DNA of 64,000 nt from Chelatococcus asaccharovorans (GTDB lineage Bacteria > Pseudomonadota > Alphaproteobacteria > Rhizobiales > Beijerinckiaceae), in the NCBI RefSeq assembly GCF_003201475.1, contig NZ_QJJK01000006.1, positions 186,001 to 250,000 on the forward strand, written 5' to 3'. Positions 1 to 64,000 of this stretch are shown in pieces (position 1 is the stretch's first letter; each line of letters begins with the position of its first letter). The notes beneath the pieces are model-generated. The model saw only the letters and a list, made by a program, of their open reading frames with translations. It was not told the DNA's origin and did not search any database. The position numbers were made by a program, and so were the translations under genes.

Positions 1-953
1 TCACTCGCGATGCCAAGCACGTTCGATGTGCCGCCCAGCGGCGGGTTGAACGGCGGCGCGGCGAGCTTCAGGTTGGGGCGCACCTCGGGCTTGGCCTTCT
101 CGATGATCGGATAGAGCCAGGGGCCGTCGATGCGGATGGCGATGCGGCCATCGGCAAAGAGCTGGCGCACTTCACCCGCGGACAGGTCGCGCGGCGTGAG
201 GTTCTCCTTCACCACCGTCTTCCAGCGACGGAGCCCCTCGACCATCTGCGGCGTGTCGATGGTGACATTGCCCTTGGCGTCGGTGAAGGAGGCCTTGGCG
301 TCGAGGAGATAGCTGATCATCTCGGCGAGATATTGCCCGCCGCCGCCCTTGGTCTCATGGCCGGTGCCGAACTGGTCCATGATGCCGTCGCCGTTCGTGT
401 CTTTCGTAGTCTTGCGCACGACTTCGATGAACTCGTCCCAGTTCTTCGGAACGCTGACGCCGGCCTTCTTAAGCATATCCTCATTATACGCCATGATGCC
501 ACCGTAATAGAGCATCATGATGCAGACGGTTTCACCGTCCCACTTGCACTTTTCCTGCCCGGCCCAGTTGTTGAGATCGAGCTTGGACTTCTTGATGAAG
601 GGGTCGAGGTCGGCCAGCCAGCCGTTATCGGCGAATTTCTGGAACTCGAACGAGGCCAGATGCACGATGTCGGGCGGCGTTCCGCCGGCGAACAGCGTGG
701 TCATGGTGTCGGCGAAGGCGCCGCGCTCAACCTTGGTCCATTCGATCTTGACGCCGGGGTGCTTGGCCTCAAATTCCTTGATGATCGAAGCCCACCAGTC
801 GCCGACGCCGCGCTCGTCCTTCTGCCAGGACACGAATTTGAGCACCTTGTCGGCGGCGAAAGCCTGGCTCATGAAACCCAAGCCGGAACCCGCCATGAGA
901 GCCGTCGCGGCCACCGCGCCGACCGCCCAGCGTTTCATCCCATTGAATGCCAT
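1..953 (-). CDS. ABC transporter extracellular sugar-binding protein (partial, C-terminus off the window)
   Basis: 317 codons are visible; the gene runs off the left edge. The product starts with a Sec signal peptide (MKRWAVGAVAATALMAG, cleavage near SQAFA|ADK), then a typical solute-binding protein N-lobe (VLKFVSWQKDE, FEAKHPGVKIEW, LFAGGTPPDIVHL). This is the family-1 layout that binds sugars or polyols in the periplasm for a CUT1-type importer. The start at 953 is chosen because GGAGG lies about 8 bases upstream; an ATG at 938 is an alternative. It lies 106 bp downstream of the enolase-superfamily gene on the same strand, so it is probably in that operon, with the permeases expected beyond the window. 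The substrate cannot be read from sequence; a sugar acid or sugar is inferred from the neighbouring enzymes. Confidence 0.88.
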   Translation of the reverse strand, partial: MAFNGMKRWAVGAVAATALMAGSGLGFMSQAFAADKVLKFVSWQKDERGVGDWWASIIKEFEAKHPGVKIEWTKVERGAFADTMTTLFAGGTPPDIVHLASFEFQKFADNGWLADLDPFIKKSKLDLNNWAGQEKCKWDGETVCIMMLYYGGIMAYNEDMLKKAGVSVPKNWDEFIEVVRKTTKDTNGDGIMDQFGTGHETKGGGGQYLAEMISYLLDAKASFTDAKGNVTIDTPQMVEGLRRWKTVVKENLTPRDLSAGEVRQLFADGRIAIRIDGPWLYPIIEKAKPEVRPNLKLAAPPFNPPLGGTSNVLGIAS

Positions 954-1059
954 TCTATGTCCCTCCCGAGGATCATTTCTTCGACGAAGATGGCCGTTGC
1001 CGGCCACCGGACTGGAGAATGCGTTCCGAGCGGGCGGCCTGGCGACGCCGCCACGCCTG

Positions 1060-2229
1060 TCAGTGCTTGTGCAACAACCCGAGCGCTTCCTCGGACGGCT
1101 TGACGCCGAGGCCTGCGCCCGTCGGCAGGCTGTAGAGACCGGCTTTGCAATCCATGTCGCTCTCGATCAGGCGCCGGTTCGGCTCGAAGACCGAATGCTG
1201 GTACTCGTGACATTCAACGACCGTCAGGGCCGCGCTCGCCTGCAGGCTCGCCGCCATGAACAGGCCGATGCCGATCGTCGCATGCGGAATGACCTTGAGG
1301 TGATGCGCCTCGGCATAGCGGCCGATGCGCATGAACTCGGTAATCCCCGTATGGCCCATCTCCGGCTGGATGATACCACAGGCGCGACGCGCCACCCGCG
1401 GCACGAGATCGAATACCGTTCGCCACTCCTCGCCCGCCGCAACCGTCGTGGACACGGAGCGCGCGACATGGGCGAGCCCGTCGATATCCTCCGGCTTCAC
1501 GGGGGCTTCGGCGAACCACAGCCCGTGCGGCTCCATGGCGCGGATCAGCGCAACGGCCTCCTCGGCTGAATGGACCCAATGCATGTCGCAGGCGATGCGC
1601 GCCTTCGGCCCGAGCCGGCTGCGCAGGCTCTCCATCTCGGCCACCACGCCGTCATCGGCGACGGGCGCGGCAAATTTGAAGCTGTCGAAGCCCCTGCCCT
1701 GCCATTCCGCCGCGAAATCCGCGCGCTCGGCCAGCGTGCGCTTCGGCAATCCGGAAACATAAGCCGGCAAATGATCATGCCGCTGGCCACCCAGCATCTT
1801 GACGATCGGCAGGCCGGCGAGCTGGCCCGAGAGATCCCACAGGGCGATATCGATCGCGGCGAGCGCATCGAGATAGAAGCCGCCGGTATAGCCGCGCACC
1901 CGCATGAGATCGTAGAGATCCTCGTGGATCACGACCACGTCATGGGGGTCGCGCCCGACGACGAAGGGCCCGAGAAGATCCGAGATCAGGGCGATGACCG
2001 CGCCGGGCGCGACGATGCCGTAGGTCTCGCCCCAGCCGACTGCCCCGTCGCGGGTCTCGATACGCACGACGACGGTGCGGTCTGCGGTCGGGTAGACCGT
2101 GCGGTTGCCGAGCCGCACGATATAGCCTTTCTCGTTGACGCTCTCGCCGGGACGCAGCGCCCCGAGATAGGGCGTGTCGCGCGGGATGGTGATCGAGAAG
2201 ACCTCGACCTTGGCGACCTGATCAACCAT
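1060..2229 (-). CDS. mandelate racemase/muconate lactonizing enzyme family protein (enolase superfamily)
   Basis: 389 aa, normal length for the enolase superfamily. An N-terminal capping domain (GALRPGESVNEKG, VVVRIETRDGAVGWGE) is followed by a TIM barrel. Metal-ligand positions are visible as Asp in IACDMHW, Glu in WFAEAPV and Glu in AAGEEWR, with a late barrel His in VIPHATIGIG. The usual KxK motif reads FKFA, so the first Lys is kept and the second position is Ala, which argues against a standard racemase. These enzymes abstract a proton alpha to a carboxylate, mostly from sugar acids; dehydration or cycloisomerisation is inferred. The start overlaps the stop of the DapA-family gene by 8 bases, implying translational coupling. 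Confidence 0.88.
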   Translation of the reverse strand: MVDQVAKVEVFSITIPRDTPYLGALRPGESVNEKGYIVRLGNRTVYPTADRTVVVRIETRDGAVGWGETYGIVAPGAVIALISDLLGPFVVGRDPHDVVVIHEDLYDLMRVRGYTGGFYLDALAAIDIALWDLSGQLAGLPIVKMLGGQRHDHLPAYVSGLPKRTLAERADFAAEWQGRGFDSFKFAAPVADDGVVAEMESLRSRLGPKARIACDMHWVHSAEEAVALIRAMEPHGLWFAEAPVKPEDIDGLAHVARSVSTTVAAGEEWRTVFDLVPRVARRACGIIQPEMGHTGITEFMRIGRYAEAHHLKVIPHATIGIGLFMAASLQASAALTVVECHEYQHSVFEPNRRLIESDMDCKAGLYSLPTGAGLGVKPSEEALGLLHKH

Positions 2230-3145
2230 GCGCGCCCTCCCCGGTCAGGAGATCGCGCGCCAGATCGAGCCAGGCGTCAATCTCAGCCACGTCGTAATCG
2301 TCGAAGGTGAGCAGTTTCGCCCGCACGACGTCGTTGTCCATGACGCCGCGGCGGCTCAGCACATGCTTGGTGAAACGCATGCGGTAGTTCGCCTGGATCA
2401 CGAGCAGCGGCAGCGTGCGCATATAGAGCTCGCGCGCCTTGGCGACATCGCCGGCGCGGAAGGCGCGATCGAGCGCGACATGGACATCGGTGATCTCGAC
2501 GGCCGGCATAGCCGCACAGGCGCCGCGCTGATATTCATCGATGATATAGCGCGCGCCGCCACCGCCGATCACGCCCTTGAGATGGGCCGGCTTTCCCTTG
2601 AGGATCGCCGATATCGGCGGCCCGGACGGCAGCGTCTCTTCCTTGACATAGGTGATGGACGGGTTGCCGGCCACGATGGCGTGGATGGTTTCCGCATTGA
2701 GATCCGAGCCGCGCGGCGCGGGCGCGTTCTGCAGGACGATGCTGATCTCGGGAACGGCCTCAGCAATCGTCCGATAGAAAGCACCAACAGCCTCAGCCCC
2801 CACGCCGACGCTCTTCGGCGCCTGGATCATCACGGTGGTGACGCCCGCCGCCACCGCATCCCGGGAATGGGCAATCGCCTCCTCCGCGCTCGGCGCGCTG
2901 GCGCCCGCGATCACCGGAACGCGGCCGGCGACACGTGCCACCACCGTGCGCAGAAGCGTCGCGCGTTCATCGGCAGTCAGATCATCGACCTCGCTCGCGA
3001 AGCCCGGAAAGACGAGGCCATTGGCGCCGCAGGCGAGCGCGAAATCGACGACGCGCTCCATCGCCGGGAGATCGACAGCTCCATCGCCGCGAAAAGGCGT
3101 GGGCAGGACAGGCAGAATGCCGGTGAGCGAGAGGCCTTGGAGCAA
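2222..3145 (-). CDS. DapA/NanA-family aldolase (dihydrodipicolinate synthase family), TTG start
   Basis: 307 aa from a TTG codon at 3145 preceded by AAGGAGG five bases upstream. The longer ATG-started frame to 3190 would begin inside the operator and is less likely. The fold is a class I aldolase TIM barrel: TGILPVLPTPF, NGLVFPGFASE, PVIAGASAPS, and Schiff-base Lys in TYVKEET. The segment that carries the catalytic Tyr in DHDPS (LYNVP) reads VLQNAP, so Tyr is replaced by Gln. True lysine-pathway DHDPS activity is therefore unlikely; sugar-acid aldolase or dehydratase work is more plausible. It is the first gene of an operon with the enolase-superfamily enzyme and the ABC binding protein. Confidence 0.87.
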   Translation of the reverse strand: MLQGLSLTGILPVLPTPFRGDGAVDLPAMERVVDFALACGANGLVFPGFASEVDDLTADERATLLRTVVARVAGRVPVIAGASAPSAEEAIAHSRDAVAAGVTTVMIQAPKSVGVGAEAVGAFYRTIAEAVPEISIVLQNAPAPRGSDLNAETIHAIVAGNPSITYVKEETLPSGPPISAILKGKPAHLKGVIGGGGARYIIDEYQRGACAAMPAVEITDVHVALDRAFRAGDVAKARELYMRTLPLLVIQANYRMRFTKHVLSRRGVMDNDVVRAKLLTFDDYDVAEIDAWLDLARDLLTGEGAHG

Positions 3146-3160
3146 TCGATCCTCCTTTTT

Positions 3161-3224
3161 GATCCATATAATGGATCTAATGTTTTTCATTATGGACCTT
3201 ATGCCGAACGCCTGTTACCGTCAA
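3161..3224 (-). promoter_or_regulatory. promoter and palindromic operator of the aldolase/enolase/ABC operon
   Basis: On the minus strand TTGACG (3224-3219) and TAAGGT (3201-3196) are separated by exactly 17 bases, a good sigma-70 match. Downstream of the expected start point lies a perfect palindrome GATCCAT-TAT-ATGGATC (3177-3161), and a related half site GGTCCATAATG overlaps the -10 (3199-3189). The layout fits a repressor of the GntR or IclR type. No regulator gene is present nearby in the window. Confidence 0.6.
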
Positions 3225-3287
3225 GCGGTCTGCGGCGGGGCCCGGACCTGTCCCACCAGCCCGATGCCAACTCGGCCAGTCCTTGCC

Positions 3288-4226
3288 ATGTCGTCTTCCT
3301 CATCCGCTCCAGACGATCCCGGTCGCCCCGGCGAAGAGCCCGCGCCAACGCCTATTCCGGCCGACAGTCATGACCAGGAGCGGCTCGGGATCCTGCAGAC
3401 CTTCGTTGCGGTCGCCGCCGGCGTCGGGAACAACTTTTTCTTCAAGCTGCTCGCTGCTCTGCCCGTCTCGGAAATCATTGTCCTGCGCTCAGGATCGGCA
3501 TTGCTGCTGCTTCTGCCCTTGATCGCCTGGCGCAGCCGGCGCCAGCCGCCGCGACCGTCACCCTTCACGCGCGCGGTTCTCGTCCGCGCAGCCTGCGAGG
3601 CGACCGCCACGGCGTGCCTCATCTTCGCAGTGACGCGGATGCCGCTCGCGCTGGTCACCGCCATCCTGATGACCATTCCGATCATGACGGCGCTGATCGG
3701 CCGCTTCGTGCTGCAAGAGGCCACACCGGCAACGGCCTGGATCGCCATCGGCTTCGGGCTCGCCGGCACGCTGCTGCTGTTGCGACCCGGCCTCGACGCC
3801 TCACCGGCGGGCCTTGCGGCGGTGACGCTCAGTGCGCTCGCCTTTGCCCTGCGCGATGTGCTGACGCGCTCCATGCCGCGCCACTATGGGGCGCTGCGCA
3901 TGACGGCGATGGCCAATGCGGCGACGTTCACGCTGGGGCTCACGCTCTCACTCGGGAGCAGCTGGAAACCGATCGATAGCAGCGACATCGGCATTCTCGC
4001 CGCCGCCGTAGGACTTTACATCGCCAGCAACGTCCTGATCGCACAGGGCATCCGCAATGCGCGGCTCGCGATCACGAGCCCGCTGCGCTACACCAGCGTG
4101 CCCTTGGCCCTGGCCCTCGATATCACGGTTCTCGGAATCATGCCCGACGCGCTCGCTCTCGCCGGCACGGCCCTCATCATTGCAAGCGGGCTCGCCATGC
4201 CGCTCTTGGCGGCCCGGCGGAGATAA
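3288..4226 (+). CDS. DMT superfamily (EamA-type) transporter
   Basis: About 312 aa from ATG 3288 (ATG 3264 is also possible; neither has a clear ribosome site). After a polar Pro/Ser-rich N-terminus there are about ten hydrophobic segments arranged as two EamA repeats, e.g. SEIIVLRSGSALLLLLPL, MPLALVTAILMTIPIMTAL, IAIGFGLAGTLLLL in the first half and ILAAAVGLYIASNVLIAQG and ITVLGIMPDALALAGT in the second. The family exports metabolites or amino acids across the inner membrane; the substrate is unknown. It is transcribed divergently from the sugar-acid operon, so the two may share control. Confidence 0.85.
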   Translation: MSSSSSAPDDPGRPGEEPAPTPIPADSHDQERLGILQTFVAVAAGVGNNFFFKLLAALPVSEIIVLRSGSALLLLLPLIAWRSRRQPPRPSPFTRAVLVRAACEATATACLIFAVTRMPLALVTAILMTIPIMTALIGRFVLQEATPATAWIAIGFGLAGTLLLLRPGLDASPAGLAAVTLSALAFALRDVLTRSMPRHYGALRMTAMANAATFTLGLTLSLGSSWKPIDSSDIGILAAAVGLYIASNVLIAQGIRNARLAITSPLRYTSVPLALALDITVLGIMPDALALAGTALIIASGLAMPLLAARRR

Positions 4227-4237
4227 GCGCGCCCTGA

Positions 4238-4415
4238 TCCCTCCCCCTCGGGGAGGGTGGCCTCGCGTCAGCGAGGTCGGGTGGGGCCACAAGGCGGGAG
4301 ACAGTGCTCTCCCGGCCAACATATGTGTCGCCGTCGTCTGGTCGAGAAGGCGTCGCGGGTAGACCCCGCCCGGCGCCTCCGGCGCCACCCTCCCCTGAGG
4401 GGAGGGATCGACGCG
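4238..4415. repeat. intergenic palindromic repeat of the CCTCCCC/GGGGAGG type
   Basis: The block opens with CCTCCCCCTCGGGGAGGGTGG and ends with CCACCCTCCCCTGAGGGGAGGG, with GGTGGGG, GCCTCGCGTCAGCGAGG and GCGCCTCCGGCGC hairpins between. The same modules recur at 26.9-27.3 kb. It lies between convergent genes and could act as a bidirectional terminator. No reading frame is supported. Confidence 0.7.
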
Positions 4416-4422
4416 TCCCACC

Positions 4423-6501
4423 TCACACCTCAGCGAGGCCGCGTTTGCGCAACAACGCCGTCGGATCCGGATCGCGGCCGCGGAAGGCCCGGTAGGCCGC
4501 GTCCGGCGCCTGCCGGTAGCCGGCTGAATAAACGAATTGCTTCAGCCGCCGCGCAGTGGCGGGATCGAAGATGTCGCCGGCCTCCTCAAAGGCGCCGAAG
4601 CCGTCCGCATCGAGCACCTCGGACCAGAGATAGCTGTAATAGGCGGAGGAATAGCCGTCGCCGGCAAAGACATGGGTGAAATGCGCGGGCCGGTGGCGCA
4701 TCACGATGGCCTCCGGCATGCCGATGCGTGCCAGGGAGGCCTTCTCGAAAGCCGCGACATCGAGGGTGTCTGCCGATGTCACGCTATGGAAATCGAGATC
4801 GACCAGCGCCGACGCGGCATATTCGACGGTCGCAAACCCCTGCCCGAAGGTGCGGCTCGCCAGAATGCGCGCGATCAACGCATCCGGCATCGGCTCGCCC
4901 GTGCGGTAGTTGAGGGCAAACCGCTTCAGAATCTCCGGCTGCTCCAGCCAATGTTCGAACAGCTGCGAGGGGAATTCGACGAAATCGCGCGCCACATTCG
5001 TACCGGCGATCGTCGGATAGTCCACATCGGACAGAAGTCCATGCAAGGCATGGCCGAATTCATGGAACAAGGTGCGCGCATCGTCGAAGGACAGCAGCGT
5101 CGGCTCGCCCTCCCGCGCCTTGGCGAAGTTCATCACGTTGACGATGATCGGCTTCACGTCACCGTCGAACTTCTCCTGCGTGCGAAACGAACTCATCCAG
5201 GCGCCGCTGCGCTTGGAGGCGCGGCTGAAGTAATCCCCCAGGAACAGGCCGACGACCTCTCCCGCCGCATTCTTCACGTCGAAGGCGCGCACGTCCCGAT
5301 GGTAGAGGCTGAGGTCTCGGCGCTCGGCAAAGCTGAGGCCAAAGAGCTTATGGGCCACATGAAAGGCGGCGTCGATGATCGCGTCGAGCTGGAAATACGG
5401 CTTGGTCTCGCTCTCGTCGAGATCGAACTCCGCCTTTCTCACCTGCTCGGCATAATAGCGCCAGTCCCAGGGCTTGAGGGGTCCATTGACCCCGTCCGCT
5501 GCCATGCGCGCTTCGAGCGCCGCACGTTCCGCTTCGGCGCGCCGCAAGGCGGGCTTCCACACCGAATCGAGCAGCGCACGCGCCGCCGAAGGGGTCTTGG
5601 CCATGGAATCATCGAGACGAAAATCAGCAAAGGTCGGAAAGCCGAGAAGCTTCGCGCGCTCGGCGCGCAGTTGAACCATTTCGGCGATAAGCCCACGGTT
5701 GTCGGTCTCGCCCGCTTCACCGCGGGCGATCCAGGCCTTGAAGGCCTTCTCGCGCAGGTCCCGCCGCGCCGAGAACATCAGGAAGGGCTCGACGCTGGAG
5801 CGCGAGAGCGTGATGACATGCCGACCGTCATGGCCGCGCTCGCTCGCCGCCTGCGCCGCCGCATCGCGCAGGAAATCCGGCAAGCCCGCGAGATCCGCCT
5901 CGCCCTCGAGCACCAGGCTATAGGCCGATTCATCGGCGAGGACGTTCTGTGCGAACTCTGTCCCAATAAGGGCAAGCCGCTTGGCGATCTCCCCCAAACG
6001 CGCCTTCGCGGCGGGCTCGAGCCCGGCGCCGGCGCGCACGAAAGCCTTGCGATAGCGGTCGAGAACCTGCGCCTCCTCCGCCGACGTTACCCCTTTGGCG
6101 GTGGCTGCCACCGCCTCAAGACGCCGAAACAGCGCGGCATTCTGGTAGACGGCGTTCCGGTGGCCTGCGAGCATCGGTGAGATGGCGCGGTCGATCGCCT
6201 CCAGGTCCTTGTTCGTATGCGCGCCTGTCAAGTTGTAGAAGACCGCAGCGACCCGGGTCAGCCTGCGGCCGCTGCGCTCGAGCGCCGCGACCGTGTTGTC
6301 AAAATCGGCCTCGTCCGGGTTGGTGGCGATCCGGCCGATTTCGGCCTCGTGCTCGGCGAGAGCCGCCTGGAAGGCCGGCTCGAAATGCTCCGGCTTGATG
6401 CGCGCGAAGGGCGGCACGCCAAACGGCGTCTCCCAGGTCGCCAGCAAGGGATTGGCAGGCTCCACCTGTGCAACGGGCGTATCGGGCAGGCGATCGGTCA
6501 T
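4423..6501 (-). CDS. dcp: peptidyl-dipeptidase Dcp (M3 family zinc metallopeptidase)
   Basis: 692 aa, the usual length for Dcp/oligopeptidase A. The zinc site HEFGHALHG sits in the C-terminal half, followed by the substrate-loop sequence GTNVARDFVEFPSQLFEHW and preceded by AWMSSFR, which resembles Dcp more than PrlC. The C-terminus shows the HxxxY-type region GDGYSSAYYSYLW. The enzyme removes C-terminal dipeptides from oligopeptides in the cytoplasm or periplasm; no signal peptide is seen, so a cytoplasmic location is inferred. The ATG at 6501 has GGAG 8 bases upstream. It converges with the DMT transporter across a palindromic repeat. Confidence 0.94.
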   Translation of the reverse strand: MTDRLPDTPVAQVEPANPLLATWETPFGVPPFARIKPEHFEPAFQAALAEHEAEIGRIATNPDEADFDNTVAALERSGRRLTRVAAVFYNLTGAHTNKDLEAIDRAISPMLAGHRNAVYQNAALFRRLEAVAATAKGVTSAEEAQVLDRYRKAFVRAGAGLEPAAKARLGEIAKRLALIGTEFAQNVLADESAYSLVLEGEADLAGLPDFLRDAAAQAASERGHDGRHVITLSRSSVEPFLMFSARRDLREKAFKAWIARGEAGETDNRGLIAEMVQLRAERAKLLGFPTFADFRLDDSMAKTPSAARALLDSVWKPALRRAEAERAALEARMAADGVNGPLKPWDWRYYAEQVRKAEFDLDESETKPYFQLDAIIDAAFHVAHKLFGLSFAERRDLSLYHRDVRAFDVKNAAGEVVGLFLGDYFSRASKRSGAWMSSFRTQEKFDGDVKPIIVNVMNFAKAREGEPTLLSFDDARTLFHEFGHALHGLLSDVDYPTIAGTNVARDFVEFPSQLFEHWLEQPEILKRFALNYRTGEPMPDALIARILASRTFGQGFATVEYAASALVDLDFHSVTSADTLDVAAFEKASLARIGMPEAIVMRHRPAHFTHVFAGDGYSSAYYSYLWSEVLDADGFGAFEEAGDIFDPATARRLKQFVYSAGYRQAPDAAYRAFRGRDPDPTALLRKRGLAEV

Positions 6502-6527
6502 GAGTCACTCCATGTCAGACACGATAT

Positions 6528-6603
6528 TAGTGGTTCGTCGTCGACATTTGCATCCGCCTGATACGAGCCTTTGAGCCAATGTCGGATTCAAGAGAACCAC
6601 TAG
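6528..6603. repeat. palindromic element A (CCGACATT core), ending in CTAG
   Basis: The outer arms TTAGTGGTTC and GAACCACTAG are inverted, with inner arms TCGACATTTGC and GCCAATGTCGG. The core CCGACATTGGCTC is the same as in the element at 37812-37883. It lies just upstream of the dcp start. Non-coding. Confidence 0.65.
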
Positions 6604-6616
6604 CAAGTTATTGGTT

Positions 6617-6695
6617 CTAGTGGAGCTTTTGAATTTGACATTTGATCTGGAGCTTGATGTCAGGTGGGACTCAAATGTCAAATTCGCTCCACTAG
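6617..6695. repeat. palindromic element B (GAATTTGACATTTGA core) bounded by CTAG on both sides
   Basis: CTAGTGGAGC at the left is mirrored by GCTCCACTAG at the right, and GAATTTGACATTTGA is mirrored by TCAAATGTCAAATTC. A near copy with one change in the arms (GACGTTTGA) is at 37722-37795. Its right CTAG is shared with the next element, as if insertions were stacked on CTAG sites. Confidence 0.75.
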
Positions 6696-6901
6696 CAGGC
6701 TGTTGAAAAACTGTTTCTCGAACCGCTCACGTGTCATCCCCGGCGCGATTGGCGAAGCCAATAGCGGGAAGGGGATCCAAAATCATCAAGGGCGTCATTG
6801 TCCTGGATTCCCTTCCCCTCGGGCCTTGCGACCCTCGGCCGGGAATGACACCGTCGCCAAATGACATCGCTCAGGCAAAGGCTGAGTTTTTCAACAGCCT
6901 G
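6696..6901. mobile_element. MITE-like element, 206 bp, with 17-bp perfect terminal inverted repeats and CTAG flanks
   Basis: The left end CAGGCTGTTGAAAAACT and the right end AGTTTTTCAACAGCCTG are perfect inverted copies. CTAG is present immediately outside both ends (6692-6695 and 6902-6905), consistent with a 4-bp target duplication. No transposase frame exists inside; the interior holds GTCATCCCCGG and CCGGGAATGAC hairpin arms. The ends resemble from memory those of some DDE-type insertion sequences, so a non-autonomous derivative is inferred. Confidence 0.75.
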
Positions 6902-6905
6902 CTAG

Positions 6906-7439
6906 GTGACGGCAAGTGACGGGGGAACAAGCAGACGAGAGATCGAGTGGGAAAGCGACCGCGCGATTGCCTTGCCGCGCATGCGCGTTCACATTTGCCT
7001 GCAATATGAATACTCAAGAACCCGGATTCAAAAATTTGACGAAATTAAGTTTGATATCTGCGTTCATCGATTATTTCCATATATATGGAAAAGTAACTAT
7101 ATCCGCCACAAGCCAATTGTCCCCAAGCGATACGTATCACATTAAAGTTGCGTAACATTCTGAGGTGTTAATCTGCGGTTCATCTGAAAAATTCTTTACT
7201 TTCACCCATGAAACGGCAACGGACCTTGAGAATCCGCCAGTCCCGCGCGAAGGCTTTGGCCCTCGACCCGCCGCCTGCGACCGGGCATGCGCAGAAGGTT
7301 CGCGCTGGACGATCGTTCGACATGCCGTCATCCACCGTGAGATGATGGGATTCCATCCTCATCACCCGTGACGCCTCACCCCATGTGCGTGGGAACTGAA
7401 AGCAGGAGGCGAGACTTTGATCTACAGGAGGAGCATTTC
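6906..7439. other. AT-rich intergenic region without a supported gene
   Basis: Base composition drops sharply between about 6990 and 7210 (runs such as AAAATTTGACGAAATTAAG and ATTTCCATATATATGG). Two overlapping frames of 79 codons exist, but they lack ribosome sites and have no recognisable protein character. The part after 7210 is the leader of the small secreted protein gene at 7440. Confidence 0.5.
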
Positions 7440-7772
7440 ATGCTGAATTCATTCGGTCGTCTTCTGGCCGCGGCCGGCCTGCTGGTCGGTGTCGGCCTTG
7501 CAGCGGTTCCGGCTTCGGCAGCCCCGGCGGGTATGCCGTTGGCCGCGCCCTCGTCCGCGCTCAATGTCGAGCCCGCGCAGTACTACCCACCCCCTCCCGG
7601 CTATCGCCACCCTCCGGGTTATCGCCCCGGCTACCGTCCGCCGCCTCCGGGATACCGCTACGGTTACCGTCCCGTGCCGCGCCGTGTCTGCCGCTGGGAA
7701 ACGGTGCGGGTCCGCGGGCCCTACGGGGGCTGGGCAACCAAGCGCGTACAGCGCTGCTACCGCCGCTACTAA
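7440..7772 (+). CDS. small secreted Pro/Tyr/Arg-rich protein
   Basis: 110 aa. The ATG at 7440 is set by AGGAGG eight bases upstream. The first 28 residues form a Sec signal peptide (LLAAAGLLVGVGLAAVPASA|APA). The mature part contains PPPPGYRHPPGYRPGYRPP-type repeats, then a basic tail with two cysteines (RVCRWETV ... KRVQRCYRR). No enzyme motif is seen. A similar design is found at 9879-10235. Such GYR-rich exported proteins are common and uncharacterised in Hyphomicrobiales. A perfect-stem terminator follows at 7817, so it is probably monocistronic. Confidence 0.8.
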   Translation: MLNSFGRLLAAAGLLVGVGLAAVPASAAPAGMPLAAPSSALNVEPAQYYPPPPGYRHPPGYRPGYRPPPPGYRYGYRPVPRRVCRWETVRVRGPYGGWATKRVQRCYRRY

Positions 7773-7816
7773 CGGCAGACCCAGCGACATAAGACAGTCA
7801 GAATGGGTACGCGCGC

Positions 7817-7843
7817 CCCCCGGTCCTCACGACCGGGGGTTTT
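7817..7843 (+). terminator. Rho-independent terminator
   Basis: A 9-bp perfect stem CCCCCGGTC / GACCGGGGG with loop CTCAC is followed by TTTT, 45 bases after the stop of the small secreted protein gene. Confidence 0.85.
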
Positions 7844-7979
7844 CTGTCTGAGACGGCCGTTTGAACGGTAGGCATTTTTTAAAACCCTGATATAGCGATC
7901 GCACTACGCCCGCCCAGCTCACGGTGGACGGTTGGGGGCGGGTCTAATAGCGTCGTGAAATATTTGTCAGGAGATCCGT

Positions 7980-8354
7980 ATGGCTGTCGTTCGCTTGCAC
8001 CACAATCCCGAGACGCAAACCGTCACTTTGTCGGACGAGAATAATCCCGCCGTCGCCCTCGAGATCGATGCCGCGCAGCTTGAGCAGGTCCTCCACGGAT
8101 TGGGTGAGATGCGGTCGCGCCTCGAGCCGCGCGTCGAGCCGGAATGGCAGCCGGGCCGTCCGGTCCAGGCCATCACGAACCCGCGCTTTTCGGCAGAGCT
8201 TCCGAAGGATCGGGACTTTACGGTTCTCCACCTGCGCGATCCGCGCTTCGGCTGGCTGCACTACGCTGTCCCCTTCCCGGAATGCGGCCGTCTTGCCGAG
8301 TTCCTCGCGCGCGCCGTGAAGCGCAACGCCCCACCCCAGACGCCCCAGCACTAA
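7980..8354 (+). CDS. hypothetical cytoplasmic protein, 124 aa
   Basis: Not recognised. The ATG at 7980 is preceded by AGGAGATCCGT, a good ribosome site. The protein has no signal peptide or membrane segment, is mildly acidic, and contains ALEIDAAQLEQVLHGLGEMR (likely helix) and FTVLHLRDPRFGWLHYAVP. A terminator lies upstream and no same-strand partner is close, so it is probably a single-gene unit. Codon usage resembles the neighbouring genes, which supports it being real. Confidence 0.65.
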   Translation: MAVVRLHHNPETQTVTLSDENNPAVALEIDAAQLEQVLHGLGEMRSRLEPRVEPEWQPGRPVQAITNPRFSAELPKDRDFTVLHLRDPRFGWLHYAVPFPECGRLAEFLARAVKRNAPPQTPQH

Positions 8355-8608
8355 GGGCGCCTCGAAAGGCGGTTCGGCTCTACCCAAACGGTGCTTCAAC
8401 GGATGGATGTCCGCGCGTTCCGACCGGTTTCGCCGGACGGGGCATCGGGAAGGCATCCGCGCCGATGGCGCTGCTCGCGCGCCACACCGGCACGTGAAGC
8501 AGGGGTCGCATGCACGGGATGCATCAGCCGGCCCCTGCCCGCGCCTTGGGTTCTCCACCATATTGATTGGATAATTCTGTTATCCACATCAGCTGATTGG
8601 AGTTGCCC

Positions 8609-9706
8609 ATGGCTGCCGACGCATCGATCCTGTTCTCCCCGTTTCGCCTGGGCGCCATCGACGTCGCAAACCGCCTCGTCATGGCGCCTTTGACGCGCAA
8701 CCGGGCGGTTGCCGGCGACGTCCCGAGCGAGCTTGCCATCACCTATTATCGCCAGCGGGCGAGCGCCGGCTTGATCGTCTCGGAGGGGACGCAGATCTCA
8801 GCCCAGGGGCAGGGCTATATGGCAACGCCGGGCATCTATTCGCCGGCGCAGGTCGAGGGCTGGCGTAAGATCACGGATGCAGTGCACGAAGCCGGCGGCA
8901 AGATCGTCGCCCAGCTCTGGCATGTCGGCCGCGTTTCGAGCACCGAACTCCAGCCGGGCGGTGCAGTCCCCGTGGCGCCCTCCGCCATCCAGGCAAAAAC
9001 CAAGACCTATCTCGCCGGCGGCTTCGCTGAGGTCTCTGCGCCCCGCGCCCTCGCGCTGGATGAGATCGAAGGCATCGTCGAAGACTATGCCGCCGCGACC
9101 CGCAATGCGCGCGAAGCGGGCTTCGACGGGATCGAACTGCATGGTGCCAATGGCTACCTGATCGACCAGTTTCTCAAGGACGGCACAAATCATCGCACCG
9201 ACCGCTATGGCGGCTCCATCGAGAACCGCGTCCGTTTCGCGGTGGAGGTTGCGACCGCGGCCGTCAAGGCCTGGGACAAGGGCCGCGTCGGCATTCGGCT
9301 GTCCCCCGTTTCGCCGGCCAACGACATTTCCGACAGTGACCCGCAGCCCCTTTTCAACCATCTGGTCGCAGAGCTCGATACGCTTGCGCTTGCCTTCATC
9401 CATGTGGTCGAGGGCGCGACAGGCGGCCCACGCGATATTGCCCCCTTCGACTTTCAAGCCCTGCGCAAGGCCTTCCGTGGCGCCTATATCGCTAACAACG
9501 GCTATACGCGGGATCTCGCCATCAAGGCCCTTGAAGCGGGCGATGCCGATCTGATCGCCTTCGGCCGGGCCTTCATCGCCAATCCGGACCTGCCGGAACG
9601 GCTCCGTCGCGATGCGTCCCTGGCAGAGGTCAAGCGTGAAACGCTCTATGGCGGCGGGGCCGAGGGCTACACCGACTACCCCGCCCTCGCCGACGCCGCG
9701 GCCTGA
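8609..9706 (+). CDS. nemA: alkene reductase / NADH:flavin oxidoreductase (Old Yellow Enzyme family, NemA-like)
   Basis: 365 aa from ATG 8609 with TGGAG eight bases upstream. It is an FMN-binding TIM barrel: VMAPLTRNRA, AQLWHVGRVS, FDGIELHGANGYLIDQFL, DRYGGSIENRVRF and DADLIAFGRAFIANPDL (phosphate-binding end) match the OYE class of NemA and xenobiotic reductases. These enzymes reduce activated alkenes, N-ethylmaleimide or nitrate esters with NAD(P)H. No cognate NemR-type repressor gene is adjacent. It stands alone between a hypothetical gene and a small secreted protein gene. Confidence 0.92.
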   Translation: MAADASILFSPFRLGAIDVANRLVMAPLTRNRAVAGDVPSELAITYYRQRASAGLIVSEGTQISAQGQGYMATPGIYSPAQVEGWRKITDAVHEAGGKIVAQLWHVGRVSSTELQPGGAVPVAPSAIQAKTKTYLAGGFAEVSAPRALALDEIEGIVEDYAAATRNAREAGFDGIELHGANGYLIDQFLKDGTNHRTDRYGGSIENRVRFAVEVATAAVKAWDKGRVGIRLSPVSPANDISDSDPQPLFNHLVAELDTLALAFIHVVEGATGGPRDIAPFDFQALRKAFRGAYIANNGYTRDLAIKALEAGDADLIAFGRAFIANPDLPERLRRDASLAEVKRETLYGGGAEGYTDYPALADAAA

Positions 9707-9744
9707 GCGGGAACTAAGCCGTTCTCCGCGCGTTTTTCCGGGAC

Positions 9745-9780
9745 AACAGTTCCGTTCGTGAACTGAAGCTGAACAGTTCG
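9745..9780. promoter_or_regulatory. cluster of GAAC/GTTC half sites including GAAC-N7-GAAC
   Basis: GAACTGAAGCTGAAC (9760-9774) matches the alphaproteobacterial LexA pattern GAAC-N7-GAAC, and flanking AACAGTTC and GTTCGAAC add further half sites. It lies 105 bases before the secreted protein gene at 9879. The bare 8-base pattern is expected about twice by chance in a window of this size, so an SOS role is only a possibility. Confidence 0.3.
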
Positions 9781-9878
9781 AACAGCCGGGGTTCAGTTGG
9801 GCCGCGGCATGGTGTGATGGTTGGGTTATCCTCATCGGGGGGGTGTGAGGTGGATCGGGGGCGTCAGGAGACGAAACG

Positions 9879-10235
9879 ATGCACTTTTCCCTCAAAAGCG
9901 CTGTCCTGGCCGCCGTGATTACGGCTGGCGGACTGGGCATAGGCGCAATCGAACTGGCTGGTAGCGCTCAGGCCGCCGGCCCGGTAACAGCCGGCGCCGC
10001 GGCGGTGCCAGCGGCAAGCGCCGCCAACCTCGTGCAACAGGTGCAGTATTGGGGCTACGGTCCGCGGCGCGGCTACTACGGCCGACGCTATTACGGGCCG
10101 CCGCGCCGCTACTACAGGCCCAGGCCCTACTATGGCTATGGCTACGGTCCTCCGCGCTACCGGCCGCGGGTCGTCTGCGGCTGGCGCTGGCAGCCTTCGC
10201 CCTGGGGACCGCGCCGGGTGCGCGTGTGCTGGTAG
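9879..10235 (+). CDS. small secreted Gly/Tyr/Arg-rich protein
   Basis: 118 aa; ATG 9879 is preceded by AGGAGACGAAACG. The signal peptide ends near GSAQA|AGP. The mature part is PRRGYYGRRYYGPPRRYYRP-like, dense in Tyr, Arg and Gly, ending RVVCGWRW ... RRVRVCW with two cysteines. The plan (signal peptide, Tyr/Arg-rich repeats, paired Cys tail) matches the protein at 7440-7772, so they may be distant paralogs. Function unknown; periplasmic or surface location is inferred from the signal peptide. Confidence 0.78.
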   Translation: MHFSLKSAVLAAVITAGGLGIGAIELAGSAQAAGPVTAGAAAVPAASAANLVQQVQYWGYGPRRGYYGRRYYGPPRRYYRPRPYYGYGYGPPRYRPRVVCGWRWQPSPWGPRRVRVCW

Positions 10236-10375
10236 GTCCGGTCGGCAGGTCCGGCTGGTTCTAGAGCCGATGGCTGGCACTGGCGCCGGTTCATAGGCAT
10301 GAGTTCATAGGCATGACTCGACGGACATGATGTGGCAAAGGTGGCGCTGGGCTCTTCGATCAAATGTCGTGAAGC

Positions 10376-11173
10376 ATGCGCATCGCCACCTGGAACATCA
10401 ATTCCGTCAAGCAACGCCTTGGCCATCTCACGGCCTTCCTGAGCGAGCAGGCACCGGACGTGCTCTGCCTCCAGGAGATCAAATGCGTCGACGAGGCCTT
10501 CCCCGTCGCCGAGGTCGAGGCCGCCGGCTACAACGTCGCGGTGCACGGTCAGAAGACCTTCAACGGCGTCGCCATCCTCTCCCGCCTGCCGCTGGAGGAT
10601 GTCCGGCGCGGGTTGCCCGGCCGGGACGGTCTGGACGAAGACGGCCCAGACCAGGCGCGCTATCTCGAAGCGACCATCTCGACCGCGACCGGGGTCGTTC
10701 GCGTTGCCTCGATCTATCTCCCCAATGGCAATCCGCCGGACACGGCCAAATATCCCTATAAGCTCCGCTGGATGGACCGCCTGTCGGCCCATGCCCGGGA
10801 ACTTCTTGCCCTCGAAGAGCCGCTCGTTCTGGCGGGCGACTACAACGTGATCCCCGAACCGCGGGACGCGGCGCGCCCGGAAGCCTGGGTGCATGATGCC
10901 CTCTTCCTGCCCCAGACCCGCAGCGCCTTCCGCTCTCTCGTCGATCTCGGGCTGACGGATGCCTTGCGCGCCTGCAGCGACGAAAGCGGGCTCTATACCT
11001 TCTGGGACTATCAGGCCGGCGCCTGGCAGAAGAACAATGGCATCCGCATCGACCATCTCCTCCTCTCGCCGCAGGCGGCCGATCGCCTCGAGACGACGGT
11101 GATTCACAAGGCCATGCGCGCCCTGGAGAAGCCGTCCGACCACGTCCCCGTGTCGGTCGATCTCAAGCTGTAG
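10376..11173 (+). CDS. xthA: exodeoxyribonuclease III
   Basis: 265 aa, standard for the ExoIII/AP endonuclease family. It has ATWNINSVKQR at the N-terminus, the metal ligand Glu in CLQEIKC, FNGVAILSR, LAGDYNV (catalytic Asp/Asn), and the C-terminal RIDHLLLS and KPSDHVPV (catalytic His). The enzyme cuts abasic sites and removes 3'-blocked termini in base excision repair, in the cytoplasm. Its last 11 bases overlap the convergent ceramidase-like gene. The ribosome site is weak (GTGAAG). Confidence 0.95.
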   Translation: MRIATWNINSVKQRLGHLTAFLSEQAPDVLCLQEIKCVDEAFPVAEVEAAGYNVAVHGQKTFNGVAILSRLPLEDVRRGLPGRDGLDEDGPDQARYLEATISTATGVVRVASIYLPNGNPPDTAKYPYKLRWMDRLSAHARELLALEEPLVLAGDYNVIPEPRDAARPEAWVHDALFLPQTRSAFRSLVDLGLTDALRACSDESGLYTFWDYQAGAWQKNNGIRIDHLLLSPQAADRLETTVIHKAMRALEKPSDHVPVSVDLKL

Positions 11174-11909
11174 GGGCGGGGCGGGTCGCCGTCGCGCTCC
11201 CGCTGTCGCGGAGAATCGCCGCGCGCATCAGGAGGAACAGCAGGGTGCCGTTCAGGATATGCCACAGGAAGTGGCTGCCAACCGGAACTGCATCGCAGAT
11301 GCGCGCATCGAGCGCGCGGCACGCAAGCGACAGCACGAAGACCCCGCCGGCGATGAAAAGGCGCCGTGCTGTCTCAGGATCGCGTGGCATGGCCGCCACG
11401 CCCACGCCGATGATGGCGACCAGGGCCGGGAGGTAGCCGGCCGAGCCGTTGATGGGGTCGAAGCCAAGGGGTATCACGACAGCCGTTCGCCATAGCCAGG
11501 TGACGAGAACGGCAAATCCTTGGAAGCCAACCGTGGCGCTCGCCGCCCAGGCGACGGAGAGGCCAAGGAAACGGCGCATGGCCGTGAAGAAATAGACCAG
11601 GATGAAGACGCCGATCGGCACGACATCCGCCAGGGCCGACCAGCGATTGGCAAAGGTGTGAAAGAGGAAACTGCCGATGCCGATGAGAAGCGTCAATGCG
11701 ATCAGCAGGATAGCCGGCCCGTCGCGGCGGTCGCGCGTGAGCATGAGTACGGCGGCGCCGATGCCGGCGATGAAGAAGGCGCCGTTGGTCAGGGCATTGA
11801 CGGGCTCGGCCCAGAAACCCGGGTCCAGACGTTCGCAATAGGCATCGATCGGCGTGAACCAGGAGGTGTCCAAGGCCGCAGGCGCCAACGCGACAGCCTC
11901 ACCGGACAT
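11163..11909 (-). CDS. ceramidase-like integral membrane hydrolase (CREST superfamily)
   Basis: 248 aa with about seven membrane segments. It shows the two signature regions of alkaline ceramidase-like proteins: GSFLFHTFANRWSALADVVP (Ser, His and Asp in the expected order) and SHFLWHILNG near the C-terminus (His-x3-His). These form a metal site in the CREST superfamily of membrane hydrolases. The natural substrate in bacteria is not established; a lipid amide or ester is inferred. It is convergent with xthA and about 40 bases downstream of the ExoR-like gene's stop, on the same strand as that gene. Confidence 0.8.
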   Translation of the reverse strand: MSGEAVALAPAALDTSWFTPIDAYCERLDPGFWAEPVNALTNGAFFIAGIGAAVLMLTRDRRDGPAILLIALTLLIGIGSFLFHTFANRWSALADVVPIGVFILVYFFTAMRRFLGLSVAWAASATVGFQGFAVLVTWLWRTAVVIPLGFDPINGSAGYLPALVAIIGVGVAAMPRDPETARRLFIAGGVFVLSLACRALDARICDAVPVGSHFLWHILNGTLLFLLMRAAILRDSGSATATRPAPTA

Positions 11910-11951
11910 CGTCTGGAGCGGCCGTGCTTCGCAAACACGCCGTCGCCACCA

Positions 11952-12803
11952 TCAGCGGTCCTTCTTGAGATAGCCCTCAAGATATACCAAGGCCGCCTGG
12001 CGATCGCTCTCGCTGGCGTTGGCGAAGTCCTTCTGGTGCAGCTCGATGATCCACTCGTCCTTGTCGGGGTCGGCGGCTTCACGCGCCATCGTCAGCCACA
12101 TCAGGCCGCGGGCGCTCTGCCGCGGCACGCCGAGCCCGTTGACCAGGATATGACCGAGCAGGGCCTGGGCCTGGTGATGGCCCTTTTCCGCGGAGAGATT
12201 CAGCCAGCGCGCGGCCTGCCGGGCATCCTTCGCCACGCCCTGACCATCAAGATAGAGGCGCGCCAGATCATACTGCGCGTTGGGATCGCCGTAGTAGGAC
12301 GCCGCATATTGCAGGAGGTCGACCGCACGGCGCAAATCCGGCTTCACATAGGTATTCGGAATACCGTCGATGAAATAGCCGCCGAGCGCCGTAAAGGCAC
12401 TCGCAACGAAGCGTGCATTCGGCGAATCCGGACTTTCGTCCGCATATTCGTCGGCAACCCTGGAGAAATATTCGAAGGCCTTGAGGTCGTCATGGGTAAC
12501 CCCATCGCCCTCGGCATACATGCGGCCAAGCTTCCAGAGCGCAGGCGTGTGCCCCTGGGTCGCCGCATATTCCAAAGCCTGCACAGCGCTTCGCTTGTCG
12601 CCGGCGTTGTAGTTCTTCATGCCGCTCCGGAAAGCCTCCCGGACGGACTTGAAGGCCCCGGCAGACGCATTGGGGATAGCGGCTGATGGGGTGGACGGGC
12701 GCGGCCCGTCAAAAGCAACCGCCGGCAAAGTTCCCCCGAGGGACATTGCAGCAGAAAACCCCCACGCACAAAGCTTGCTGATCCGCATCGCTCTCAATTT
12801 CAT
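11952..12803 (-). CDS. exoR: ExoR-like periplasmic Sel1-repeat regulator
   Basis: 283 aa. The N-terminal signal peptide (LCAWGFSAAMSLGG, cleavage near PAVA|FDG) is followed by Sel1/TPR repeats (ALEYAATQGHTPALWKLGRMYAEGDGV, AQYDLARLYLDGQGV, AARWLNLSAEKGHHQAQALLG). The repeat order and the ADESPDSPNARFV segment match ExoR of rhizobia as I know it. ExoR holds the ExoS-ChvI two-component system inactive in the periplasm and so controls exopolysaccharide and motility. Start ATG 12803; ATG 12788 is an alternative with a better signal-peptide start. Three 17-bp tandem repeats directly abut the start. Confidence 0.78.
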   Translation of the reverse strand: MKLRAMRISKLCAWGFSAAMSLGGTLPAVAFDGPRPSTPSAAIPNASAGAFKSVREAFRSGMKNYNAGDKRSAVQALEYAATQGHTPALWKLGRMYAEGDGVTHDDLKAFEYFSRVADEYADESPDSPNARFVASAFTALGGYFIDGIPNTYVKPDLRRAVDLLQYAASYYGDPNAQYDLARLYLDGQGVAKDARQAARWLNLSAEKGHHQAQALLGHILVNGLGVPRQSARGLMWLTMAREAADPDKDEWIIELHQKDFANASESDRQAALVYLEGYLKKDR

Positions 12804-12854
12804 CCCAAGAGCTGTTCAATCCCAAGAGCTGTTCAAACCCAAGAGCTGTTCGAA
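12804..12854. repeat. 17-bp tandem repeat, three copies, abutting the exoR start
   Basis: CCCAAGAGCTGTTCAAT, then CCCAAGAGCTGTTCAAA, then CCCAAGAGCTGTTCGAA follow each other with period 17 and only two differences. The array occupies the place where the exoR leader and ribosome site should be. Confidence 0.85.
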
Positions 12855-12950
12855 CCCAAAACCATAGTCCTCGGCAGAGCCCACGGCTCTGCTCGACACT
12901 ATGATCCGCCCCACCCCGGCCGACTAACACTCGCAATTGCAAGACGTGCC

Positions 12951-12995
12951 AAGCCCAGCACTTACAAGTCCAGCACTTACAAGCCCAGCTCTTCG
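12951..12995. repeat. 15-bp tandem repeat, three copies
   Basis: AAGCCCAGCACTTAC, AAGTCCAGCACTTAC and AAGCCCAGCTCTTCG follow each other in the gap between valS and exoR. The rest of 12855-13255 holds no supported gene. Confidence 0.75.
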
Positions 12996-13255
12996 CACAT
13001 GTCCCGATCAGCATTACCAAATGACACGGAGCCATCAGGTTATGCAAATACCCTGCTGCCGATTGGCATGATGCCGACCCGTACAGCCGGACACCCGCAA
13101 GCATCGGCAAAAGGCAATGCTTTCAATAAGTTGCCTGTGAGCTTATCTAGCTACGGGTTTATGGCGGCATCGCGGCGAGCGTTGGTCCTCCTGAAGATCA
13201 ACGCCGATTGCGGAAAGCCTGTTGCGTGTTCGCCACAGATTTGCGGGGGCGCGGC

Positions 13256-16039
13256 TTATCCTGCCGCGCGCGCCAGCCGTTCCGCAGCGTCGCGGATTTT
13301 CGCGAGGCGCGCCTCGGCCTCCTCGCGACGCTCGCGCTGCTCCTCGACCACCTCTTCGGGCGCGCGGGCCAGAAAGTCGGCGTTGCCGAGCTTGGCGTCG
13401 ATCTTGGCCACATCGGCGGTGAGCCTGGCCGCTTCCTTGGCAAGGCGCTGCTGCTCGGCCGCGAGATCGACCACCCCCGCAAGCGGCATCGCCACGACCT
13501 CACCCCGGACGACGAGCTGCACCGAGCCAGGCGGCACCGCATCGGCGGTGCTCACATCGCCGAGCCGGGCAAGCCGCCGCAGGGTCTCGTCCCAGCGCGC
13601 TGCCCGCGCCGCGGTCTCCGCGCCCGGCTTGACCAGGACGAGGGACACCTGGGAGCCGGCCGGCACGTTGGTCTCGGCCCGCGCCGAGCGAATCTCGGAC
13701 ACGAGTTCCACCAGCCAGCCGATCTCCAGTTCCGCCTGGGCGTCCTCGACGGCCGTGGCCTGCGGCCAGCGGGCGAGCGCCAGCACCGATGAACGCGCAG
13801 GCCCCTCGCTCCCCTTGATGGTCCAGAGTTCCTCGGTGAGGAAGGGCATGAAGGGATGCAGGATCTTGCAGATCTCATCCAGGAGATAGGCAGTGGTCGC
13901 CCGCGTTTCGTCCTTGGCCGGACCATCCGCGCCCTGCAGGATCGGCTTGGCGAGTTCGAGGTACCAGTCGCAGAAGACGTTCCAGACAAAACGATAGGCC
14001 GCACCGGCCGCGTCATTGAAGCGGAAGGCCTCCAGCGCGGACGTCACTTCGCTCACCGCACGCGCGCATTCGCCGACGACCCATGTGTTCAGGGTCTCCG
14101 TCACCTTGGCCGGCGCATAGCCGGCGACCCGGACGCAGCCGTTCATTTCGGCGAAACGCGCGGCGTTCCACAGTTTCGTCGCGAAATTACGATAGCCTTC
14201 AACGCGTTGCGGTGAGAGCTTAATGTCGCGCCCTTGCGCCGCCATGGCCGCCAGGGTGAAGCGCACGGCATCCGCGCCGTAGCGGTCGACAAGCTCGATC
14301 GGGTCGATGACGTTGCCCTTCGACTTCGACATCTTGGCGCCCTTCTCGTCGCGGACGAGCGCATGCATGTAGACGGTCCGGAACGGCACCTCCTCCATGA
14401 AATGCAGGCCCATCATCATCATCCGGGCCACCCAGAAGAAGATGATGTCGAAACCGGTCACCAGCACGCTGGTCGGGTAATAGCGGCCGAGCTCCGGCGT
14501 GGCGTCCGGCCAGCCGAGCGTCGAGAAAGGCCACAGCGCCGACGAGAACCAGGTGTCGAGCACATCCTCGTCGCGCGTCAGGAAGGCCGCGCGCCTGTCG
14601 GCATCGGCCATGATCGCGGCCGCCTCAGCCTCGTCGATATTCCCGTCGGCGACGTTCTGGCCGAGCGCCGCGGCAAGCGCCTCCTCCTCGTCGTCGGCAA
14701 CGTAGACATGGCCGAAGCCGTCATACCAGGCCGGGATCTGATGGCCCCACCAGAGCTGACGCGACACGCACCACGGCTCGATATTCTCGAGCCAGTCGAA
14801 GAACGTCTTCTCCCAGTTCTTCGGCACGAAGGATGTCTTGCCGTCCTTGACCGCGGTCATGGCCCTCTCGGCGAGCGGCTTGACGTCGACGTACCACTGG
14901 TCGGTCAGCCAGGGCTCGATCACGACGTTCGAGCGATCGCCATGCGGGACCATATGGACATGCGGCTCGATCGTCTCGAGCACGCCGCTCTCCTCAAACC
15001 GCGCGACGAGCCGCTTGCGTGCCTCGAACCGGTCGAGACCGTCGAGGCCGAGCACCCACTGGAGGTCCTCACCCTGTTCGGCGCCTTCGAGGAAGTCCTC
15101 GTTCCCCGCGAGCAGCATCTCGGCCTCCGGACCGAGAATGTTGATGGCCGAGAGGCCATGCCGCTTGCCGACGTCGAAATCGTTGAAATCATGCGCCGGC
15201 GTGATCTTGACCGCGCCGGTCCCCTTCTCCGGATCGGAATAGCTGTCCGTCACGATCGGGATGAGGCGACCGACGAGGGGCAGCCGCACGCGGCGGCCAT
15301 GGAGATGCGCATAGCGCTCATCGTCCGGATGCACGGCGACCGCCGTATCCCCCAGCATCGTCTCCGGGCGGGTCGTGGCGACGACGATCACCTCGCCGGT
15401 CGGCTGGCCCGCATCATCGACCACGGGATAGCGCAGATGCCAGAGGTTACCCTTCACCTCGATCTGCTGGACCTCGATGTCGGAGATCGCCGTCTGGAAT
15501 TTCGGATCCCAATTGACGAGCCGCTTGTCCTTGTAGATCAGGCCCTGCCGGTAGAGCGCAACGAACACCTTGCGCACCGCCAGCGACAAGCCCTCATCCA
15601 TGGTGAAGCGCTCGCGCGACCAGTCACAGGACGCGCCGAGACGCTTGAGCTGCTGGACGATCGCCCCGCCCGATTCCGCCTTCCAGGCCCAGACCCGTTC
15701 CAGGAAGGCCTCGCGCCCCATCTCGCGCCGTCCGGGCTGCTGGCGCTCCGCAAGCTGGCGCTCGACAACCATCTGCGTGGCGATGCCCGCATGGTCCATG
15801 CCCGGCTGCCACAGCACATCCTTGCCCCGCATGCGCTCGAAGCGGCAGAGCACGTCCTGGAGCGTGTTGTTGAGAGCATGCCCCATATGGAGCGAGCCGG
15901 TTACATTCGGCGGCGGAATGACGATGCAATAAGGCTCAGCGCCCGCGCGCTCGGGGCGGCCGGCCTTGAAGGCCTCGGCCTCATCCCAAATCGCCGAGAT
16001 CCGCGCCTCGACGAGGGAGGGTTCAAACGTCTTATCCAT
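13256..16039 (-). CDS. valS: valyl-tRNA synthetase
   Basis: 927 aa class Ia synthetase. It carries the HIGH-type motif (PPPNVTGSLHMGHALNNTLQD region) near residue 40, the editing (CP1) domain with VVATTRPETMLGDTAV, the KMSKS signature (KMSKSKGN), an anticodon-binding domain, and the C-terminal coiled-coil arm (LAAEQQRLAKEAARLTADVAKI) typical of ValRS. It charges tRNA-Val in the cytoplasm and clears mischarged Thr. It lies downstream of popZ on the same strand, an order commonly seen in Hyphomicrobiales. Four imperfect 16-bp repeats lie in its upstream region. Confidence 0.97.
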   Translation of the reverse strand: MDKTFEPSLVEARISAIWDEAEAFKAGRPERAGAEPYCIVIPPPNVTGSLHMGHALNNTLQDVLCRFERMRGKDVLWQPGMDHAGIATQMVVERQLAERQQPGRREMGREAFLERVWAWKAESGGAIVQQLKRLGASCDWSRERFTMDEGLSLAVRKVFVALYRQGLIYKDKRLVNWDPKFQTAISDIEVQQIEVKGNLWHLRYPVVDDAGQPTGEVIVVATTRPETMLGDTAVAVHPDDERYAHLHGRRVRLPLVGRLIPIVTDSYSDPEKGTGAVKITPAHDFNDFDVGKRHGLSAINILGPEAEMLLAGNEDFLEGAEQGEDLQWVLGLDGLDRFEARKRLVARFEESGVLETIEPHVHMVPHGDRSNVVIEPWLTDQWYVDVKPLAERAMTAVKDGKTSFVPKNWEKTFFDWLENIEPWCVSRQLWWGHQIPAWYDGFGHVYVADDEEEALAAALGQNVADGNIDEAEAAAIMADADRRAAFLTRDEDVLDTWFSSALWPFSTLGWPDATPELGRYYPTSVLVTGFDIIFFWVARMMMMGLHFMEEVPFRTVYMHALVRDEKGAKMSKSKGNVIDPIELVDRYGADAVRFTLAAMAAQGRDIKLSPQRVEGYRNFATKLWNAARFAEMNGCVRVAGYAPAKVTETLNTWVVGECARAVSEVTSALEAFRFNDAAGAAYRFVWNVFCDWYLELAKPILQGADGPAKDETRATTAYLLDEICKILHPFMPFLTEELWTIKGSEGPARSSVLALARWPQATAVEDAQAELEIGWLVELVSEIRSARAETNVPAGSQVSLVLVKPGAETAARAARWDETLRRLARLGDVSTADAVPPGSVQLVVRGEVVAMPLAGVVDLAAEQQRLAKEAARLTADVAKIDAKLGNADFLARAPEEVVEEQRERREEAEARLAKIRDAAERLARAAG

Positions 16040-16176
16040 GATGCCAACCGCTATCGCGCCGAAACAATTGGCTTGAGGTAGACGACGAAGCGGGGGCTTG
16101 AGTCAATGCAAAGGAGGCGCCTAACCAGCGGCCACCGGCATTTTCCAGAGATGCATCTTTCAAAGAGAAGCATCCC

Positions 16177-16235
16177 CCCAAGGAAAACGTCTCCCAAGGT
16201 AAACGTCTCCCAAAGGAAATCTCTCTCAAGGGGAA
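16177..16235. repeat. degenerate 16-bp tandem repeat upstream of valS
   Basis: CCCAAGG or a close variant recurs every 16 bases (about 16177, 16193, 16209, 16225), with AAACGTCT between copies. It lies in the 260-base gap between popZ and valS, which has no other feature. Confidence 0.6.
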
Positions 16236-16299
16236 ACGCGTTCCGCGATGTGTCGCGCGGATATCAGAACCGGCGCGCGCCGTATCCTGTCTGCGGCGA

Positions 16300-16989
16300 T
16301 CAGCGCGGGCCGCGCGCCACCCGCTCGATCTCCTGCCGTACGAGCTGCTCGACCAGCGCCGGCAGGTTCTCATCCAGCCACGATTTCAGCATCGGCCGGA
16401 GCATCTCGCGTACGAAATCCTCGAGAGAGGGGCTGACATGCTGGGCTGCCGACGACGCCAGCACATCGAAAGCCGTCGACACAGACGCATGGCTCTGCGG
16501 GGAGAGAAGGCGCTCCGCGATGTCGGCGCCCTCGCTGCGGCGAAGCTTCGGCGCCGATCCCAGAGGCTCGGCCGGGACCGCCTGGGCCCGCAGAACCGTC
16601 TCCGCCGGTGGAGGCTGGAAGGCCTGTGGCGGCGGCTGGCGCATGACGGGAGGCGGTGGCGGCGCCATCTCAGCCGCCTCGGCGAAGGTCTTCGGGGCTC
16701 GCGCCAGCCGGTCAGCATCCTCGAGCCGCATGTCGGGCGCTCCTTCAAGCGGTGGACGGGCTGGACGCCGCGGCTCGCCGCGGCCGTCGAGACGCGGATC
16801 CGGGCGTGGCTCGCCGCGTTCGACGGCATAGGCCTCCGGCGGTGGCGGATTACGTCGCGCCGGTCCGGCGATACCCTGGGCCTGATCGTCGGCGATGATA
16901 CGGCGTATGGATGCCAGGATCTCATCCATCGAGGGCTCGGCACCGCGCGCCGCATCTGCATCATGGAGTTTGGGATTCGCTGAGCTCAT
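16300..16989 (-). CDS. popZ: PopZ-like polar organizing protein (DUF2497)
   Basis: 229 aa. The start ATG at 16989 has GGAG five bases upstream. The N-terminal motif PSMDEILASIRRIIADD is the conserved PopZ helix that recruits clients. A long Pro/Arg-rich disordered middle follows, then the C-terminal oligomerisation part (LKSWLDENLPALVEQLVRQEI). PopZ forms a polar matrix that anchors the chromosome origin through ParB and gathers cell-cycle proteins. Its position next to valS and near tolC is the usual order in this group. Confidence 0.88.
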   Translation of the reverse strand: MSSANPKLHDADAARGAEPSMDEILASIRRIIADDQAQGIAGPARRNPPPPEAYAVERGEPRPDPRLDGRGEPRRPARPPLEGAPDMRLEDADRLARAPKTFAEAAEMAPPPPPVMRQPPPQAFQPPPAETVLRAQAVPAEPLGSAPKLRRSEGADIAERLLSPQSHASVSTAFDVLASSAAQHVSPSLEDFVREMLRPMLKSWLDENLPALVEQLVRQEIERVARGPR

Positions 16990-17406
16990 GCCGCTCCACC
17001 GCCTTGAATGACAGGCGAGAATCAACCTGTCGATGATCCAACCATATTGGCCTCTGGCCGGATTCCTACCCGGCCGGCAGGCCATTGGCTTAGGAAACAA
17101 TGCCCTTGCACAGAAAGCTTGAACGCGTCTCAAAGATCAATAGCGGAGCTTGCAACGGATCGAGTTATCATCAGGTCGCTGGCAAGGAAGCGAGCCGCTT
17201 CACGCCAATTCCCCACCCTCTCGTGGCGGGGCACCTCGCATGAAAACTCCGATCATCGCTGGAATGGGGCCCGAAGGCTCAGGCTGGCCCTCGACATGCG
17301 GCACGGCCAAGCCGCGGATCGGAAAGGCGCGGCCGCGGCACGACAGACGTGCCGACCGACACACGAGCATGGCGTCTAACGCCGCACGGGCACTCGCCCG
17401 ACGCGA
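16990..17406. other. intergenic region between tolC and popZ
   Basis: 417 bases between two minus-strand genes. It should contain the popZ promoter. I see no convincing reading frame, RNA gene or strong terminator. Normal GC content. Confidence 0.5.
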
Positions 17407-18828
17407 TCAGCGGCCATCAGGTGTCTGGAGCCCGCCCCACTTGTCGCGCACCTGCTCATAGTGCTTCTTCGCGTTGTACTTCGTCACCCTGACGCCAAGC
17501 GTCGTGACCGAAAGCCGGCCGATGGAACCAAGTACGTTATAGGATGCCACGATACGGTCGCGCTGGGCGCGAACGAGCTGCACACGTGAGGAAAGCAGGG
17601 TCTGCTGGGCATTGAGCACGTCAAGCGTGGTGCGCTGGCCGACCTTCGCCTCTTCACGGACACCGGCGAGGGCGATCTCATTGGCCTGGACGGCCGACTG
17701 GGACGCCGCGATCTGCTGCTTCGCGGCATCGAGCGCTGCCCAGGACGCGATCACCTGCTGGCGAACCTGCTCGCGGGTGACGTCGACCTGCATGCGGGCC
17801 TGGCCCACCTGCTCCTTGGCCTGACGAACCTGCGAGTAGACCAGCCCGCCTTCATAGATCGGCACATTGAGCTGGGCGACGATGGATGCTGACGTCGACA
17901 GGTCGCGGCGGTAGTTGCTGTCATAGGTTCGCGATACGGAACCCGTCACGCCGAGCTGCGGAAGGAGCTGCGATTCCAGCACCTTCACCTGGAATTCCTG
18001 GGCATCGACATTATGCAGCCCGGCGAGGATCGCCGGATGCGCGCCAAGCGCCACCTTCACCGCAGAATCGACATTGCCCGGCAGGAATTTCTCAACCGGC
18101 TGACCGGGAGCGAGCTGGCGCGGATCATCGCCAATGATCTGACGATAGGTCGCGATGCTGGTCTTCAACTGCGCGGACGCAGCGGCTTCCTGGGCATGCC
18201 CCGTCGCCAGCGCCGCCTCGGACTGTGCCACGTCCGTGCGGGTCACCTCGCCGACGTTGAAGCGGTCACGCGTCTGCCGGAGCTGCTCCTCGAGCACCTC
18301 GACGTTGTTGCGCTGCAAGCTCAACACGGCGGTGTCGGCAAGCACATTCATATAGGCCTGCGCGCCGTCATACAGGATGGACTGCTCCTGGAAGCGCAGC
18401 TGTTCACGACCGGACTGCACCGAAGCCTCGGCCTGCCGGACCGAATTCATGGTCCGGCCGCCGGTGAAAATGTTCTGGTTGATCTGGAGCGTCAGGCCGC
18501 GGGGATAGAGCGTGCTCCAGGCCTCCTCACCCCCGCCCTGCCCTGTGCTTGGCTGGTAAGGAAACTGGTAATTGGAGCTCCGCACACCGGCGTTCGCCGA
18601 TCCCGTGACCGTCGGGCGATAGCCTGACAAGGCCTGCGGCACACCTTCATCGGTCGCCCGCAACGATGCACGCTGCAGATTCAGTGTCGGATTGGCGGTA
18701 TAGGCCTTGCCAAGCGCACCATAGAGCGTCTCCGCATGGGCACCCGACAGTGGAAACGCCCATGCGGCCCCCAGGAGAAGGCCAAGACGAAGCGCATGAC
18801 TGCCTGTAGCTCGGATTGTTCCTGCCAC
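17407..18828 (-). CDS. tolC: TolC family outer membrane efflux channel protein
   Basis: 473 aa from GTG 18828, which has GGGAAGG five bases upstream; a frame open to GTG 18885 would only add residues before the signal peptide. The signal peptide (LGLLLGAAWAFPLSGAHA|ETL) is followed by two OEP repeats with long helices (YRPTVTGSANAGV, TLQINQNIFTGGRT, RDRFNVGEVTRTDVAQSEAAL, NVPIYEGGLVYSQVRQAKEQ). It is the outer-membrane tunnel for type I secretion and RND/MFP efflux. It lies downstream of pcm, a conserved pair in alphaproteobacteria. Confidence 0.94.
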   Translation of the reverse strand: MAGTIRATGSHALRLGLLLGAAWAFPLSGAHAETLYGALGKAYTANPTLNLQRASLRATDEGVPQALSGYRPTVTGSANAGVRSSNYQFPYQPSTGQGGGEEAWSTLYPRGLTLQINQNIFTGGRTMNSVRQAEASVQSGREQLRFQEQSILYDGAQAYMNVLADTAVLSLQRNNVEVLEEQLRQTRDRFNVGEVTRTDVAQSEAALATGHAQEAAASAQLKTSIATYRQIIGDDPRQLAPGQPVEKFLPGNVDSAVKVALGAHPAILAGLHNVDAQEFQVKVLESQLLPQLGVTGSVSRTYDSNYRRDLSTSASIVAQLNVPIYEGGLVYSQVRQAKEQVGQARMQVDVTREQVRQQVIASWAALDAAKQQIAASQSAVQANEIALAGVREEAKVGQRTTLDVLNAQQTLLSSRVQLVRAQRDRIVASYNVLGSIGRLSVTTLGVRVTKYNAKKHYEQVRDKWGGLQTPDGR

Positions 18829-19003
18829 GATCACCTTCCCAAAGCGGAGAAACACCGAACCGGTTTCCCTAATGCTGAACACCACTCACCTTGCCCCAGC
18901 TCTAGGCCGAAGATAGTCCGATGCATCTTCAGCGAAAACAGGCGCAAGCGCAGCATTACTATTCTATCAAGCTGTGCCGCAAAAATATGACACTTGACAA
19001 ATG

Positions 19004-19669
19004 TCAAAAATCAAACGCAGCAGCTTTCACGAAACGCGGAAGGATAGGCGCAGACGCCTCGAACAGCGCTCGGCAACCAAACGACCCGCCGCTCCGCCCG
19101 TAGACAACAGCTTTACCAGCGCCGCTGGCACCGTCGATTCCGGCGAGCTGGCCGCCATCGGCCAGCTGCTCTTTCAAGGCGTCGGGCAATACTTCGAACG
19201 CTCCGTTGATGAGAATGGCATCATAGGGCGCGCGCGCTGCATGACCTGACGCGACGTCACCGACTACGACGTCGATTCCCGTGGCATGACAAGCCTCTAG
19301 CCGCTTGCGCGCCTCTTCCGCCAGCTCTTGTCCACCGGCAAGTGCAACGACATTGGCGCCAAGCAGGGACATGACCAGGGCACTATAACCAAAGCCTGAG
19401 CCCACATCGAGAACGCGGGCTCCGGGCCTGATATCGAGGGCCTGGATAAGGCGTGCCAGGATCATTGGCGCGAGCATGCAATAGCGGCCGCCGGCAGCAT
19501 CCCCGAACACCAGATTTTGGTCGCTGTAGGCGAGGTCTTCCTGCCCCTCGGGCAGAAATAATTCGCGAGGCGCATCCTCGAGAGCGGCGAGCAGGCTGCG
19601 ACTCGTGACATCATAGGTTCGGACCTGATTATCCACCATGGTCCGGCGTAACCGCGCGAAGTCATTCAT
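19004..19669 (-). CDS. pcm: protein-L-isoaspartate O-methyltransferase family protein
   Basis: 221 aa. A Rossmann-type methyltransferase with VLDVGSGFGYSALVM (SAM motif I), the N-terminal MVDNQVRTYDVTS, and YDAILINGAFEVLPDAL. It resembles the alphaproteobacterial Pcm paralogs found next to tolC. The canonical family methylates isoaspartyl residues in damaged proteins; whether this subgroup does so is not established. Start ATG 19669 with GGAG upstream. A 175-base gap separates it from tolC, long enough for a separate tolC promoter. Confidence 0.88.
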   Translation of the reverse strand: MNDFARLRRTMVDNQVRTYDVTSRSLLAALEDAPRELFLPEGQEDLAYSDQNLVFGDAAGGRYCMLAPMILARLIQALDIRPGARVLDVGSGFGYSALVMSLLGANVVALAGGQELAEEARKRLEACHATGIDVVVGDVASGHAARAPYDAILINGAFEVLPDALKEQLADGGQLAGIDGASGAGKAVVYGRSGGSFGCRALFEASAPILPRFVKAAAFDF

Positions 19670-19819
19670 CGGCTACTCCACCGTAGGCAAGCGGGAGATG
19701 CGCAAAGCGCCTTCCGCAGGCACTCGGCAGAATCTCTAAATATTTGAAAACTCGTCGATTTCCGCCCTCAGGCGGACCTATTCCGCCTGACACGTCCACC
19801 GAGCACGTGGTCTAATATG

Positions 19820-19893
19820 TGGAGGCCTCGCCCGGAATCGAACCGGGGTGCAAGGATTTGCAGTCCTCTGCGTAACCACTCCGCCACGAGGCC
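19820..19893 (-). tRNA. tRNA-Cys (GCA anticodon)
   Basis: 74 bases on the minus strand. The acceptor stem GGCCTCG/CGAGGCC, discriminator T, encoded CCA, anticodon loop CTGCAAA and the T arm GGTTCGATTCC are all intact. Confidence 0.96.
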
Positions 19894-20072
19894 TCGCGAG
19901 GGTTCATAGCAAAGCTCTACCGTCCGCGGCAACACCACAAAGTGCGCTAAATTGGTCCACCCCGCTCCCATTCACAAAAACTCAGAACGGCTTGCACAAA
20001 AACATCAAGTGACCCGCGAAAGGGGGTTGCAGTCCTCACGGACATACTGTACCCACTGCCCTGCGTTAGCGA

Positions 20073-20148
20073 TCCCCGATAGCTCAGTTGGTAGAGCAAG
20101 CGGCTGTTAACCGCTTTGTCGCAGGTTCGAGTCCTGCTCGGGGAGCCA
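20073..20148 (+). tRNA. tRNA-Asn (GTT anticodon)
   Basis: 76 bases. The acceptor TCCCCGA/TCGGGGA, D-arm AGCTCAGTTGGTAGAGC, anticodon loop CTGTTAA, T arm GGTTCGAGTCC, discriminator G and encoded CCA are visible. Confidence 0.96.
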
Positions 20149-20845
20149 AACAATCCATAGCGCATTCACAGACAATCCTTAGCTCGATCATATGACGGCA
20201 AGCTTACAGGCCTGTCGGCAAGCTGGATTGGCGAATGGCGAGCGGTTCTCGCCGCAATGCGTTGTTCTCCCCTCGTTTAGCATCATGCGCTTCGGGCTAA
20301 CGCCTTGCGTCGGACCCTCGCTTTGCGGCTTGCCTATCGGTGGCCCGATGCCGATAGGCCTCAAAATCCAAGGCACGTCCCAGGGATGTCCGAAGATCGG
20401 CCTGGTACGCGGTCCGCTTTTGCGGGCTTTAAACGCGCTGGGAAACCCCGCGATGCGATGATGCGAAGCCATAGGGGGCAGCCGAGAATGCCTTGTCCTG
20501 ACACCCATGGTGCGCCCGCGTCAGCAATGGGTGAATGCGGGACATCCGGAACCACACAGGGGAACCACACGGGGGAACCACACAGGGGAACCACGCTGGG
20601 GAACCACGCTGGGGTGAAAGTCCCCGCGCCGCATGCGGCCATTTCAACATCTTACTAACCATAAGATCAAACGGCGCATGAGACTACAATGGCTTGACAT
20701 GGTTAACGATTCATTGCGCGGGCCGGCTGATGCCTCAGCTTTCTCCCGTGCGGGAGCCGGCGCATGCACCGGGAAAAGGCAGTGGCCCGCCCTATAGCGG
20801 AATCACCCGGCGGACAGACATCCGGTAGGCATCCGATTCGGCGTG
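20149..20845. other. long non-coding gap after tRNA-Asn, with a 13-bp tandem array inside
   Basis: About 700 bases with no supported gene. Overlapping frames of up to 117 codons exist on both strands but none has a ribosome site or credible protein composition. The stretch 20240-20500 is rich in small hairpins (e.g. GATGCCGATAGGC, CGGTCCGCTTTTGCGG). Being next to two tRNA genes, it could be a remnant of integrated DNA, but no integrase or att duplication is visible. Confidence 0.45.
20548..20612. repeat. 13-bp tandem repeat, five copies
   Basis: GGAACCACACAGG units repeat five times with exact period 13; the copies vary only at the last five bases (ACAGG, ACGGG, ACAGG, GCTGG, GCTGG). The direct head-to-tail layout without spacers excludes CRISPR. 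Confidence 0.9.
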
Positions 20846-20890
20846 TTGACTCCTTCAGGATCGGGCGGTAGTTTAGAACAAAGCAGGAAC
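20846..20890 (+). promoter_or_regulatory. SOS promoter of the imuA-imuB-dnaE2 operon with LexA box
   Basis: TTGACT (20846-20851) is followed at 17-20 bases by weak -10 candidates (TAGTTT or TTTAGA). GAACAAAGCAGGAAC (20876-20890) exactly fits the alphaproteobacterial LexA consensus GAAC-N7-GAAC and overlaps the -10/start region, 24 bases before the imuA ATG. The downstream operon is a known LexA target in this class. Confidence 0.85.
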
Positions 20891-20913
20891 ATCATACAAC
20901 AGGGATCATTCCT

Positions 20914-21792
20914 ATGGGCACCGCGGGGGATTCTCTCGCCGGGCTACGGCGGGATATTGCCGCCATCGTCACAGCCGACAGGGCCACCGAGGCCATTTCC
21001 GCGCAGGCCCTGGAGGAAGAGCGTTTCCCGCTGGGCCTGCCTGCCCTCGACAGGGCCATCGGCGGCGGGCTACGGCGGGCTGCCTTGCATGAAGTCTTCG
21101 CTGATCAGCCAGGCGATGCGGCGGCAGCCCGTGGTTTCAGCCTTGCCCTCACGGCCTGCGCGGCTTTCGATCGTCCGGTCATCTGGATCCGTCAGGACAT
21201 GATCGCCCGGGAGCATGGCGAGTTGCATGCGCCAGGGCTCATGGAATTCGGCCTGCCACCGGAATCCGTCGTGCTGCTGCGCATGGGCGATGCCCTGCAA
21301 TCCTTGCGGGCCGGACATGAAGCGCTGCGCTGCCCGGCGCTCGGCGCGGTCGTCGTGGAACTCTGGGGAACCCCCAGGGCGCTCGACCTCACGGCCAGTC
21401 AGCGCCTCGGCCGTGCCGCGACCAAAGCCGGCGTCACCGCCTTCCTCATCCGTACCGGCATGGGAGCCGCGCCGCAGCCCAGCGCTGCCCTGACCCGCTG
21501 GAGCGTCCGCGCGGTGCCCTCCGCTCATCTCGCAGCCGGGGCTCCCGGCGCGCCGGCTTTCGAGATCGGCCTGCTGCTGCACAGGGAGGGCTATCCACCA
21601 CAGACTGTCCGCGTGGAGTGGAATCGCGATGACCGTGCCTTCCGAAAAGCGGCGCTATCTCGCCCTGTGGCTGCCTCTTCTGGCGACAGACCGCTTGCAT
21701 CGCCTGGCCGCGAGAACAGGCCGCCCGGCTGGAATGTCGTCCCCATCCATGGCGATCGCCATGAACGGACGGGATGGCGGAAAGCCGGCTGA
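20914..21792 (+). CDS. imuA: ImuA, damage-inducible mutagenesis protein
   Basis: 292 aa. A RecA/SulA-like fold: LGLPALDRAIGGGLRRAALHEVFA, AFDRPVIWIRQDM, LRCPALGAVVVELWG, TASQRLGRAATKAGVTAFLIR. ImuA works with ImuB and DnaE2 in error-prone translesion synthesis. It is the first gene of a LexA-controlled operon. Its last 164 bases overlap imuB in another frame; the C-terminal 55 residues encoded there are Pro/Arg-rich and low in structure. The overlap implies coupled translation. Confidence 0.9.
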   Translation: MGTAGDSLAGLRRDIAAIVTADRATEAISAQALEEERFPLGLPALDRAIGGGLRRAALHEVFADQPGDAAAARGFSLALTACAAFDRPVIWIRQDMIAREHGELHAPGLMEFGLPPESVVLLRMGDALQSLRAGHEALRCPALGAVVVELWGTPRALDLTASQRLGRAATKAGVTAFLIRTGMGAAPQPSAALTRWSVRAVPSAHLAAGAPGAPAFEIGLLLHREGYPPQTVRVEWNRDDRAFRKAALSRPVAASSGDRPLASPGRENRPPGWNVVPIHGDRHERTGWRKAG

Positions 21793-23272
21793 GCCTGGCT
21801 CGCCTTCAGCCCCTCTCGTGGTCGTCGCCAGGATCAAGAGCGCCCTGCGCATCGTCCAGGCCGATGCCCATGCCCGCAGGCTTGGGCTGCGCCCCGGCCT
21901 CACCCTGGCCGATGCCCGCGCGCGCGTGCCGCATCTTGCCCTGGCCGATGAAGATCAGGCGGCGGATCTCGCCCTGCGCGATCACATCGCCGACTGGTGC
22001 GATCGCTATACGCCGCTCGTCGGCGTCGATGGCGAGGATGGCCTCCAGTTCGATATCACCGGATGCGCCCATCTGTTCGGGGGCGAAGCGGAGCTGCGCG
22101 ACGATCTCATGGCGCGCCTCGCAGGTCAGGGCTTCACCGTCCTGAGCGCCGTCGCCGACACGCCCGATGCGGCGCGCGCCGTCGCCCGCCACGGCCGGGG
22201 CGGGCTTGTCCCCTCAGGCACGGAAAGGGAAGCCGTCCGGCCCCTGCCCGTCGCCGCGCTCGACCTCGAGGGGCAGAAGCTCCGCGCCCTCACCCGCGCC
22301 GGTCTCACCACCATCGGTGATCTCGCCAGCCGGCCGCGGGCGCCGCTCGCCGCACGATTTGGCGCGGATCTCGTCGACCGGCTCGCCCGCACCCTCGGCG
22401 AGGCCGTGCATCCCATTTCACCGCGCCGGCCCGTGCCGGAATTGCTCGCGACACGGCGCTTCGCCGAGCCGATCGCCCTCATGGATACGGTGCTGGCGAC
22501 CTTGCGCGGCCTGGCCCAGGAGCTGGACGCCATGCTGGCGCAGCGCGGCGCCGGCGGGCGGCGATTCGAGGCCTCGCTCTATCGGGCGGACGGCGCCATC
22601 CGCCGCATCCGGATCGAGACCGGGCGTCCCCTGCGTGACGCAGCTATCGTGATCAGGCTCTTGTCCGAGCGGATCGCCGCCCTCGCCGACCCGATCGATC
22701 CGGGTTTCGGCTTCGACATGATACGCCTTGACGTTCTCGCGGCCGAGACGATGACCACGGTCCAGAGCGGCCTCGACGGCCGCCAGCACGACGCGGAAAG
22801 CCTGGCCGATCTCATCGACCGGCTGAGCGTGCGCTATGGCCAGGCGCGGGTTCTGCGCTTCACGCGCGAGGACAGCCATGTCCCGGAGCGCATGGCGCGC
22901 CTCGTTCCGGCGATCGCGCCAGAGGGCAGGCCGGATAGGGCCGGGGGAACCTGGCTCCAGGGGCAGGCCGGCGATCCTCCGGCCCAGCCGTTCTGCCTGT
23001 TCGATCCGCCGCAGCCCATCGAGACTCTGGCCGAGGTGCCGGACGGGCCGCCGCTGCGCTTCCTGTGGCGGCGGGTGCTGCACGAGATTGCGGCCGCCGA
23101 GGGGCCGGAACGCATCGCACCGGAATGGTGGCGCGGGGCCGAGGGCGCGCTGACCCGCGACTATTTCCGTGTCGAAGACCGCAACGGCCACCGCTTCTGG
23201 CTGTTCCGCGAGGGCCTCTATGCGGTGGAGATCAAGCATCCCCGCTGGTTCCTGCACGGCCTGTTTGCCTAG
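21629..23272 (+). CDS. imuB: ImuB, catalytically deviant Y-family polymerase-like protein
   Basis: 547 aa, usual length for ImuB. YLALWLPLLATDRLHRL at the N-terminus lacks the DxD-type acidic start of active Y-family polymerases. ADARARVPHLALADED, LVGVDGEDGLQFDITGCAHLFGGE and the little-finger region match ImuB. It is thought to act as the hub that links DnaE2, ImuA and the beta clamp. The stop codon TAG (23270-23272) is formed by the edge of a repeat element, so the true ancestral end may have been disturbed or re-created by it. Confidence 0.92.
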   Translation: MTVPSEKRRYLALWLPLLATDRLHRLAARTGRPAGMSSPSMAIAMNGRDGGKPAEPGSPSAPLVVVARIKSALRIVQADAHARRLGLRPGLTLADARARVPHLALADEDQAADLALRDHIADWCDRYTPLVGVDGEDGLQFDITGCAHLFGGEAELRDDLMARLAGQGFTVLSAVADTPDAARAVARHGRGGLVPSGTEREAVRPLPVAALDLEGQKLRALTRAGLTTIGDLASRPRAPLAARFGADLVDRLARTLGEAVHPISPRRPVPELLATRRFAEPIALMDTVLATLRGLAQELDAMLAQRGAGGRRFEASLYRADGAIRRIRIETGRPLRDAAIVIRLLSERIAALADPIDPGFGFDMIRLDVLAAETMTTVQSGLDGRQHDAESLADLIDRLSVRYGQARVLRFTREDSHVPERMARLVPAIAPEGRPDRAGGTWLQGQAGDPPAQPFCLFDPPQPIETLAEVPDGPPLRFLWRRVLHEIAAAEGPERIAPEWWRGAEGALTRDYFRVEDRNGHRFWLFREGLYAVEIKHPRWFLHGLFA

Positions 23273-23372
23273 AGCATTTTCGCGTTTCTCCGAATCGCGG
23301 AAATGCTCCATGTTTTTGTTTTAGCGCATTTTCTTCACGCGAACCGGTGTCCACTTCGCTCGAAAATGCTCT
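23269..23372. repeat. 102-bp inverted-end repeat between imuB and dnaE2, carrying the imuB stop
   Basis: After CTAG at 23269 the element begins AGAGCATTTTCG and ends CGAAAATGCTCT, a perfect 12-base inverted match. Inside is GCGTTTCTCCGAATCGCGGAAATGC, another hairpin. It overlaps the imuB TAG stop and ends 22 bases before the dnaE2 ATG, so it sits inside an operon. The termini AGAGCA/TGCTCT are shared with the elements at 38.0, 40.0, 56.3 and 60.2 kb. Confidence 0.85.
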
Positions 23373-23394
23373 AAGGTCGCATCGAGACACCGCC

Positions 23395-26300
23395 ATGTCG
23401 GACGACATCATCCCGCCCCCTCTTCTTTATGGCGATCCGGTCGCCGCCACGCATTTTTCCTTCCTGCGCGGCACATCGCATCCGGCCGAGATGGTCCGGC
23501 GCGCCGCCGAACTCGGCCAGAACGGCATCGGCATCGCCGACCGCAACACGGTGGCCGGCGTGGTGCGCGCCTATGTGCCGGTGCGTGACGCCGCGCGCGC
23601 CTATACCAAAGAGAATGCTGGCGCCGCCCTGCCCTTCAAGCTTCTGGTCGGCGCCCGGCTTGCCTTCACGGACGGCACGCCGGACATCGTCGCCTATCCC
23701 GCCGATCGTGATGGTTGGGGTAGGCTCTGCCGCCTGCTCACGCTCGGCAACCGGCGCGGCCTCAAGGGCGAATGCCTCCTCACCCGCGATGATCTCATCG
23801 CCGACACCAGCAATCTCCTCCTCATCCTGATGCCGCCACGCGACATCCGTCTCTGCGCCGATCTCCTTCCCGTCCTGGCGGAGGCCGCCCCCGGGGCGCT
23901 ATGGCTCGGGGCCACCATGCCTCGTGGCGGGGCGGACCGGCGCCGTCTCATGGCCCTGAAAGCATTGGCCGAGGCCCATGACGTGCCGCTGATCGCCACC
24001 AGCGACGCCCTCTATGCAACGCCGGAGGAACGCCCCCTGCAGGACGTGGTCACCTGCATTCGCGAGGGCCTGAAGATCGCCAGCGCCGGGCGCATCCTGG
24101 AGGCCAATGCCGAGCGCCATCTGAAGGCGCCGGAGGAAATGGCACGCCTGTTCCGGGATGTCCCGGAAGCCATCGCCGAGACCCAGCATCTGTTCGCCCG
24201 CTCCGATTTCTGCCTGTCGCAGCTCAAATACGATTATCCCGAGGAGCCGGTTCCCCCGGGCAAGACGGCCCAGCACCATCTGGAGGATCTGGTGTGGCGG
24301 CGGGTGGCGCTGCGCTATCCCAAGGGCACGCCCGCGAAGGTCGACGCGTTGCTCAGGCAGGAACTCGCCTTCATCGCCGAGCAGGACTACGCCCGCTACT
24401 TCCTGACCATCCACGACATCGTGCGCTTCGCCGACGACAGGGGCATCCTCTGCCAGGGGCGCGGCTCGGCCGCCAATTCGGTGGTCTGCTTCATCCTCGG
24501 CATCACCAATGTCGACCCCGAACAGATCAACGTGCTCTTCGCGCGCTTCCTGTCCAAGGAACGCGACGAGCCCCCGGATATCGACGTCGATTTCGAGCAT
24601 GAGCGGCGCGAGGAGGTCATCCAGCACATCTACGCGCGCTATGGCCGCGAACGCGCCGGCATTGCCGCGACCGTCATCTGCTATCGCCCGCGCAGCGCCA
24701 TCCGCGAGGTCGGCAAGGTCTTCGGCCTGAGCGAGGACGTGACATCGGCGCTCGCCTCGACCGTCTGGGGCAGCCATGGGGATGAGCTGCCGGAAGGTCA
24801 TGTGCGCCAGGCCGGGCACCAGCCTCTCAATCCGGAGATCGCGCGGGCCGTCGATTTCGCCAACCGGCTCATGGGCGCCCCCCGCCACCTCTCCCAGCAT
24901 GTGGGCGGCTTCATTCTCACCCGCGGCCGGCTCGACGAGACCGTCCCCATCGGCAATGCGGCCATGCCGGAGCGCACCTTCATCGAATGGGACCGCGACG
25001 ACATCGACGTGCTCGGCCTGATGAAGGTCGACGTGCTGGCGCTCGGCATGCTCACCTGTATCCGCAAGGCGCTGGCGCTGTTGAAGGATGAGAAGGGCAT
25101 CGAGCAATCGCTGTCCTCGATCGAGGCTGACGACCAAGAGGTCTACGACATGCTGTGCCGGGGCGATTCCATCGGCCTCTTCCAGGTGGAGAGCCGCGCC
25201 CAGATGAGCATGCTGCCGCGCCTGAAGCCGCGGAAATTCTATGATCTCGTCATCCAGGTGGCGATCGTCCGGCCCGGCCCCATCCAGGGCAACATGGTCC
25301 ATCCCTATCTGCGCCGGCGTGCCGAGAAGGAAGCCGTCGTCTTTCCCTCGCCAGGGCCGGACTATCCGCAGGACGAACTGCAGCAGGTGCTCGGCGACAC
25401 CCTCGGCGTGCCGCTGTTCCAGGAACAGGCGATGCGGCTTGCCATCGTCGCGGCCGCCTTCACGGACGACGAGGCCAATGGTCTGCGCCGCGCCATGGCC
25501 ACCTTTCGCCATGTCGGGACCATCAACAGTTTCAAGGCCAAGATGGTCGAGGGCATGGTGCGGCGCGGCTATGCGCGCGACTTCGCCGAGCGGTGCTTTG
25601 CGCAGATCGAGGGCTTTGGCAGCTACGGCTTCCCGGAAAGCCATGCCGCCGCCTTTGCCCATCTCGTCTATATCTCGGCCTGGATCAAATGCTATCACCC
25701 GGACGTCTTCGCCTGCGCGCTGCTCAATTCCCAGCCCATGGGCTTCTATGCCCCGGCGCAGATCGTGCGGGACGCCGCAGAGCACGGCATTGAGGTCCGC
25801 GCCGCCGATATCAATGCGAGCCATTGGGACAATACGCTGGAACCCTGCGCGGGGGGAAAACACGCCTTGCGCCTCGGCCTGCGCCAGCTCGACGGCTTCC
25901 AGAAGGCCTGGGCCGAGGCGCTCGCCCGCCACCGCGGCATGGGCTTTCCCGATCTCGAGGCGCTCGCCCGGCGCACGGCCCTGCCCCGCCGCGCCCTTGA
26001 AATCCTGGCCGATGCCGATTCCTGCCGCTCGATAGGCCTCGACCGGCGCGAGGCGGCCTGGGCCGTGCGTCGCCTGCCCGACAGCCAGCCGCTGCCGTTG
26101 TTCGCCGCCGCGGATGCCGCCGAGCTTGCGGCGGAGCCGGACGTGCATCTGCCGGCCATGCCGCTGGCCGAACATGTCATCACCGACTATCAGACCGCCC
26201 GGCTGTCCCTGAAGGCCCACCCGGTCCATTTCCTGCGCCCGCTCTATCGGCGCGAGGGCCTCCTCTCCTGCGAGGAGGTGCGGCAGAGCCGCAACGGCCT

Positions 26301-26661
26301 CTGGGCGCGGACGGCCGGCATCGTGCTGGTGCGCCAGCGCCCCGGCAAGGGCAATGTGGTGTTCATGACCATCGAGGACGAAACCGGCATCGCCAATATC
26401 GTGGTCTGGGCCAATCTCTTCGCGCGCTTTCGCGGCGAGGTCATGGGGGCGCGCATCATCGAGATCGCCGGACAGATCCAGCGCAGCGAGGACGATGTCG
26501 TCCATGTCATCGCCCGCCGCCTCACCGACCGCAGCCGCGACCTCGGCCATCTCCGTGAGGGAGAGGGCCTTCAGGACGACGGCGCTGCGAGACGCGCGGC
26601 GCGCACGGGCGGCCATCCGCGCAATGTCCGGATCCTGCCGCGCTCACGCGACTTCCATTGA
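23395..26661 (+). CDS. dnaE2: error-prone DNA polymerase III alpha subunit DnaE2
   Basis: 1088 aa from ATG 23395, the normal DnaE2 length. It starts with a PHP domain (FSFLRGTSHPAEMVRRAAELG, IGIADRNTVAGVVRAY), then the C-family polymerase core with PDIDVDFEHERRE (catalytic acidic cluster) and GRGSAANSVVCFILGIT. The finger and helix-hairpin-helix regions follow, then an OB fold (TAGIVLVRQRPGKGNVVFMTIEDE). It copies past lesions during the SOS response together with ImuA/ImuB. The ribosome site is weak; the upstream repeat element ends 22 bases before the ATG and may have displaced the original one. Confidence 0.95.
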   Translation: MSDDIIPPPLLYGDPVAATHFSFLRGTSHPAEMVRRAAELGQNGIGIADRNTVAGVVRAYVPVRDAARAYTKENAGAALPFKLLVGARLAFTDGTPDIVAYPADRDGWGRLCRLLTLGNRRGLKGECLLTRDDLIADTSNLLLILMPPRDIRLCADLLPVLAEAAPGALWLGATMPRGGADRRRLMALKALAEAHDVPLIATSDALYATPEERPLQDVVTCIREGLKIASAGRILEANAERHLKAPEEMARLFRDVPEAIAETQHLFARSDFCLSQLKYDYPEEPVPPGKTAQHHLEDLVWRRVALRYPKGTPAKVDALLRQELAFIAEQDYARYFLTIHDIVRFADDRGILCQGRGSAANSVVCFILGITNVDPEQINVLFARFLSKERDEPPDIDVDFEHERREEVIQHIYARYGRERAGIAATVICYRPRSAIREVGKVFGLSEDVTSALASTVWGSHGDELPEGHVRQAGHQPLNPEIARAVDFANRLMGAPRHLSQHVGGFILTRGRLDETVPIGNAAMPERTFIEWDRDDIDVLGLMKVDVLALGMLTCIRKALALLKDEKGIEQSLSSIEADDQEVYDMLCRGDSIGLFQVESRAQMSMLPRLKPRKFYDLVIQVAIVRPGPIQGNMVHPYLRRRAEKEAVVFPSPGPDYPQDELQQVLGDTLGVPLFQEQAMRLAIVAAAFTDDEANGLRRAMATFRHVGTINSFKAKMVEGMVRRGYARDFAERCFAQIEGFGSYGFPESHAAAFAHLVYISAWIKCYHPDVFACALLNSQPMGFYAPAQIVRDAAEHGIEVRAADINASHWDNTLEPCAGGKHALRLGLRQLDGFQKAWAEALARHRGMGFPDLEALARRTALPRRALEILADADSCRSIGLDRREAAWAVRRLPDSQPLPLFAAADAAELAAEPDVHLPAMPLAEHVITDYQTARLSLKAHPVHFLRPLYRREGLLSCEEVRQSRNGLWARTAGIVLVRQRPGKGNVVFMTIEDETGIANIVVWANLFARFRGEVMGARIIEIAGQIQRSEDDVVHVIARRLTDRSRDLGHLREGEGLQDDGAARRAARTGGHPRNVRILPRSRDFH

Positions 26662-26681
26662 TGCGGGCGCGACATCTCACC

Positions 26682-26800
26682 GGTCATCCCGGAAGCCGCC
26701 CAGCGGCTGTCCGGGATCCATGAACACCGCGCATCTTCATGGATCACCGACAATGTTCATGGGTCCCGGGCTCAAGCCTGCGGCTTGCCCCGGGATGACC
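26682..26800. repeat. GTCATCC-type inverted repeat downstream of dnaE2
   Basis: GGTCATCCCGG at the left is mirrored by CCGGGATGACC at the right, with ATCCATGAACA and TGTTCATGGGTCC inside. The same architecture, in diverged form, is at 50986-51130 and inside the MITE-like element at 6.7-6.9 kb. Confidence 0.7.
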
Positions 26801-26872
26801 GGCGCTTGACCCTGCACCCCGCATCCCCTCATCCGGCTCTGCGAGCCGACCTCTCCCGTCCGGGAGAGGTAA

Positions 26873-27290
26873 GCGGTGGAGGTGGTCGTGTCTCATCACG
26901 TCAGTCGCGCCGCGCCGATCCCTCCCCTCAGGGGAGGGTGGCGCCGCAGGCGCCGGGTGGGGTCCACCTGATGCTGACCCGACCGGGAGACGGCAAGATG
27001 TGCTGGCCAGTGGAGCAGGTTCTGCAGCCTCGTGCCCCACCCGACCTCGCTCACGCGAGGCCACCCTCCCCGACGGAGAGAGGTGGGCGGTGGAGGTGGT
27101 CGTGTCTCATCACGTCAGTCGCGCCGCGCCGATCCCTCCCCTCAGGGGAGGGTGGCGCCGCAGGCGCCGGGTGGGGTCCACCTGATGCTGACCCGACCGG
27201 GAGACGGCAAGATGTGCTGGCCAGTGGAGCAGGTTCTGCAGCCTCGTGCCCCACCCGACCTCGCTCACGCGAGGCCACCCTCCCCGACGG
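26873..27290. repeat. tandem duplication of a 214-bp block of CCTCCCC/GGGGAGG modules
   Basis: Positions 26873-27076 and 27087-27290 are the same sequence at an offset of exactly 214 bases. I saw no differences reading the two copies side by side over about 200 bases. Each copy holds CCTCCCCTCAGGGGAGGG, GCGCCGCAGGCGC, GGTGGGG and CCTCGCTCACGCGAGG hairpin modules, as in the block at 4.2-4.4 kb. The near-identity points to a recent duplication or gene conversion. No gene is supported in 26662-27339. Confidence 0.85.
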
Positions 27291-27339
27291 GGAGGGATCG
27301 CGGCGATGGTTCCCGCCTTGTCATCCCAAGCGCTTCTTG

Positions 27340-28428
27340 TCATCCTAGGCGTCGCGCAGCGACGGGAACGGGATCCACCCTCTTGCCGTGCGTGTCGAAG
27401 AAATGCAGCTTATCGACGGGGGCCGCGACCTTGAGCTTGCCGGTCTCCGGCACGGCCGCACGGCCGGGCAGGCGCACGACGACGGACGCGTCCTGCACGC
27501 GGGCGTAGAGATAGCTCTCCGCCCCGACAGGCTCCAGCACATCGATCGTCACGTCGAAGGTGATGAGGCCTGCAGACCCGGCCTCAGCCGATTTGGCTTC
27601 GACGGTGCCGAGATCCTCGGGGCGGATGCCGACCGTCACGGCGTCGGCCGGCAGAAGGCCCTCGAGCACCGCTCCGACGGCCGAAAGGTGATCGGGTGTC
27701 AGGAGATTCATGGGCGGCGCACCGATGAAGCTCGCCACGAAGGTCGTCGCCGGCTCCTCATAGACATCGAGCGGCGCCCCCACCTGCTCGATCCGGCCGC
27801 TGTTCATGACGACGAGGACATCGGCGAGCGTCATCGCCTCGAGCTGGTCGTGGGTGACATAGATGCTGGTGACGCCGAGATCGCGCTGCAACTTGCGGAT
27901 CTCGACGCGCATCTGGCCGCGCAGCTTGGCATCGAGGTTGGACAAGGGCTCATCGAAGAGAAAGACCTTGGGATCGCGGACGATGGCACGGCCCATGGCG
28001 ACGCGCTGGCGCTGCCCGCCCGAGAGCTGGCGCGGCCGGCGATCGAGCAGCGAGCCGAGCTCCAGCATCCGCGCCGCTTCGCGCACCTTGCGCTCGATCT
28101 CGGGTTTCGGCGTGCCGCGGTTGCGCAGGCCATAGGCCATGTTGTCGTAGACGCTCATATGCGGATAGAGCGCGTAGTTCTGGAACACCATGGCGATGTC
28201 CCGCTCCGCCGGCTCCAGCGCATTCACGACGCGGCCGTCGATCTCGATGGTGCCGCTGGATATCTCCTCGAGCCCGGCAATCATGCGCAGCAGGGTGGAC
28301 TTGCCGCAGCCGGACGGGCCGACGAGCACACATAAGGCGCCATCCGGCACGGTGAGGTCGATCCCCTTCACCGCTTCCATGCCGCCGGCATAGACCTTGC
28401 GCACTGTCTTCAGAGCAACTGTCGCCAT
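27340..28428 (-). CDS. ugpC: sn-glycerol-3-phosphate ABC transporter ATP-binding protein UgpC
   Basis: 362 aa from ATG 28428, which follows the ugpE stop by one base. The Walker A (GPSGCGKST), signature ([15 protein letters not shown]), Walker B ([16 protein letters not shown]) and H-loop ([14 protein letters not shown]) are complete. The C-terminal TOBE/MalK-type regulatory domain follows. It energises uptake of glycerol-3-phosphate or its diesters by UgpBAE. Its last residues ([11 protein letters not shown]) are encoded by sequence that resembles the GTCATCC/GGGATGAC intergenic repeats, so the natural C-terminus may be altered. Confidence 0.93.
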
Positions 28429-28429
28429 C

Positions 28430-29302
28430 TTACTTTTCCGTCTCGACAAGGCCCTTGACGAACCAGCGCTGCATCAGCACGACGACGGCCACCGGTGGCA
28501 GGATCGCGAAGATCGTCGTCACCATCACGAGATGCCACTGGGTGTCGGCGTCGGCATAGGAGATCATCTTGCGGAGCGCGATGATGATCGTGTTCATGTC
28601 GTTGCTGTTGGTGACCAGAAGCGGCCACAGATACTGCGTCCATCCGTAGATGAAGAGGATGACGAAGAGCGCCGCGATATTCGTCTTCGACAGGGGCAGC
28701 ACGAAGTCGAAGAAGAAGCGCCACGGGCCGGCGCCATCGACGCGGGCGGCCTCGAGAAGCTCGCCCGGGATGGTCATGAAGAACTGGCGGAACAACAGCG
28801 TCGCCGTGGCCGAGGCCATCAGCGGCAGGGTGAGGCCCGTGTAGGTATCGATGAGGCCGAGATCCACCATGACCTTGTAGGTCGGCAGGATGCGCACTTC
28901 GACCGGCAGCATCAGGGTGATGAAGATCACCCAGAAGAACGTCATCCGGAAGGGAAAGCGGAAAAAGACGATCGCATAGGCCGAGAGGATCGAGATCACG
29001 ATCTTTCCGACTGCCACGGAAAGCGCGACGATCGAGGTATTGAGGAGCAGCGTCCACACATTGATGCCGCCGACGCGGCCGAGCCCGCCGAACAGGGCTT
29101 CGTAGTAGTTGTCGAGGAAGTGGCTGCCGGGCAGGAGCTGCAGCGGCGGCCGCAGGATCTGCTGCAGGGACAGCGTGGAGGCCACGAAGGTATAATAGAT
29201 CGGGAAGACGACGATCAGGATGCCGGCGATCAGGACCGCGTGGCTGACCCAGGGGGATCTGCGGGATCTGCTGGTCGTCCCCGCCTCTGTGCGCTCAGGC
29301 AT
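28430..29302 (-). CDS. ugpE: sn-glycerol-3-phosphate ABC transporter permease UgpE
   Basis: 290 aa from ATG 29302; its start overlaps the end of ugpA by 8 bases. Six membrane segments are predicted, beginning [21 protein letters not shown]. The EAA loop that contacts the ATPase is [24 protein letters not shown]-type periplasmic loop lengths and [12 protein letters not shown] match UgpE. Part of the ugpB-A-E-C operon. Confidence 0.93.
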
Positions 29303-30179
29303 AATGCACCTTGCGCTCGACATAGCGGAACTGGATGGCGGTCAGGGCGATGACGATCCCCATCAGGATGACCGACTGGGCAGCCGAGCTGCCGAGCATG
29401 AGATTGACGAAGCCATCGTTGTAGACCTTGTAGACGAGCGTCTCCGTCGCCTTGCCCGGCCCGCCGCTGGTGACGGCGTGGATGATCCCGAAGGTGTCGA
29501 AGAAGGCATAGACGGTGTTGACCACGAGCAGGAAGAAGCTCGTCGGTGCGAGCAGCGGAAAGACGATGGTCCAGAAGCGCTTCACCTCGCGGGCACCATC
29601 CACGGCCGCCGCCTCGAGGAGACTCTTCGGAATGGCCTGTAACCCCGCGACAAAGAACAGGAAATTGTAGCTGATCTGCTTCCAGGCGGCCGCCATGATG
29701 ATCATCAGCATGGCCTGGTTGCCGTTGAGCAGCGGATCCCAGTCATAGCCGGCCCGGCGCAGCATATAGGCGAAGGTGCCGATGGTCGGGTTGAACAGGA
29801 ACAGCCACAGCATGCCGGCGATGGCCGGCGCGACCGCATAGGGCCAGATCATGAGCGTGCGGTAGAAGCCCCTGCCCTTGATCACCTTGTCGGCCATGAC
29901 AGCCAGCACGAGCGCGATCGCCATGGGGATCAAGGCTGTCGCGGCGGAGAAGATGATCGTCGTCTGGACCGAGCCGATATAGTCGGGATCGCTGAGGACC
30001 TGCCGGAAATTGCCCAAGCCGACGAAGGTGGTGACGAGACCGAACGGGTCTTCGCGCAGCGTCGACTGGCGCAGCGCCTGGGAGGCCGGCCAGTAGAAGA
30101 AGACGAGCGTGATGGCGATCTGCGGCACAAGCAGCAGATACGGCAGCACCTTGTGGGGAAAGATGACCCGTGATGTCAC
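29295..30179 (-). CDS. ugpA: sn-glycerol-3-phosphate ABC transporter permease UgpA
   Basis: 294 aa with six membrane segments ([19 protein letters not shown] at the start). The EAA loop is [40 protein letters not shown], just after the first segment, is the usual periplasmic entry loop. It pairs with UgpE in the inner membrane. It follows ugpB with a strong intercistronic hairpin between them. Confidence 0.93.
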
Positions 30180-30213
30180 GCGGGCTCCATGGTCGGCAGA
30201 TCCAGACGAGGAT

Positions 30214-30238
30214 CCGCCCGCGACAGGGTCGCGGGCGG
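30214..30238 (-). terminator. intercistronic hairpin between ugpB and ugpA
   Basis: An 11-bp perfect stem CCGCCCGCGAC / GTCGCGGGCGG with loop AGG and no T run on the minus strand. Such hairpins after a binding-protein gene usually protect its mRNA or partly attenuate the permease genes, giving more binding protein than permease. Confidence 0.7.
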
Positions 30239-30255
30239 GACTGAACAGGCCGGAT

Positions 30256-31566
30256 TTACTGGCCGATCGCCTGCTTGATGGCGGCGTTGCCGCGCTTCAC
30301 GGCATTGTCGAGCGCCTGCTGCGCGGTCTGCTGGCCGGCGAGCATCTTCTCGAATTCCTCGTTCTCGATGTCGCGGACCTGCGGCAGGTTGACGAGGCGC
30401 ACGCCCTTGGAATTTTCCGTCGGCGCCTTGCCCATCATCTGCAGGATCGGCGTCTCGCGGCCGGGGTTCTTCTCATAGAAGCCCGACTTCTTGGTCGCGT
30501 CATAGGCCGCCAGCGTCACCGGCAGATAGCCCGAGACCTGGTGGAGCCGGGACTGGATATCCGTCTGCGACAGGAACTTGAAGAAGGCCGCGACGCCCTT
30601 GTACTCGTCAGGCTTGTGACCGGCGAAGACCCAGAGGCTCGCGCCCCCCGGGATGGTGTTCTGCGGCGCGCCCTGCGCCGTGGAATCATAGGGCAGCTGG
30701 CCGGTGCCGAAATTCAGGCCCGACTTCAGCACGTCGCCGAGACCGCCGGATGATTCCGTCATGATCGCGCATTCACCGGACAGGAAGAGGTTCTTGGCCT
30801 CCGAGGTGCGGCCGCCATAGCGGAACACGCCGTCCTTGGCGAGATCGGCAATCGCCTGGAAATGGTTGACGAAGATCGGGGCGTTGATCTTCAGCTCGAC
30901 GTCGAGGCCGGCAAGCCCGTTCTCCTTGGTGCCGTAGGGCACATTGTTCCACGCCGAAAAGGTCTCGAGCTGGATCCAGGTGAGCCAGGTGGAGGTGAGG
31001 CCGCAGGGGGCCGCGCCGCTCTGCTTGATCTTGCGGGCCGCCTCGAACACCTCTTTCCAGGTCTTCGGCGGGGCGTTGACGTCGAGACCCGCCTTCTGGA
31101 AGGCGTCCTTGTTGTAGTAGAGGATCGACGAGGAGGAGTTATAGGGGAACGACAGCATGGTGCCGTCGGGTTTGGAATAATAGGCGACGATGCCGGGCAG
31201 GTACTGGCTCTTGTCGAACGTCGCGCCAGCCTCGGTCAGCACGTCGGCCACCGGCTTGATGGCGCCCTGCGCGCCCATCATGACGCCTGTACCGGCATCG
31301 AAAACCTGCATGATGTGGGGCGGCTGCTTGGCGCGGAAGGCGGCAATGCCGGCGTTCAGCGTCTCGGGATAGGTGCCCTTGAACACGGGCACCACCTTGT
31401 ACTCGCTCTGGCTTGCGTTGAATTCCTTGGCAAGCGTCTCGACGACGTCATTGTTGGCGCCGGTCATGGCGTGCCACCATGAAATCTCGGTCGCCGCGAG
31501 CGCCGGGGCCGATACGGACAGCGCGAGCGCTGTCACGAAGCCCGGAATGAAACCGCGCAATGTCAT
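30256..31566 (-). CDS. ugpB: sn-glycerol-3-phosphate ABC transporter substrate-binding protein UgpB
   Basis: 436 aa from ATG 31566 with GGGAGA nine bases upstream. The signal peptide ends near [32 protein letters not shown] is the typical UgpB start with the phosphate-binding Trp-His region. [12 protein letters not shown]-like ([16 protein letters not shown]) and the [10 protein letters not shown] motif also match. It delivers glycerol-3-phosphate in the periplasm. First gene of the operon; the 285-base gap to the divergent sulfurtransferase gene should hold its promoter, but no Pho box is obvious to me. Confidence 0.94.
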
Positions 31567-31851
31567 GTTAATCTCCCTTGATCGGCCGCGCAGATATCCC
31601 GCCGGCCGCGCCACTGTTCCGTGGTTCTGGACATGACGTTATTTCGATTTCAGTTTTGCGACAATCCGAACCCGCCCCCTGGCACGGCGTTGGGCCGTTA
31701 GACTTTTGCACGAGAACAGGCTGGCCAAACGGCCGTCGGCGCGCGGCCGGAACGCCGCGTAGCGCACCTCACGGGGTCCGTGCTACGGATGCTCCGGCAA
31801 TCAGCGAGGCATGGGCGAGCGGCGCAGCGCCCCTTATAACAGGAGATGTTC

Positions 31852-32703
31852 GTGAGTGATTTTCCGGCTCTTGTCAGCACCCTATGGCTCGCCGACAACC
31901 TCGCCGCCCCCGATCTCGTGGTCATAGACGGCTCCTGGTATTTGCCGACGGAGGGCCGCGACGCGGATGCTGAATATCAGGCCGGCCACATCCCCGGCGC
32001 GGTGCGCTTCGACGTCGATGCCATCAGCGACACCACCTCGACCCTGCCGCATATGCTGCCGACACCGGAGAATTTCGCCGCAGCAATGGGCGCCCTCGGC
32101 GTCTCCGATACGGCGCGCATCGTCGTTTATGACGGCGCCGGCCTGTTCTCCGCCGCGCGCGTCCGCTGGACACTGAAGATCTTTGGCGCGGACAAGGTCG
32201 CGGTCCTCGATGGCGGCCTCCCGCAATGGAAAGCGGAGAATAGGCCGCTCGAAACCGGCGTCGCCAAGCGGGTGGCCGCCACCTTCCAGGCCACCCTCGC
32301 TGCAGATCAGGTCGCCGACGCGTCACGCGTTCTCGACAGCCTCGCGAACAAGACCGCGCAGGTGGTGGATGCCCGCGCCGCCGCCCGTTTTCGCGGCGAT
32401 GCGCCGGAGCCGCGCCCGGGTGTGCGTGCCGGCCATATGCCGGGGGCGCGCAACGTGCCATTCGGCGATCTCCTCGAAAACGGCCGGCTGAAAACGCCGG
32501 AGGCCATTACCGCCACCTTCGCCGAAGCCGGCGTCGATCTCGACAAGCCGGTGATCACGAGCTGCGGCTCGGGCGTCACGGCGGCCGTGCTGGCGCTGGC
32601 GCTGGAAACCGCCGGCAAGCCGGTCGCGGCGCTCTATGACGGCTCCTGGTCGGAATGGGGCAGCCGCGCGGACCTGCCGATCGCCACCGGCGAGGCCGAC
32701 TAG
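31852..32703 (+). CDS. sseA: 3-mercaptopyruvate/thiosulfate sulfurtransferase
   Basis: 283 aa from GTG 31852. The ATG at 31846 overlaps the AGGAG ribosome site, so GTG, seven bases after it, is the better start. Two rhodanese domains are visible: VVIDGSWYLP and AGHIPGAVRFD in the first, VVDARAAARFRG and AGHMPGARNVPF in the second. The active loop CGSGVTA matches the mercaptopyruvate type (CG[S/T]GVTA) rather than CRKGVTA of thiosulfate enzymes. It moves sulfane sulfur to acceptors such as cyanide or thioredoxin, in the cytoplasm. Confidence 0.93.
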   Translation: MSDFPALVSTLWLADNLAAPDLVVIDGSWYLPTEGRDADAEYQAGHIPGAVRFDVDAISDTTSTLPHMLPTPENFAAAMGALGVSDTARIVVYDGAGLFSAARVRWTLKIFGADKVAVLDGGLPQWKAENRPLETGVAKRVAATFQATLAADQVADASRVLDSLANKTAQVVDARAAARFRGDAPEPRPGVRAGHMPGARNVPFGDLLENGRLKTPEAITATFAEAGVDLDKPVITSCGSGVTAAVLALALETAGKPVAALYDGSWSEWGSRADLPIATGEAD

Positions 32704-32727
32704 CCCCAAGGAACGACGGAGCGGCGC

Positions 32728-33492
32728 TTGAAGCTGACCTTGCACGATATCGAGGCGCTCGAGCAGCGCGCGTTCAACGCCTGGCCCGCACGCCAATCCG
32801 TTATCTCAGGCGGCTGGCTGCTTCGTCTCACCGACGGCTATACCAAACGAGCCAACTCCTCCAACGCGCTCGTCGCGGGCGCACCCTTCGCGGGCGTGTT
32901 GGAGGAAGCGGAAGCGCTCTACGGCCGGCACGGCCTGCCTGCGATTTTCCGCCTGTCGCCGCTGGCGCCGCCGGAGGTCGACAGGCAGCTCGATGACGCG
33001 GGTTATCGGTATTTCGATCCCTCGCTCGTCCTGCAGACGGACCTGGTGGGCGGCACGTGGATCGCCCGACACGGCTGCGGCGACGGCGTCGCCATCGACG
33101 AACGGCCGTCCGACGCATGGCTTGCCGGCTTCGCCGCGGCCAATGGCGTGGCTTCCGCGCAGCGCCAGACCCATGACAGCATCATCGGCTCGATCGCCAT
33201 GCCGGCGGCCTTCGCGACCCTCCATGATCACGGAGAGCCGATCGGTTTCGGGCTGGCGGTCTATGAACGCGCGGCGGTGGGGTTGTTCGACATCGTCGTC
33301 GCGCCCGCACACCGCGGGCGCGGCTTCGGGCAGAGGCTCGTCGCGGCGCTGATGGCCTGGGGGAAGAATCGCGGCGCCGATCGCGCCTATCTGCAGGTCC
33401 GCGCCGAAAATGTTGGCGCGCAACGCCTTTACGATCGCCTCGGCTTTCGCGAAGCCTATCGCTACCACTACCGGGTGCCAGGTTCGACCTAA
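32728..33492 (+). CDS. GNAT family N-acetyltransferase, TTG start
   Basis: 254 aa from TTG 32728, six bases after GGAG and 24 bases after the sseA stop, so it is likely co-transcribed. The C-terminal half has the acetyl-CoA site VVAPAHRGRGFGQRLV and the later AENVGAQRLYDRLGF motif. The N-terminal half (GGWLLRLTDGYTKRANSS) is the extra domain common in two-domain GNAT proteins. The substrate is unknown. Confidence 0.87.
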   Translation: MKLTLHDIEALEQRAFNAWPARQSVISGGWLLRLTDGYTKRANSSNALVAGAPFAGVLEEAEALYGRHGLPAIFRLSPLAPPEVDRQLDDAGYRYFDPSLVLQTDLVGGTWIARHGCGDGVAIDERPSDAWLAGFAAANGVASAQRQTHDSIIGSIAMPAAFATLHDHGEPIGFGLAVYERAAVGLFDIVVAPAHRGRGFGQRLVAALMAWGKNRGADRAYLQVRAENVGAQRLYDRLGFREAYRYHYRVPGST

Positions 33493-33553
33493 GGGCAATC
33501 GACATTCGAGTATTGCCAAAGCGATACCACCGTCATCACCGGGCTTGTCCCAA

Positions 33554-33678
33554 GATCGGATTTATCCGATCTCGGCTACTAGCCTGGAACTCGGTTGTTG
33601 CCGAGTTCCGGTGATCCCGATAGGAGAGGCGTCTCGATTCATCGGGATGGCAACGGAACTCGGCTGCAGCCGAGTTCC
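33554..33678. repeat. series of hairpins between the GNAT gene and era, with a CTAG
   Basis: GATCGGATTTATCCGATC (33554-33571), CTAG (33579-33582), GGAACTCGG-N6-CCGAGTTCC (33586-33609), and GGAACTCGGCTG mirrored by CAGCCGAGTTCC (33655-33678). It lies between convergent genes (33493-33768 otherwise empty) and may end transcription from both sides. Confidence 0.7.
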
Positions 33679-33768
33679 GTGTTGGACAAGTTGAAGTCGG
33701 GCAAGCCCGAGTTCAATGACGAGCCCGGCCATGACGACCGAGAATGCTCTGGCCAAGGCTCCCAGGCC

Positions 33769-34749
33769 TCAGCCGCCGCGCGGGAATTCCAGCCCCATCT
33801 CGCGATAGCGCTCCGGGTCGTCGCCCCAGTTCTCGCGCACCTTCACGAACAGGAAGAGGTGGACCTTGGTTTCCGCCGCCTCCGTGATGTCGTGGCGCGC
33901 CGCCGAGCCGATTGCCTTGATGGTCTGGCCGCCCTTGCCGAGCACGATCTTGCGCTGGCTCTCGCGCTCCACGAAGATCGTCTGCTCGATGCGCGCCGAT
34001 CCGTCCTTCTGCACCTTCCACTGGTCGGTCTCGACGGTCACCGCATAGGGCAGTTCGTCATGCAGGCGCTCGAACAGCTTCTCGCGCGTGATCTCGGCGG
34101 CGAGCATCCGGAGCGGCGCATCCGAGATCTGGTCCTCGGGATAGAGCCAGGGGCCGGGCGGCATCCGCTTGCCAAGGCTTTCCCTGAGATGCGCGACGCC
34201 ATCGCCCGTCAGCGCCGAGATCATGAAGGTCTCGTCGAACTTGACCCGGGCGTTGAGATCGGCGGCGAGCGCCAACAGCGATTGCCGGGCGATCAGGTCG
34301 ATCTTGTTGAGAATCAGCACCTTGGGCTGCCTGAGCTCCGGCAGCTTCTCGAGGATCGCCGCGCTCTCCTCGTCGAGCCCCTTGCGCGCGTCGATGAGGA
34401 GGGCGAGCACATCCGCGTCGCCCGCCCCGCCCCAGGCCGAGGTCACCATCGCGCGGTCGAGGCGGCGCTTCGGCTTGAAGATGCCGGGCGTGTCGACGAA
34501 GATGAGCTGAGCGGCGCCGTCGATGGTGATGCCACGCACCAGCGCGCGCGTCGTCTGCACCTTGCGCGACACGATCGACACCTTGGCGCCGACAAGCTGG
34601 TTGATCAGCGTCGACTTGCCCGAATTGGGCGAGCCGATGAGGGCGACGAAGCCGCACCGCGTCGCCTCCTGTGTCGCCCCCTGCATCGCCTCCTGGCCCG
34701 TATCGTCCGGGCCGGCGTCCGGTGCGCCGCTCTTGTTCTCAGTTGCCAT
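33769..34749 (-). CDS. era: GTPase Era
   Basis: 326 aa. G1 is ALIGSPNSGKSTL, G3 is FVDTPGIF, and G4 is LNKIDL. The C-terminal KH domain ends with ERESQRKIVLGKGGQTIKAIG. Era binds 16S rRNA near the 3' end and helps 30S assembly and cell-cycle progress. ATG 34749 lies 11 bases inside the rnc reading frame, so translation is coupled. The N-terminal 30 residues are an acidic, disordered extension compared with the E. coli protein. Confidence 0.96.
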   Translation of the reverse strand: MATENKSGAPDAGPDDTGQEAMQGATQEATRCGFVALIGSPNSGKSTLINQLVGAKVSIVSRKVQTTRALVRGITIDGAAQLIFVDTPGIFKPKRRLDRAMVTSAWGGAGDADVLALLIDARKGLDEESAAILEKLPELRQPKVLILNKIDLIARQSLLALAADLNARVKFDETFMISALTGDGVAHLRESLGKRMPPGPWLYPEDQISDAPLRMLAAEITREKLFERLHDELPYAVTVETDQWKVQKDGSARIEQTIFVERESQRKIVLGKGGQTIKAIGSAARHDITEAAETKVHLFLFVKVRENWGDDPERYREMGLEFPRGG

Positions 34750-35455
34750 CCGCGGTCCAGATCTGTTCACGCACGAGAAACTCCCGTGCCGCGGCCTGTT
34801 CGGCCACACGTTTTGAGGTGCCGGCCCCCTCGGCCGGCGTCATGCCGCGCACCGCCACTGCAATGCGGAAATGCGGCGCATGGTCGGGGCCGGAGCGATG
34901 GGCGACCGTATAAGCCGGTGTCGGCAGCCCCCGTCCCTGCGCCCATTCCTGCAGGGCCGTCTTGGCGTCCCGCAGCGGCCGGCGCGGCGCGTGCAGGCGC
35001 TCCCGAAAAGCCCGTTCGACGATGCCCTGCGCCGCCGCCGTGCCGCCGTCGACGAAGGCCGCGCCGACGATCGCCTCGCAGATATCGGCGAGGATCGCGG
35101 CGTTCTCCCGCGCGCCGGCGGCGATCTCACCGTCACCGAGCCGGACGTGATCGCCGACGCCCCAGGCCGCGGCGACTTCAGCGCAGCTTTCGCGACGCAC
35201 GAGTTCGGCCAAGCGCCGGGACAACTCGCCCTCCTCCGCATCGGGAAAGGCGCGGAACAGCATGTCCGACACCGCAAGGCCGAGCACCCTGTCGCCGAGG
35301 AACTCGAGACGCTGATAAGTCTGCGCCTTGTCCGACGGCACCGCGCTGATATGCGTCAGCGCCTGCATCAGAAGATCGCGGTCGCGGAAGCGATAGCCGA
35401 TGCGATCCTCGATGGCGGCCTGCATGCCAGCCTGGTTGGACGTGCCTCTCTTCAT
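34739..35455 (-). CDS. rnc: ribonuclease III
   Basis: 238 aa. The RNase III signature QRLEFLGDRVLGLAVSDML carries the metal ligands, and DICEAIVGAAFVDGG gives the second acidic site. The C-terminal dsRNA-binding domain is DAKTALQEWAQGRGLPTPAY ... GTSKRVAEQAAAREFL. It processes rRNA precursors and structured mRNA. The ATG at 35455 shares one base with the lepB stop (TGATG). Confidence 0.96.
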   Translation of the reverse strand: MKRGTSNQAGMQAAIEDRIGYRFRDRDLLMQALTHISAVPSDKAQTYQRLEFLGDRVLGLAVSDMLFRAFPDAEEGELSRRLAELVRRESCAEVAAAWGVGDHVRLGDGEIAAGARENAAILADICEAIVGAAFVDGGTAAAQGIVERAFRERLHAPRRPLRDAKTALQEWAQGRGLPTPAYTVAHRSGPDHAPHFRIAVAVRGMTPAEGAGTSKRVAEQAAAREFLVREQIWTADGN

Positions 35456-36225
35456 CACTTGACGGGCGTGAACAGCCGGTTCCACCGGACGGTCCAGGGC
35501 CATTCCCAGAATTTCCAGCCGGAGGCGCCTTCTTCCACCGAGAAGAAGATGACCTCTGCCCGGCCGACGAAATTCTCGAACGGCACGAAGCCCACGACAT
35601 TCTCGTCACGCGAGTCGGTGGAATTGTCGCGGTTGTCGCCCATCATGAAGAAATGCCCGGGCGGCACCTTGTAGACATAGGTGTTGTCCCAGTAGCCGGT
35701 ATCGCCCTCGCGCTCGATGACCACATGGCTGACGCCGTTGGGCAGGGTCTCCATGTAGCGCGGCACCGAGACCTCGCGTCCCCACAAGTCCTGGGATTTA
35801 TAATCCGGCAGCGGCTCACGCGGCACGATCTTGCCGTTGATATAGAGCCGCCCCGAGATCATCTGCACGGTATCGCCGGGCAATCCGATGACGCGCTTGA
35901 TGTAGTCCGTCGAATTGTCCTTCGGCAATTTGAACACGGCGACGTCACCGCGCTGCGGATCCGACGCAAAGACGCGGCCGGAGAAGGGGGCGAGGCCGAA
36001 GGGGAAGGAATAGCGCGAATAGCCGTAAGCGTATTTCGAAACGAACAGGTAATCGCCGATCAGAAGCGTCGGGATGAGTGATCCCGAGGGAATATTGAAC
36101 GGCTGAAAGAGGAAAGTGCGGACCACGAGCGCAATCAGCAGGGCCTGTATGATAACCTTGACGGTATCCCAGATTCCGCCATCGGCCCGCTTGTTCTCCG
36201 CTTGCTTCACTGTGCCCTGATCCAT
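35455..36225 (-). CDS. lepB: signal peptidase I
   Basis: 256 aa from ATG 36225. One membrane segment (TVKVIIQALLIALVVRTFLF) is followed by the catalytic Ser in PSGSLIPTL and the catalytic Lys in DYIKRVIGLPGD. The box motif MGDNRDNSTDSR is intact. The serine motif has Leu where SGSMxPT is usual, a conservative change. The enzyme removes signal peptides from exported proteins at the periplasmic face. It lies 278 bases after acpS, with no gene in that gap. Confidence 0.95.
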   Translation of the reverse strand: MDQGTVKQAENKRADGGIWDTVKVIIQALLIALVVRTFLFQPFNIPSGSLIPTLLIGDYLFVSKYAYGYSRYSFPFGLAPFSGRVFASDPQRGDVAVFKLPKDNSTDYIKRVIGLPGDTVQMISGRLYINGKIVPREPLPDYKSQDLWGREVSVPRYMETLPNGVSHVVIEREGDTGYWDNTYVYKVPPGHFFMMGDNRDNSTDSRDENVVGFVPFENFVGRAEVIFFSVEEGASGWKFWEWPWTVRWNRLFTPVK

Positions 36226-36503
36226 GTCTGGCCTTTCCGCCGATCGGAGCCGGCACGCCGTGTGGTCTACCTTACTGTTCCCAATCCCGCAACGCGACGC
36301 ATCGATGTCCCGTCGTGAGGCCAAAATATGCCGATGAAGCGCCGTTCACGCCAACGTGTCCCCGAGCGCTTGCCCCGGATTCACGGCCTGCACGATCCCC
36401 GGCCGCGGTTGCCTCATGCGACTGCCCACGCAACACCTGGGCTCCGGCCATATGGGAAAGGCATCGCTGTGATTCCAGCCATGCGCGGTGGGCGCAATCA
36501 ACC

Positions 36504-36908
36504 CTATCCATCGACCGGACGCGCTTCGATGATGACGAAAGCCTGGGCCATGGGCGGGTCGTCAGACAATGACACGTGGATGTAAGCGGCATGCCCCGCC
36601 GGCAGGATCGCCGCCAGCCGCTGGGCTGCACCACCGGTGAGACGCATGGTCGGCTGGCCGCTCGGCAGGTTGACCACCTCCATGTCCCGCCAGAACACGC
36701 CGCGTGACATTCCGGTGCCAAGAGCCTTGGCACAGGCCTCCTTGGCGGCGAAGCGCCGCGCGTAGGTCGGTGCGCGCGCCCTGCGCGCATCGGCCTTGGC
36801 CCGTTCGCCCGCCGTGAAGATGCGGTGCGTGAAGCGGTCCCCGAAGCGCGCGAGCGAACGACTGATGCGATTGACATCGCAGAGATCGGAGCCGATGCCG
36901 ATGATCAT
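36504..36908 (-). CDS. acpS: holo-[acyl-carrier-protein] synthase
   Basis: 134 aa. [14 protein letters not shown] holds the metal-binding Asp, and [14 protein letters not shown] the catalytic Glu/Lys pair. It transfers 4'-phosphopantetheine from CoA to acyl carrier protein. ATG 36908 overlaps the pdxJ stop (ATGA), so the two are translationally coupled. The gap 36226-36503 to lepB contains no recognisable feature. Confidence 0.95.
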
Positions 36909-37672
36909 GACGGGGGACGCGCCGCGTCCATGGCCGCGCGCATGGTGCGAATGGCCTGGTCGAGGCCGACGAAGATGGCATCGGAAATCAGCGAATGGCC
37001 GATGTTCAGCTCGGCGATTTCCGGCAGGGCCGCGACGGGTGCGACCGATGCCACCGTGAGGCCGTGGCCCGCGTGAATTTCGAGGCCGAGCGAGGCACCG
37101 TAGGTCGCCGCCGCGGCGAGCCGCTTGATTTCGGCCGCGATGCGCCCCGGAGCTTCGTCGATGACGGCATGGCAATAGGTACCGGTATGCAGTTCGACGA
37201 CGGGCGCACCGAGTGCGGCGGCCGCCTCCATCACCGCCCGCTCGGGCTCGACGAACAGCGAGACGCGAATGCCGGCGGCCTTGAGCGCGGCGATCACCGG
37301 GGCGAGATGCGCCCGGCCCGCGATGATGTCGAGCCCGCCCTCGGTCGTCCGCTCCTCGCGCTTCTCCGGGACGAGGCAGACGGCATGCGGCTTCACCTTG
37401 AGCGCAATCGCGACCATCTCTGAGGTCGCCGCCATCTCGAAATTGAGCGGAAGCGCCACGGCAGCGCGCAGTTCGACGATGTCCTCGTCGCGGATATGGC
37501 GGCGGTCCTCGCGCAGATGGGCCGTGATGCCATCCGCCCCGGCGGCAGCAGCAACCTTTGCGGCGGCAACGGGACTGGGATAGGAGCCGCCACGCGCATT
37601 GCGCAGGGTCGCGACGTGGTCGATATTGACACCAAGCCGCAGGCTGGATCGGGCCGAAGATTGTATGGACAT
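36905..37672 (-). CDS. pdxJ: pyridoxine 5'-phosphate synthase
   Basis: 255 aa from ATG 37672. [17 protein letters not shown] at the N-terminus, [24 protein letters not shown] and EIHAGHGLT are the hallmark substrate loops of PdxJ. It condenses 1-deoxyxylulose 5-phosphate with 3-amino-2-oxopropyl phosphate to make pyridoxine 5'-phosphate. It is first in the pdxJ-acpS-lepB-rnc-era run. Paired palindromic elements lie 50 bases upstream, where its promoter should be. Confidence 0.95.
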
Positions 37673-37721
37673 GGATGGATAGGTCTCACGCGTGAAGGTC
37701 TGCGCGCGAATCCATCGCGCC

Positions 37722-37795
37722 CTAGTGGATTGAATTTGACGTTTGAAACTCGGCCGACATACAGACTGCTTCAAACGTCAAATTCGAAAATCCAC
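37722..37795. repeat. palindromic element B' (GAATTTGACGTTTGA core), left edge CTAG
   Basis: CTAGTGGATT and GAATTTGACGTTTGAA at the left are mirrored by TTCAAACGTCAAATTC and ATCCAC at the right. It is a diverged copy of element B at 6617-6695, with compensatory changes in both arms. Confidence 0.75.
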
Positions 37796-37811
37796 GCGAT
37801 TCATGAATTTG

Positions 37812-37883
37812 CTAGGGGTCTGATTCCGACATTGGCTCGGCGTCTGTGACTGGGGGGTGCAAATGTCGGAATCAGACCCCTAG
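37812..37883. repeat. palindromic element A' (CCGACATT core), 22-bp perfect arms starting and ending with CTAG
   Basis: The arms 37812-37833 and 37862-37883 are perfect inverted copies (CTAGGGGTCTGATTCCGACA and its complement are the outer part). The loop is GGCTCGGCG ... GGGGGGTGCA. It shares the CCGACATTGGCTC core with element A at 6528-6603. Elements of types A and B stand side by side in both places. Confidence 0.85.
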
Positions 37884-38025
37884 CCTCGTCACCTCAGACA
37901 TGTACCCCAGTCGCGCGGGAACGCCAAAGCCGGAAGGCCATTTCACCGCAAGAGGAGGGCACCAGCCCGATCGAGACGGAGACGTATCGCGAGCTTTGGG
38001 GGCCAAGCACGCGCCCCCGAGCGTT

Positions 38026-38130
38026 AGAGCAAGTCCGTCTTTGCGGACTTGCTCCGCTCAAAGGTTAACGGGCAAATTCACCGGCTTAGGTGGCATCAGA
38101 CGTTTCCATCCAAGTCGGATTTGCCCGAGC
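38026..38130. repeat. AGAGCAAGTCCG-type repeat (105 bp)
   Basis: Begins AGAGCAAGTCCGTCTTTGCGG with hairpin CAAGTCCG/CGGACTTG, continues GGGCAAATTCACCGG and GGTGGCATCAGACG, and ends TCCATCCAAGTCGGATTTGC. It matches the element at 40021-40124 over most of its length. It lies 38 bases from the stop of the minus-strand helicase-like gene. Confidence 0.8.
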
Positions 38131-38167
38131 CGCCCCCGGTGATCGAAACCGGAGGCGGTCGGATGTA

Positions 38168-38887
38168 TCAGGTCGCGACCTGGAAGCAGACGTCACCGCT
38201 CTGCAGGAAGCAAGTCTTGTTAAAGAGGGACAGATCCAGCGGGTTGGGCAGCCGAACATCGCTGATGTCCGGACAAGGCTTCATCGCAGGATCGTACGAC
38301 CGGTCAATCTGGGAGATGAAGAGCAGGATCAGCCCCTGCTCCTCAGCAAAGGACTTGAGCTTGCGAACCTGCGCCACCAACGCAGGCGTCTCCCGCTTCT
38401 GATCGAGCAGCTGGAGGTAGTCGATAACGACGAGCGTGCCGCGCGACGCCGTCCTCAACGCATCCACGATATAGTCGGCACTGATGGCATCCGAGGCATC
38501 GAGCACGAAGCGGTCACGGAACAGCGTCCAGTCCACACCGAGCACCCGAAATCGATCGAGGACATCTCTTTCCGTATATTCAAGCGTGAAAAAGACACCA
38601 TGATTGCCGAACTTTATGGCTTCGATCGCAAGCTTGAGACTCATCAGGGTCTTGCCCTGCCCCGGGCGCGCGCCGACCAGAATGAGGTCGCCCGGAGAGA
38701 GCCGGGCGTAGAGTTCACCGACGGGCAAGGGAATTGTCTTGGGCACCTTCGCCGCAAGCAGGCTCCAGGCCTTGAACCCTTCACCGGCCGCGATCCGGTC
38801 GAGGGCCGTGTGCAGCGGAATTCTCTCGCGCCGCGACAGGAGCTTCGCCTTGCGCTTCAACTGAGGGATAGGAGCAGATAATTTCAT
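38168..38887 (-). CDS. DnaB-like RecA-fold ATPase (short helicase paralog)
   Basis: 239 aa from ATG 38887 with AGAAGG upstream. The helicase core motifs are recognisable: Walker A GARPGQGKTLMS, H1a FFTLEYTERD, Walker B TLVVIDYLQLL, H3 LLFISQIDRS, and a diverged H4 (DISDVRLPNPLDLS). The N-terminal DnaB domain that contacts primase is absent; only a basic 40-residue leader precedes the core. It is distinct from the full replicative helicase at 43542. It stands divergent from the rpsF operon. Its role is unknown; DNA or nucleotide-dependent ATPase activity is inferred. Confidence 0.8.
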   Translation of the reverse strand: MKLSAPIPQLKRKAKLLSRRERIPLHTALDRIAAGEGFKAWSLLAAKVPKTIPLPVGELYARLSPGDLILVGARPGQGKTLMSLKLAIEAIKFGNHGVFFTLEYTERDVLDRFRVLGVDWTLFRDRFVLDASDAISADYIVDALRTASRGTLVVIDYLQLLDQKRETPALVAQVRKLKSFAEEQGLILLFISQIDRSYDPAMKPCPDISDVRLPNPLDLSLFNKTCFLQSGDVCFQVAT

Positions 38888-39298
38888 CACAAAACCTTCT
38901 GTTGCGGACAGTGGTCGCAATCCCTCCTTATGCGCCGCACGCGAACAGTCGGTTCGATGGTCGACAGCCCGACACGAATGATGCTTTCCCGGAGGGAGGG
39001 TGGGAGGCACGGGCCATGCCAGAATCAAATCATAGCCCAATCCTTGTGATCGGGAAATGTGGGCCGCGGATCGATCCAGCGGCGTCATGCCTTGCGTTTC
39101 CCGCCCTGATGCGCTAACGAGCTGCCTTCGCGTTCGCCTGGCCGGGGGCTGAACGGACGGTGTGGCCTTGGATGAGGTCATGCAAGGGGCTTGCCCCAGC
39201 GTCCCGTGTTCCCGCCTTCGAACATTCCGCTCGGGCCTTGGCAGGCTCGAAGGGCTTGGCGCCGGCGGCAACGCGAGGGATGAAGAGAAAGGCCAGTC
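38888..39298. other. divergent intergenic region between the DnaB-like gene and rpsF
   Basis: 411 bases of normal GC content that should hold the promoters of both genes and the rpsF leader. No frame with protein character and no clear S6:S18 leader structure is visible to me. Confidence 0.45.
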
Positions 39299-39763
39299 AT
39301 GCCACTTTACGAGCACGTTTTCCTGGCGCGCCAGGATGTGACGTCGCAGCAGGTCGAGGCCCTTGTCGAGCAGTACAAGGGTATCATCGAAGCCGGCGGC
39401 GGTTCGGTTCCCAAGGTCGAGCCGTGGGGCATCAAGTCCCTCGCCTTCCGGATCAAGAAGAACCGCAAGGCGCATTTCACGCTGCTGAACATCGATGCGC
39501 CCCCGGCCGCCGTCGCCGAGATGGAGCGCCAGATGGGCCTCAGCGAGGACGTCCTGCGCTTCATGACGCTGCGCGTCGAGGCGCTGGAGGAAGGCCAGTC
39601 GGTCATGCTGCAGAAGCGTGATCGCGACGACCGCCGCGAGGGCGGTGGCCGCTTCGACCGTGAAGGCGGTGGCCGCTTCGATCGTGGTGACCGTGGAGAC
39701 CGCGGTGATCGTGGCCCACGCCGCGACCGCGCCACTGACGACGACGCTTCTGACGAGGCCTGA
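39299..39763 (+). CDS. rpsF: 30S ribosomal protein S6
   Basis: 154 aa. [40 protein letters not shown] and [12 protein letters not shown] match S6, which binds 16S rRNA with S18. The C-terminal 45 residues are a charged tail with GGGRFDR and GDRGDRG repeats, longer than in E. coli but usual in alphaproteobacteria. GAAAGG precedes the ATG. First gene of rpsF-rpsR-DUF2232-rplI. Confidence 0.96.
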
Positions 39764-39766
39764 TCC

Positions 39767-40009
39767 ATGAGCACCACATCCTCCCCCCGCCGTCCGTTCT
39801 TCCGCCGCCGCAAGACCTGCCCGTTCTCGGGCGTCAATGCGCCGAAGATCGACTACAAGGACACGCGCCTCCTTTCGCGCTACATCTCCGAGCGCGGCAA
39901 GATCGTGCCGTCGCGCATCACGGCCGTGTCTGCCAAGAAGCAGCGCGAATTGGCCCAGGCCATCAAGCGCGCCCGCTTCCTCGGCCTTCTGCCTTACGTG
40001 ATCAAGTAA
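39767..40009 (+). CDS. rpsR: 30S ribosomal protein S18
   Basis: 80 aa. [34 protein letters not shown] and [12 protein letters not shown] are the standard S18 core. It starts three bases after the rpsF stop and forms the S6:S18 pair on the platform of the small subunit. Confidence 0.97.
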
Positions 40010-40018
40010 GATCCGCCT

Positions 40019-40124
40019 CTAGAGCAAGTCCGTCTGTTGCGGACTTGGCGTTGCTCGAAAATTGACGAGCAAATTCACCGTCTTGGATGGCATCAGACGA
40101 TTCCATCCAAGACGGATTTGCTCT
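40019..40124. repeat. AGAGCAAGTCCG-type repeat between rpsR and the DUF2232 gene
   Basis: CTAG at 40019-40022, then AGAGCAAGTCCG with hairpin CAAGTCCG/CGGACTTG, GAGCAAATTCACCG, and CCATCCAAGACGGATTTGCTCT at the end. The ends AGAGCAA and TTTGCTCT are inverted. The remaining gap to 40317 holds no gene. Confidence 0.82.
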
Positions 40125-40317
40125 AACGGTCATGGCGTCCCGATCGCCATGGCCGTGGACTGCCCGCCGGAGGTGACCCGGGCCTGCGATATGCAAGGCT
40201 CCCCAAGCTCCGGCTTCGTCGTGAATCATCACCCCGAACAGACCTGTCCGGGGACATTCCGTTGGGTTGGACGTTGATCCTTCCCTAACCCTGCAGGACG
40301 CAGCGGGACAGCAGACG

Positions 40318-41304
40318 ATGGCCATATCCATCCTGGTCGGCCTTGGTGCCGGCATCGTATCGGCCCTGCTCTTTGCAGTCGTGATCTCCGGATCCGTGCT
40401 GGCATTGCTGCTGTCCTATATCGCCCCCCTGCCCATTCTCGTCGCCGCCCTCGGCTGGAATCACCGGGCCGGCCTCGTCGCCGTCGTCACGGGCGCCGCG
40501 AGCCTCGCCATCATCTTCGCGCCTCCAAGCGGCATCGCCTACGCCATCGGCATCGCCCTGCCCGCATGGTGGCTGGGCTATCTCGCTCTTCTTGCCCGTC
40601 CTGGCGAAAACGGCCCTGAATGGTACCCCATCGGGCGCGTGCTGGCCTGGTCCGCAGCCATCGCTGCCGGCGTCACACTCGCCGGCGCCTGGGGCATCGG
40701 CGGCAGCTACGCCGACTTTGAAGCAACCATGGGCCGGGCTATCCGTGCCTTCCTCACGATGGAAGGTGCGCCGGCCGGGTCAGGAGCGCCTTCTCCCGCG
40801 CCCTCCGCGGATGCCCTCGGCCTGCCCGCGGGGATCGCGCTGGATGACCTGGTCGATGCCATCATCACGGCGGTTCCACCGCTGGCGGCCGCCTCCTTCG
40901 TCCTCATGCTGATCTTGAATCTGTGGCTCGCGGCGAAGACGGTCGCGATCTCGCAGCGTCTGCCGCGCCCCTGGCCGGTCATCGCCGACACGACGATGCC
41001 GCGGACGATGCTTCCGGCGCTGGTGGTGGCCGCCGTGCTTTCCGTGCTGGGAAGCGGCTTCATCGGCTTGACCGCCACAGCCCTGGCCGGCGCCCTGATA
41101 TGCGCCTACGCCCTGCAGGGCCTGGCGGCGCTTCATGCCCTCACGCGCGGCAAGCCCGGGCGCCCGTTCATCCTCGGGCTCACCTACGCCATCCTGGTGA
41201 TCTTCCTCGTGTGGATTCTGCCAGTCCTCGCCCTCTTCGGAATCATCGACACGCTCCTGGGACTGCGGGCGCGCCGAGCAGGTATCGCGGGTTCGCCCCC
41301 TTAA
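40318..41304 (+). CDS. DUF2232 domain membrane protein
   Basis: 328 aa from ATG 40318. About eight membrane segments, e.g. SILVGLGAGIVSALLFAVVIS, YIAPLPILVAALGW, VVTGAASLAIIFAPPSG and ILVIFLVWILPVLALFGI. It belongs to the YybS-like DUF2232 family, often located between rpsR and rplI in alphaproteobacteria. Function unknown; an energy-coupling or S-component-like permease role has been guessed from topology only. Ribosome site weak. Confidence 0.85.
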   Translation: MAISILVGLGAGIVSALLFAVVISGSVLALLLSYIAPLPILVAALGWNHRAGLVAVVTGAASLAIIFAPPSGIAYAIGIALPAWWLGYLALLARPGENGPEWYPIGRVLAWSAAIAAGVTLAGAWGIGGSYADFEATMGRAIRAFLTMEGAPAGSGAPSPAPSADALGLPAGIALDDLVDAIITAVPPLAAASFVLMLILNLWLAAKTVAISQRLPRPWPVIADTTMPRTMLPALVVAAVLSVLGSGFIGLTATALAGALICAYALQGLAALHALTRGKPGRPFILGLTYAILVIFLVWILPVLALFGIIDTLLGLRARRAGIAGSPP

Positions 41305-41355
41305 GTCCCGTTTCGTTTGATCCAACGCATTCAAAGTTTCGACAAGGAGACTGAC

Positions 41356-41919
41356 ATGGAAGTTATTTTGCTTGAGCGCGTCGCCAAGCTCGGCCAGATG
41401 GGCCAGACCGTTCGCGTCCGCGACGGCTATGCCCGCAACTACCTCCTGCCCCAGGGCAAGGCCCTGCGCGCCACCAAGGCCAATGCCTCGCGCTTCGAAG
41501 CGCAGCGCGCCCAGCTCGAAGCCCGCAACCTCGAACTGAAGACCGAGGCGGAAGCCGTCGGCGCGAAGCTCGACGGGGAGAGCGTGCTCGTCGTGCGCCA
41601 GGCCGGCGAGTCCGGCGTGCTCTACGGCTCGGTGTCGCCGCGGGACATCGCCGAGGCCCTCACGGCCGCTGGCTTCAGCGTCAACCGCCAGCAGATCGTG
41701 CTGCACAACCCGATCAAGTCGCTTGGCCTGCACACGGTTCCGGTTGCGCTCCATCCGGAAGTCGAAGTCAGCGTCACTGTCAACGTCGCCCGCAGCCCGG
41801 AGGAAGCCGAGCGTCAGGCGCGCGGCGAGACCGTCACGACCCGTGAAGAGACCAACCTCGACGACCTCGGGCTCGAAGTCGGCGCTGCGCTGGCTGAGGC
41901 CGCGGGCGACGAAGAATAA
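41356..41919 (+). CDS. rplI: 50S ribosomal protein L9
   Basis: 187 aa from ATG 41356 with AAGGAG upstream. [31 protein letters not shown] is the N-terminal rRNA-binding domain. The central helix ([21 protein letters not shown]) joins a C-terminal domain containing [19 protein letters not shown]. An acidic tail of about 35 residues extends beyond the E. coli length, as in other Hyphomicrobiales. Last gene of the rpsF operon; a terminator follows. Confidence 0.97.
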
Positions 41920-41968
41920 GAATCGATTTCGTCATCCTTAACAGGCGCTTGGCATGCGCTGAGGTAAA

Positions 41969-42002
41969 GGGTGCCAGTCCGCTGACACCCGTTGCGCTTT
42001 TT
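41969..42002 (+). terminator. probable Rho-independent terminator of the rpsF-rplI operon
   Basis: GGGTGCCAG / CTGACACCC stem with one mismatch and TCCG loop, followed after seven bases by TTTTT, 50 bases beyond the rplI stop. Confidence 0.7.
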
Positions 42003-42075
42003 CCCATTGCTTCTTAGCTTACCCTTATCTGATCACGGTGGCCGGAAGCGCCGCCTTGGTACGACGAGGCGAGTA

Positions 42076-43329
42076 ATGGAAGCATTACTGCGATTTGTGC
42101 TTGGTCGTCTCATCAAGCAGGGGTCCCTGACCCTGACGGTGAGCGATGGGCCAACCGTTGTTTTTGGCGATGGAACGGGAGAGCCCCTCCACATTCGCCT
42201 GACCGACCGCCGTGCCGCGGTTCACCTTCTCCTTGATCCCGACACGGCGCTCGGCGAACTTTATATGGATGGCCGCCTCGTCATGGAACGAGGCGACATC
42301 GCCGATCTGCTCGCCCTCGGGATGATCAACCTGCAGACGCACGGCGAGAATCTGCCCATCCGCCTCCTGCGCGGCTGGCGTACCCTGATGCGCGGGTTGA
42401 CCCAGCGCAACATCGCATCGCGATCCCAGCGCAATGTCGCCCACCACTACGATCTCGACGGCCGGCTCTATGCGCTGTTCCTCGATTCGGACAGGCAATA
42501 TTCCTGTGCCTATTTCGAGGAGCCGGGCTATTCGCTCGACGATGCCCAGCTGGCCAAGAAGCGGCATCTGGCGGCCAAGCTCCTGGTGGATCGCGGCCAG
42601 ACAGTGCTCGATATCGGCTCCGGCTGGGGCGGGCTCGCGCTTTATCTCGCGGAGCGCTGCGGGGCGAGTGTCACCGGCGTCACCCTCTCGCAGGAGCAGT
42701 TGGCCGTTGCCCGTAACCGCGCCACCGAAAGCGGTCTCGGCCAGCAGGTGGAATTCCGCCTGCAGGACTATCGCTCCCTGACCGAGACTTTCGACCGCAT
42801 CGTCTCCGTCGGCATGTTCGAACATGTGGGCGTGCCCTATTACAGGACCTATTTCGAGACGATCAAGGCGCGCCTGGCCGATGACGGCGTGGCGGTCATC
42901 CACTCGATCGGACGCATGGGACCGCCGGGCAGCACCAACTCCTGGATCGACAAGTATATTTTCCCGGGCGGCTATATCCCTGCACTGTCGGAGGTCCTGC
43001 CCCATATCGAAAAGGCCGGGCTCGTCGTCACGGATATCGAGATCCTGCGCCTGCACTATGCGGAGACGCTGAAGGCCTGGCGCCAGCGCTTTCATGCGCG
43101 TCGGGAGGAGGTCCTCGCTCTCTATGACGAGCGCTTCCTGCGCATGTGGGATTTCTACCTCGCCGGTTCGGAGATGTCCTTCCGACACGACGGCATGATG
43201 ATCTTCCAGATCCAGATCGCCAAGAATCAGGAGACCGTGCCTTTGACCCGCGATTATATCGCCCGCCGCGAGACGGCGCTGCGGGGACGGGAGGGCAAAC
43301 CCCGCGATCTGCGCCTCGCCGGTGAATAA
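42076..43329 (+). CDS. cfa: cyclopropane-fatty-acyl-phospholipid synthase family protein
   Basis: 417 aa from ATG 42076 with GAGGCGAG upstream. VLDIGSGWGGLALYLAERCGASVTGVT is SAM motif I. VAHHYDLDGRLYALFLDSDRQYSCAYF and VGMFEHVGVPYYRTYFETI are signature segments of CFA synthase, and GRMGPPGSTNSWIDKYIFPGGYIP completes the active site. It converts membrane cis-unsaturated fatty acids to cyclopropane derivatives with SAM. It is a monocistronic gene between rplI and dnaB. Confidence 0.94.
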   Translation: MEALLRFVLGRLIKQGSLTLTVSDGPTVVFGDGTGEPLHIRLTDRRAAVHLLLDPDTALGELYMDGRLVMERGDIADLLALGMINLQTHGENLPIRLLRGWRTLMRGLTQRNIASRSQRNVAHHYDLDGRLYALFLDSDRQYSCAYFEEPGYSLDDAQLAKKRHLAAKLLVDRGQTVLDIGSGWGGLALYLAERCGASVTGVTLSQEQLAVARNRATESGLGQQVEFRLQDYRSLTETFDRIVSVGMFEHVGVPYYRTYFETIKARLADDGVAVIHSIGRMGPPGSTNSWIDKYIFPGGYIPALSEVLPHIEKAGLVVTDIEILRLHYAETLKAWRQRFHARREEVLALYDERFLRMWDFYLAGSEMSFRHDGMMIFQIQIAKNQETVPLTRDYIARRETALRGREGKPRDLRLAGE

Positions 43330-43541
43330 GGCGGCTCCGGCCCGGCAGAGGCTGTCCCGCCTCCGCCGTGCTTGTGCCGATCCCTTCGCAACGGGATTGG
43401 TCAACTGGCAATCCGGCAACAGTGGACAATATTGATCAGCCGCTTGTGAATCGAGTGAGTTGCGGGACTTCAACAGCGGTCGCATGGGCCCGCCCGCCGT
43501 CCGTGCTAGAGTGAGCCGTTCGACTCAGATGGTTAGGCGGC

Positions 43542-45032
43542 ATGGTGGCGGTGAATTCTCTGGTAGCGCGGCTTGAGACGGCGAGTGAGGCACAGTTCCG
43601 CCTTGCGCCGCATAATATCGATGCCGAGCAGGCGCTCCTTGGGGCCATTCTCGTCAACAACGACGCCTATTTCCGCGTATCGGACTTCCTGGAGGCGGAC
43701 CACTTCCAGGAGGAAGTCCACAGGCGGATCTATGAGATCGCGACCAGCCTCATCAAGGCCGGCAAGATCGCGACGCCGATCACCCTGAAAACCTTTCTCG
43801 GCGACCAGGACCTCGGCGGCGTCACCATTCCGCAATATCTGGCGCGCCTCGCCGCGGAAGCGACCACCATCATCAACGCCGAGGACTATGGCCGCACCAT
43901 CCATGACCTCGCCGTCCGCCGCCGCCTGATCGAGATCGGCGAGGACATGGTCAACGAGGCCTATGATTCGGCCGTGGATGTCTCGCCGCGCGATCAGATC
44001 GAGGAAGCGGAGCGACGTCTCTACGAGCTGGCGGAAACGGGCCGCTACGACGGGGGGTTCCAGAATTTCGCATGGGCGCTGACCGCGGCCGTCGATGTCG
44101 CGGCCGCCGCCTACAAGCGGGAGGGCAAGCTCTCGGGCATCGCTACCGGCCTGCATGACCTCGATCGCATGATGGGTGGACTGCAGCCGTCGGATCTCGT
44201 GATTCTCGCCGGCCGCCCGGCGATGGGCAAGACCTCGCTCGCCACCAACATCGCCTTCAACGTGGCCAAGGCCTACCGTGGCGAGAAACAGCCGGACGGC
44301 GCGGTGAAGACGGTCAACGGCGGTATCGTCGGCTTCTTCTCGCTCGAAATGTCCGCCGAGCAGCTCGCCAACCGTATCATCGCCGAACAGGCCGGCATCC
44401 CCTCCTACAAGATCCGCCGCGGCGACATCCGCGAGGACGAGTTCTACAAGATCAGCGACGTCGCACGCGAGATGCAGACCATCCCGTTCTACATCGATCA
44501 GACCGGCGGCCTGTCGATTGCCCAGCTCGCCGCCCGCGCGCGTCGTCTCAAACGCCAGCGCGGGCTCGACCTTCTGGTGGTCGACTATCTGCAGCTGCTC
44601 TCCGGCTCGTCGAAGAAGGGCGAGAATCGCGTGCAGGAGCTCACCGAGATCACCACGGGCATGAAGGCGCTGGCCAAGGAACTGGCGGTGCCGATCGTCG
44701 CGCTGTCGCAGCTCTCGCGTCAGGTCGAGTCGCGCGACGACAAGCGGCCCCAGCTCTCGGACCTGCGTGAGTCCGGATCGATCGAGCAGGATGCCGACGT
44801 CGTGATGTTCGTCTATCGTGACGAGTATTACCTCAAGAACAAGGAGCCCAAGATGGGCACCGAGGAGCATTTCAAGTGGCAGGCCGAGATGGACCTGGCC
44901 TATGGCAAGGCTGAAGTGATCATCGGCAAGCAGCGCCACGGGCCTACCGGCACGGTCCAGCTCTCGTTCCAGGCCGATGTCACCCGCTTCGGCAATCTGG
45001 CGCAGGAAGACCACCTGCCGGAGCAGTACTGA
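43542..45032 (+). CDS. dnaB: replicative DNA helicase DnaB
   Basis: 496 aa. The N-terminal domain (APHNIDAEQALLGAILVNNDAY) binds DnaG. The C-terminal RecA-like core has Walker A GRPAMGKTSLA, H1a FFSLEMS, Walker B LLVVDYLQLLSG, H3 VALSQLSRQVE and H4 DLRESGSIEQDADVVMF. It unwinds DNA at the fork as a hexamer. The insertion KAYRGEKQPDGAVKTVNGGIVG after Walker A is a typical alphaproteobacterial feature. It lies 49 bases upstream of alr, same strand. Confidence 0.97.
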   Translation: MVAVNSLVARLETASEAQFRLAPHNIDAEQALLGAILVNNDAYFRVSDFLEADHFQEEVHRRIYEIATSLIKAGKIATPITLKTFLGDQDLGGVTIPQYLARLAAEATTIINAEDYGRTIHDLAVRRRLIEIGEDMVNEAYDSAVDVSPRDQIEEAERRLYELAETGRYDGGFQNFAWALTAAVDVAAAAYKREGKLSGIATGLHDLDRMMGGLQPSDLVILAGRPAMGKTSLATNIAFNVAKAYRGEKQPDGAVKTVNGGIVGFFSLEMSAEQLANRIIAEQAGIPSYKIRRGDIREDEFYKISDVAREMQTIPFYIDQTGGLSIAQLAARARRLKRQRGLDLLVVDYLQLLSGSSKKGENRVQELTEITTGMKALAKELAVPIVALSQLSRQVESRDDKRPQLSDLRESGSIEQDADVVMFVYRDEYYLKNKEPKMGTEEHFKWQAEMDLAYGKAEVIIGKQRHGPTGTVQLSFQADVTRFGNLAQEDHLPEQY

Positions 45033-45081
45033 ACGATGGGCTCGTCGCGCCATCGCCCTCTGAGATGAGGTTCCCCTCATT

Positions 45082-46260
45082 GTGACCGCATACGCTTCGC
45101 CCACCGCGCCCTTTGCCAGTCCCCAGGAGGCGGACGCCGGCGCCCTCTTGACCATCGATCTCTCCGCGTTGGTGAAGAACTGGCATACGCTCGCCGGTGA
45201 GGCACCCGAGGCGGAATGCGCCGCGGTCATCAAGGCGGACGCCTATGGCATAGGCCTTGAGCCGGCGGCCAGCGCCCTCTCGGATGCGGGCTGCACGACG
45301 TTCTTCGTCGCGCACCTCTGCGAAGCCGAGCGCTTCCGCGCGGTGAACAGCACGGCCACCCTCTATGTGCTCAATGGCCTGCTGCCGGGGACGGCCGCGC
45401 ATTTTGCCGCGATCGGCGCGCGCCCGGTTCTGGGTTCGCGTGAGGAGATCGCGGACTGGGCGACCTATTGTGCCGGCATCGGCAAGAAGCTGCCGGCGGC
45501 GATCCATATCGACACCGGCATGAACAGGCTCGGTCTCAGGCTCGAGAGCGCGACGAAGCTTGTCAGCGAGGCGGGCCTGATGGAGGCCTTCACGCCGTCG
45601 CTCGTGATGAGCCATCTCGTGTCCGCCGAAACCCCGGGACTGCCGATCAACGCCAAGCAGATCAAGGCATTTGAGGCCGTCCGCGCCCTGTTTCCCGGCG
45701 TCCCCGCCTCGCTCTGCAACTCCTCCGGCATCTACCTGCCGGAACGGCCGCATTACGATCTGCTGCGGCCGGGCTACGCGCTCTATGGCGGTAATCCCCG
45801 CCCGGGCCGGGACAACCCCATGGCGCCGGTCGTCCGCCTCGCGGCCAGGATCATCCAGATTCGCACGGTGCCCGATGCGGAAACCGTCGGCTACAGCGGC
45901 CATTGGACGGCTGAAGGCCGCCGGCGGATCGCCACCGTCAGCCTCGGCTATGCCGACGGCTTCCTGCGCAGCCTCAGCGGCACGAATCTCAAACCCGGCG
46001 GAGAAGCCGTGGTCGGCGGCGTCCGCTGCCCGATTGCCGGCCGCATCTCCATGGATCTCATCACGCTCGATATCTCGGGCCTTGCCGAGGATGCCGTAAA
46101 GCGGGGCGACTTCGCCACCTTCATCGGGGATGGCATCAGCCTCGACGAGGTCGGCACGCGCGCAGGCTCGATCGGCTATGAAATCCTGACGAGCCTCGGC
46201 CATCGGTTTGCGCGCCGCTACAAGGGTTCGGACCGCCAGGGTCAGGACCCATTCATATGA
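45082..46260 (+). CDS. alr: alanine racemase, C-terminus extended into a repeat element
   Basis: 392 aa from GTG 45082. The PLP Lys is in AAVIKADAYGIG. HIDTGMNRLGL, GYALYGGNP, TVSLGYADG and AGRISMDLITLD (second active-site region) are intact. It makes D-alanine for peptidoglycan. The last seven codons (QGQDPFI) and the stop lie inside an inverted-repeat element. At 46237-46239 the codon CAG aligns with TAG at the other end of the element, so a former stop after GSDR may have been lost by one T-to-C change. Confidence 0.94.
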   Translation: MTAYASPTAPFASPQEADAGALLTIDLSALVKNWHTLAGEAPEAECAAVIKADAYGIGLEPAASALSDAGCTTFFVAHLCEAERFRAVNSTATLYVLNGLLPGTAAHFAAIGARPVLGSREEIADWATYCAGIGKKLPAAIHIDTGMNRLGLRLESATKLVSEAGLMEAFTPSLVMSHLVSAETPGLPINAKQIKAFEAVRALFPGVPASLCNSSGIYLPERPHYDLLRPGYALYGGNPRPGRDNPMAPVVRLAARIIQIRTVPDAETVGYSGHWTAEGRRRIATVSLGYADGFLRSLSGTNLKPGGEAVVGGVRCPIAGRISMDLITLDISGLAEDAVKRGDFATFIGDGISLDEVGTRAGSIGYEILTSLGHRFARRYKGSDRQGQDPFI

Positions 46261-46505
46261 TGGAAATGGCGCCTGAAACGGCAAAGAGATGCCAGGAGAG
46301 ACGCGAAGGTCGATGGGGTTCCATCGGCCGAGTGGCTCGACGCCGCAGGTCGCAGCCGTTTCGGCGTCCTTCGGATGTGGTCCATTTGGCCGGCAACAGC
46401 GTCGCGGAGGGCTCGAAAGCCGAAAGGCTTCCTTCGCCTCCGCTTCTTCAATCCGGTCAAATGGCCTCACACCATTTCAACCAGATGAATGGGTCCTGAC
46501 CCTAG
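46237..46505. repeat. inverted-repeat element between alr and radA with 19-bp perfect arms
   Basis: AGGGTCAGGACCCATTCAT (46238-46256) and its exact complement at 46485-46503 bound the element. CTAG follows at 46502-46505; the left edge reads CCAG. The next bases (ATGGAAATG / CATTTCAACC) also partly pair. The interior 46261-46484 shows no gene. The element supplies the alr stop and the DNA directly before the radA start. Confidence 0.82.
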
Positions 46506-47914
46506 TGGCGCGAGGGTCAGTCAGCTACATCTGCCAGAGCTGCGGCGCGGTGTACAACCGCTGGCAGGGCAAATGCGATGCCTGCGGCGCCTGGAACACC
46601 CTGGCGCAGGAGGCCTCGGGTCCGCCCGTGCCCGTGCCGGGCGCAAGCCGCGCCGCCGCGCGCGGCAAGGGCCGGATCTTTCCCCTGGAGGGCCTCCAGG
46701 GTGCGAGCATGGATGCGCCGCGCGTGCCCTCCGGCATCGGCGAACTCGATCGGGTCACGGGCGGTGGCTTCGTTCCCGGCTCGGTCATTCTCATCGGCGG
46801 CGATCCCGGCATCGGCAAGTCGACGCTCCTGACCCAGGCCGGGGCGGTGATGGCGCGGGCCGGCCACCGCGTCGCCTATATCTCCGGCGAGGAGGCCGTG
46901 GCGCAGGTGCGGCTGCGCGCCGAGCGGCTCGGCCTCAACGACGCAGCGGTCGAGCTCGCGGCCGAGACGCATGTCGAGGACATTGTCGCCACGCTGTCGC
47001 ACGGCGTGGTGCCGCGCCTGGCCATCATCGATTCGATCCAGACTATGTGGACATCGAGCGTCGAGGCCGCGCCCGGCACGGTGACCCAGGTCCGCGGCAG
47101 CGCGCAGGCGCTCATTCGCTTCGCCAAGACCACCGGCACTACCGTCATCCTTGTCGGCCACGTCACCAAGGACGGCCAGATTGCCGGTCCCCGCGTCGTG
47201 GAGCACATGGTCGACGCCGTCGTCTCCTTCGAAGGCGACAGCGGCTACCACTTCCGCATCCTGCGCGCCGTCAAGAACCGCTTCGGCCCGACGGACGAGA
47301 TCGGCGTGTTCGAGATGACGGGGCGGGGACTTGCGGAGGTCTCCAACCCCTCCGCGCTCTTTCTGTCCGGCCGGGATCTCTCGGCGGCGGGCACGGCGGT
47401 CTTCGCCGGCATGGAAGGCACCCGGCCCCTGCTCGTCGAAATCCAGGCGCTCGTTGCGCCCTCGAGCCTCGGCACGCCGCGGCGCGCCGTCGTCGGCTGG
47501 GACCCGAGCCGGCTGTCGATGGTGCTTGCGGTGCTGGAGGCGCATGGCGGGTTGAAGCTCGGCCAGCACGATGTCTATCTCAATGTCGCCGGCGGCCTGA
47601 AGATCACAGAGCCGGCCGCCGATCTCGCGGCCGCCGCCGCACTGGTCTCCTCGCTCGCGGGCGTCGCCCTGCCGGCCGATACGGTGCATTTCGGCGAGAT
47701 CGGCCTGTCGGGCGCGGTGCGGCCGGTCGCCCAGGCCCAGGCCCGGCTCAAGGAGGCCGCCAAGCTCGGCTTCAACCGCGCTGTCACCCCTCCGCCCGCC
47801 CGCGACCAGGGCGAGAAGACACCGCTTGCCGTCACCACGGCGAGCCATATCGCCGATCTCGTGGCCCGGATCGCCGCGGGCGGGCGACGCAATCCGCGCC
47901 CGTCCAATGGTTAA
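46505..47914 (+). CDS. radA: DNA repair protein RadA (Sms)
   Basis: 469 aa from GTG 46505, which places the zinc finger CQSCGAVYNRWQGKCDACG at the usual distance from the start. Walker A is GGDPGIGKSTLL, Walker B-type LAIIDSIQTMW, the RadA motif KNRFG and a C-terminal Lon-like domain (GQHDVYLNVAGGLKI) follow. It promotes branch migration in recombinational repair. No ribosome site is visible; the reading frame stays open back to 46289 through the repeat element. The start codon uses the G of the element's CTAG. Confidence 0.93.
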   Translation: MARGSVSYICQSCGAVYNRWQGKCDACGAWNTLAQEASGPPVPVPGASRAAARGKGRIFPLEGLQGASMDAPRVPSGIGELDRVTGGGFVPGSVILIGGDPGIGKSTLLTQAGAVMARAGHRVAYISGEEAVAQVRLRAERLGLNDAAVELAAETHVEDIVATLSHGVVPRLAIIDSIQTMWTSSVEAAPGTVTQVRGSAQALIRFAKTTGTTVILVGHVTKDGQIAGPRVVEHMVDAVVSFEGDSGYHFRILRAVKNRFGPTDEIGVFEMTGRGLAEVSNPSALFLSGRDLSAAGTAVFAGMEGTRPLLVEIQALVAPSSLGTPRRAVVGWDPSRLSMVLAVLEAHGGLKLGQHDVYLNVAGGLKITEPAADLAAAAALVSSLAGVALPADTVHFGEIGLSGAVRPVAQAQARLKEAAKLGFNRAVTPPPARDQGEKTPLAVTTASHIADLVARIAAGGRRNPRPSNG

Positions 47915-48034
47915 CAAGTTTTATGGGACGGTGCTTTGCGAGAGGTGACGACTGCCGTAACGCGAGCTATACCAACCTGAGAGTACGCTACCGCCCTCGT
48001 ACACCTGCCCGATTCGCGGTTTCCAGGCTTGATC

Positions 48035-48688
48035 ATGCCCGTCGCACTTCTTGACCTCATCGTTATCGGCGTCGTGCTGCTGTCTGCCCTTCTGGCAGCG
48101 GTCAGAGGCTTTACCCGCGAGGTTCTCGCCATCGCCTCGTGGATCGCCGCAGCGGTGGCCGCCTTGTTCCTGCATGCCCAGGTGCTGCCTTATGTGAAGC
48201 CGCATATCGCCAATCCGACGATCGCATTGGTCGTTGCCATCGCAGCGGTCTTCCTGGTCACGCTGATCATCGTCTCTTTCATCACGGTCCAGCTGTCGGA
48301 TCTGGTCCTGGATTCGCGCATCGGCGCCGTGGACCGCTCGCTCGGCTTCATTTTCGGTGCGGCTCGCGGATTCCTGATTTGCGTTGTCGGCTTCCTTTTC
48401 TTCAATTGGCTCGTGAAACCGGACCAGCAGCCCGACTGGGTGCAGCAGGCCAGAACCCGGCCTCTTCTGCAGACAACGGGTGATCGTCTGGTGGCGATGT
48501 TGCCGGATGACCCGGAAAGCACCATCTTGCAGAAGTTGCGCCGTCCGAGCCAGGACGGAGATGCCGATGTCCCGGCCGAACCCGAGACATCACCGCAGAC
48601 GCCGGCGACTGGACAGCCTGCGCCGCAACGCCGCAGTGAAGCACCGCCCAGAAGCGGTGCTGCAGGTGCTACAGGTGCGTCCCGGTAA
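48035..48688 (+). CDS. cvpA: CvpA family membrane protein
   Basis: 217 aa from ATG 48035. Four membrane segments (LLDLIVIGVVLLSALLAAVRG, IASWIAAAVAALFLHAQVL, ALVVAIAAVFLVTLIIVSFI, FGAARGFLICVVGFLFFNWL) with the conserved RGFTREVL and DRSLGFIFGAARG loops. A Pro/Ala/Gln-rich cytoplasmic tail of about 60 residues follows. CvpA is linked to colicin V secretion and envelope stress in other bacteria. Its position directly before purF is conserved widely. Confidence 0.9.
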   Translation: MPVALLDLIVIGVVLLSALLAAVRGFTREVLAIASWIAAAVAALFLHAQVLPYVKPHIANPTIALVVAIAAVFLVTLIIVSFITVQLSDLVLDSRIGAVDRSLGFIFGAARGFLICVVGFLFFNWLVKPDQQPDWVQQARTRPLLQTTGDRLVAMLPDDPESTILQKLRRPSQDGDADVPAEPETSPQTPATGQPAPQRRSEAPPRSGAAGATGASR

Positions 48689-48729
48689 GCCGCGATTGCG
48701 GTCGCGTTCAGTTACCGGCGGGAGACAGA

Positions 48730-50202
48730 ATGATGGAAGATAGCCGCGGATTCGACGATTTCGATTCCGAAGCTGACACCCTGCATGAGGAATGCGGGGT
48801 GTTCGGCATTTATGGCCACCCTGATGCCGCCGCGATCACCGCGCTCGGGATGCATGCTCTGCAACACCGTGGTCAGGAGGCGGCCGGCATCGTGTCCTTC
48901 GACGGCACCCGCTTCCAGTCGGAGCGGCATCTTGGACTCGTCGGCGACAATTTCTCCGATCCCGCGACGATCGAACGGCTGAAGGGCCATATCGCGATCG
49001 GCCATACCCGCTATTCCACGACGGGCGCCACCATCCTGCGCAATGTGCAGCCGCTCTTCGCGGAGCTCGCGAGCGGCGGTTTCGCCGTGGCGCATAACGG
49101 CAACCTCACGAACGGCCTGACACTGCGTCGCCGCCTCGTCGCGGAAGGGGCAATCTGCCAGTCCACATCCGATACCGAAGCGATCCTCCACCTCGTGGCA
49201 CGCTCGCGCCGCACGCGCTTCCTCGAGCGCTTCATCGATGCGCTGCGCCAGATCGAAGGTGGATATGCGCTCGTCAGCCTGACCAACAAGAAGCTCATCG
49301 GCGCGCGTGACCCGCTCGGCATCCGCCCGCTCGTGCTCGGAGAGCTCGACGGCCACTATATCCTGGCCTCAGAGACCTGTGCGCTCGACATCATCGGCGC
49401 CCGGTTCGTCCGCGATATCGAGAATGGCGAAGTGGTCGTCATTTCCGAGGCGGGCATCGAGAGCCATCGGCCTTTCCCGGCCCAGCCCGCACGGCCTTGC
49501 ATCTTCGAATATGTCTATTTCTCCCGGCCGGACTCGGTCGTCAACGGCCGTTCCGTCTACGGTGTCCGCAAGGCCATCGGCGCGACACTCGCGGAGGAAG
49601 CCCCCGTTGATGCCGATATCGTCGTGCCCGTGCCGGATTCCGGCGTGCCGGCGGCGCTCGGCTTCGCCCAGGCCGCGGGCCTCCCCTATGAGCTCGGCAT
49701 CATTCGCAATCACTATGTCGGCCGCACCTTCATCGAGCCGACCCAGGCTATCCGGGCGCTAGGCGTGCGCTTGAAGCATTCGGCCAACCGCGCCGTCGTC
49801 AAGGGCAAGCGCATCGTGCTGATCGACGATTCGATCGTGCGCGGCACGACATCGGTGAAGATCGTGCAGATGATGCGCGATGCCGGCGCCACCGAGGTCC
49901 ATTTCCGCATCGCCTCGCCGCCCATCATGTATCCCGACTATTACGGCATCGACATGCCCGACCGCGAGAAGCTGCTCGCCGCGCGCATGAGCCTGGAAGA
50001 AATGCGGCAGTTCACGGGCGTCGACAGCCTCGCCTTCGTCTCCGTCGACGGCCTCTACCGCTCGCTCGGTGAGAAAAACGGTCGCAACGCGGCCCAACCG
50101 CAGTTCACCGACCATTATTTCACCGGCGATTATCCGACCACGCTCACCGACCTGATGGGCGAGCGCACGGCACAGCTCTCGCTGCTGGCCGAGGCCGGCT
50201 GA
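48730..50202 (+). CDS. purF: amidophosphoribosyltransferase
   Basis: 490 aa. After a short propeptide the nucleophile Cys is in EECGVFGIYGHPDA. TGARYSTTG-like IGHTRYSTTGA and VAHNGNLTN belong to the glutaminase domain. The PRPP-binding loop VLIDDSIVRGTTS is in the C-terminal phosphoribosyltransferase domain. It makes phosphoribosylamine, the first step of purine synthesis. GGGAGACAG precedes the ATG. Confidence 0.97.
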   Translation: MMEDSRGFDDFDSEADTLHEECGVFGIYGHPDAAAITALGMHALQHRGQEAAGIVSFDGTRFQSERHLGLVGDNFSDPATIERLKGHIAIGHTRYSTTGATILRNVQPLFAELASGGFAVAHNGNLTNGLTLRRRLVAEGAICQSTSDTEAILHLVARSRRTRFLERFIDALRQIEGGYALVSLTNKKLIGARDPLGIRPLVLGELDGHYILASETCALDIIGARFVRDIENGEVVVISEAGIESHRPFPAQPARPCIFEYVYFSRPDSVVNGRSVYGVRKAIGATLAEEAPVDADIVVPVPDSGVPAALGFAQAAGLPYELGIIRNHYVGRTFIEPTQAIRALGVRLKHSANRAVVKGKRIVLIDDSIVRGTTSVKIVQMMRDAGATEVHFRIASPPIMYPDYYGIDMPDREKLLAARMSLEEMRQFTGVDSLAFVSVDGLYRSLGEKNGRNAAQPQFTDHYFTGDYPTTLTDLMGERTAQLSLLAEAG

Positions 50203-50233
50203 CTCCCGACCCGACATCGAGAACGGATCCCGC

Positions 50234-50974
50234 ATGCCTCGTCCGCTCGACACCCGCATCGCACTGGTCACCGGCGCCTCGCGGGGCATCGGCCGCGCGG
50301 CCGCCCTCGCCTTTGCCCGGGCCGGCGCCCATGTGGTGGCGCTCGCCCGCACGGTCGGCGCACTCGAGGAACTCGACGACGAGATCCAGGCGGCGGGCGG
50401 CCATGCGACCCTCGTTCCCGTGGATCTCAATGATTACGAGGCGCTCGACCGCCTCGGCGCGGCACTGCATGAGCGCTGGGGCAAGCTCGACATCCTCCTG
50501 GCCAATGCCGGCGTCCTCGGTGTGCTCTCACCCCTCGGCCATGTCGAGCCGAAGGTGTGGGACAATGTCATGGCGATCAATGTCACCGCCAACTGGCGGC
50601 TGATCCGCTCGCTCGATCCGCTGCTGCGCGCCTCCGACGCCGGCCGCGCCATCTTTCTGTCATCGGGGGCCGCCCATTCATGCCGCGCCTTCTGGGGCCC
50701 CTATGCGGCCTCCAAGGCTGCCGTCGAGGCGATGGCCCGCAGCTATGCCGCCGAGACGGAGAACTCCGCGCTGCGGGTGATGCTGGTCAATCCCGGGCCG
50801 CTGCGCACCGCCATGCGCCGTGCCGCCATGCCCGGTGAGGACCCGGAAACGCTCAAGACGCCGGGGGATCTCGCGCCGCATCTGGTCGAGCTTGCGTCGC
50901 CGAGCTGGACCGAGACCGGCAAGATCTTCGATTTTCCACAAGGCCGGGTCCTCACGCCCCGGATGCCGGACTGA
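50234..50974 (+). CDS. SDR family NAD(P)-dependent oxidoreductase
   Basis: 246 aa, 31 bases after purF. TGASRGIGRAAALAFA is the cofactor loop, LLANAGVLG the NAG motif, and SSGAAHS ... YAASKAA the Ser-Tyr-Lys catalytic set. The arginine after LA in VVALART suggests NADP preference. The substrate is unknown. The pairing with purF is common in Hyphomicrobiales and may reflect read-through rather than a purine role. Confidence 0.9.
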   Translation: MPRPLDTRIALVTGASRGIGRAAALAFARAGAHVVALARTVGALEELDDEIQAAGGHATLVPVDLNDYEALDRLGAALHERWGKLDILLANAGVLGVLSPLGHVEPKVWDNVMAINVTANWRLIRSLDPLLRASDAGRAIFLSSGAAHSCRAFWGPYAASKAAVEAMARSYAAETENSALRVMLVNPGPLRTAMRRAAMPGEDPETLKTPGDLAPHLVELASPSWTETGKIFDFPQGRVLTPRMPD

Positions 50975-50985
50975 GCATCGCCGCT

Positions 50986-51130
50986 GTCATTCCGGGGCCT
51001 CGCATCAGCGAGGAGCCCGGAATCCATGAACACGAGGTCTGAGAAGAAGACGCATCGGACTGTGCCTCACCGGTTAGGCGCCGTGTTCATGGGTTCCGGG
51101 CTCGGGCCTTTCGGCCCGCCCCGGAATGAC
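50986..51130. repeat. GTCATTCCGG-type inverted repeat downstream of the SDR gene
   Basis: GTCATTCCGGGGC and GCCCCGGAATGAC bound the element; AATCCATGAACACG and CGTGTTCATGGGTTCC form inner arms. It shares its plan with 26682-26800 and lies between convergent genes. Confidence 0.75.
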
Positions 51131-51157
51131 GCGGCGTTTCGGTGCGAGATCAGCTTG

Positions 51158-51211
51158 TTCCCAAGACTTGGTTTTTTCCCAAGACCTGGCTTGTTCCCAA
51201 GACAGCGCAGC
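51158..51211. repeat. 18-bp tandem repeat, three copies, beside the der stop
   Basis: CCCAAGAC recurs with exact period 18 (51160, 51178, 51196), within units like TTCCCAAGACTTGGTTTT. The third copy is partial. It shares the CCCAAGA core with the exoR array. Confidence 0.75.
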
Positions 51212-51247
51212 AATCTGGCTGCGCCTTTGGTTCGTCCGAAGCGACGT

Positions 51248-52591
51248 TCACCGCTTCTTCTTGTCGAAGGGGTTGTCGCCCTGGCGCAGCGAGAGACGGA
51301 TCGGCGTACCCGGAAGATCAAAGGTCTCGCGCAAGCCATTGACGAGATAGCGCGAATAGGACGTCGGCAAGGACGCGAGCTGGTTGCCGAAGACCGCGAA
51401 ATGCGGCGGCCGGCTCTTCACCTGGGTCATGTAGCGGATCTTGATCCGTCGGCCCGAGACGGCCGGCGGCGGATGCGCTGCCGTCGCATCGGCGAGCCAG
51501 CGATTGAGCTGTGCCGTCGATATGCGGCTGTTCCAGACCTCGTGCGCCGCCACGACCGCTTCCATGAGCTGGTCGATGCCACGCCCGGCGAGGCCTGACA
51601 GAGGGACGACGGTCACGCCCTTCACCTGGGACAGAAGCCGCGCCGCCTCCTCCTTCAGCTTTTTCAGGAGGCCCGCCTGGTCGGCGACCAGATCCCATTT
51701 GTTGAGCCCGATGACCAGCGCCCGCCCCTCGCGCTCGATGAGGTCGACGATGGTGAGATCCTGCTTCTCGAAGGGAATGGTGGCATCGAGCAGCACGACC
51801 ACGACTTCGGCGAACCGGGCAGCCCGGAGGCCGTCCGCCACGGAGAGCTTCTCGAGCTTGTCATCGATGCGCGCGCGCTTGCGCAATCCGGCCGTGTCGA
51901 ACAGCTTGATGGGGCGACCGCGCCATTCCCAGTCGAGCGAGATGGAATCGCGCGTAATCCCGGCTTCGGGACCGGTGAGCAGGCGATCCTCGCCGACCAT
52001 GCGGTTGATGAGCGTGGACTTGCCCGCATTGGGGCGGCCGACGATGGCGATGCGGATGGACCACGAGGCCTCGTCTTCGTCATCCTCCTCCTCGGGAGCC
52101 GGCAGATGGGCCGCGAGCGCATCATAGAGGTCGCTCGTGCCTTCGCCATGCTCGGCCGAGATCGGCACGGGATCGCCGAGGCCGAGCGTGAAGGCCTCGT
52201 AGGAAGCTTCAAGGCCGCTGCGCCCTTCGGCCTTGTTGGCGAGGAGCACGACGGGCTTGCCGGACTTGCGGACGAGATCGGCGAACTGCCGATCCGATGG
52301 CGTAATTCCGCTGCGCACATCGATCACGAAAAGAATGACGTCGGCCGCCACCAGCGCGGCCTCGGTCTGGGCGCGCATACGACCGGTCAGGCTGTCGGCA
52401 TCGGCCTCCTCAAGTCCCGCCGTGTCGACGACGGTGAAGGTCAGGTCGCCAAGCTGCGCCTCGCCCTCGCGCCGATCCCGGGTGACGCCCGGACGATCGT
52501 CGACGAGCGCGAGCTTCTTGCCGACAAGCCGGTTGAAGAGGGTCGACTTGCCCACATTGGGGCGACCGACGATTGCGACTGTGGCGACCAT
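51248..52591 (-). CDS. der: ribosome biogenesis GTPase Der (EngA)
   Basis: 447 aa with two tandem GTPase domains: [14 protein letters not shown] ... DTAGLEEA ... NKAEG, and [14 protein letters not shown] ... [11 protein letters not shown] ... NKWDLV. The C-terminal KH-like domain ends with [21 protein letters not shown]. Der matures the 50S subunit. The first G4 (LANKAEG) lacks the Asp of NKxD, as in many Der proteins. It is 48 bases downstream of the YfgM-like gene. Confidence 0.96.
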
Positions 52592-52639
52592 GATCTCGAC
52601 TGACAGAAACGAACAAGGAAGGAGCAGGCCGGTTGGGGC

Positions 52640-53299
52640 CTATTTGACGGTGACGGGACCGCCCTGGACGAGCGCAAGATAGATTTCGGCGCGCTGGCGC
52701 GACGCGCGCGGCGCCTCCATATCGGCAGCGATCTGATCGAACCACCGCCCGGCTGCTTCGTAGTTGCCCGCCTTCAGAGCAGCGAGACCGAGGAGTTCGC
52801 GGGCCGAGTTCCGCCAAGCCTGGCCAGGTGCGGCAAGCGAGGTCAGCTTCGCCTCGAACGTCGACGTGTCGCCGGCGTTGAGACGCAGCATCGCCGCGCG
52901 CAGCATCGCAAGCTGTTGCATCGTCTGAGGCACGCTCGCATCGCTGGAAAGCGCATCGAAGGCGTTGGCGCCGGCGGTTGCATCGCGGCGGCCGATCTCG
53001 GCTGCAAGGCGGAAACGCGCGAGGTCGCGGTAGCCAACGGGAGCCGTTTTGGCGAGGTCCTGCAGGATCGCCTCGGACTCCGCCTCCTTGGCGTCGCGCG
53101 ACAGATCGATCGCCTGCTCGAACTGGCCGCCGGCGGCCTTCGCCGCCTCGTCCTGACGGTAGCGCCAGAAGCTCCATCCCCCTGCGGCCACTGCAACGAG
53201 GACGGCCAGGACCACCAGCAGCGGGCCGAAGCGCCCCCACAGTTTGAGATACTTCTCGCGCTTCAGATCGTCTTCGATCTCACGGAAAATGTCGGTCAT
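52640..53299 (-). CDS. YfgM-like tetratricopeptide membrane protein
   Basis: 219 aa. A short cytoplasmic N-terminus (DIFREIEDDLKREKYLKLWGR) precedes one membrane segment (FGPLLVVLAVLVAVAAGGWSFW); the rest is a periplasmic TPR-like domain (ELLGLAALKAGNYEAAGRWFDQI). The family (YfgM, DUF2133) associates with the SecYEG translocon and periplasmic chaperones in E. coli. The order yfgM-der is conserved in many Proteobacteria (there with bamB between). Confidence 0.85.
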   Translation of the reverse strand: MTDIFREIEDDLKREKYLKLWGRFGPLLVVLAVLVAVAAGGWSFWRYRQDEAAKAAGGQFEQAIDLSRDAKEAESEAILQDLAKTAPVGYRDLARFRLAAEIGRRDATAGANAFDALSSDASVPQTMQQLAMLRAAMLRLNAGDTSTFEAKLTSLAAPGQAWRNSARELLGLAALKAGNYEAAGRWFDQIAADMEAPRASRQRAEIYLALVQGGPVTVK

Positions 53300-53794
53300 G
53301 AATTAGTGGCCGTCCCAAGCTCGCTCTTAACCCGCGCCAATCGCAGCAGGCACAACGGTCGCCTAGCACAGTCGCCGCCTCCTGTCCCGGAAAAGTCGTC
53401 TTCCGGCCTCAAGAGCGCGTGTTCCGTGTGATCTTGAGGCTGCGGTCACGGACACTCAGCGCGGGTTGCAGGCCTCAGAGCCCGATAGCGTGCCAAGGAG
53501 TCCTCCAAGCCAGCGCAAAATGCGTCATCCACTGATCGGCAGGGCATGATTGTTCAGCGTGGCAACGTCATGATCTCCACCTTCCCGTCAGCGGCCAGTC
53601 ATGACTTAGTTTATGATTCGTAAACACTTACGGACTGTGCAATCATTCCTGCGCACAATGCCAGCCGAGATGGGTTCGGGGAAGGGGATAAACGGTAGGC
53701 GCAAGCTTGCCATAGTCTGAGATTTCTGATGACTTACACGCATTGGTTGAGTTTGATTTTCATTATCTAATTTTAAGCATGGAGCTTTTGGCGC
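53300..53794. other. intergenic region with falling GC before the methyltransferase gene
   Basis: 495 bases between divergent genes. The half nearest the methyltransferase (53610-53790) is clearly AT-richer (GTTTATGATTCGTAAACAC, TTTTCATTATCTAATTTTAAG). GTTTATGATTCGTAAAC is an imperfect palindrome. An 87-codon minus-strand frame there has no protein character. It should hold both promoters. Confidence 0.45.
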
Positions 53795-55327
53795 ATGCAC
53801 TGGACCCGAGGTTATGTAACCGACATCGGTTACACCGCGCATTTCTATAGAGAAATGGCGCCCGCACATCTCGCATTTGCTGCCCTGATATCTGGCCGCT
53901 CACCCGGCAGAGCCTTGAATCCGCAGCGCGTTGTCGAATTGGGATGCGGACAGGGCTTCGGTCTTGCCTTGTTGGCAGCGGCCAATCCGCAGATCGACTT
54001 CGAGGGCTATGACTTCAATCCCGAGCACGTGGCACACGCGTCGCGGCTGATAGCCAATGCGGAGCTCAGCAATATCGAGGTCGTTGAAGCGAGCTTCGAG
54101 GAGCTGGCGGCGGCAGGCCGCCGCGATCCAGCCGACCTTATCTCCCTGCACGGCATCTGGAGCTGGGTTTCGCCCGATGCGCGTGATGCCATCATGTCAA
54201 TCATCCGGCAACGCCTGCAGCCTGACGGCTGTGTCTATATCTCCTACAATTGTCAGCCGGGATGGGCCTCTCTTATGCCCATGCGGCAGTTCATGGGTGA
54301 CACGCGCCGGCGCAACCCCGGCCATTCGGATATGCAGATCAGCCTTGCGCTCGACCAGTTGACGCAATTGCGCAACGGTGGTGCGGCTTATTTCACGGCC
54401 AATCCACCGGCTGCTGCCCATCTCGACCATATGCTGAAGCAGGAGCGAAGCTATCTCGCACATGAGTATTTCGGGGCCGATTGGGAAATCATGCCCTTCT
54501 CAAGGGTCGCCGCGATATTGGGCGAAGCCAAGCTCGGCTATGTCGGCTCGGCGACCGTCGCGGAAAACCTCGATCAATATGCAGTGCCGCAGGCCCTGCA
54601 TGAGATGGTGGCGAGCGCCAATGATATCGCACTCAGGGAGACGATACGCGATTATGCCGCCAACAAGCGCTTCCGCCGCGACATCTTCGCCCGCGGGTTG
54701 ACGCCTCTCACCAAGGCGGAGCATCGCGGTCTCCTCGAACGCATACGCTTCGTCGGGGTGAGGCCACGCGAAGACTTCAAGTTCACCTTCCAAGGACCTC
54801 TTGGGGAACTGACCGGCAAGGAGGAGCTCTACCAGCCTGTGGCCGACCTCGTCACGCAGAAGCCCGTGACGCTGGAGGAACTGCGTGCCCTGCCGGCTTT
54901 CCGCAATGAGAGCCTCGGAACCTTGCTCGATTGCCTGGCACTGCTCATCCATGCGCATCAGGTCTTCGCCCTGGCACCCGGACAGCCTGTCGACCCTGCT
55001 CCCGCGCAGCGCTTCAACCGCTGGATCACGGAGCGGCTGAAGATCGGACGTGTCTATCACTCGATTGCCTCGCCGGTTCTCGGCAGCGGATTGCCCGTCG
55101 ATGACTTCGACCTTCTGGCCCTGAGCGCTGTCTTCGACGGCCGCAACGAGGAACTCTCGAGCATCACCATGCATGCCTTGAATATATTCAAGCAGCTGGA
55201 ACGACGCCCTCAGCTCGACGGGAAGCCCCTCACCGATGATGGCGAAGCCACCCGCTTCCTGGACGACCAGATACGACCGATAATGGAGAAAAAATTCCCG
55301 CTATGGCGGCGACTTGGTGTCATTTGA
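53795..55327 (+). CDS. class I SAM methyltransferase with methyltransferase regulatory domain
   Basis: 510 aa. SAM motif I VVELGCGQGFGLALL (residues 46-60), acidic motif II FEGYDFNPEHV, LISLHGIWSWVSPDAR and VYISYNCQPGWA form the methyltransferase core (to about residue 220). The rest matches the regulatory domain (PF10119 type) seen in rickettsial protein-lysine methyltransferases that modify outer-membrane proteins: LAHEYFGADWEIMPFSRVA, RDIFARGLTPL. Whether this one methylates a surface protein is inference. GGAG lies 11 bases before the ATG. The next genes encode an OxyR-like regulator and an omptin protease. Confidence 0.85.
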   Translation: MHWTRGYVTDIGYTAHFYREMAPAHLAFAALISGRSPGRALNPQRVVELGCGQGFGLALLAAANPQIDFEGYDFNPEHVAHASRLIANAELSNIEVVEASFEELAAAGRRDPADLISLHGIWSWVSPDARDAIMSIIRQRLQPDGCVYISYNCQPGWASLMPMRQFMGDTRRRNPGHSDMQISLALDQLTQLRNGGAAYFTANPPAAAHLDHMLKQERSYLAHEYFGADWEIMPFSRVAAILGEAKLGYVGSATVAENLDQYAVPQALHEMVASANDIALRETIRDYAANKRFRRDIFARGLTPLTKAEHRGLLERIRFVGVRPREDFKFTFQGPLGELTGKEELYQPVADLVTQKPVTLEELRALPAFRNESLGTLLDCLALLIHAHQVFALAPGQPVDPAPAQRFNRWITERLKIGRVYHSIASPVLGSGLPVDDFDLLALSAVFDGRNEELSSITMHALNIFKQLERRPQLDGKPLTDDGEATRFLDDQIRPIMEKKFPLWRRLGVI

Positions 55328-55382
55328 AGACCATTGCCAGTGATTAATTTTCCGAATTTCCTTACAGAAGAAATGAATTGCC

Positions 55383-56348
55383 ATGATGATCACGTTTAGA
55401 CATCTTCGCTACTTTGAGGCTCTTTCGCGGCACAGGCATTTTGGACGCGCCGCCGAAGAATGTTCCGTGACCCAGCCCGCGCTCTCGATGCAGATGCGTG
55501 AACTGGAGACCTTGCTGGGGACGCCGCTGATCGAGCGCCGGCGCGGCGATGTCCAATTGACGGAGGTCGGCCACGAGGTGGCGCGGCGCGCCCGTGACAT
55601 TCTGGCGACTGTGCTCGATCTCACGGAGTTCACGCGACGGACGAGTGGCCCTCTGTCCGGCCCCTTCGTCCTCGGCGCTGAGCCCTCCATCGCCCAATAT
55701 CTCATTCCCGGCACCCTGCCCCATATCAAAGCCGGCTTTCCGTCGCTGGAGCTGACATTCCGCGAGACGCTGACGGGCGCCCTCGTTGGCGAATTGATTG
55801 CGGGCCGAATCGACGCGATCCTCGTCTCCCTGCCACTCGACCACGCCGATGTCGAGACGCTGCCGCTGTTCGACGAGCACCTTCTCTATGTGGCTCCGAC
55901 ACAGAGCCACCTGAACCTGCCGTCTCACATGCTTACGCCGAGCCTGGTGGCCGCCGACCAGCTCGTCCTCCTGGAAGACGGCCACGGTCTGCGCGAACAG
56001 GTGCTGAGCTACTGCAACGTTCCGCCCGCGCTCGTGCGCCAGCAGAACGGCGCCAGCAGCCTTTCGACATTGGTCCAACTCATTGCCAATGGCTATGGCG
56101 TGACACTGCTACCCGAGATGGCGGCGGCCATCGACGTGGACGAGGAGACCCCGGTCAGCCTGTCGCGCTTCCGCGAGCCGGCACCCCTGCGTACCATCGG
56201 GCTCGCCTGGCGGCGCAGTTCGCCGCGCATCGAAGATTTCCGTGCCCTCGGCGAAATCATCGCCGCCGCCGGGCAACGGCTGATCGAACAGTGCCGTCGA
56301 CGCCTGCCGCTCGTCGAGGAACTGCCGCCTGCGCGCATCGCATCATAG
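55383..56348 (+). CDS. LysR family regulator, OxyR-like but lacking the peroxidatic Cys
   Basis: 321 aa. The winged helix (LRYFEALSRHRHFGRAAEECSV, TQPALSMQMRELE) is typical LysR. The sensor domain is OxyR-like: QLVLLEDGHGLREQVLSYC aligns with the E. coli segment around Cys199 and Cys208. The first Cys is Gly (residue 202); the second is kept (Cys211), with the same spacing of nine. Classic disulfide peroxide sensing is therefore unlikely. It follows the methyltransferase by 55 bases, same strand. Its TAG stop is formed by the edge of a repeat element. Confidence 0.9.
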   Translation: MMITFRHLRYFEALSRHRHFGRAAEECSVTQPALSMQMRELETLLGTPLIERRRGDVQLTEVGHEVARRARDILATVLDLTEFTRRTSGPLSGPFVLGAEPSIAQYLIPGTLPHIKAGFPSLELTFRETLTGALVGELIAGRIDAILVSLPLDHADVETLPLFDEHLLYVAPTQSHLNLPSHMLTPSLVAADQLVLLEDGHGLREQVLSYCNVPPALVRQQNGASSLSTLVQLIANGYGVTLLPEMAAAIDVDEETPVSLSRFREPAPLRTIGLAWRRSSPRIEDFRALGEIIAAAGQRLIEQCRRRLPLVEELPPARIAS

Positions 56349-56453
56349 AGCAAATCCGGCTTAGATGGAAGCGCCTTATGCCATCTAGGATATTGAATTT
56401 GCTCGTTAATTTTCGAACGATGCCAAGTCCGCAAAAGACTCACTTGCTCTAGC
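56346..56453. repeat. AGAGCAA-type repeat carrying the stop of the OxyR-like gene
   Basis: Begins TAGAGCAAATCCGG at the stop codon and ends CACTTGCTCTAG with CTAG at 56450-56453. Inside are GATGG ... CCATC arms and GAATTTGCTCG. In reverse orientation it matches the elements at 38.0 and 40.0 kb (CCAAGTCCGCA, AGCAAATTC). Confidence 0.82.
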
Positions 56454-56472
56454 CCGGGCGCGCCCGACAAAG

Positions 56473-56499
56473 CGCCCTCCGCCTGGCCGGAGGGCGTTT
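56473..56499 (+). terminator. probable Rho-independent terminator after the OxyR-like gene
   Basis: Stem CGCCCTCCG / CGGAGGGCG with loop CCTGGC, followed by TTT. It separates the regulator from the omptin gene. The rest of the gap to 56677 contains no gene. Confidence 0.7.
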
Positions 56500-56677
56500 G
56501 CCCCATAGGGGTGCCGCACCCGCAAGATGCCGTCTCACGGCAACCATTCGCGCCAGACTGCCGTTAGACGGGCCGGAACGACATCGCCTTTGCGATGCGA
56601 TCAACACGCACTGCTTAGACGGCCTCACTTCGACGAGATCTTTTCACTCTCAATTGAGTAGAGGGGATCTCCGAATA

Positions 56678-57640
56678 ATGTCGATGGTGCGAAACGCCGC
56701 CTTGGCCGTATGGCTCGTCGGGAGCGGCGCTGCCGAGGCGCGCGATGTGGAAACCACCCGCCAGGCCGGCTTCACAAGTGTCCGTTGGGATGTCTCGGTC
56801 TATTCCGGCTACTTGACCGGACAGGCGACGGAACTGGTGTACAGAACCGCAACGGGAGAGAAACTTAGTCAGCTTAACTGGCAGATCGACAGGGCGCTTG
56901 TTCTGGGCGGTTCGGCGGGCTTTCATCCGCTCGACTGGCTCACCCTGCGACTCGGCGGGTGGAGCAATATAGCAGCCGCCGCCGCCATGGATGATTTCGA
57001 TTGGTTCGCGGATTATCAGGGCTTCCAGTCCTGGACCCATTGGTCGCACCACGACACCGGGATGACCCGTGCCGTTCAATTCGACCTGAACCTCACGGCG
57101 CGGCTTTGGCAGCACGAGGGCTTCCGGCTGTCCGCCCTGGGCGGCTACAGGGCGCTTCATTTCAAATGGAAAGCGTATGGCGGCCCGTTCATCCAAAGCG
57201 TGTATGATTTTCGTGATGTTGTGGGAACGTTCCCGCATGCCCTCGGGATAACCTATCGGCAGGACTGGCATAGTCCCTATGTCGGCTTGCGCGCGCAATA
57301 TGACGGGGCGCAGTGGAGCCTGACGGCCGAGGCCACGGGCAGCCTGTTCGGACGGGCATCGGGTATCGATCACCATCTCTGGCGTGCCACCCTGTTCAAT
57401 GATGACTTCCGCAATGTCCGGATGGTCGGGGCGACCCTAGCCGCCGAATACCACATCGCGGATAGCCTGTCCTTGATGGCCAGGGCGGACTATCAGCGCC
57501 TCGGTGAAGCGCGCGGCTCTGTAACGGAGAACAACTACGCATCCACAATGGGGGCCATAGTCCAGCGCCACTGGCGCACAGGCGCCGGTGCGTCCCTCGA
57601 AATGGCAATCGTCTCGCTTGGTCTTAAAGCGCGATGGTGA
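56678..57640 (+). CDS. omptin family outer membrane protease
   Basis: 320 aa from ATG 56678. A short signal peptide (AALAVWLVGSGAAEA|RD) is followed by a barrel with alternating hydrophobic strands. The omptin catalytic residues are visible: Asp106 and Asp108 in MDDFDWF, and Asp231/His233 in GIDHHLW. LNWQIDRALVLGG matches the LxW...A strand of the family. The C-terminus LGLKARW ends with an aromatic residue as barrels do. Omptins cut between basic residues at the cell surface. A ribosome site GAGGGG is 12 bases upstream. The family is uncommon in Hyphomicrobiales, to my knowledge. Confidence 0.86.
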   Translation: MSMVRNAALAVWLVGSGAAEARDVETTRQAGFTSVRWDVSVYSGYLTGQATELVYRTATGEKLSQLNWQIDRALVLGGSAGFHPLDWLTLRLGGWSNIAAAAAMDDFDWFADYQGFQSWTHWSHHDTGMTRAVQFDLNLTARLWQHEGFRLSALGGYRALHFKWKAYGGPFIQSVYDFRDVVGTFPHALGITYRQDWHSPYVGLRAQYDGAQWSLTAEATGSLFGRASGIDHHLWRATLFNDDFRNVRMVGATLAAEYHIADSLSLMARADYQRLGEARGSVTENNYASTMGAIVQRHWRTGAGASLEMAIVSLGLKARW

Positions 57641-57809
57641 GCGGTTTTCGGACGGAGCCTGAAGCCGATCATCGGCGGCGTCACAGAGGCGCGCAAAAAG
57701 GGTCGCCGTAGACTGCGAGACGAGAACAAATGAAGGGCGAAAGTTGGAACACCCGGCCCGAAAAAATTGGAACACACTTTTCGGGGGTCTGCTAAGCCAT
57801 TGAAACCAA

Positions 57810-57886
<77 letters not shown>

Positions 57887-58315
57887 GTGGCAAGCCAGCA
57901 GCTCGCTGCGGTGTGAAGGGGTGATTAATGGGGCCCCTGCCCGCTGTCAAGCGGCTCTGTGGATATCTCGTCACGGATTGCGAGGCCGGGACGTGCGACA
58001 ATTCATGAGCAACCTCGCGTTTGATCGAAAAATTGGCAGTTGAAGGGCGCAAACAAGAGTTGGCGACGCGCCGTCACCGGGGCGCCCTACGCCCGTGTCC
58101 GCGAATCCCCATGCGGGGTAGCGCGCCGCGGCCAGAGCCATATCCCGGCGCAGCGCATGAGCCGGACTGAAAATGCCCGCCAAACGCCTGATCAAGCTCA
58201 TATTACCTATAGTTGCACACAGTCAGAAATAAATCCGAAAGTAGAATCCGCGGAGACCCTTTCCATCAAACGGCTCCCCGCCTCACGCTGAAGTCTTGCA
58301 AACGTCATCCCGACG
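57887..58315. other. intergenic region without a supported gene
   Basis: About 430 bases between tRNA-Asp and the EcfG-type promoter. The stretch 58190-58260 is AT-richer. Small overlapping frames occur on both strands without ribosome sites. Confidence 0.45.
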
Positions 58316-58340
58316 GGAACCCCGACCTCTCCAGCGCGTT
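58316..58340 (+). promoter_or_regulatory. candidate EcfG (general stress sigma factor) promoter
   Basis: GGAAC (58316-58320), 16 bases, CGTT (58337-58340) exactly fits the alphaproteobacterial general-stress promoter GGAAC-N16/17-CGTT. It lies 49 bases before the ATG of the KGG-repeat stress protein, a gene type often under such control. The pattern alone could occur about once by chance in a window of this size. Confidence 0.65.
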
Positions 58341-58388
58341 TACACCGTAACGTCGCCAAGCGCAGGGATTAACGCTGAGGAGAGGCGT

Positions 58389-58643
58389 ATGCCAAAAGAG
58401 AAATCATCGACCCGAGGCTTTGCCTCTATGGACGAGGCGAAGCAGCGCGCAATTGCGTCGAAAGGCGGTCAAAGCGTGCCCAATGAGAAGCGCAGCTTTT
58501 CCCAGAATCGCGAACTCGCCGCCAAGGCGGGGCGCAAGGGGGGCCGCAGCGTGCCGGACGAGAAGCGTAGCTTCTCCCAGAACCCGGATCTCGCAGCTCA
58601 GGCTGGGCGCAAGGGCGGCCAGGCGTCGCACAGCACGCGATAG
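58389..58643 (+). CDS. KGG-repeat stress-induced protein (Con-10 type)
   Basis: 84 aa. Start ATG 58389 with GAGGAGAGG upstream. Three KGG motifs: AIASKGGQSVPNEKRSFS, AAKAGRKGGRSVPDEKRSFS and AAQAGRKGGQ. The family (stress-induced acidophilic repeat) is small, hydrophilic and disordered, and accumulates in stationary phase or desiccation. The upstream EcfG-type promoter supports general stress control. The two central repeats are close to identical at the DNA level, so they arose by internal duplication. Confidence 0.88.
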   Translation: MPKEKSSTRGFASMDEAKQRAIASKGGQSVPNEKRSFSQNRELAAKAGRKGGRSVPDEKRSFSQNPDLAAQAGRKGGQASHSTR

Positions 58644-58751
58644 CCACCGCCGGCTGAGATGAAGGCTGGACGGCCCCAAGGCATGGCCCCAAGGCACGGC
58701 CGCAAGACATCGTCCTTCGGAACGCACCGCGCCGGGCCGGAGGAGATAGGG

Positions 58752-58811
58752 ATGGAAACGAGCAAAGAGCAATCAACGGGAGAAACGGATGCGCCAGCAG
58801 CCAACCCCTAA
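58752..58811 (+). CDS. possible 19-codon leader peptide overlapping the next gene
   Basis: ATG 58752 has GGAGGAGATAGG directly upstream, the strongest ribosome site in the area. The frame encodes METSKEQSTGETDAPAANP and ends at 58811, 23 bases inside the following gene in a different frame. Translational coupling is inferred; it may also be fortuitous. Confidence 0.35.
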   Translation: METSKEQSTGETDAPAANP

Positions 58812-59022
58812 TACCGCTCCGCGAAAGGAAACGACGCGCAAGGAAAAGGAAGCGGCACGCGCCGTCGAAGACAAGCTTGACCAAAGTCTCGAGGACAGCT
58901 TCCCGGCAAGCGATCCGCCAAGTATGACGCGGGCGCCCGCGGACAAGTCTTCGACCAAATTTCCCCCACCGACGGGGGCCAGTCGCAAGACACCAGCCCG
59001 CGATGATTTGAAACGTCACTGA
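58789..59022 (+). CDS. small hydrophilic protein with SFPASDPPS motif
   Basis: 77 aa, charged and without hydrophobic segments. ATG 58789 follows GGGAG by seven bases. The segment KLDQSLEDSFPASDPPSMT is a conserved signature of small uncharacterised proteins in Hyphomicrobiales, often next to stress genes. It follows the KGG gene by 145 bases on the same strand, so a shared stress role is plausible. Function unknown. Confidence 0.75.
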   Translation: MRQQPTPNTAPRKETTRKEKEAARAVEDKLDQSLEDSFPASDPPSMTRAPADKSSTKFPPPTGASRKTPARDDLKRH

Positions 59023-59155
59023 ACACGCATCCATCGCGGGTGCGATCGTGCCCCAAATGCATCACTTGTTACAGATGCATCATTAAGGCCGATTTTCCTG
59101 ATCGCGCCATTCCCTTGCCGCTTTTTGCCCTTCTTTTGGCACATAAGGATAGCTC

Positions 59156-59188
59156 ATAAGCAATTCTGTGAGGGTCAGGATTGCTTAT
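59156..59188. promoter_or_regulatory. inverted repeat ATAAGCAAT-N15-ATTGCTTAT upstream of the barrel protein
   Basis: A perfect 9-base inverted repeat centred 134 bases before the start of the Omp25/31-type gene. A second signal, ATGCATCA as a direct repeat, lies about 90 bases further upstream. Either may be an operator; the regulator is unknown. Confidence 0.45.
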
Positions 59189-59305
59189 ATCGATCGACAG
59201 CATTCGATCCTTGGCTCATCGGCAGCGATCGATCTTGGCTGTTGGTCTCTTCTGCATCGGGAAAGAAGCCTGACCCGTGCGCTTAAAATATAGATGGAGT
59301 TGATC

Positions 59306-60085
59306 ATGAAAGGCGCCACTTTTCTCGCAGCAGTCGCGGCATCCGCGGTTATAGCGAGCGCTGGGCTTGCGACCGGAGCCCTCGCTGCGGATCTACCGTC
59401 GCGTACGGTCGCCCCTGTGGCCCCTGCGCCCATCGTTCCCATATTCACGTGGACCGGCTTCTATGTCGGTGTGAACGCGGGTTACGGCTGGAACACGAAT
59501 AGTAACAACAACAACGCCGCCTATGTGCCGGGCGTCGGCTATATCGGCAGCGGCAGCAGTGGCAGCGACGGCGGCTTCGTTGGTGGTGGCCAGATCGGCT
59601 ACAACTATCAGTTCGGTCAGTTCGTCGCGGGTGTCGAGGCCGACATTCAATATGCCGATATGCAGTCGAACAACAATGGTGGCGCCTATTATGCTGGAAC
59701 CGGCTATATCGGTTCACAGAGCAACGGCGTTGATTGGTTCGGCACCTTGCGCGCCCGTCTCGGCTTCGCCGTCGACCGGGCCCTGATCTACGCGACCGGC
59801 GGTTTCGCCTATGGCGGCGGCGGTGGCAACAATGGCTATTACTACAATGGCTTGTACTACAAGAATGGCGACGATACCAGCACTGGCTGGACGGTCGGCG
59901 GCGGCGTTGAATACGCCTTCACCGACAATATCACCGCCCGTATCGAGGGTCTTTATGTGAACCTCGGCAAGAGCGGCAGCAACGCCTATGTGTATGACGC
60001 CAGCACCTTCGGTGGCAGCAATCGCAAGGATACGGAGTTCGGCGTGGTTCGGGCCGGCCTGAACTACAAGTTCTCGAGCTTCTGA
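59306..60085 (+). CDS. outer membrane beta-barrel protein (Omp25/Omp31 type)
   Basis: 259 aa from ATG 59306, with TGGAG nine bases upstream. The signal peptide ends GALA|ADLPSRT, a typical Omp25/31 junction. FTWTGFYVGVNAGYGW, GGFVGGGQIGYNYQFGQFVAGVEADIQY, WFGTLRARLGFAVDRALIYATGGFAYG and the terminal GVVRAGLNYKFSSF mark an 8-strand porin-family barrel. The loops are unusually Asn/Gly/Tyr-rich (NTNSNNNNAAY, NNNGGAYY, NNGYYYNGLYY), which suggests fast-changing surface loops. Probably an abundant surface protein. Confidence 0.92.
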   Translation: MKGATFLAAVAASAVIASAGLATGALAADLPSRTVAPVAPAPIVPIFTWTGFYVGVNAGYGWNTNSNNNNAAYVPGVGYIGSGSSGSDGGFVGGGQIGYNYQFGQFVAGVEADIQYADMQSNNNGGAYYAGTGYIGSQSNGVDWFGTLRARLGFAVDRALIYATGGFAYGGGGGNNGYYYNGLYYKNGDDTSTGWTVGGGVEYAFTDNITARIEGLYVNLGKSGSNAYVYDASTFGGSNRKDTEFGVVRAGLNYKFSSF

Positions 60086-60141
60086 TCGCTATTGCGCCCG
60101 GGTACTGCGCGCCGCGAGACAGGAGCACCCGGGACACCAAG

Positions 60142-60245
60142 ACCAGATCCGACCAGGATGGAATCGTTCGATACCATCCTGGTCGGTGAATTTGCTCGTC
60201 TATTGTTGAGCGTTGCCAAGTCCGCAAGAGACGGGCTTGCTCTAG
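60142..60245. repeat. repeat of the AGAGCAA family carrying the gmk stop codon
   Basis: Hairpin GACCAGGATGG / CCATCCTGGTC (60151-60184), then GGTGAATTTGCTCG, TTGCCAAGTCCGCAAG and CTTGCTCTAG. Read on the minus strand it starts CTAGAGCAAG, and its TAG is the gmk stop. CTAG is at 60242-60245. Confidence 0.82.
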
Positions 60246-60883
60246 CGCTCGCCGAGCAGATGATCAACATAGGCTTCCAGCCCGATCCGGCGTTGGCGCT
60301 TCAGGCGCTCGGCGGTCAGGATCGCCACAAGCTGGTTGAAGGCCTGATTCAGGTCGTCATTGATCAGCACATAATCATAGGCCTCCCACCGCGCGATTTC
60401 CGTGCGGGCATTGTCGAGGCGTTTGGCGATGACATCGGCCGCGTCCTCGGCACGTCGGTCAAGCCGGTTACGCAATTCGGCGAGCGACGGTGGCAGGATG
60501 AACACCGTCACCACGTCCTCACGCATCTTCTCGACGATCTGCTGGGTGCCCTGCCAATCGATGTCGAACACCATGTCGCGCCCTTCAGACAGGGCTTTTT
60601 CGACCGGCTGCCGCGGCGTGCCATAGAAATTGCCGTGCACCTCGGCCCATTCGAGCAGGTCGCCGCGATCGCGCCGGAAGAGAAACTGGTCCTTCTCGAT
60701 GAAATGGTAATGGACGTCCCCCACCTCGGACGGCCTGCGCGCACGCGTCGTCACGGAGATCGAGAGCTGCAGTTCGAGCTCCTTCTGCTCGATCAGGGTG
60801 CGGGTCAAGGTGGTCTTGCCGGCGCCCGACGGCGACGACAGGATGAGCATCAAACCACGGCGGGCAATTTCAACGGGAGCCAT
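60242..60883 (-). CDS. gmk: guanylate kinase
   Basis: 213 aa from ATG 60883, four bases after yicC. The P-loop SSPSGAGKTTL, GMP site SVTTRARRPSEVGDVHYHFI and GNFYGTPRQPVEKAL, and DIDWQGTQQI are complete. It phosphorylates GMP to GDP. A downstream repeat element supplies the TAG stop. A much longer open frame upstream is an artefact of the yicC region. Confidence 0.96.
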   Translation of the reverse strand: MAPVEIARRGLMLILSSPSGAGKTTLTRTLIEQKELELQLSISVTTRARRPSEVGDVHYHFIEKDQFLFRRDRGDLLEWAEVHGNFYGTPRQPVEKALSEGRDMVFDIDWQGTQQIVEKMREDVVTVFILPPSLAELRNRLDRRAEDAADVIAKRLDNARTEIARWEAYDYVLINDDLNQAFNQLVAILTAERLKRQRRIGLEAYVDHLLGER

Positions 60884-60887
60884 CGGC

Positions 60888-61775
60888 CTACTCGACGTTT
60901 TGGGACTGTTCACGGAACTGATCGATTGTCGCCTTGAGATCAAGCCCGATCGCCGTGAGCGAAACGTCATTGGCCTTGGCGCACAGGGTATTGGCTTCGC
61001 GACCGAACTCCTGGGCGAGAAAATCGAGCTTGCGCCCGCAGGCGCCTCCCTCCGCCAACAGGCTGCGCGCAGCCGCCACGTGAGCCACCAGCCGATCGAG
61101 CTCTTCGCGAATATCGGCCTTGGCGGCGAGCAGCGCGGCCTCCTGATGCAGACGTTGGGGGTCGAGCGCCTGGGACGCCCCGAGCAGAAGCGCGACCTGC
61201 TCGGCGAGCCGCGCGCGGATGGCCTCCGGCTGTCGCGCGGGATTAGCTGCCGCCGCGGCGCTCGAGGCACTGATTCGATCAAGCTGCTCGCCCAGAACCG
61301 CAGCGAGCGCCTCGCCCTCCGCTGTCCTGGCAGCCGAAAGCCCGGCGACGGCCCGAGCGAGCCCGGCCTTGAGGTCGGCCGCCAGCGCCTCCTGCACCTC
61401 GGGTGCGTCGAGCTCGACGCTCGCTTCCACGATGCCGCGCAGACCGAGCAGTCCGTCGAGCGAAGCCGGACGGACACCATCCGGCAGGTCCACCCGGCCT
61501 ATGGCGGCGAGGACGGCCGCAAGCGCGGCTTCATTGATCCGCACGGTCGGCTCGGCGTCGACCTGGCTGACGACGAGGCCGACATGGCAGGTGCCGCGCG
61601 TCACCGCCTTGGACAGCGCAACCCGCGCCTCCTCCCCGAAGACCTCGTAGCCTGGCGTTGTCTTGAGGCGAATGTCGAGGCCGCGTCCGTTGACACTGCG
61701 GATTTCCCAGGCCCAGCGAAATGGCCCGCTGACGCCCGTCTCGCGGGCAAATCCCGTCATGCTCGCAATTGTCAT
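60888..61775 (-). CDS. yicC: YicC family endoribonuclease
   Basis: 295 aa. SMTGFARETG at the N-terminus, EIRSVNGRGLDIRLKTTPGYE and the C-terminal GRKLDFLAQEFGREANTLCAKANDVSLT (DUF1732 end) are diagnostic. The family was recently shown to be a metal-dependent RNase. The yicC-gmk pair is conserved in alphaproteobacteria. The gap 61776-62116 upstream holds only a repeat. Confidence 0.95.
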   Translation of the reverse strand: MTIASMTGFARETGVSGPFRWAWEIRSVNGRGLDIRLKTTPGYEVFGEEARVALSKAVTRGTCHVGLVVSQVDAEPTVRINEAALAAVLAAIGRVDLPDGVRPASLDGLLGLRGIVEASVELDAPEVQEALAADLKAGLARAVAGLSAARTAEGEALAAVLGEQLDRISASSAAAAANPARQPEAIRARLAEQVALLLGASQALDPQRLHQEAALLAAKADIREELDRLVAHVAAARSLLAEGGACGRKLDFLAQEFGREANTLCAKANDVSLTAIGLDLKATIDQFREQSQNVE

Positions 61776-62021
61776 CGAACGATCCCGCCTTTCCTCAGCC
61801 CATCAACGCAGTCTGCGCAGGCGGCACCTTACTCCATCGGCGGACGATGTGGAGGAGGCGTGCGAAAAATACGATGCTTTGGCAACAGGATAGACCATCC
61901 GCCCGCACGACTCGCATGCCGGCGCGGCCTTCCCGACGGCGGTCGCCAGGCACAATGGGCCTAACCATGCCGGGGGGATCGTGAGCGAGCCCTCTTCCGC
62001 CCGCACACCAGGCCTTGCGCC

Positions 62022-62120
62022 GATCCGACTTCGATGGAATCGTCCGCCACGATCCAAGTCATTGACTTTACTCGTCTATTATCGAGCGGAGGCAATCCGC
62101 AGAAGACGGACATGCGCTAG
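62022..62120. repeat. degenerate AGAGCAA-family repeat carrying the mltG stop codon
   Basis: GATCCGACTTCGATGGAATCG, TTGACTTTACTCGTCTATTATCGAG and GCAATCCGCAGAAGACGGA resemble the 60.1-60.2 kb element position by position. On the minus strand it starts CTAGCGCATG; the TAG is the mltG stop. CTAG is at 62117-62120. Confidence 0.7.
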
Positions 62121-63490
62121 CGTTTCAGCAGCGCAGGCGGCACCGTCTGTGGCGAGTTCAGATCATAAGTCTTGTTGAGCAGGGGGTCGAAGGGCTTGCC
62201 TTCCGAAGCATCGAAGCCCGGACCGTTGGCCCCTTGAGCCAGTGCCTTCTGCGGCTCGCCCGGGCCGGCTCGCGTTGCATCGCCGCGAGTCTCGTCTTTT
62301 GGCGGCTCGATGTGATCCACAGCCGGCGTCGTCGCGCGCCCGCTCGCCTCGATCTGGCGCCAGCGCGCCACGTTGCGATTATGCTGATCGAGCGTCTCGG
62401 CGAAGGCATGCCCCCCCGTGCCATCGGCCACGAAATAAAGGTCCTTGCCCGGCAAGGGCCGGGCGACAGCCTCAAGCGCGGCGCGGCCGGGGTTGGCGAT
62501 CGGCCCGGGCGGGAGCCCGTCGATGACATAGGTATTGTAGGGCGTCGCCTGGGTGATTTCGCTACGCTGGATCGGGCGCCCCAGCGTGCCCTTGCCGCCG
62601 ACGAGACCGTAGACGATCGTCGGATCGGATTGCAGGCGCATCTTCTTCTGCAGGCGATTGAGGAAGACACCGGCCACACGCGGGCGTTCATCGGCCTGCC
62701 CGGTCTCCTTCTCGACGATCGACGCCAGGACGACGAGCTGGTCGGGCGATGTGAACAGGGGGTTTGGTGTGCGGGCGAGCCACACCTCCTGCAGCACCCG
62801 CTGCTGATCGGCCATCATCTTGTCGAGAACCTGCCGGCGCGATGTGCCGCGCGGCACGCGATACGTCTCCGGCAGAAGGCTGCCCTCCGGAGGGATGGTC
62901 TTGATCTCACCGGTCAGGAGATCGTTCTCCATCAGCCGCGCGACGATCTGCTCGCTCGTCAATCCCTCGGGAATCGTGACGGGATGCAGCACGCTCTTAC
63001 CCGAGACCATCACATCCATGACGTCCTTGAGACTGGAGCGCTGCTTGAACAGATATTCGCCGGCCTTGATGTCGTCCTTCACGCCATAGAGATGCAGGCC
63101 GATGACAAACATCAGGGGATTGGAAATGACCCCTTCCCGTTCGAGCGTCTGGGCTACCGTCTGGCTGCCGCCGCGCACGGTCACGATCTTGTCGTCCTGC
63201 AGCGGCCCGGGGAGCTGGTATTCGAGCCGCCCGATATAGAAGGCTCCGCCGATGACCACTGCGGCGACGAGAAGGAAGGTCAAAGCTCCGCTGAGACGGG
63301 ATATGAGGCCGCCGCGGCGGCGCTCACGTCGGATCTGCGGCGGAGGTGGAGGTGCGGCCATAGGCTTGATCGATTCGCTTGGGCTACGGGGAGCGATGCG
63401 CAGAGCCCGCATCGGAGCGGACAAAGGTTTGGACCGAGGCTGGCGGTCGTCTCGGGGCGGGCGACCGTCTCTGCGATCATCGCTGTTCAT
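62117..63490 (-). CDS. mltG: endolytic transglycosylase MltG
   Basis: 457 aa. A basic, Pro-rich cytoplasmic N-terminus of about 65 residues, one membrane segment (GALTFLLVAAVVIGGAFYIG), a LysM-like domain, then the YceG catalytic part with Glu in LASIVEKETG, RLQSDPTIVYGL and PYNTYVIDGLPPGPIANPG. MltG cuts nascent peptidoglycan strands and sets their length. The C-terminal 70 residues are low-complexity. In many alphaproteobacteria it follows fabF; here fabF is not visible upstream. Confidence 0.95.
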   Translation of the reverse strand: MNSDDRRDGRPPRDDRQPRSKPLSAPMRALRIAPRSPSESIKPMAAPPPPPQIRRERRRGGLISRLSGALTFLLVAAVVIGGAFYIGRLEYQLPGPLQDDKIVTVRGGSQTVAQTLEREGVISNPLMFVIGLHLYGVKDDIKAGEYLFKQRSSLKDVMDVMVSGKSVLHPVTIPEGLTSEQIVARLMENDLLTGEIKTIPPEGSLLPETYRVPRGTSRRQVLDKMMADQQRVLQEVWLARTPNPLFTSPDQLVVLASIVEKETGQADERPRVAGVFLNRLQKKMRLQSDPTIVYGLVGGKGTLGRPIQRSEITQATPYNTYVIDGLPPGPIANPGRAALEAVARPLPGKDLYFVADGTGGHAFAETLDQHNRNVARWRQIEASGRATTPAVDHIEPPKDETRGDATRAGPGEPQKALAQGANGPGFDASEGKPFDPLLNKTYDLNSPQTVPPALLKR

Positions 63491-63943
63491 GCGGAGGCTC
63501 TGCTCTTCCTCAAGCGACGGGCCTCACGCCCGACGACCAAACTACCGAAAATTGTGGCGAAAGCGCGCCTGTCCCTCACCTTTGGCGGCGGCAAGGGCGA
63601 TGGGATCACCTCTTAGCCGGACCCATAAGTCCCGACTCCGAACCACCATCGATCCCCAAATAGTACCTGTCCTTGCCGCGACGATCAATTCCGTTGGCCG
63701 ATCGCGTCATCCTGCAGGCATCCGACGCAGATCTTTCGACCGAGACGGCCCACGCGTGCAGAAGGAGTTGCGCCGCGCGGCAATGGCCGCGATACCTGGA
63801 GCAAGTCCGTCCGTTGCGGACTTGATCTGCTCAACGATAGTCACGCACATTCGCCTCAGAGCTTGGTGTGACATCGATGACCCGCTCAGACCGCCACCCG
63901 GCCGATGCCGCGCTGCACGGACACGACAAGATCAGGGGGAAAC
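63491..63943. other. intergenic region between mltG and the next gene, with a partial repeat
   Basis: 453 bases. GAGCAAGTCCG with hairpin CAAGTCCG/CGGACTTG (63799-63824) is the first third of the AGAGCAAG-type element; the rest is missing. No supported gene. It should hold the promoters of two divergent genes. Confidence 0.55.
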
Positions 63944-64000
63944 ATGCTGACCGCCGCCTTTGAAGTTCTCGACGAGCGTTTCGAATCCCTCGTCTTTGGC
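63944..64000 (+). CDS. probable SMP-30/gluconolactonase family protein (partial, N-terminus only)
   Basis: Nineteen codons are visible: MLTAAFEVLDERFESLVFG, continuing beyond the window. AGGGGGAAAC precedes the ATG. The LxxxFEVLDERF opening is common in SMP-30/gluconolactonase proteins that hydrolyse sugar lactones, but the piece is too short to be sure. Confidence 0.4.
   Translation, partial: MLTAAFEVLDERFESLVFG

What the first reader, a model, noticed from the sequence alone, without database searches (positions are those of the whole stretch)
23269..62120. Repeat elements whose terminal (C)TAG is the stop codon of four genes
At imuB (23270-23272), the OxyR-like gene (56346-56348), gmk (60242-60244, minus) and mltG (62117-62119, minus) the TAG stop is at the same time the first three bases of an AGAGCA-family repeat; in three cases the junction reads CTAG. 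CTAG is rare inside proteobacterial genes, so an element that targets CTAG would fall on C-TAG stop codons and restore the stop. This would be a neat way for a mobile palindrome to insert without killing genes, while adding a 3' hairpin to the mRNA. The coincidence at four genes is seen directly; the targeting mechanism is inferred.
Basis: partly seen in the sequence, partly recalled or inferred. Interest (0 to 1): 0.8.

Follow-up and report, generated by a model that had tools for sequence, protein, structure and literature searches.

The report
Mobile repeats landing on stop codons
Short hairpin-forming mobile repeats, found in many soil alphaproteobacteria, insert at the rare sequence CTAG, which is often the end of a gene, and they carry the letter that rebuilds the TAG stop signal, so they can spread without breaking genes.

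Summary
In detail: four window genes (imuB, a LysR gene, gmk, mltG) end on the first TAG of a ~105-nt repeat. In 1.45 Mb of the genome, 21 of 89 incoming genes end exactly there, against 9 ending 1-30 nt before it. In 107 loci of other genomes it is 60 of 129. The repeats are two-arm, TA-bounded elements resembling CIR repeats. Filled and empty Rhizobium plasmids show the mechanism: 15 empty sites read CTAG 10, TTAG 3, CTAA 1, GTAA 1, never TGA, and insertion duplicates TA. The body starts with G, so insertion at the TA of TAG or TAA rebuilds TAG. Copies inside genes are rare (1 of 62; 1 of 103), although 21-30% of other CTAG sites are in genes. No mobilising transposase was found. New here: target, TA duplication and stop repair for this repeat type.

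The parts
21818..23272 (+). imuB (IMS family); TAG stop 23270-23272 is the left end of the element
   Evidence: the longest ORF starts at 21629
23270..23373 (+). family A element, TA-GAGCATTTTCG...CGAAAATGCTC-TA; reconstructed target C-TA-A
38025..38128 (+). family B element, right end decayed, not at a stop codon
40020..40125 (+). family B element, both ends intact, 13 nt after a called TAA-ending short gene; reconstructed target C-TA-A
55467..56348 (+).
56346..56451 (-). family B element; reconstructed target A-TA-G
60139..60244 (-). family B element, far end decayed; supplies TAG to gmk
60242..60850 (-). gmk, guanylate kinase; stop codon on element
62015..62119 (-). family B element, strongly decayed; supplies TAG to mltG
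62117..63283 (-). mltG/YceG-like gene; stop codon on element
63796..63824 (+). 29-nt stretch 93% like the left end of family B (partial copy)
   Evidence: family D20

Best explanation
The repeats are ~105-nt non-autonomous mobile elements (MITE-like, of the alphaproteobacterial CIR kind). They insert into the TA of YTAR sites, mostly the palindrome CTAG, and duplicate the TA. The element body is GAGCA...TGCTC, so the first base after the duplicated TA is always G. An insertion whose TA belongs to a TAG or TAA stop therefore leaves a TAG stop at the same codon, whichever way round the element lies. CTAG is about nine-fold rarer than base composition predicts, and a share of the remaining sites are C-TAG stops. 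Insertions inside genes are rarely kept, so surviving copies pile up at stop codons and in intergenic gaps. Shown: the coincidence, the empty sites, the TA duplication, the same-codon stop and the rarity of copies inside genes. Inferred: cut-and-paste by a trans-acting DDE transposase of IS630 or IS5/IS427 type, and purging of harmful insertions by selection.
For: Empty/filled pairs in Rhizobium plasmids: AraC empty GGC-CTAG-AGGAGCC in 3 of 3 against filled GGC-CTA[el]TG-GAGGAGCC; ROK empty CTAG 5 of 6 and TTAG 1 of 6; intergenic GFA/SLC13 empty CTAG 2 of 2; convergent pair TTAG 2 of 2; GntR CTAA and GTAA. Five loci, 15 empty sites: CTAG 10, TTAG 3, CTAA 1, GTAA 1, TGA 0. Two further fetched records are not counted because they hold remnants: L396 (half an element) and L409 (37-nt remnant next to a CTAG). 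Own genome against congeners, 8 sites with alignments at E < 1e-10: TA present at 5 (C1:719048, C1:719960, C1:561928, C6:143977, C6:158745) and absent at 3; at C1:719048 three congeners read CTAG. Targets rebuilt from copies with both ends intact: own CTAG 9, CTAA 5, TTAG 3, other 2 of 19; other genomes CTAG 39, CTAA 10, TTAG 4, TTAA 1, other 6 of 60. The outer bases vary between otherwise near-identical young copies, so they are target, not element. CTAG: 443 against 4027 expected in 1.26 Mb. Full-length copies: own 19 stop, 42 intergenic, 1 in gene, against CTAG sites 60, 257, 135; other genomes 45, 57, 1 against 32, 165, 52. gshA in 13 Bosea genomes: two separate insertions in opposite orientation at the same stop, and 11 empty sites TAG 4, TAA 5, TGA 2. 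IS630 preference for the TA of CTAG is a known precedent (title in the reference list of PMC2170065).
Against: The congeners of the four window genes have TGA at the stop. Over 12 element-stop genes G003 has TGA in 7, against 10 of 86 for own TAG stops without an element (p = 0.0007). C-TAG stops do turn over to TGA more than other TAG stops (7 of 29 against 2 of 48), but not enough to close the gap. The two empty Bosea gshA genes nearest to one hit are G-TAG, not C-TAG. Copies sit at stops more than a pure CTAG-target null predicts: own 19 of 61 against 19% (p = 0.02), other genomes 45 of 102 against 16% (p = 3e-11); selection or an extra preference is needed. No DDE_3 (IS630) match in the genome, and the 3.2 kb around each of two DUF4096 (IS5-type) genes holds no TAGAGCA end.
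Confidence: 0.85

Rival explanations
1. The element can also enter TGA stops and turns them into TAG, for example by a recombination step that replaces the target dinucleotide with the element's own TA, so stop codons as such are the target.
For: 7 of 12 element-stop genes have TGA in the congener G003, against 10 of 86 for other TAG stops. At imuB the flanks are 96-97% identical to two congeners, which have TG where the element's TA sits. Copies are at stops more than CTAG sites are.
Against: 15 of 15 empty sites in close Rhizobium plasmids have TA and none TGA. In gshA of Bosea the two nearest empty relatives have TAG. The base on the far side is G in 16 and A in 3 of 19 own, and G in 34 and A in 12 of 46 other full-length d=0 copies; a swap of TG for TA inside TGA would leave A.
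Confidence: 0.08
2. No targeting: elements land anywhere, and those whose TAG falls in frame near a gene end survive because the gene is only slightly shortened.
For: Any TA insertion in the right frame gives TAG because the body starts with G. One Rhizobium gene was indeed shortened next to a copy.
Against: Stops are at the same codon as in relatives in 12 of 13 comparisons with G003. Intergenic empty sites are CTAG too, and rebuilt targets are YTAR in 54 of 60 copies of other genomes.
Confidence: 0.03
3. The repeats are REP-type elements moved by a RAYT Y1 transposase, whose GTAG tag happens to give stop codons.
For: GTAG REPs are reported to provide TAG stops to flanking ORFs (PMC3733652, passage seen).
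Against: These elements are ~105 nt with two arms, not 20-40 nt; both ends are TA-bounded and a TA is duplicated. The base before TAG is mainly C and is variable target sequence.
Confidence: 0.03

Closest known systems
CIR (Caulobacter CerM/CcrM-associated intergenic repeats; Chen and Shapiro 2003, described in PMC2229807)
   Same: About 105-110 nt, two hairpin arms joined by a linker, GANTC in the element, TA at the termini, alphaproteobacteria including Caulobacter, hardly ever inside genes.
   Different: The published CIR sequences could not be compared (paper not held). PMC2229807 gives a question mark for the CIR target duplication and says that the mobility mechanism needs more information; here a TA duplication, YTAR target and stop repair are shown.
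IS630 / Tc1-mariner family and its MITEs (e.g. RUP of pneumococcus)
   Same: TA target duplication; IS630 prefers the TA of CTAG (title of Tenzen and Ohtsubo 1991); RUP is a 107-bp repeat with insertions at TA, proposed to be moved by IS630-Spn1.
   Different: No IS630 DDE_3 transposase was found in this genome, and no autonomous partner with matching ends was found.
GTAG-tagged REPs (PMC3733652)
   Same: Repeat ends often provide TAG stop codons to flanking ORFs.
   Different: 20-40 bp palindromes, tied to Y1 (RAYT) transposases; that they lack a target duplication is recalled, not taken from a call.
Bru-RS1 and Bru-RS2 of Brucella
   Same: Two related palindromic repeats of 103 and 106 bp in an alphaproteobacterium (passage in PMC10800456).
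   Different: Sequences were not compared here.

Membership tests
CIR elements | ~110 nt, two long inverted-repeat arms joined by a linker | tested here: met
   104-105 nt consensus; the fold of one A and one B copy gives two hairpins
CIR elements | conserved GANTC site | tested here: met
   11 of 20 A and 31 of 42 B full-length copies have one or more; genome rate 1.36 per kb
CIR elements | intergenic in alphaproteobacteria, present in Caulobacter | tested here: met
   1 of 62 and 1 of 103 full-length copies in genes; Caulobacter loci
CIR elements | sequence match to published CIR1-CIR4 | not testable with these tools
   paper not held
IS630-type MITE | TA target duplication with preference for CTAG | tested here: met
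IS630-type MITE | ends shared with an IS630-family transposon | tested here: not met
   no PF13358 match in G000; other hosts not searched
IS5/IS427-type MITE | ends shared with an IS427-type transposon | tested here: inconclusive
   2 DUF4096 loci in G000; one has an inverted repeat bounded by CTA..TA, but its ends differ from the element's
REP/RAYT | short GTAG palindrome of 20-40 bp | tested here: not met
   elements are 104-105 nt and TA-bounded

The most novel reading that the evidence does not exclude
A mobile element whose end sequence is fitted to its target: G as first body base turns any TAA or TAG it hits into TAG, so stop codons are its preferred safe harbour. It has colonised alphaproteobacterial stop codons on a genome scale (21 of 213 TAG stops in the sampled part of this genome), possibly with a second route that converts TGA stops.
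Probability: 0.25. Interest if true: 0.75.

Novelty: new variant of a known kind. Interest (0 to 1): 0.55.

Why it matters
It gives a simple, testable reason why some bacterial repeats are almost only intergenic and crowd at gene ends: a rare palindromic target that doubles as a stop codon, plus an element end that repairs the stop. If these are CIR repeats, it supplies the target and duplication that a 2007 review left open. It also means that stop-codon choice, and hairpins after the stop, are in many alphaproteobacterial genes set by a mobile element.

Tried and rejected
Rejected: a 4-nt CTAG duplication. The outer base differs between the two sides (CTA...TAA; TTA...TAG), so the duplication is TA. 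Rejected: C and G as part of the element; they vary among near-identical young copies. Rejected: gene shortening as the general case; the Rhizobium convergent pair is an exception. An earlier count said that the two convergent Rhizobium genes overlap by CTAG in the empty strain. That is wrong: the empty site is TTAG, and the filled strain has also lost about 26 nt of one gene. L409, first taken as an empty site, holds a 37-nt remnant and was dropped.

Weaker than hoped: the preference of intergenic copies for convergent gaps is clear in the own genome (20 of 43 against 50 of 247 CTAG sites, p = 0.0004) but not in the other genomes (10 of 33 against 20 of 87, p = 0.48, edge cases left out). The 43 include the one copy classed as in a gene.

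Little use: two Bosea gene searches hit accessory genes. The genus of G093 has three distant members. Family B gave no plasmid match. Rfam finds only tRNAs in the window. The plasmid search with L382 gave no clean empty site among the rows seen.

Paper searches listed no paper on CTAG-targeting repeats restoring stops; I saw listings for all, and passages of PMC3733652, PMC2229807 (section 7 whole), PMC10969869, PMC10800456, PMC2170065, PMC5082802 and PMC2873474.

Dropped before counts; orthologs under 65% identity, orthologs with an unaligned C-end over 6 codons, and one d=0 gene whose relative stops two codons earlier; elements with repeated flanks counted once. One search's loci were picked by an exact 35-mer with one free base that includes one intact TAG end, which biases orientation but not gene position; only congener alignments at E < 1e-10 were counted.

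Full report
What is there. The window holds seven copies or partial copies of two repeat families: A (23270-23373) and B (38025, 40020, 56346, 60139, 62015, and a 29-nt piece at 63796). Both consensus elements are 104-105 nt, bounded by TA on each side (TA-GAGCA...TGCTC-TA), fold into two hairpin arms and often carry a GANTC site (11 of 20 A, 31 of 42 B full-length copies).

Is it chance? I read 1.45 Mb of the 7.25-Mb genome and called 1259 genes with a codon-usage caller of my own (TGA 897, TAG 213, TAA 149). nhmmer found 86 copies, 62 of them with both ends. Of 89 copy ends with a gene pointing at them within 300 nt, 21 genes end exactly on the element's TAG, 9 end 1-30 nt before it and 4 end inside. 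About one in ten TAG stops of the sample lies on an element. In 107 loci of other genomes (Bosea, Caulobacter, Bradyrhizobium, Xanthobacter, Pleomorphomonas and others, capped list) the figure is 60 of 129. Public annotation of Rhizobium plasmids shows the same for GntR, ROK and AraC genes, 3 of the 8 plasmid loci fetched.

What the target is. Copies with both ends intact give the base before the left TA and after the right TA: own genome CTAG 9, CTAA 5, TTAG 3, CTAT 1, ATAG 1 (n = 19); other genomes CTAG 39, CTAA 10, TTAG 4, TTAA 1 and six others (n = 60). Young copies that are nearly identical inside differ at these outer bases, so they are target and not element.

Empty sites. Plasmids of Rhizobium strains that carry or lack a copy are the clearest evidence (for the records; 90, 105, 114, 119 for the alignments). 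AraC: three empty strains read CTAG at the stop, and the filled one CTA[element]TG-G. ROK: five of six empty strains CTAG, one TTAG; in L390 and L395 the sequence beyond the site is rearranged. GFA/SLC13, intergenic: two of two CTAG. GntR: CTAA and GTAA in two strains at 85-87% identity. A convergent gene pair: TTAG in two empty strains; the filled strain has also lost about 26 nt of one gene, and both genes now end on the element. So 15 of 15 empty sites have the TA: CTAG 10, TTAG 3, CTAA 1, GTAA 1, TGA none. Two more fetched records hold remnants and are not counted (L396, L409).

Own genus. The three congeners are 81-84% identical in aligned stretches of C6. Eight own sites align across the junction with a congener at E < 1e-10: TA is present in the relative at C1:719048 (CTAG), C1:719960, C1:561928, C6:143977 and C6:158745, and absent at imuB (TG), window 40020 (TG or GA) and C1:773698 (AG). 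For the four window genes every congener found has TGA at the same codon (imuB 2, LysR 2, gmk 3, mltG 3). Over all 12 element-stop genes with a same-position ortholog in G003, the relative has TGA in 7, TAG in 4 and TAA in 1; own TAG stops without an element have TGA in 10 of 86 (Fisher p = 0.0007). C-TAG stops change to TGA more than other TAG stops (7 of 29 against 2 of 48). This lowers but does not remove the gap, and I leave it as an open point. In Bosea, gshA was hit twice independently, in opposite orientations; the 11 empty genomes have TAG 4, TAA 5, TGA 2, and the two nearest to one hit have TAG, preceded by G rather than C.

Why stops. CTAG is nine-fold under-represented (443 against 4027 in 1.26 Mb). 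Outside elements, the own sample has 60 CTAG at stops, 257 intergenic and 135 inside genes; full-length elements are 19, 42 and 1. In the other genomes' loci CTAG sites are 32, 165 and 52, and elements 45, 57 and 1. Elements are thus nearly absent from genes (p about 5e-8 and 1e-7) and enriched at stops beyond the CTAG share (p = 0.02 and 3e-11). Own intergenic copies favour convergent gaps (20 of 43 against 50 of 247), but the other genomes do not show this clearly (10 of 33 against 20 of 87). Removal of harmful insertions is the simplest reading; a preference for gene ends is not excluded.

How it works (inferred beyond this point). Because the body begins with G on both ends, TA plus G is always TAG. 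Insertion at a TAG or TAA stop therefore repairs the stop in either orientation. The TA duplication and CTAG preference match IS630-type transposition (precedent seen as a title in the reference list of PMC2170065; TA duplication for ISY100 in its abstract). The genome has no IS630 DDE_3 match and only two DUF4096 loci, without matching ends in the 3.2 kb seen, so the mobiliser may be lost, of another family, or elsewhere.

Known relatives. The anatomy fits the CIR repeats as described in PMC2229807 (section read), for which the table gives the target duplication as a question mark (passage). The original CIR sequences could not be compared. Family A also occurs in 54 of 119 genomes of the same family and in 140 plasmid records, mostly Rhizobium and Sinorhizobium. 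That repeats can provide TAG stops is known for GTAG REPs (PMC3733652, passage). The searches named in Tried and rejected listed nothing on stop repair by CTAG targeting. I rate it a new variant of a known kind.

Noticed in passing
G000 C1:585333-585540 and C6:146827-147036: Head-to-tail copies of A and B share a single TA (AA in the second), as expected if a second element inserts into the TA at the end of the first.
   Followed up: partly
G000 C1:807801 and related sites: An A element sits in another repeated sequence at CCAC-TA-GTGG, and paralogous copies without the element are present in the same genome with an intact CTAG.
   Followed up: partly
Bosea gshA, L322 and L325: Two species carry the element at the same stop codon in opposite orientation, i.e. 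independent hits on one site.
   Followed up: yes
window 26841-27268: A 214-nt unit repeated in tandem, 95% identical.
   Followed up: no
window 20548-20612: A 13-nt tandem array, GGAACCACACAGG and variants.
   Followed up: no
L132 around 1424-2248: An IS5-type (DUF4096) locus with an inverted repeat bounded by CTA..TA, unlike the element's ends; it may share the target habit.
   Followed up: partly
L106 downstream of gmk (congener G002): After the TGA of gmk there is a stretch that by eye resembles a decayed B arm in the other orientation.
   Followed up: no
L228, L286, L291, L205 (Bosea sp. BK604): Several A copies are followed directly, across one TA, by a different sequence beginning GCGCATCGGCCCGA or a close variant, perhaps another repeat family.
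   Followed up: no
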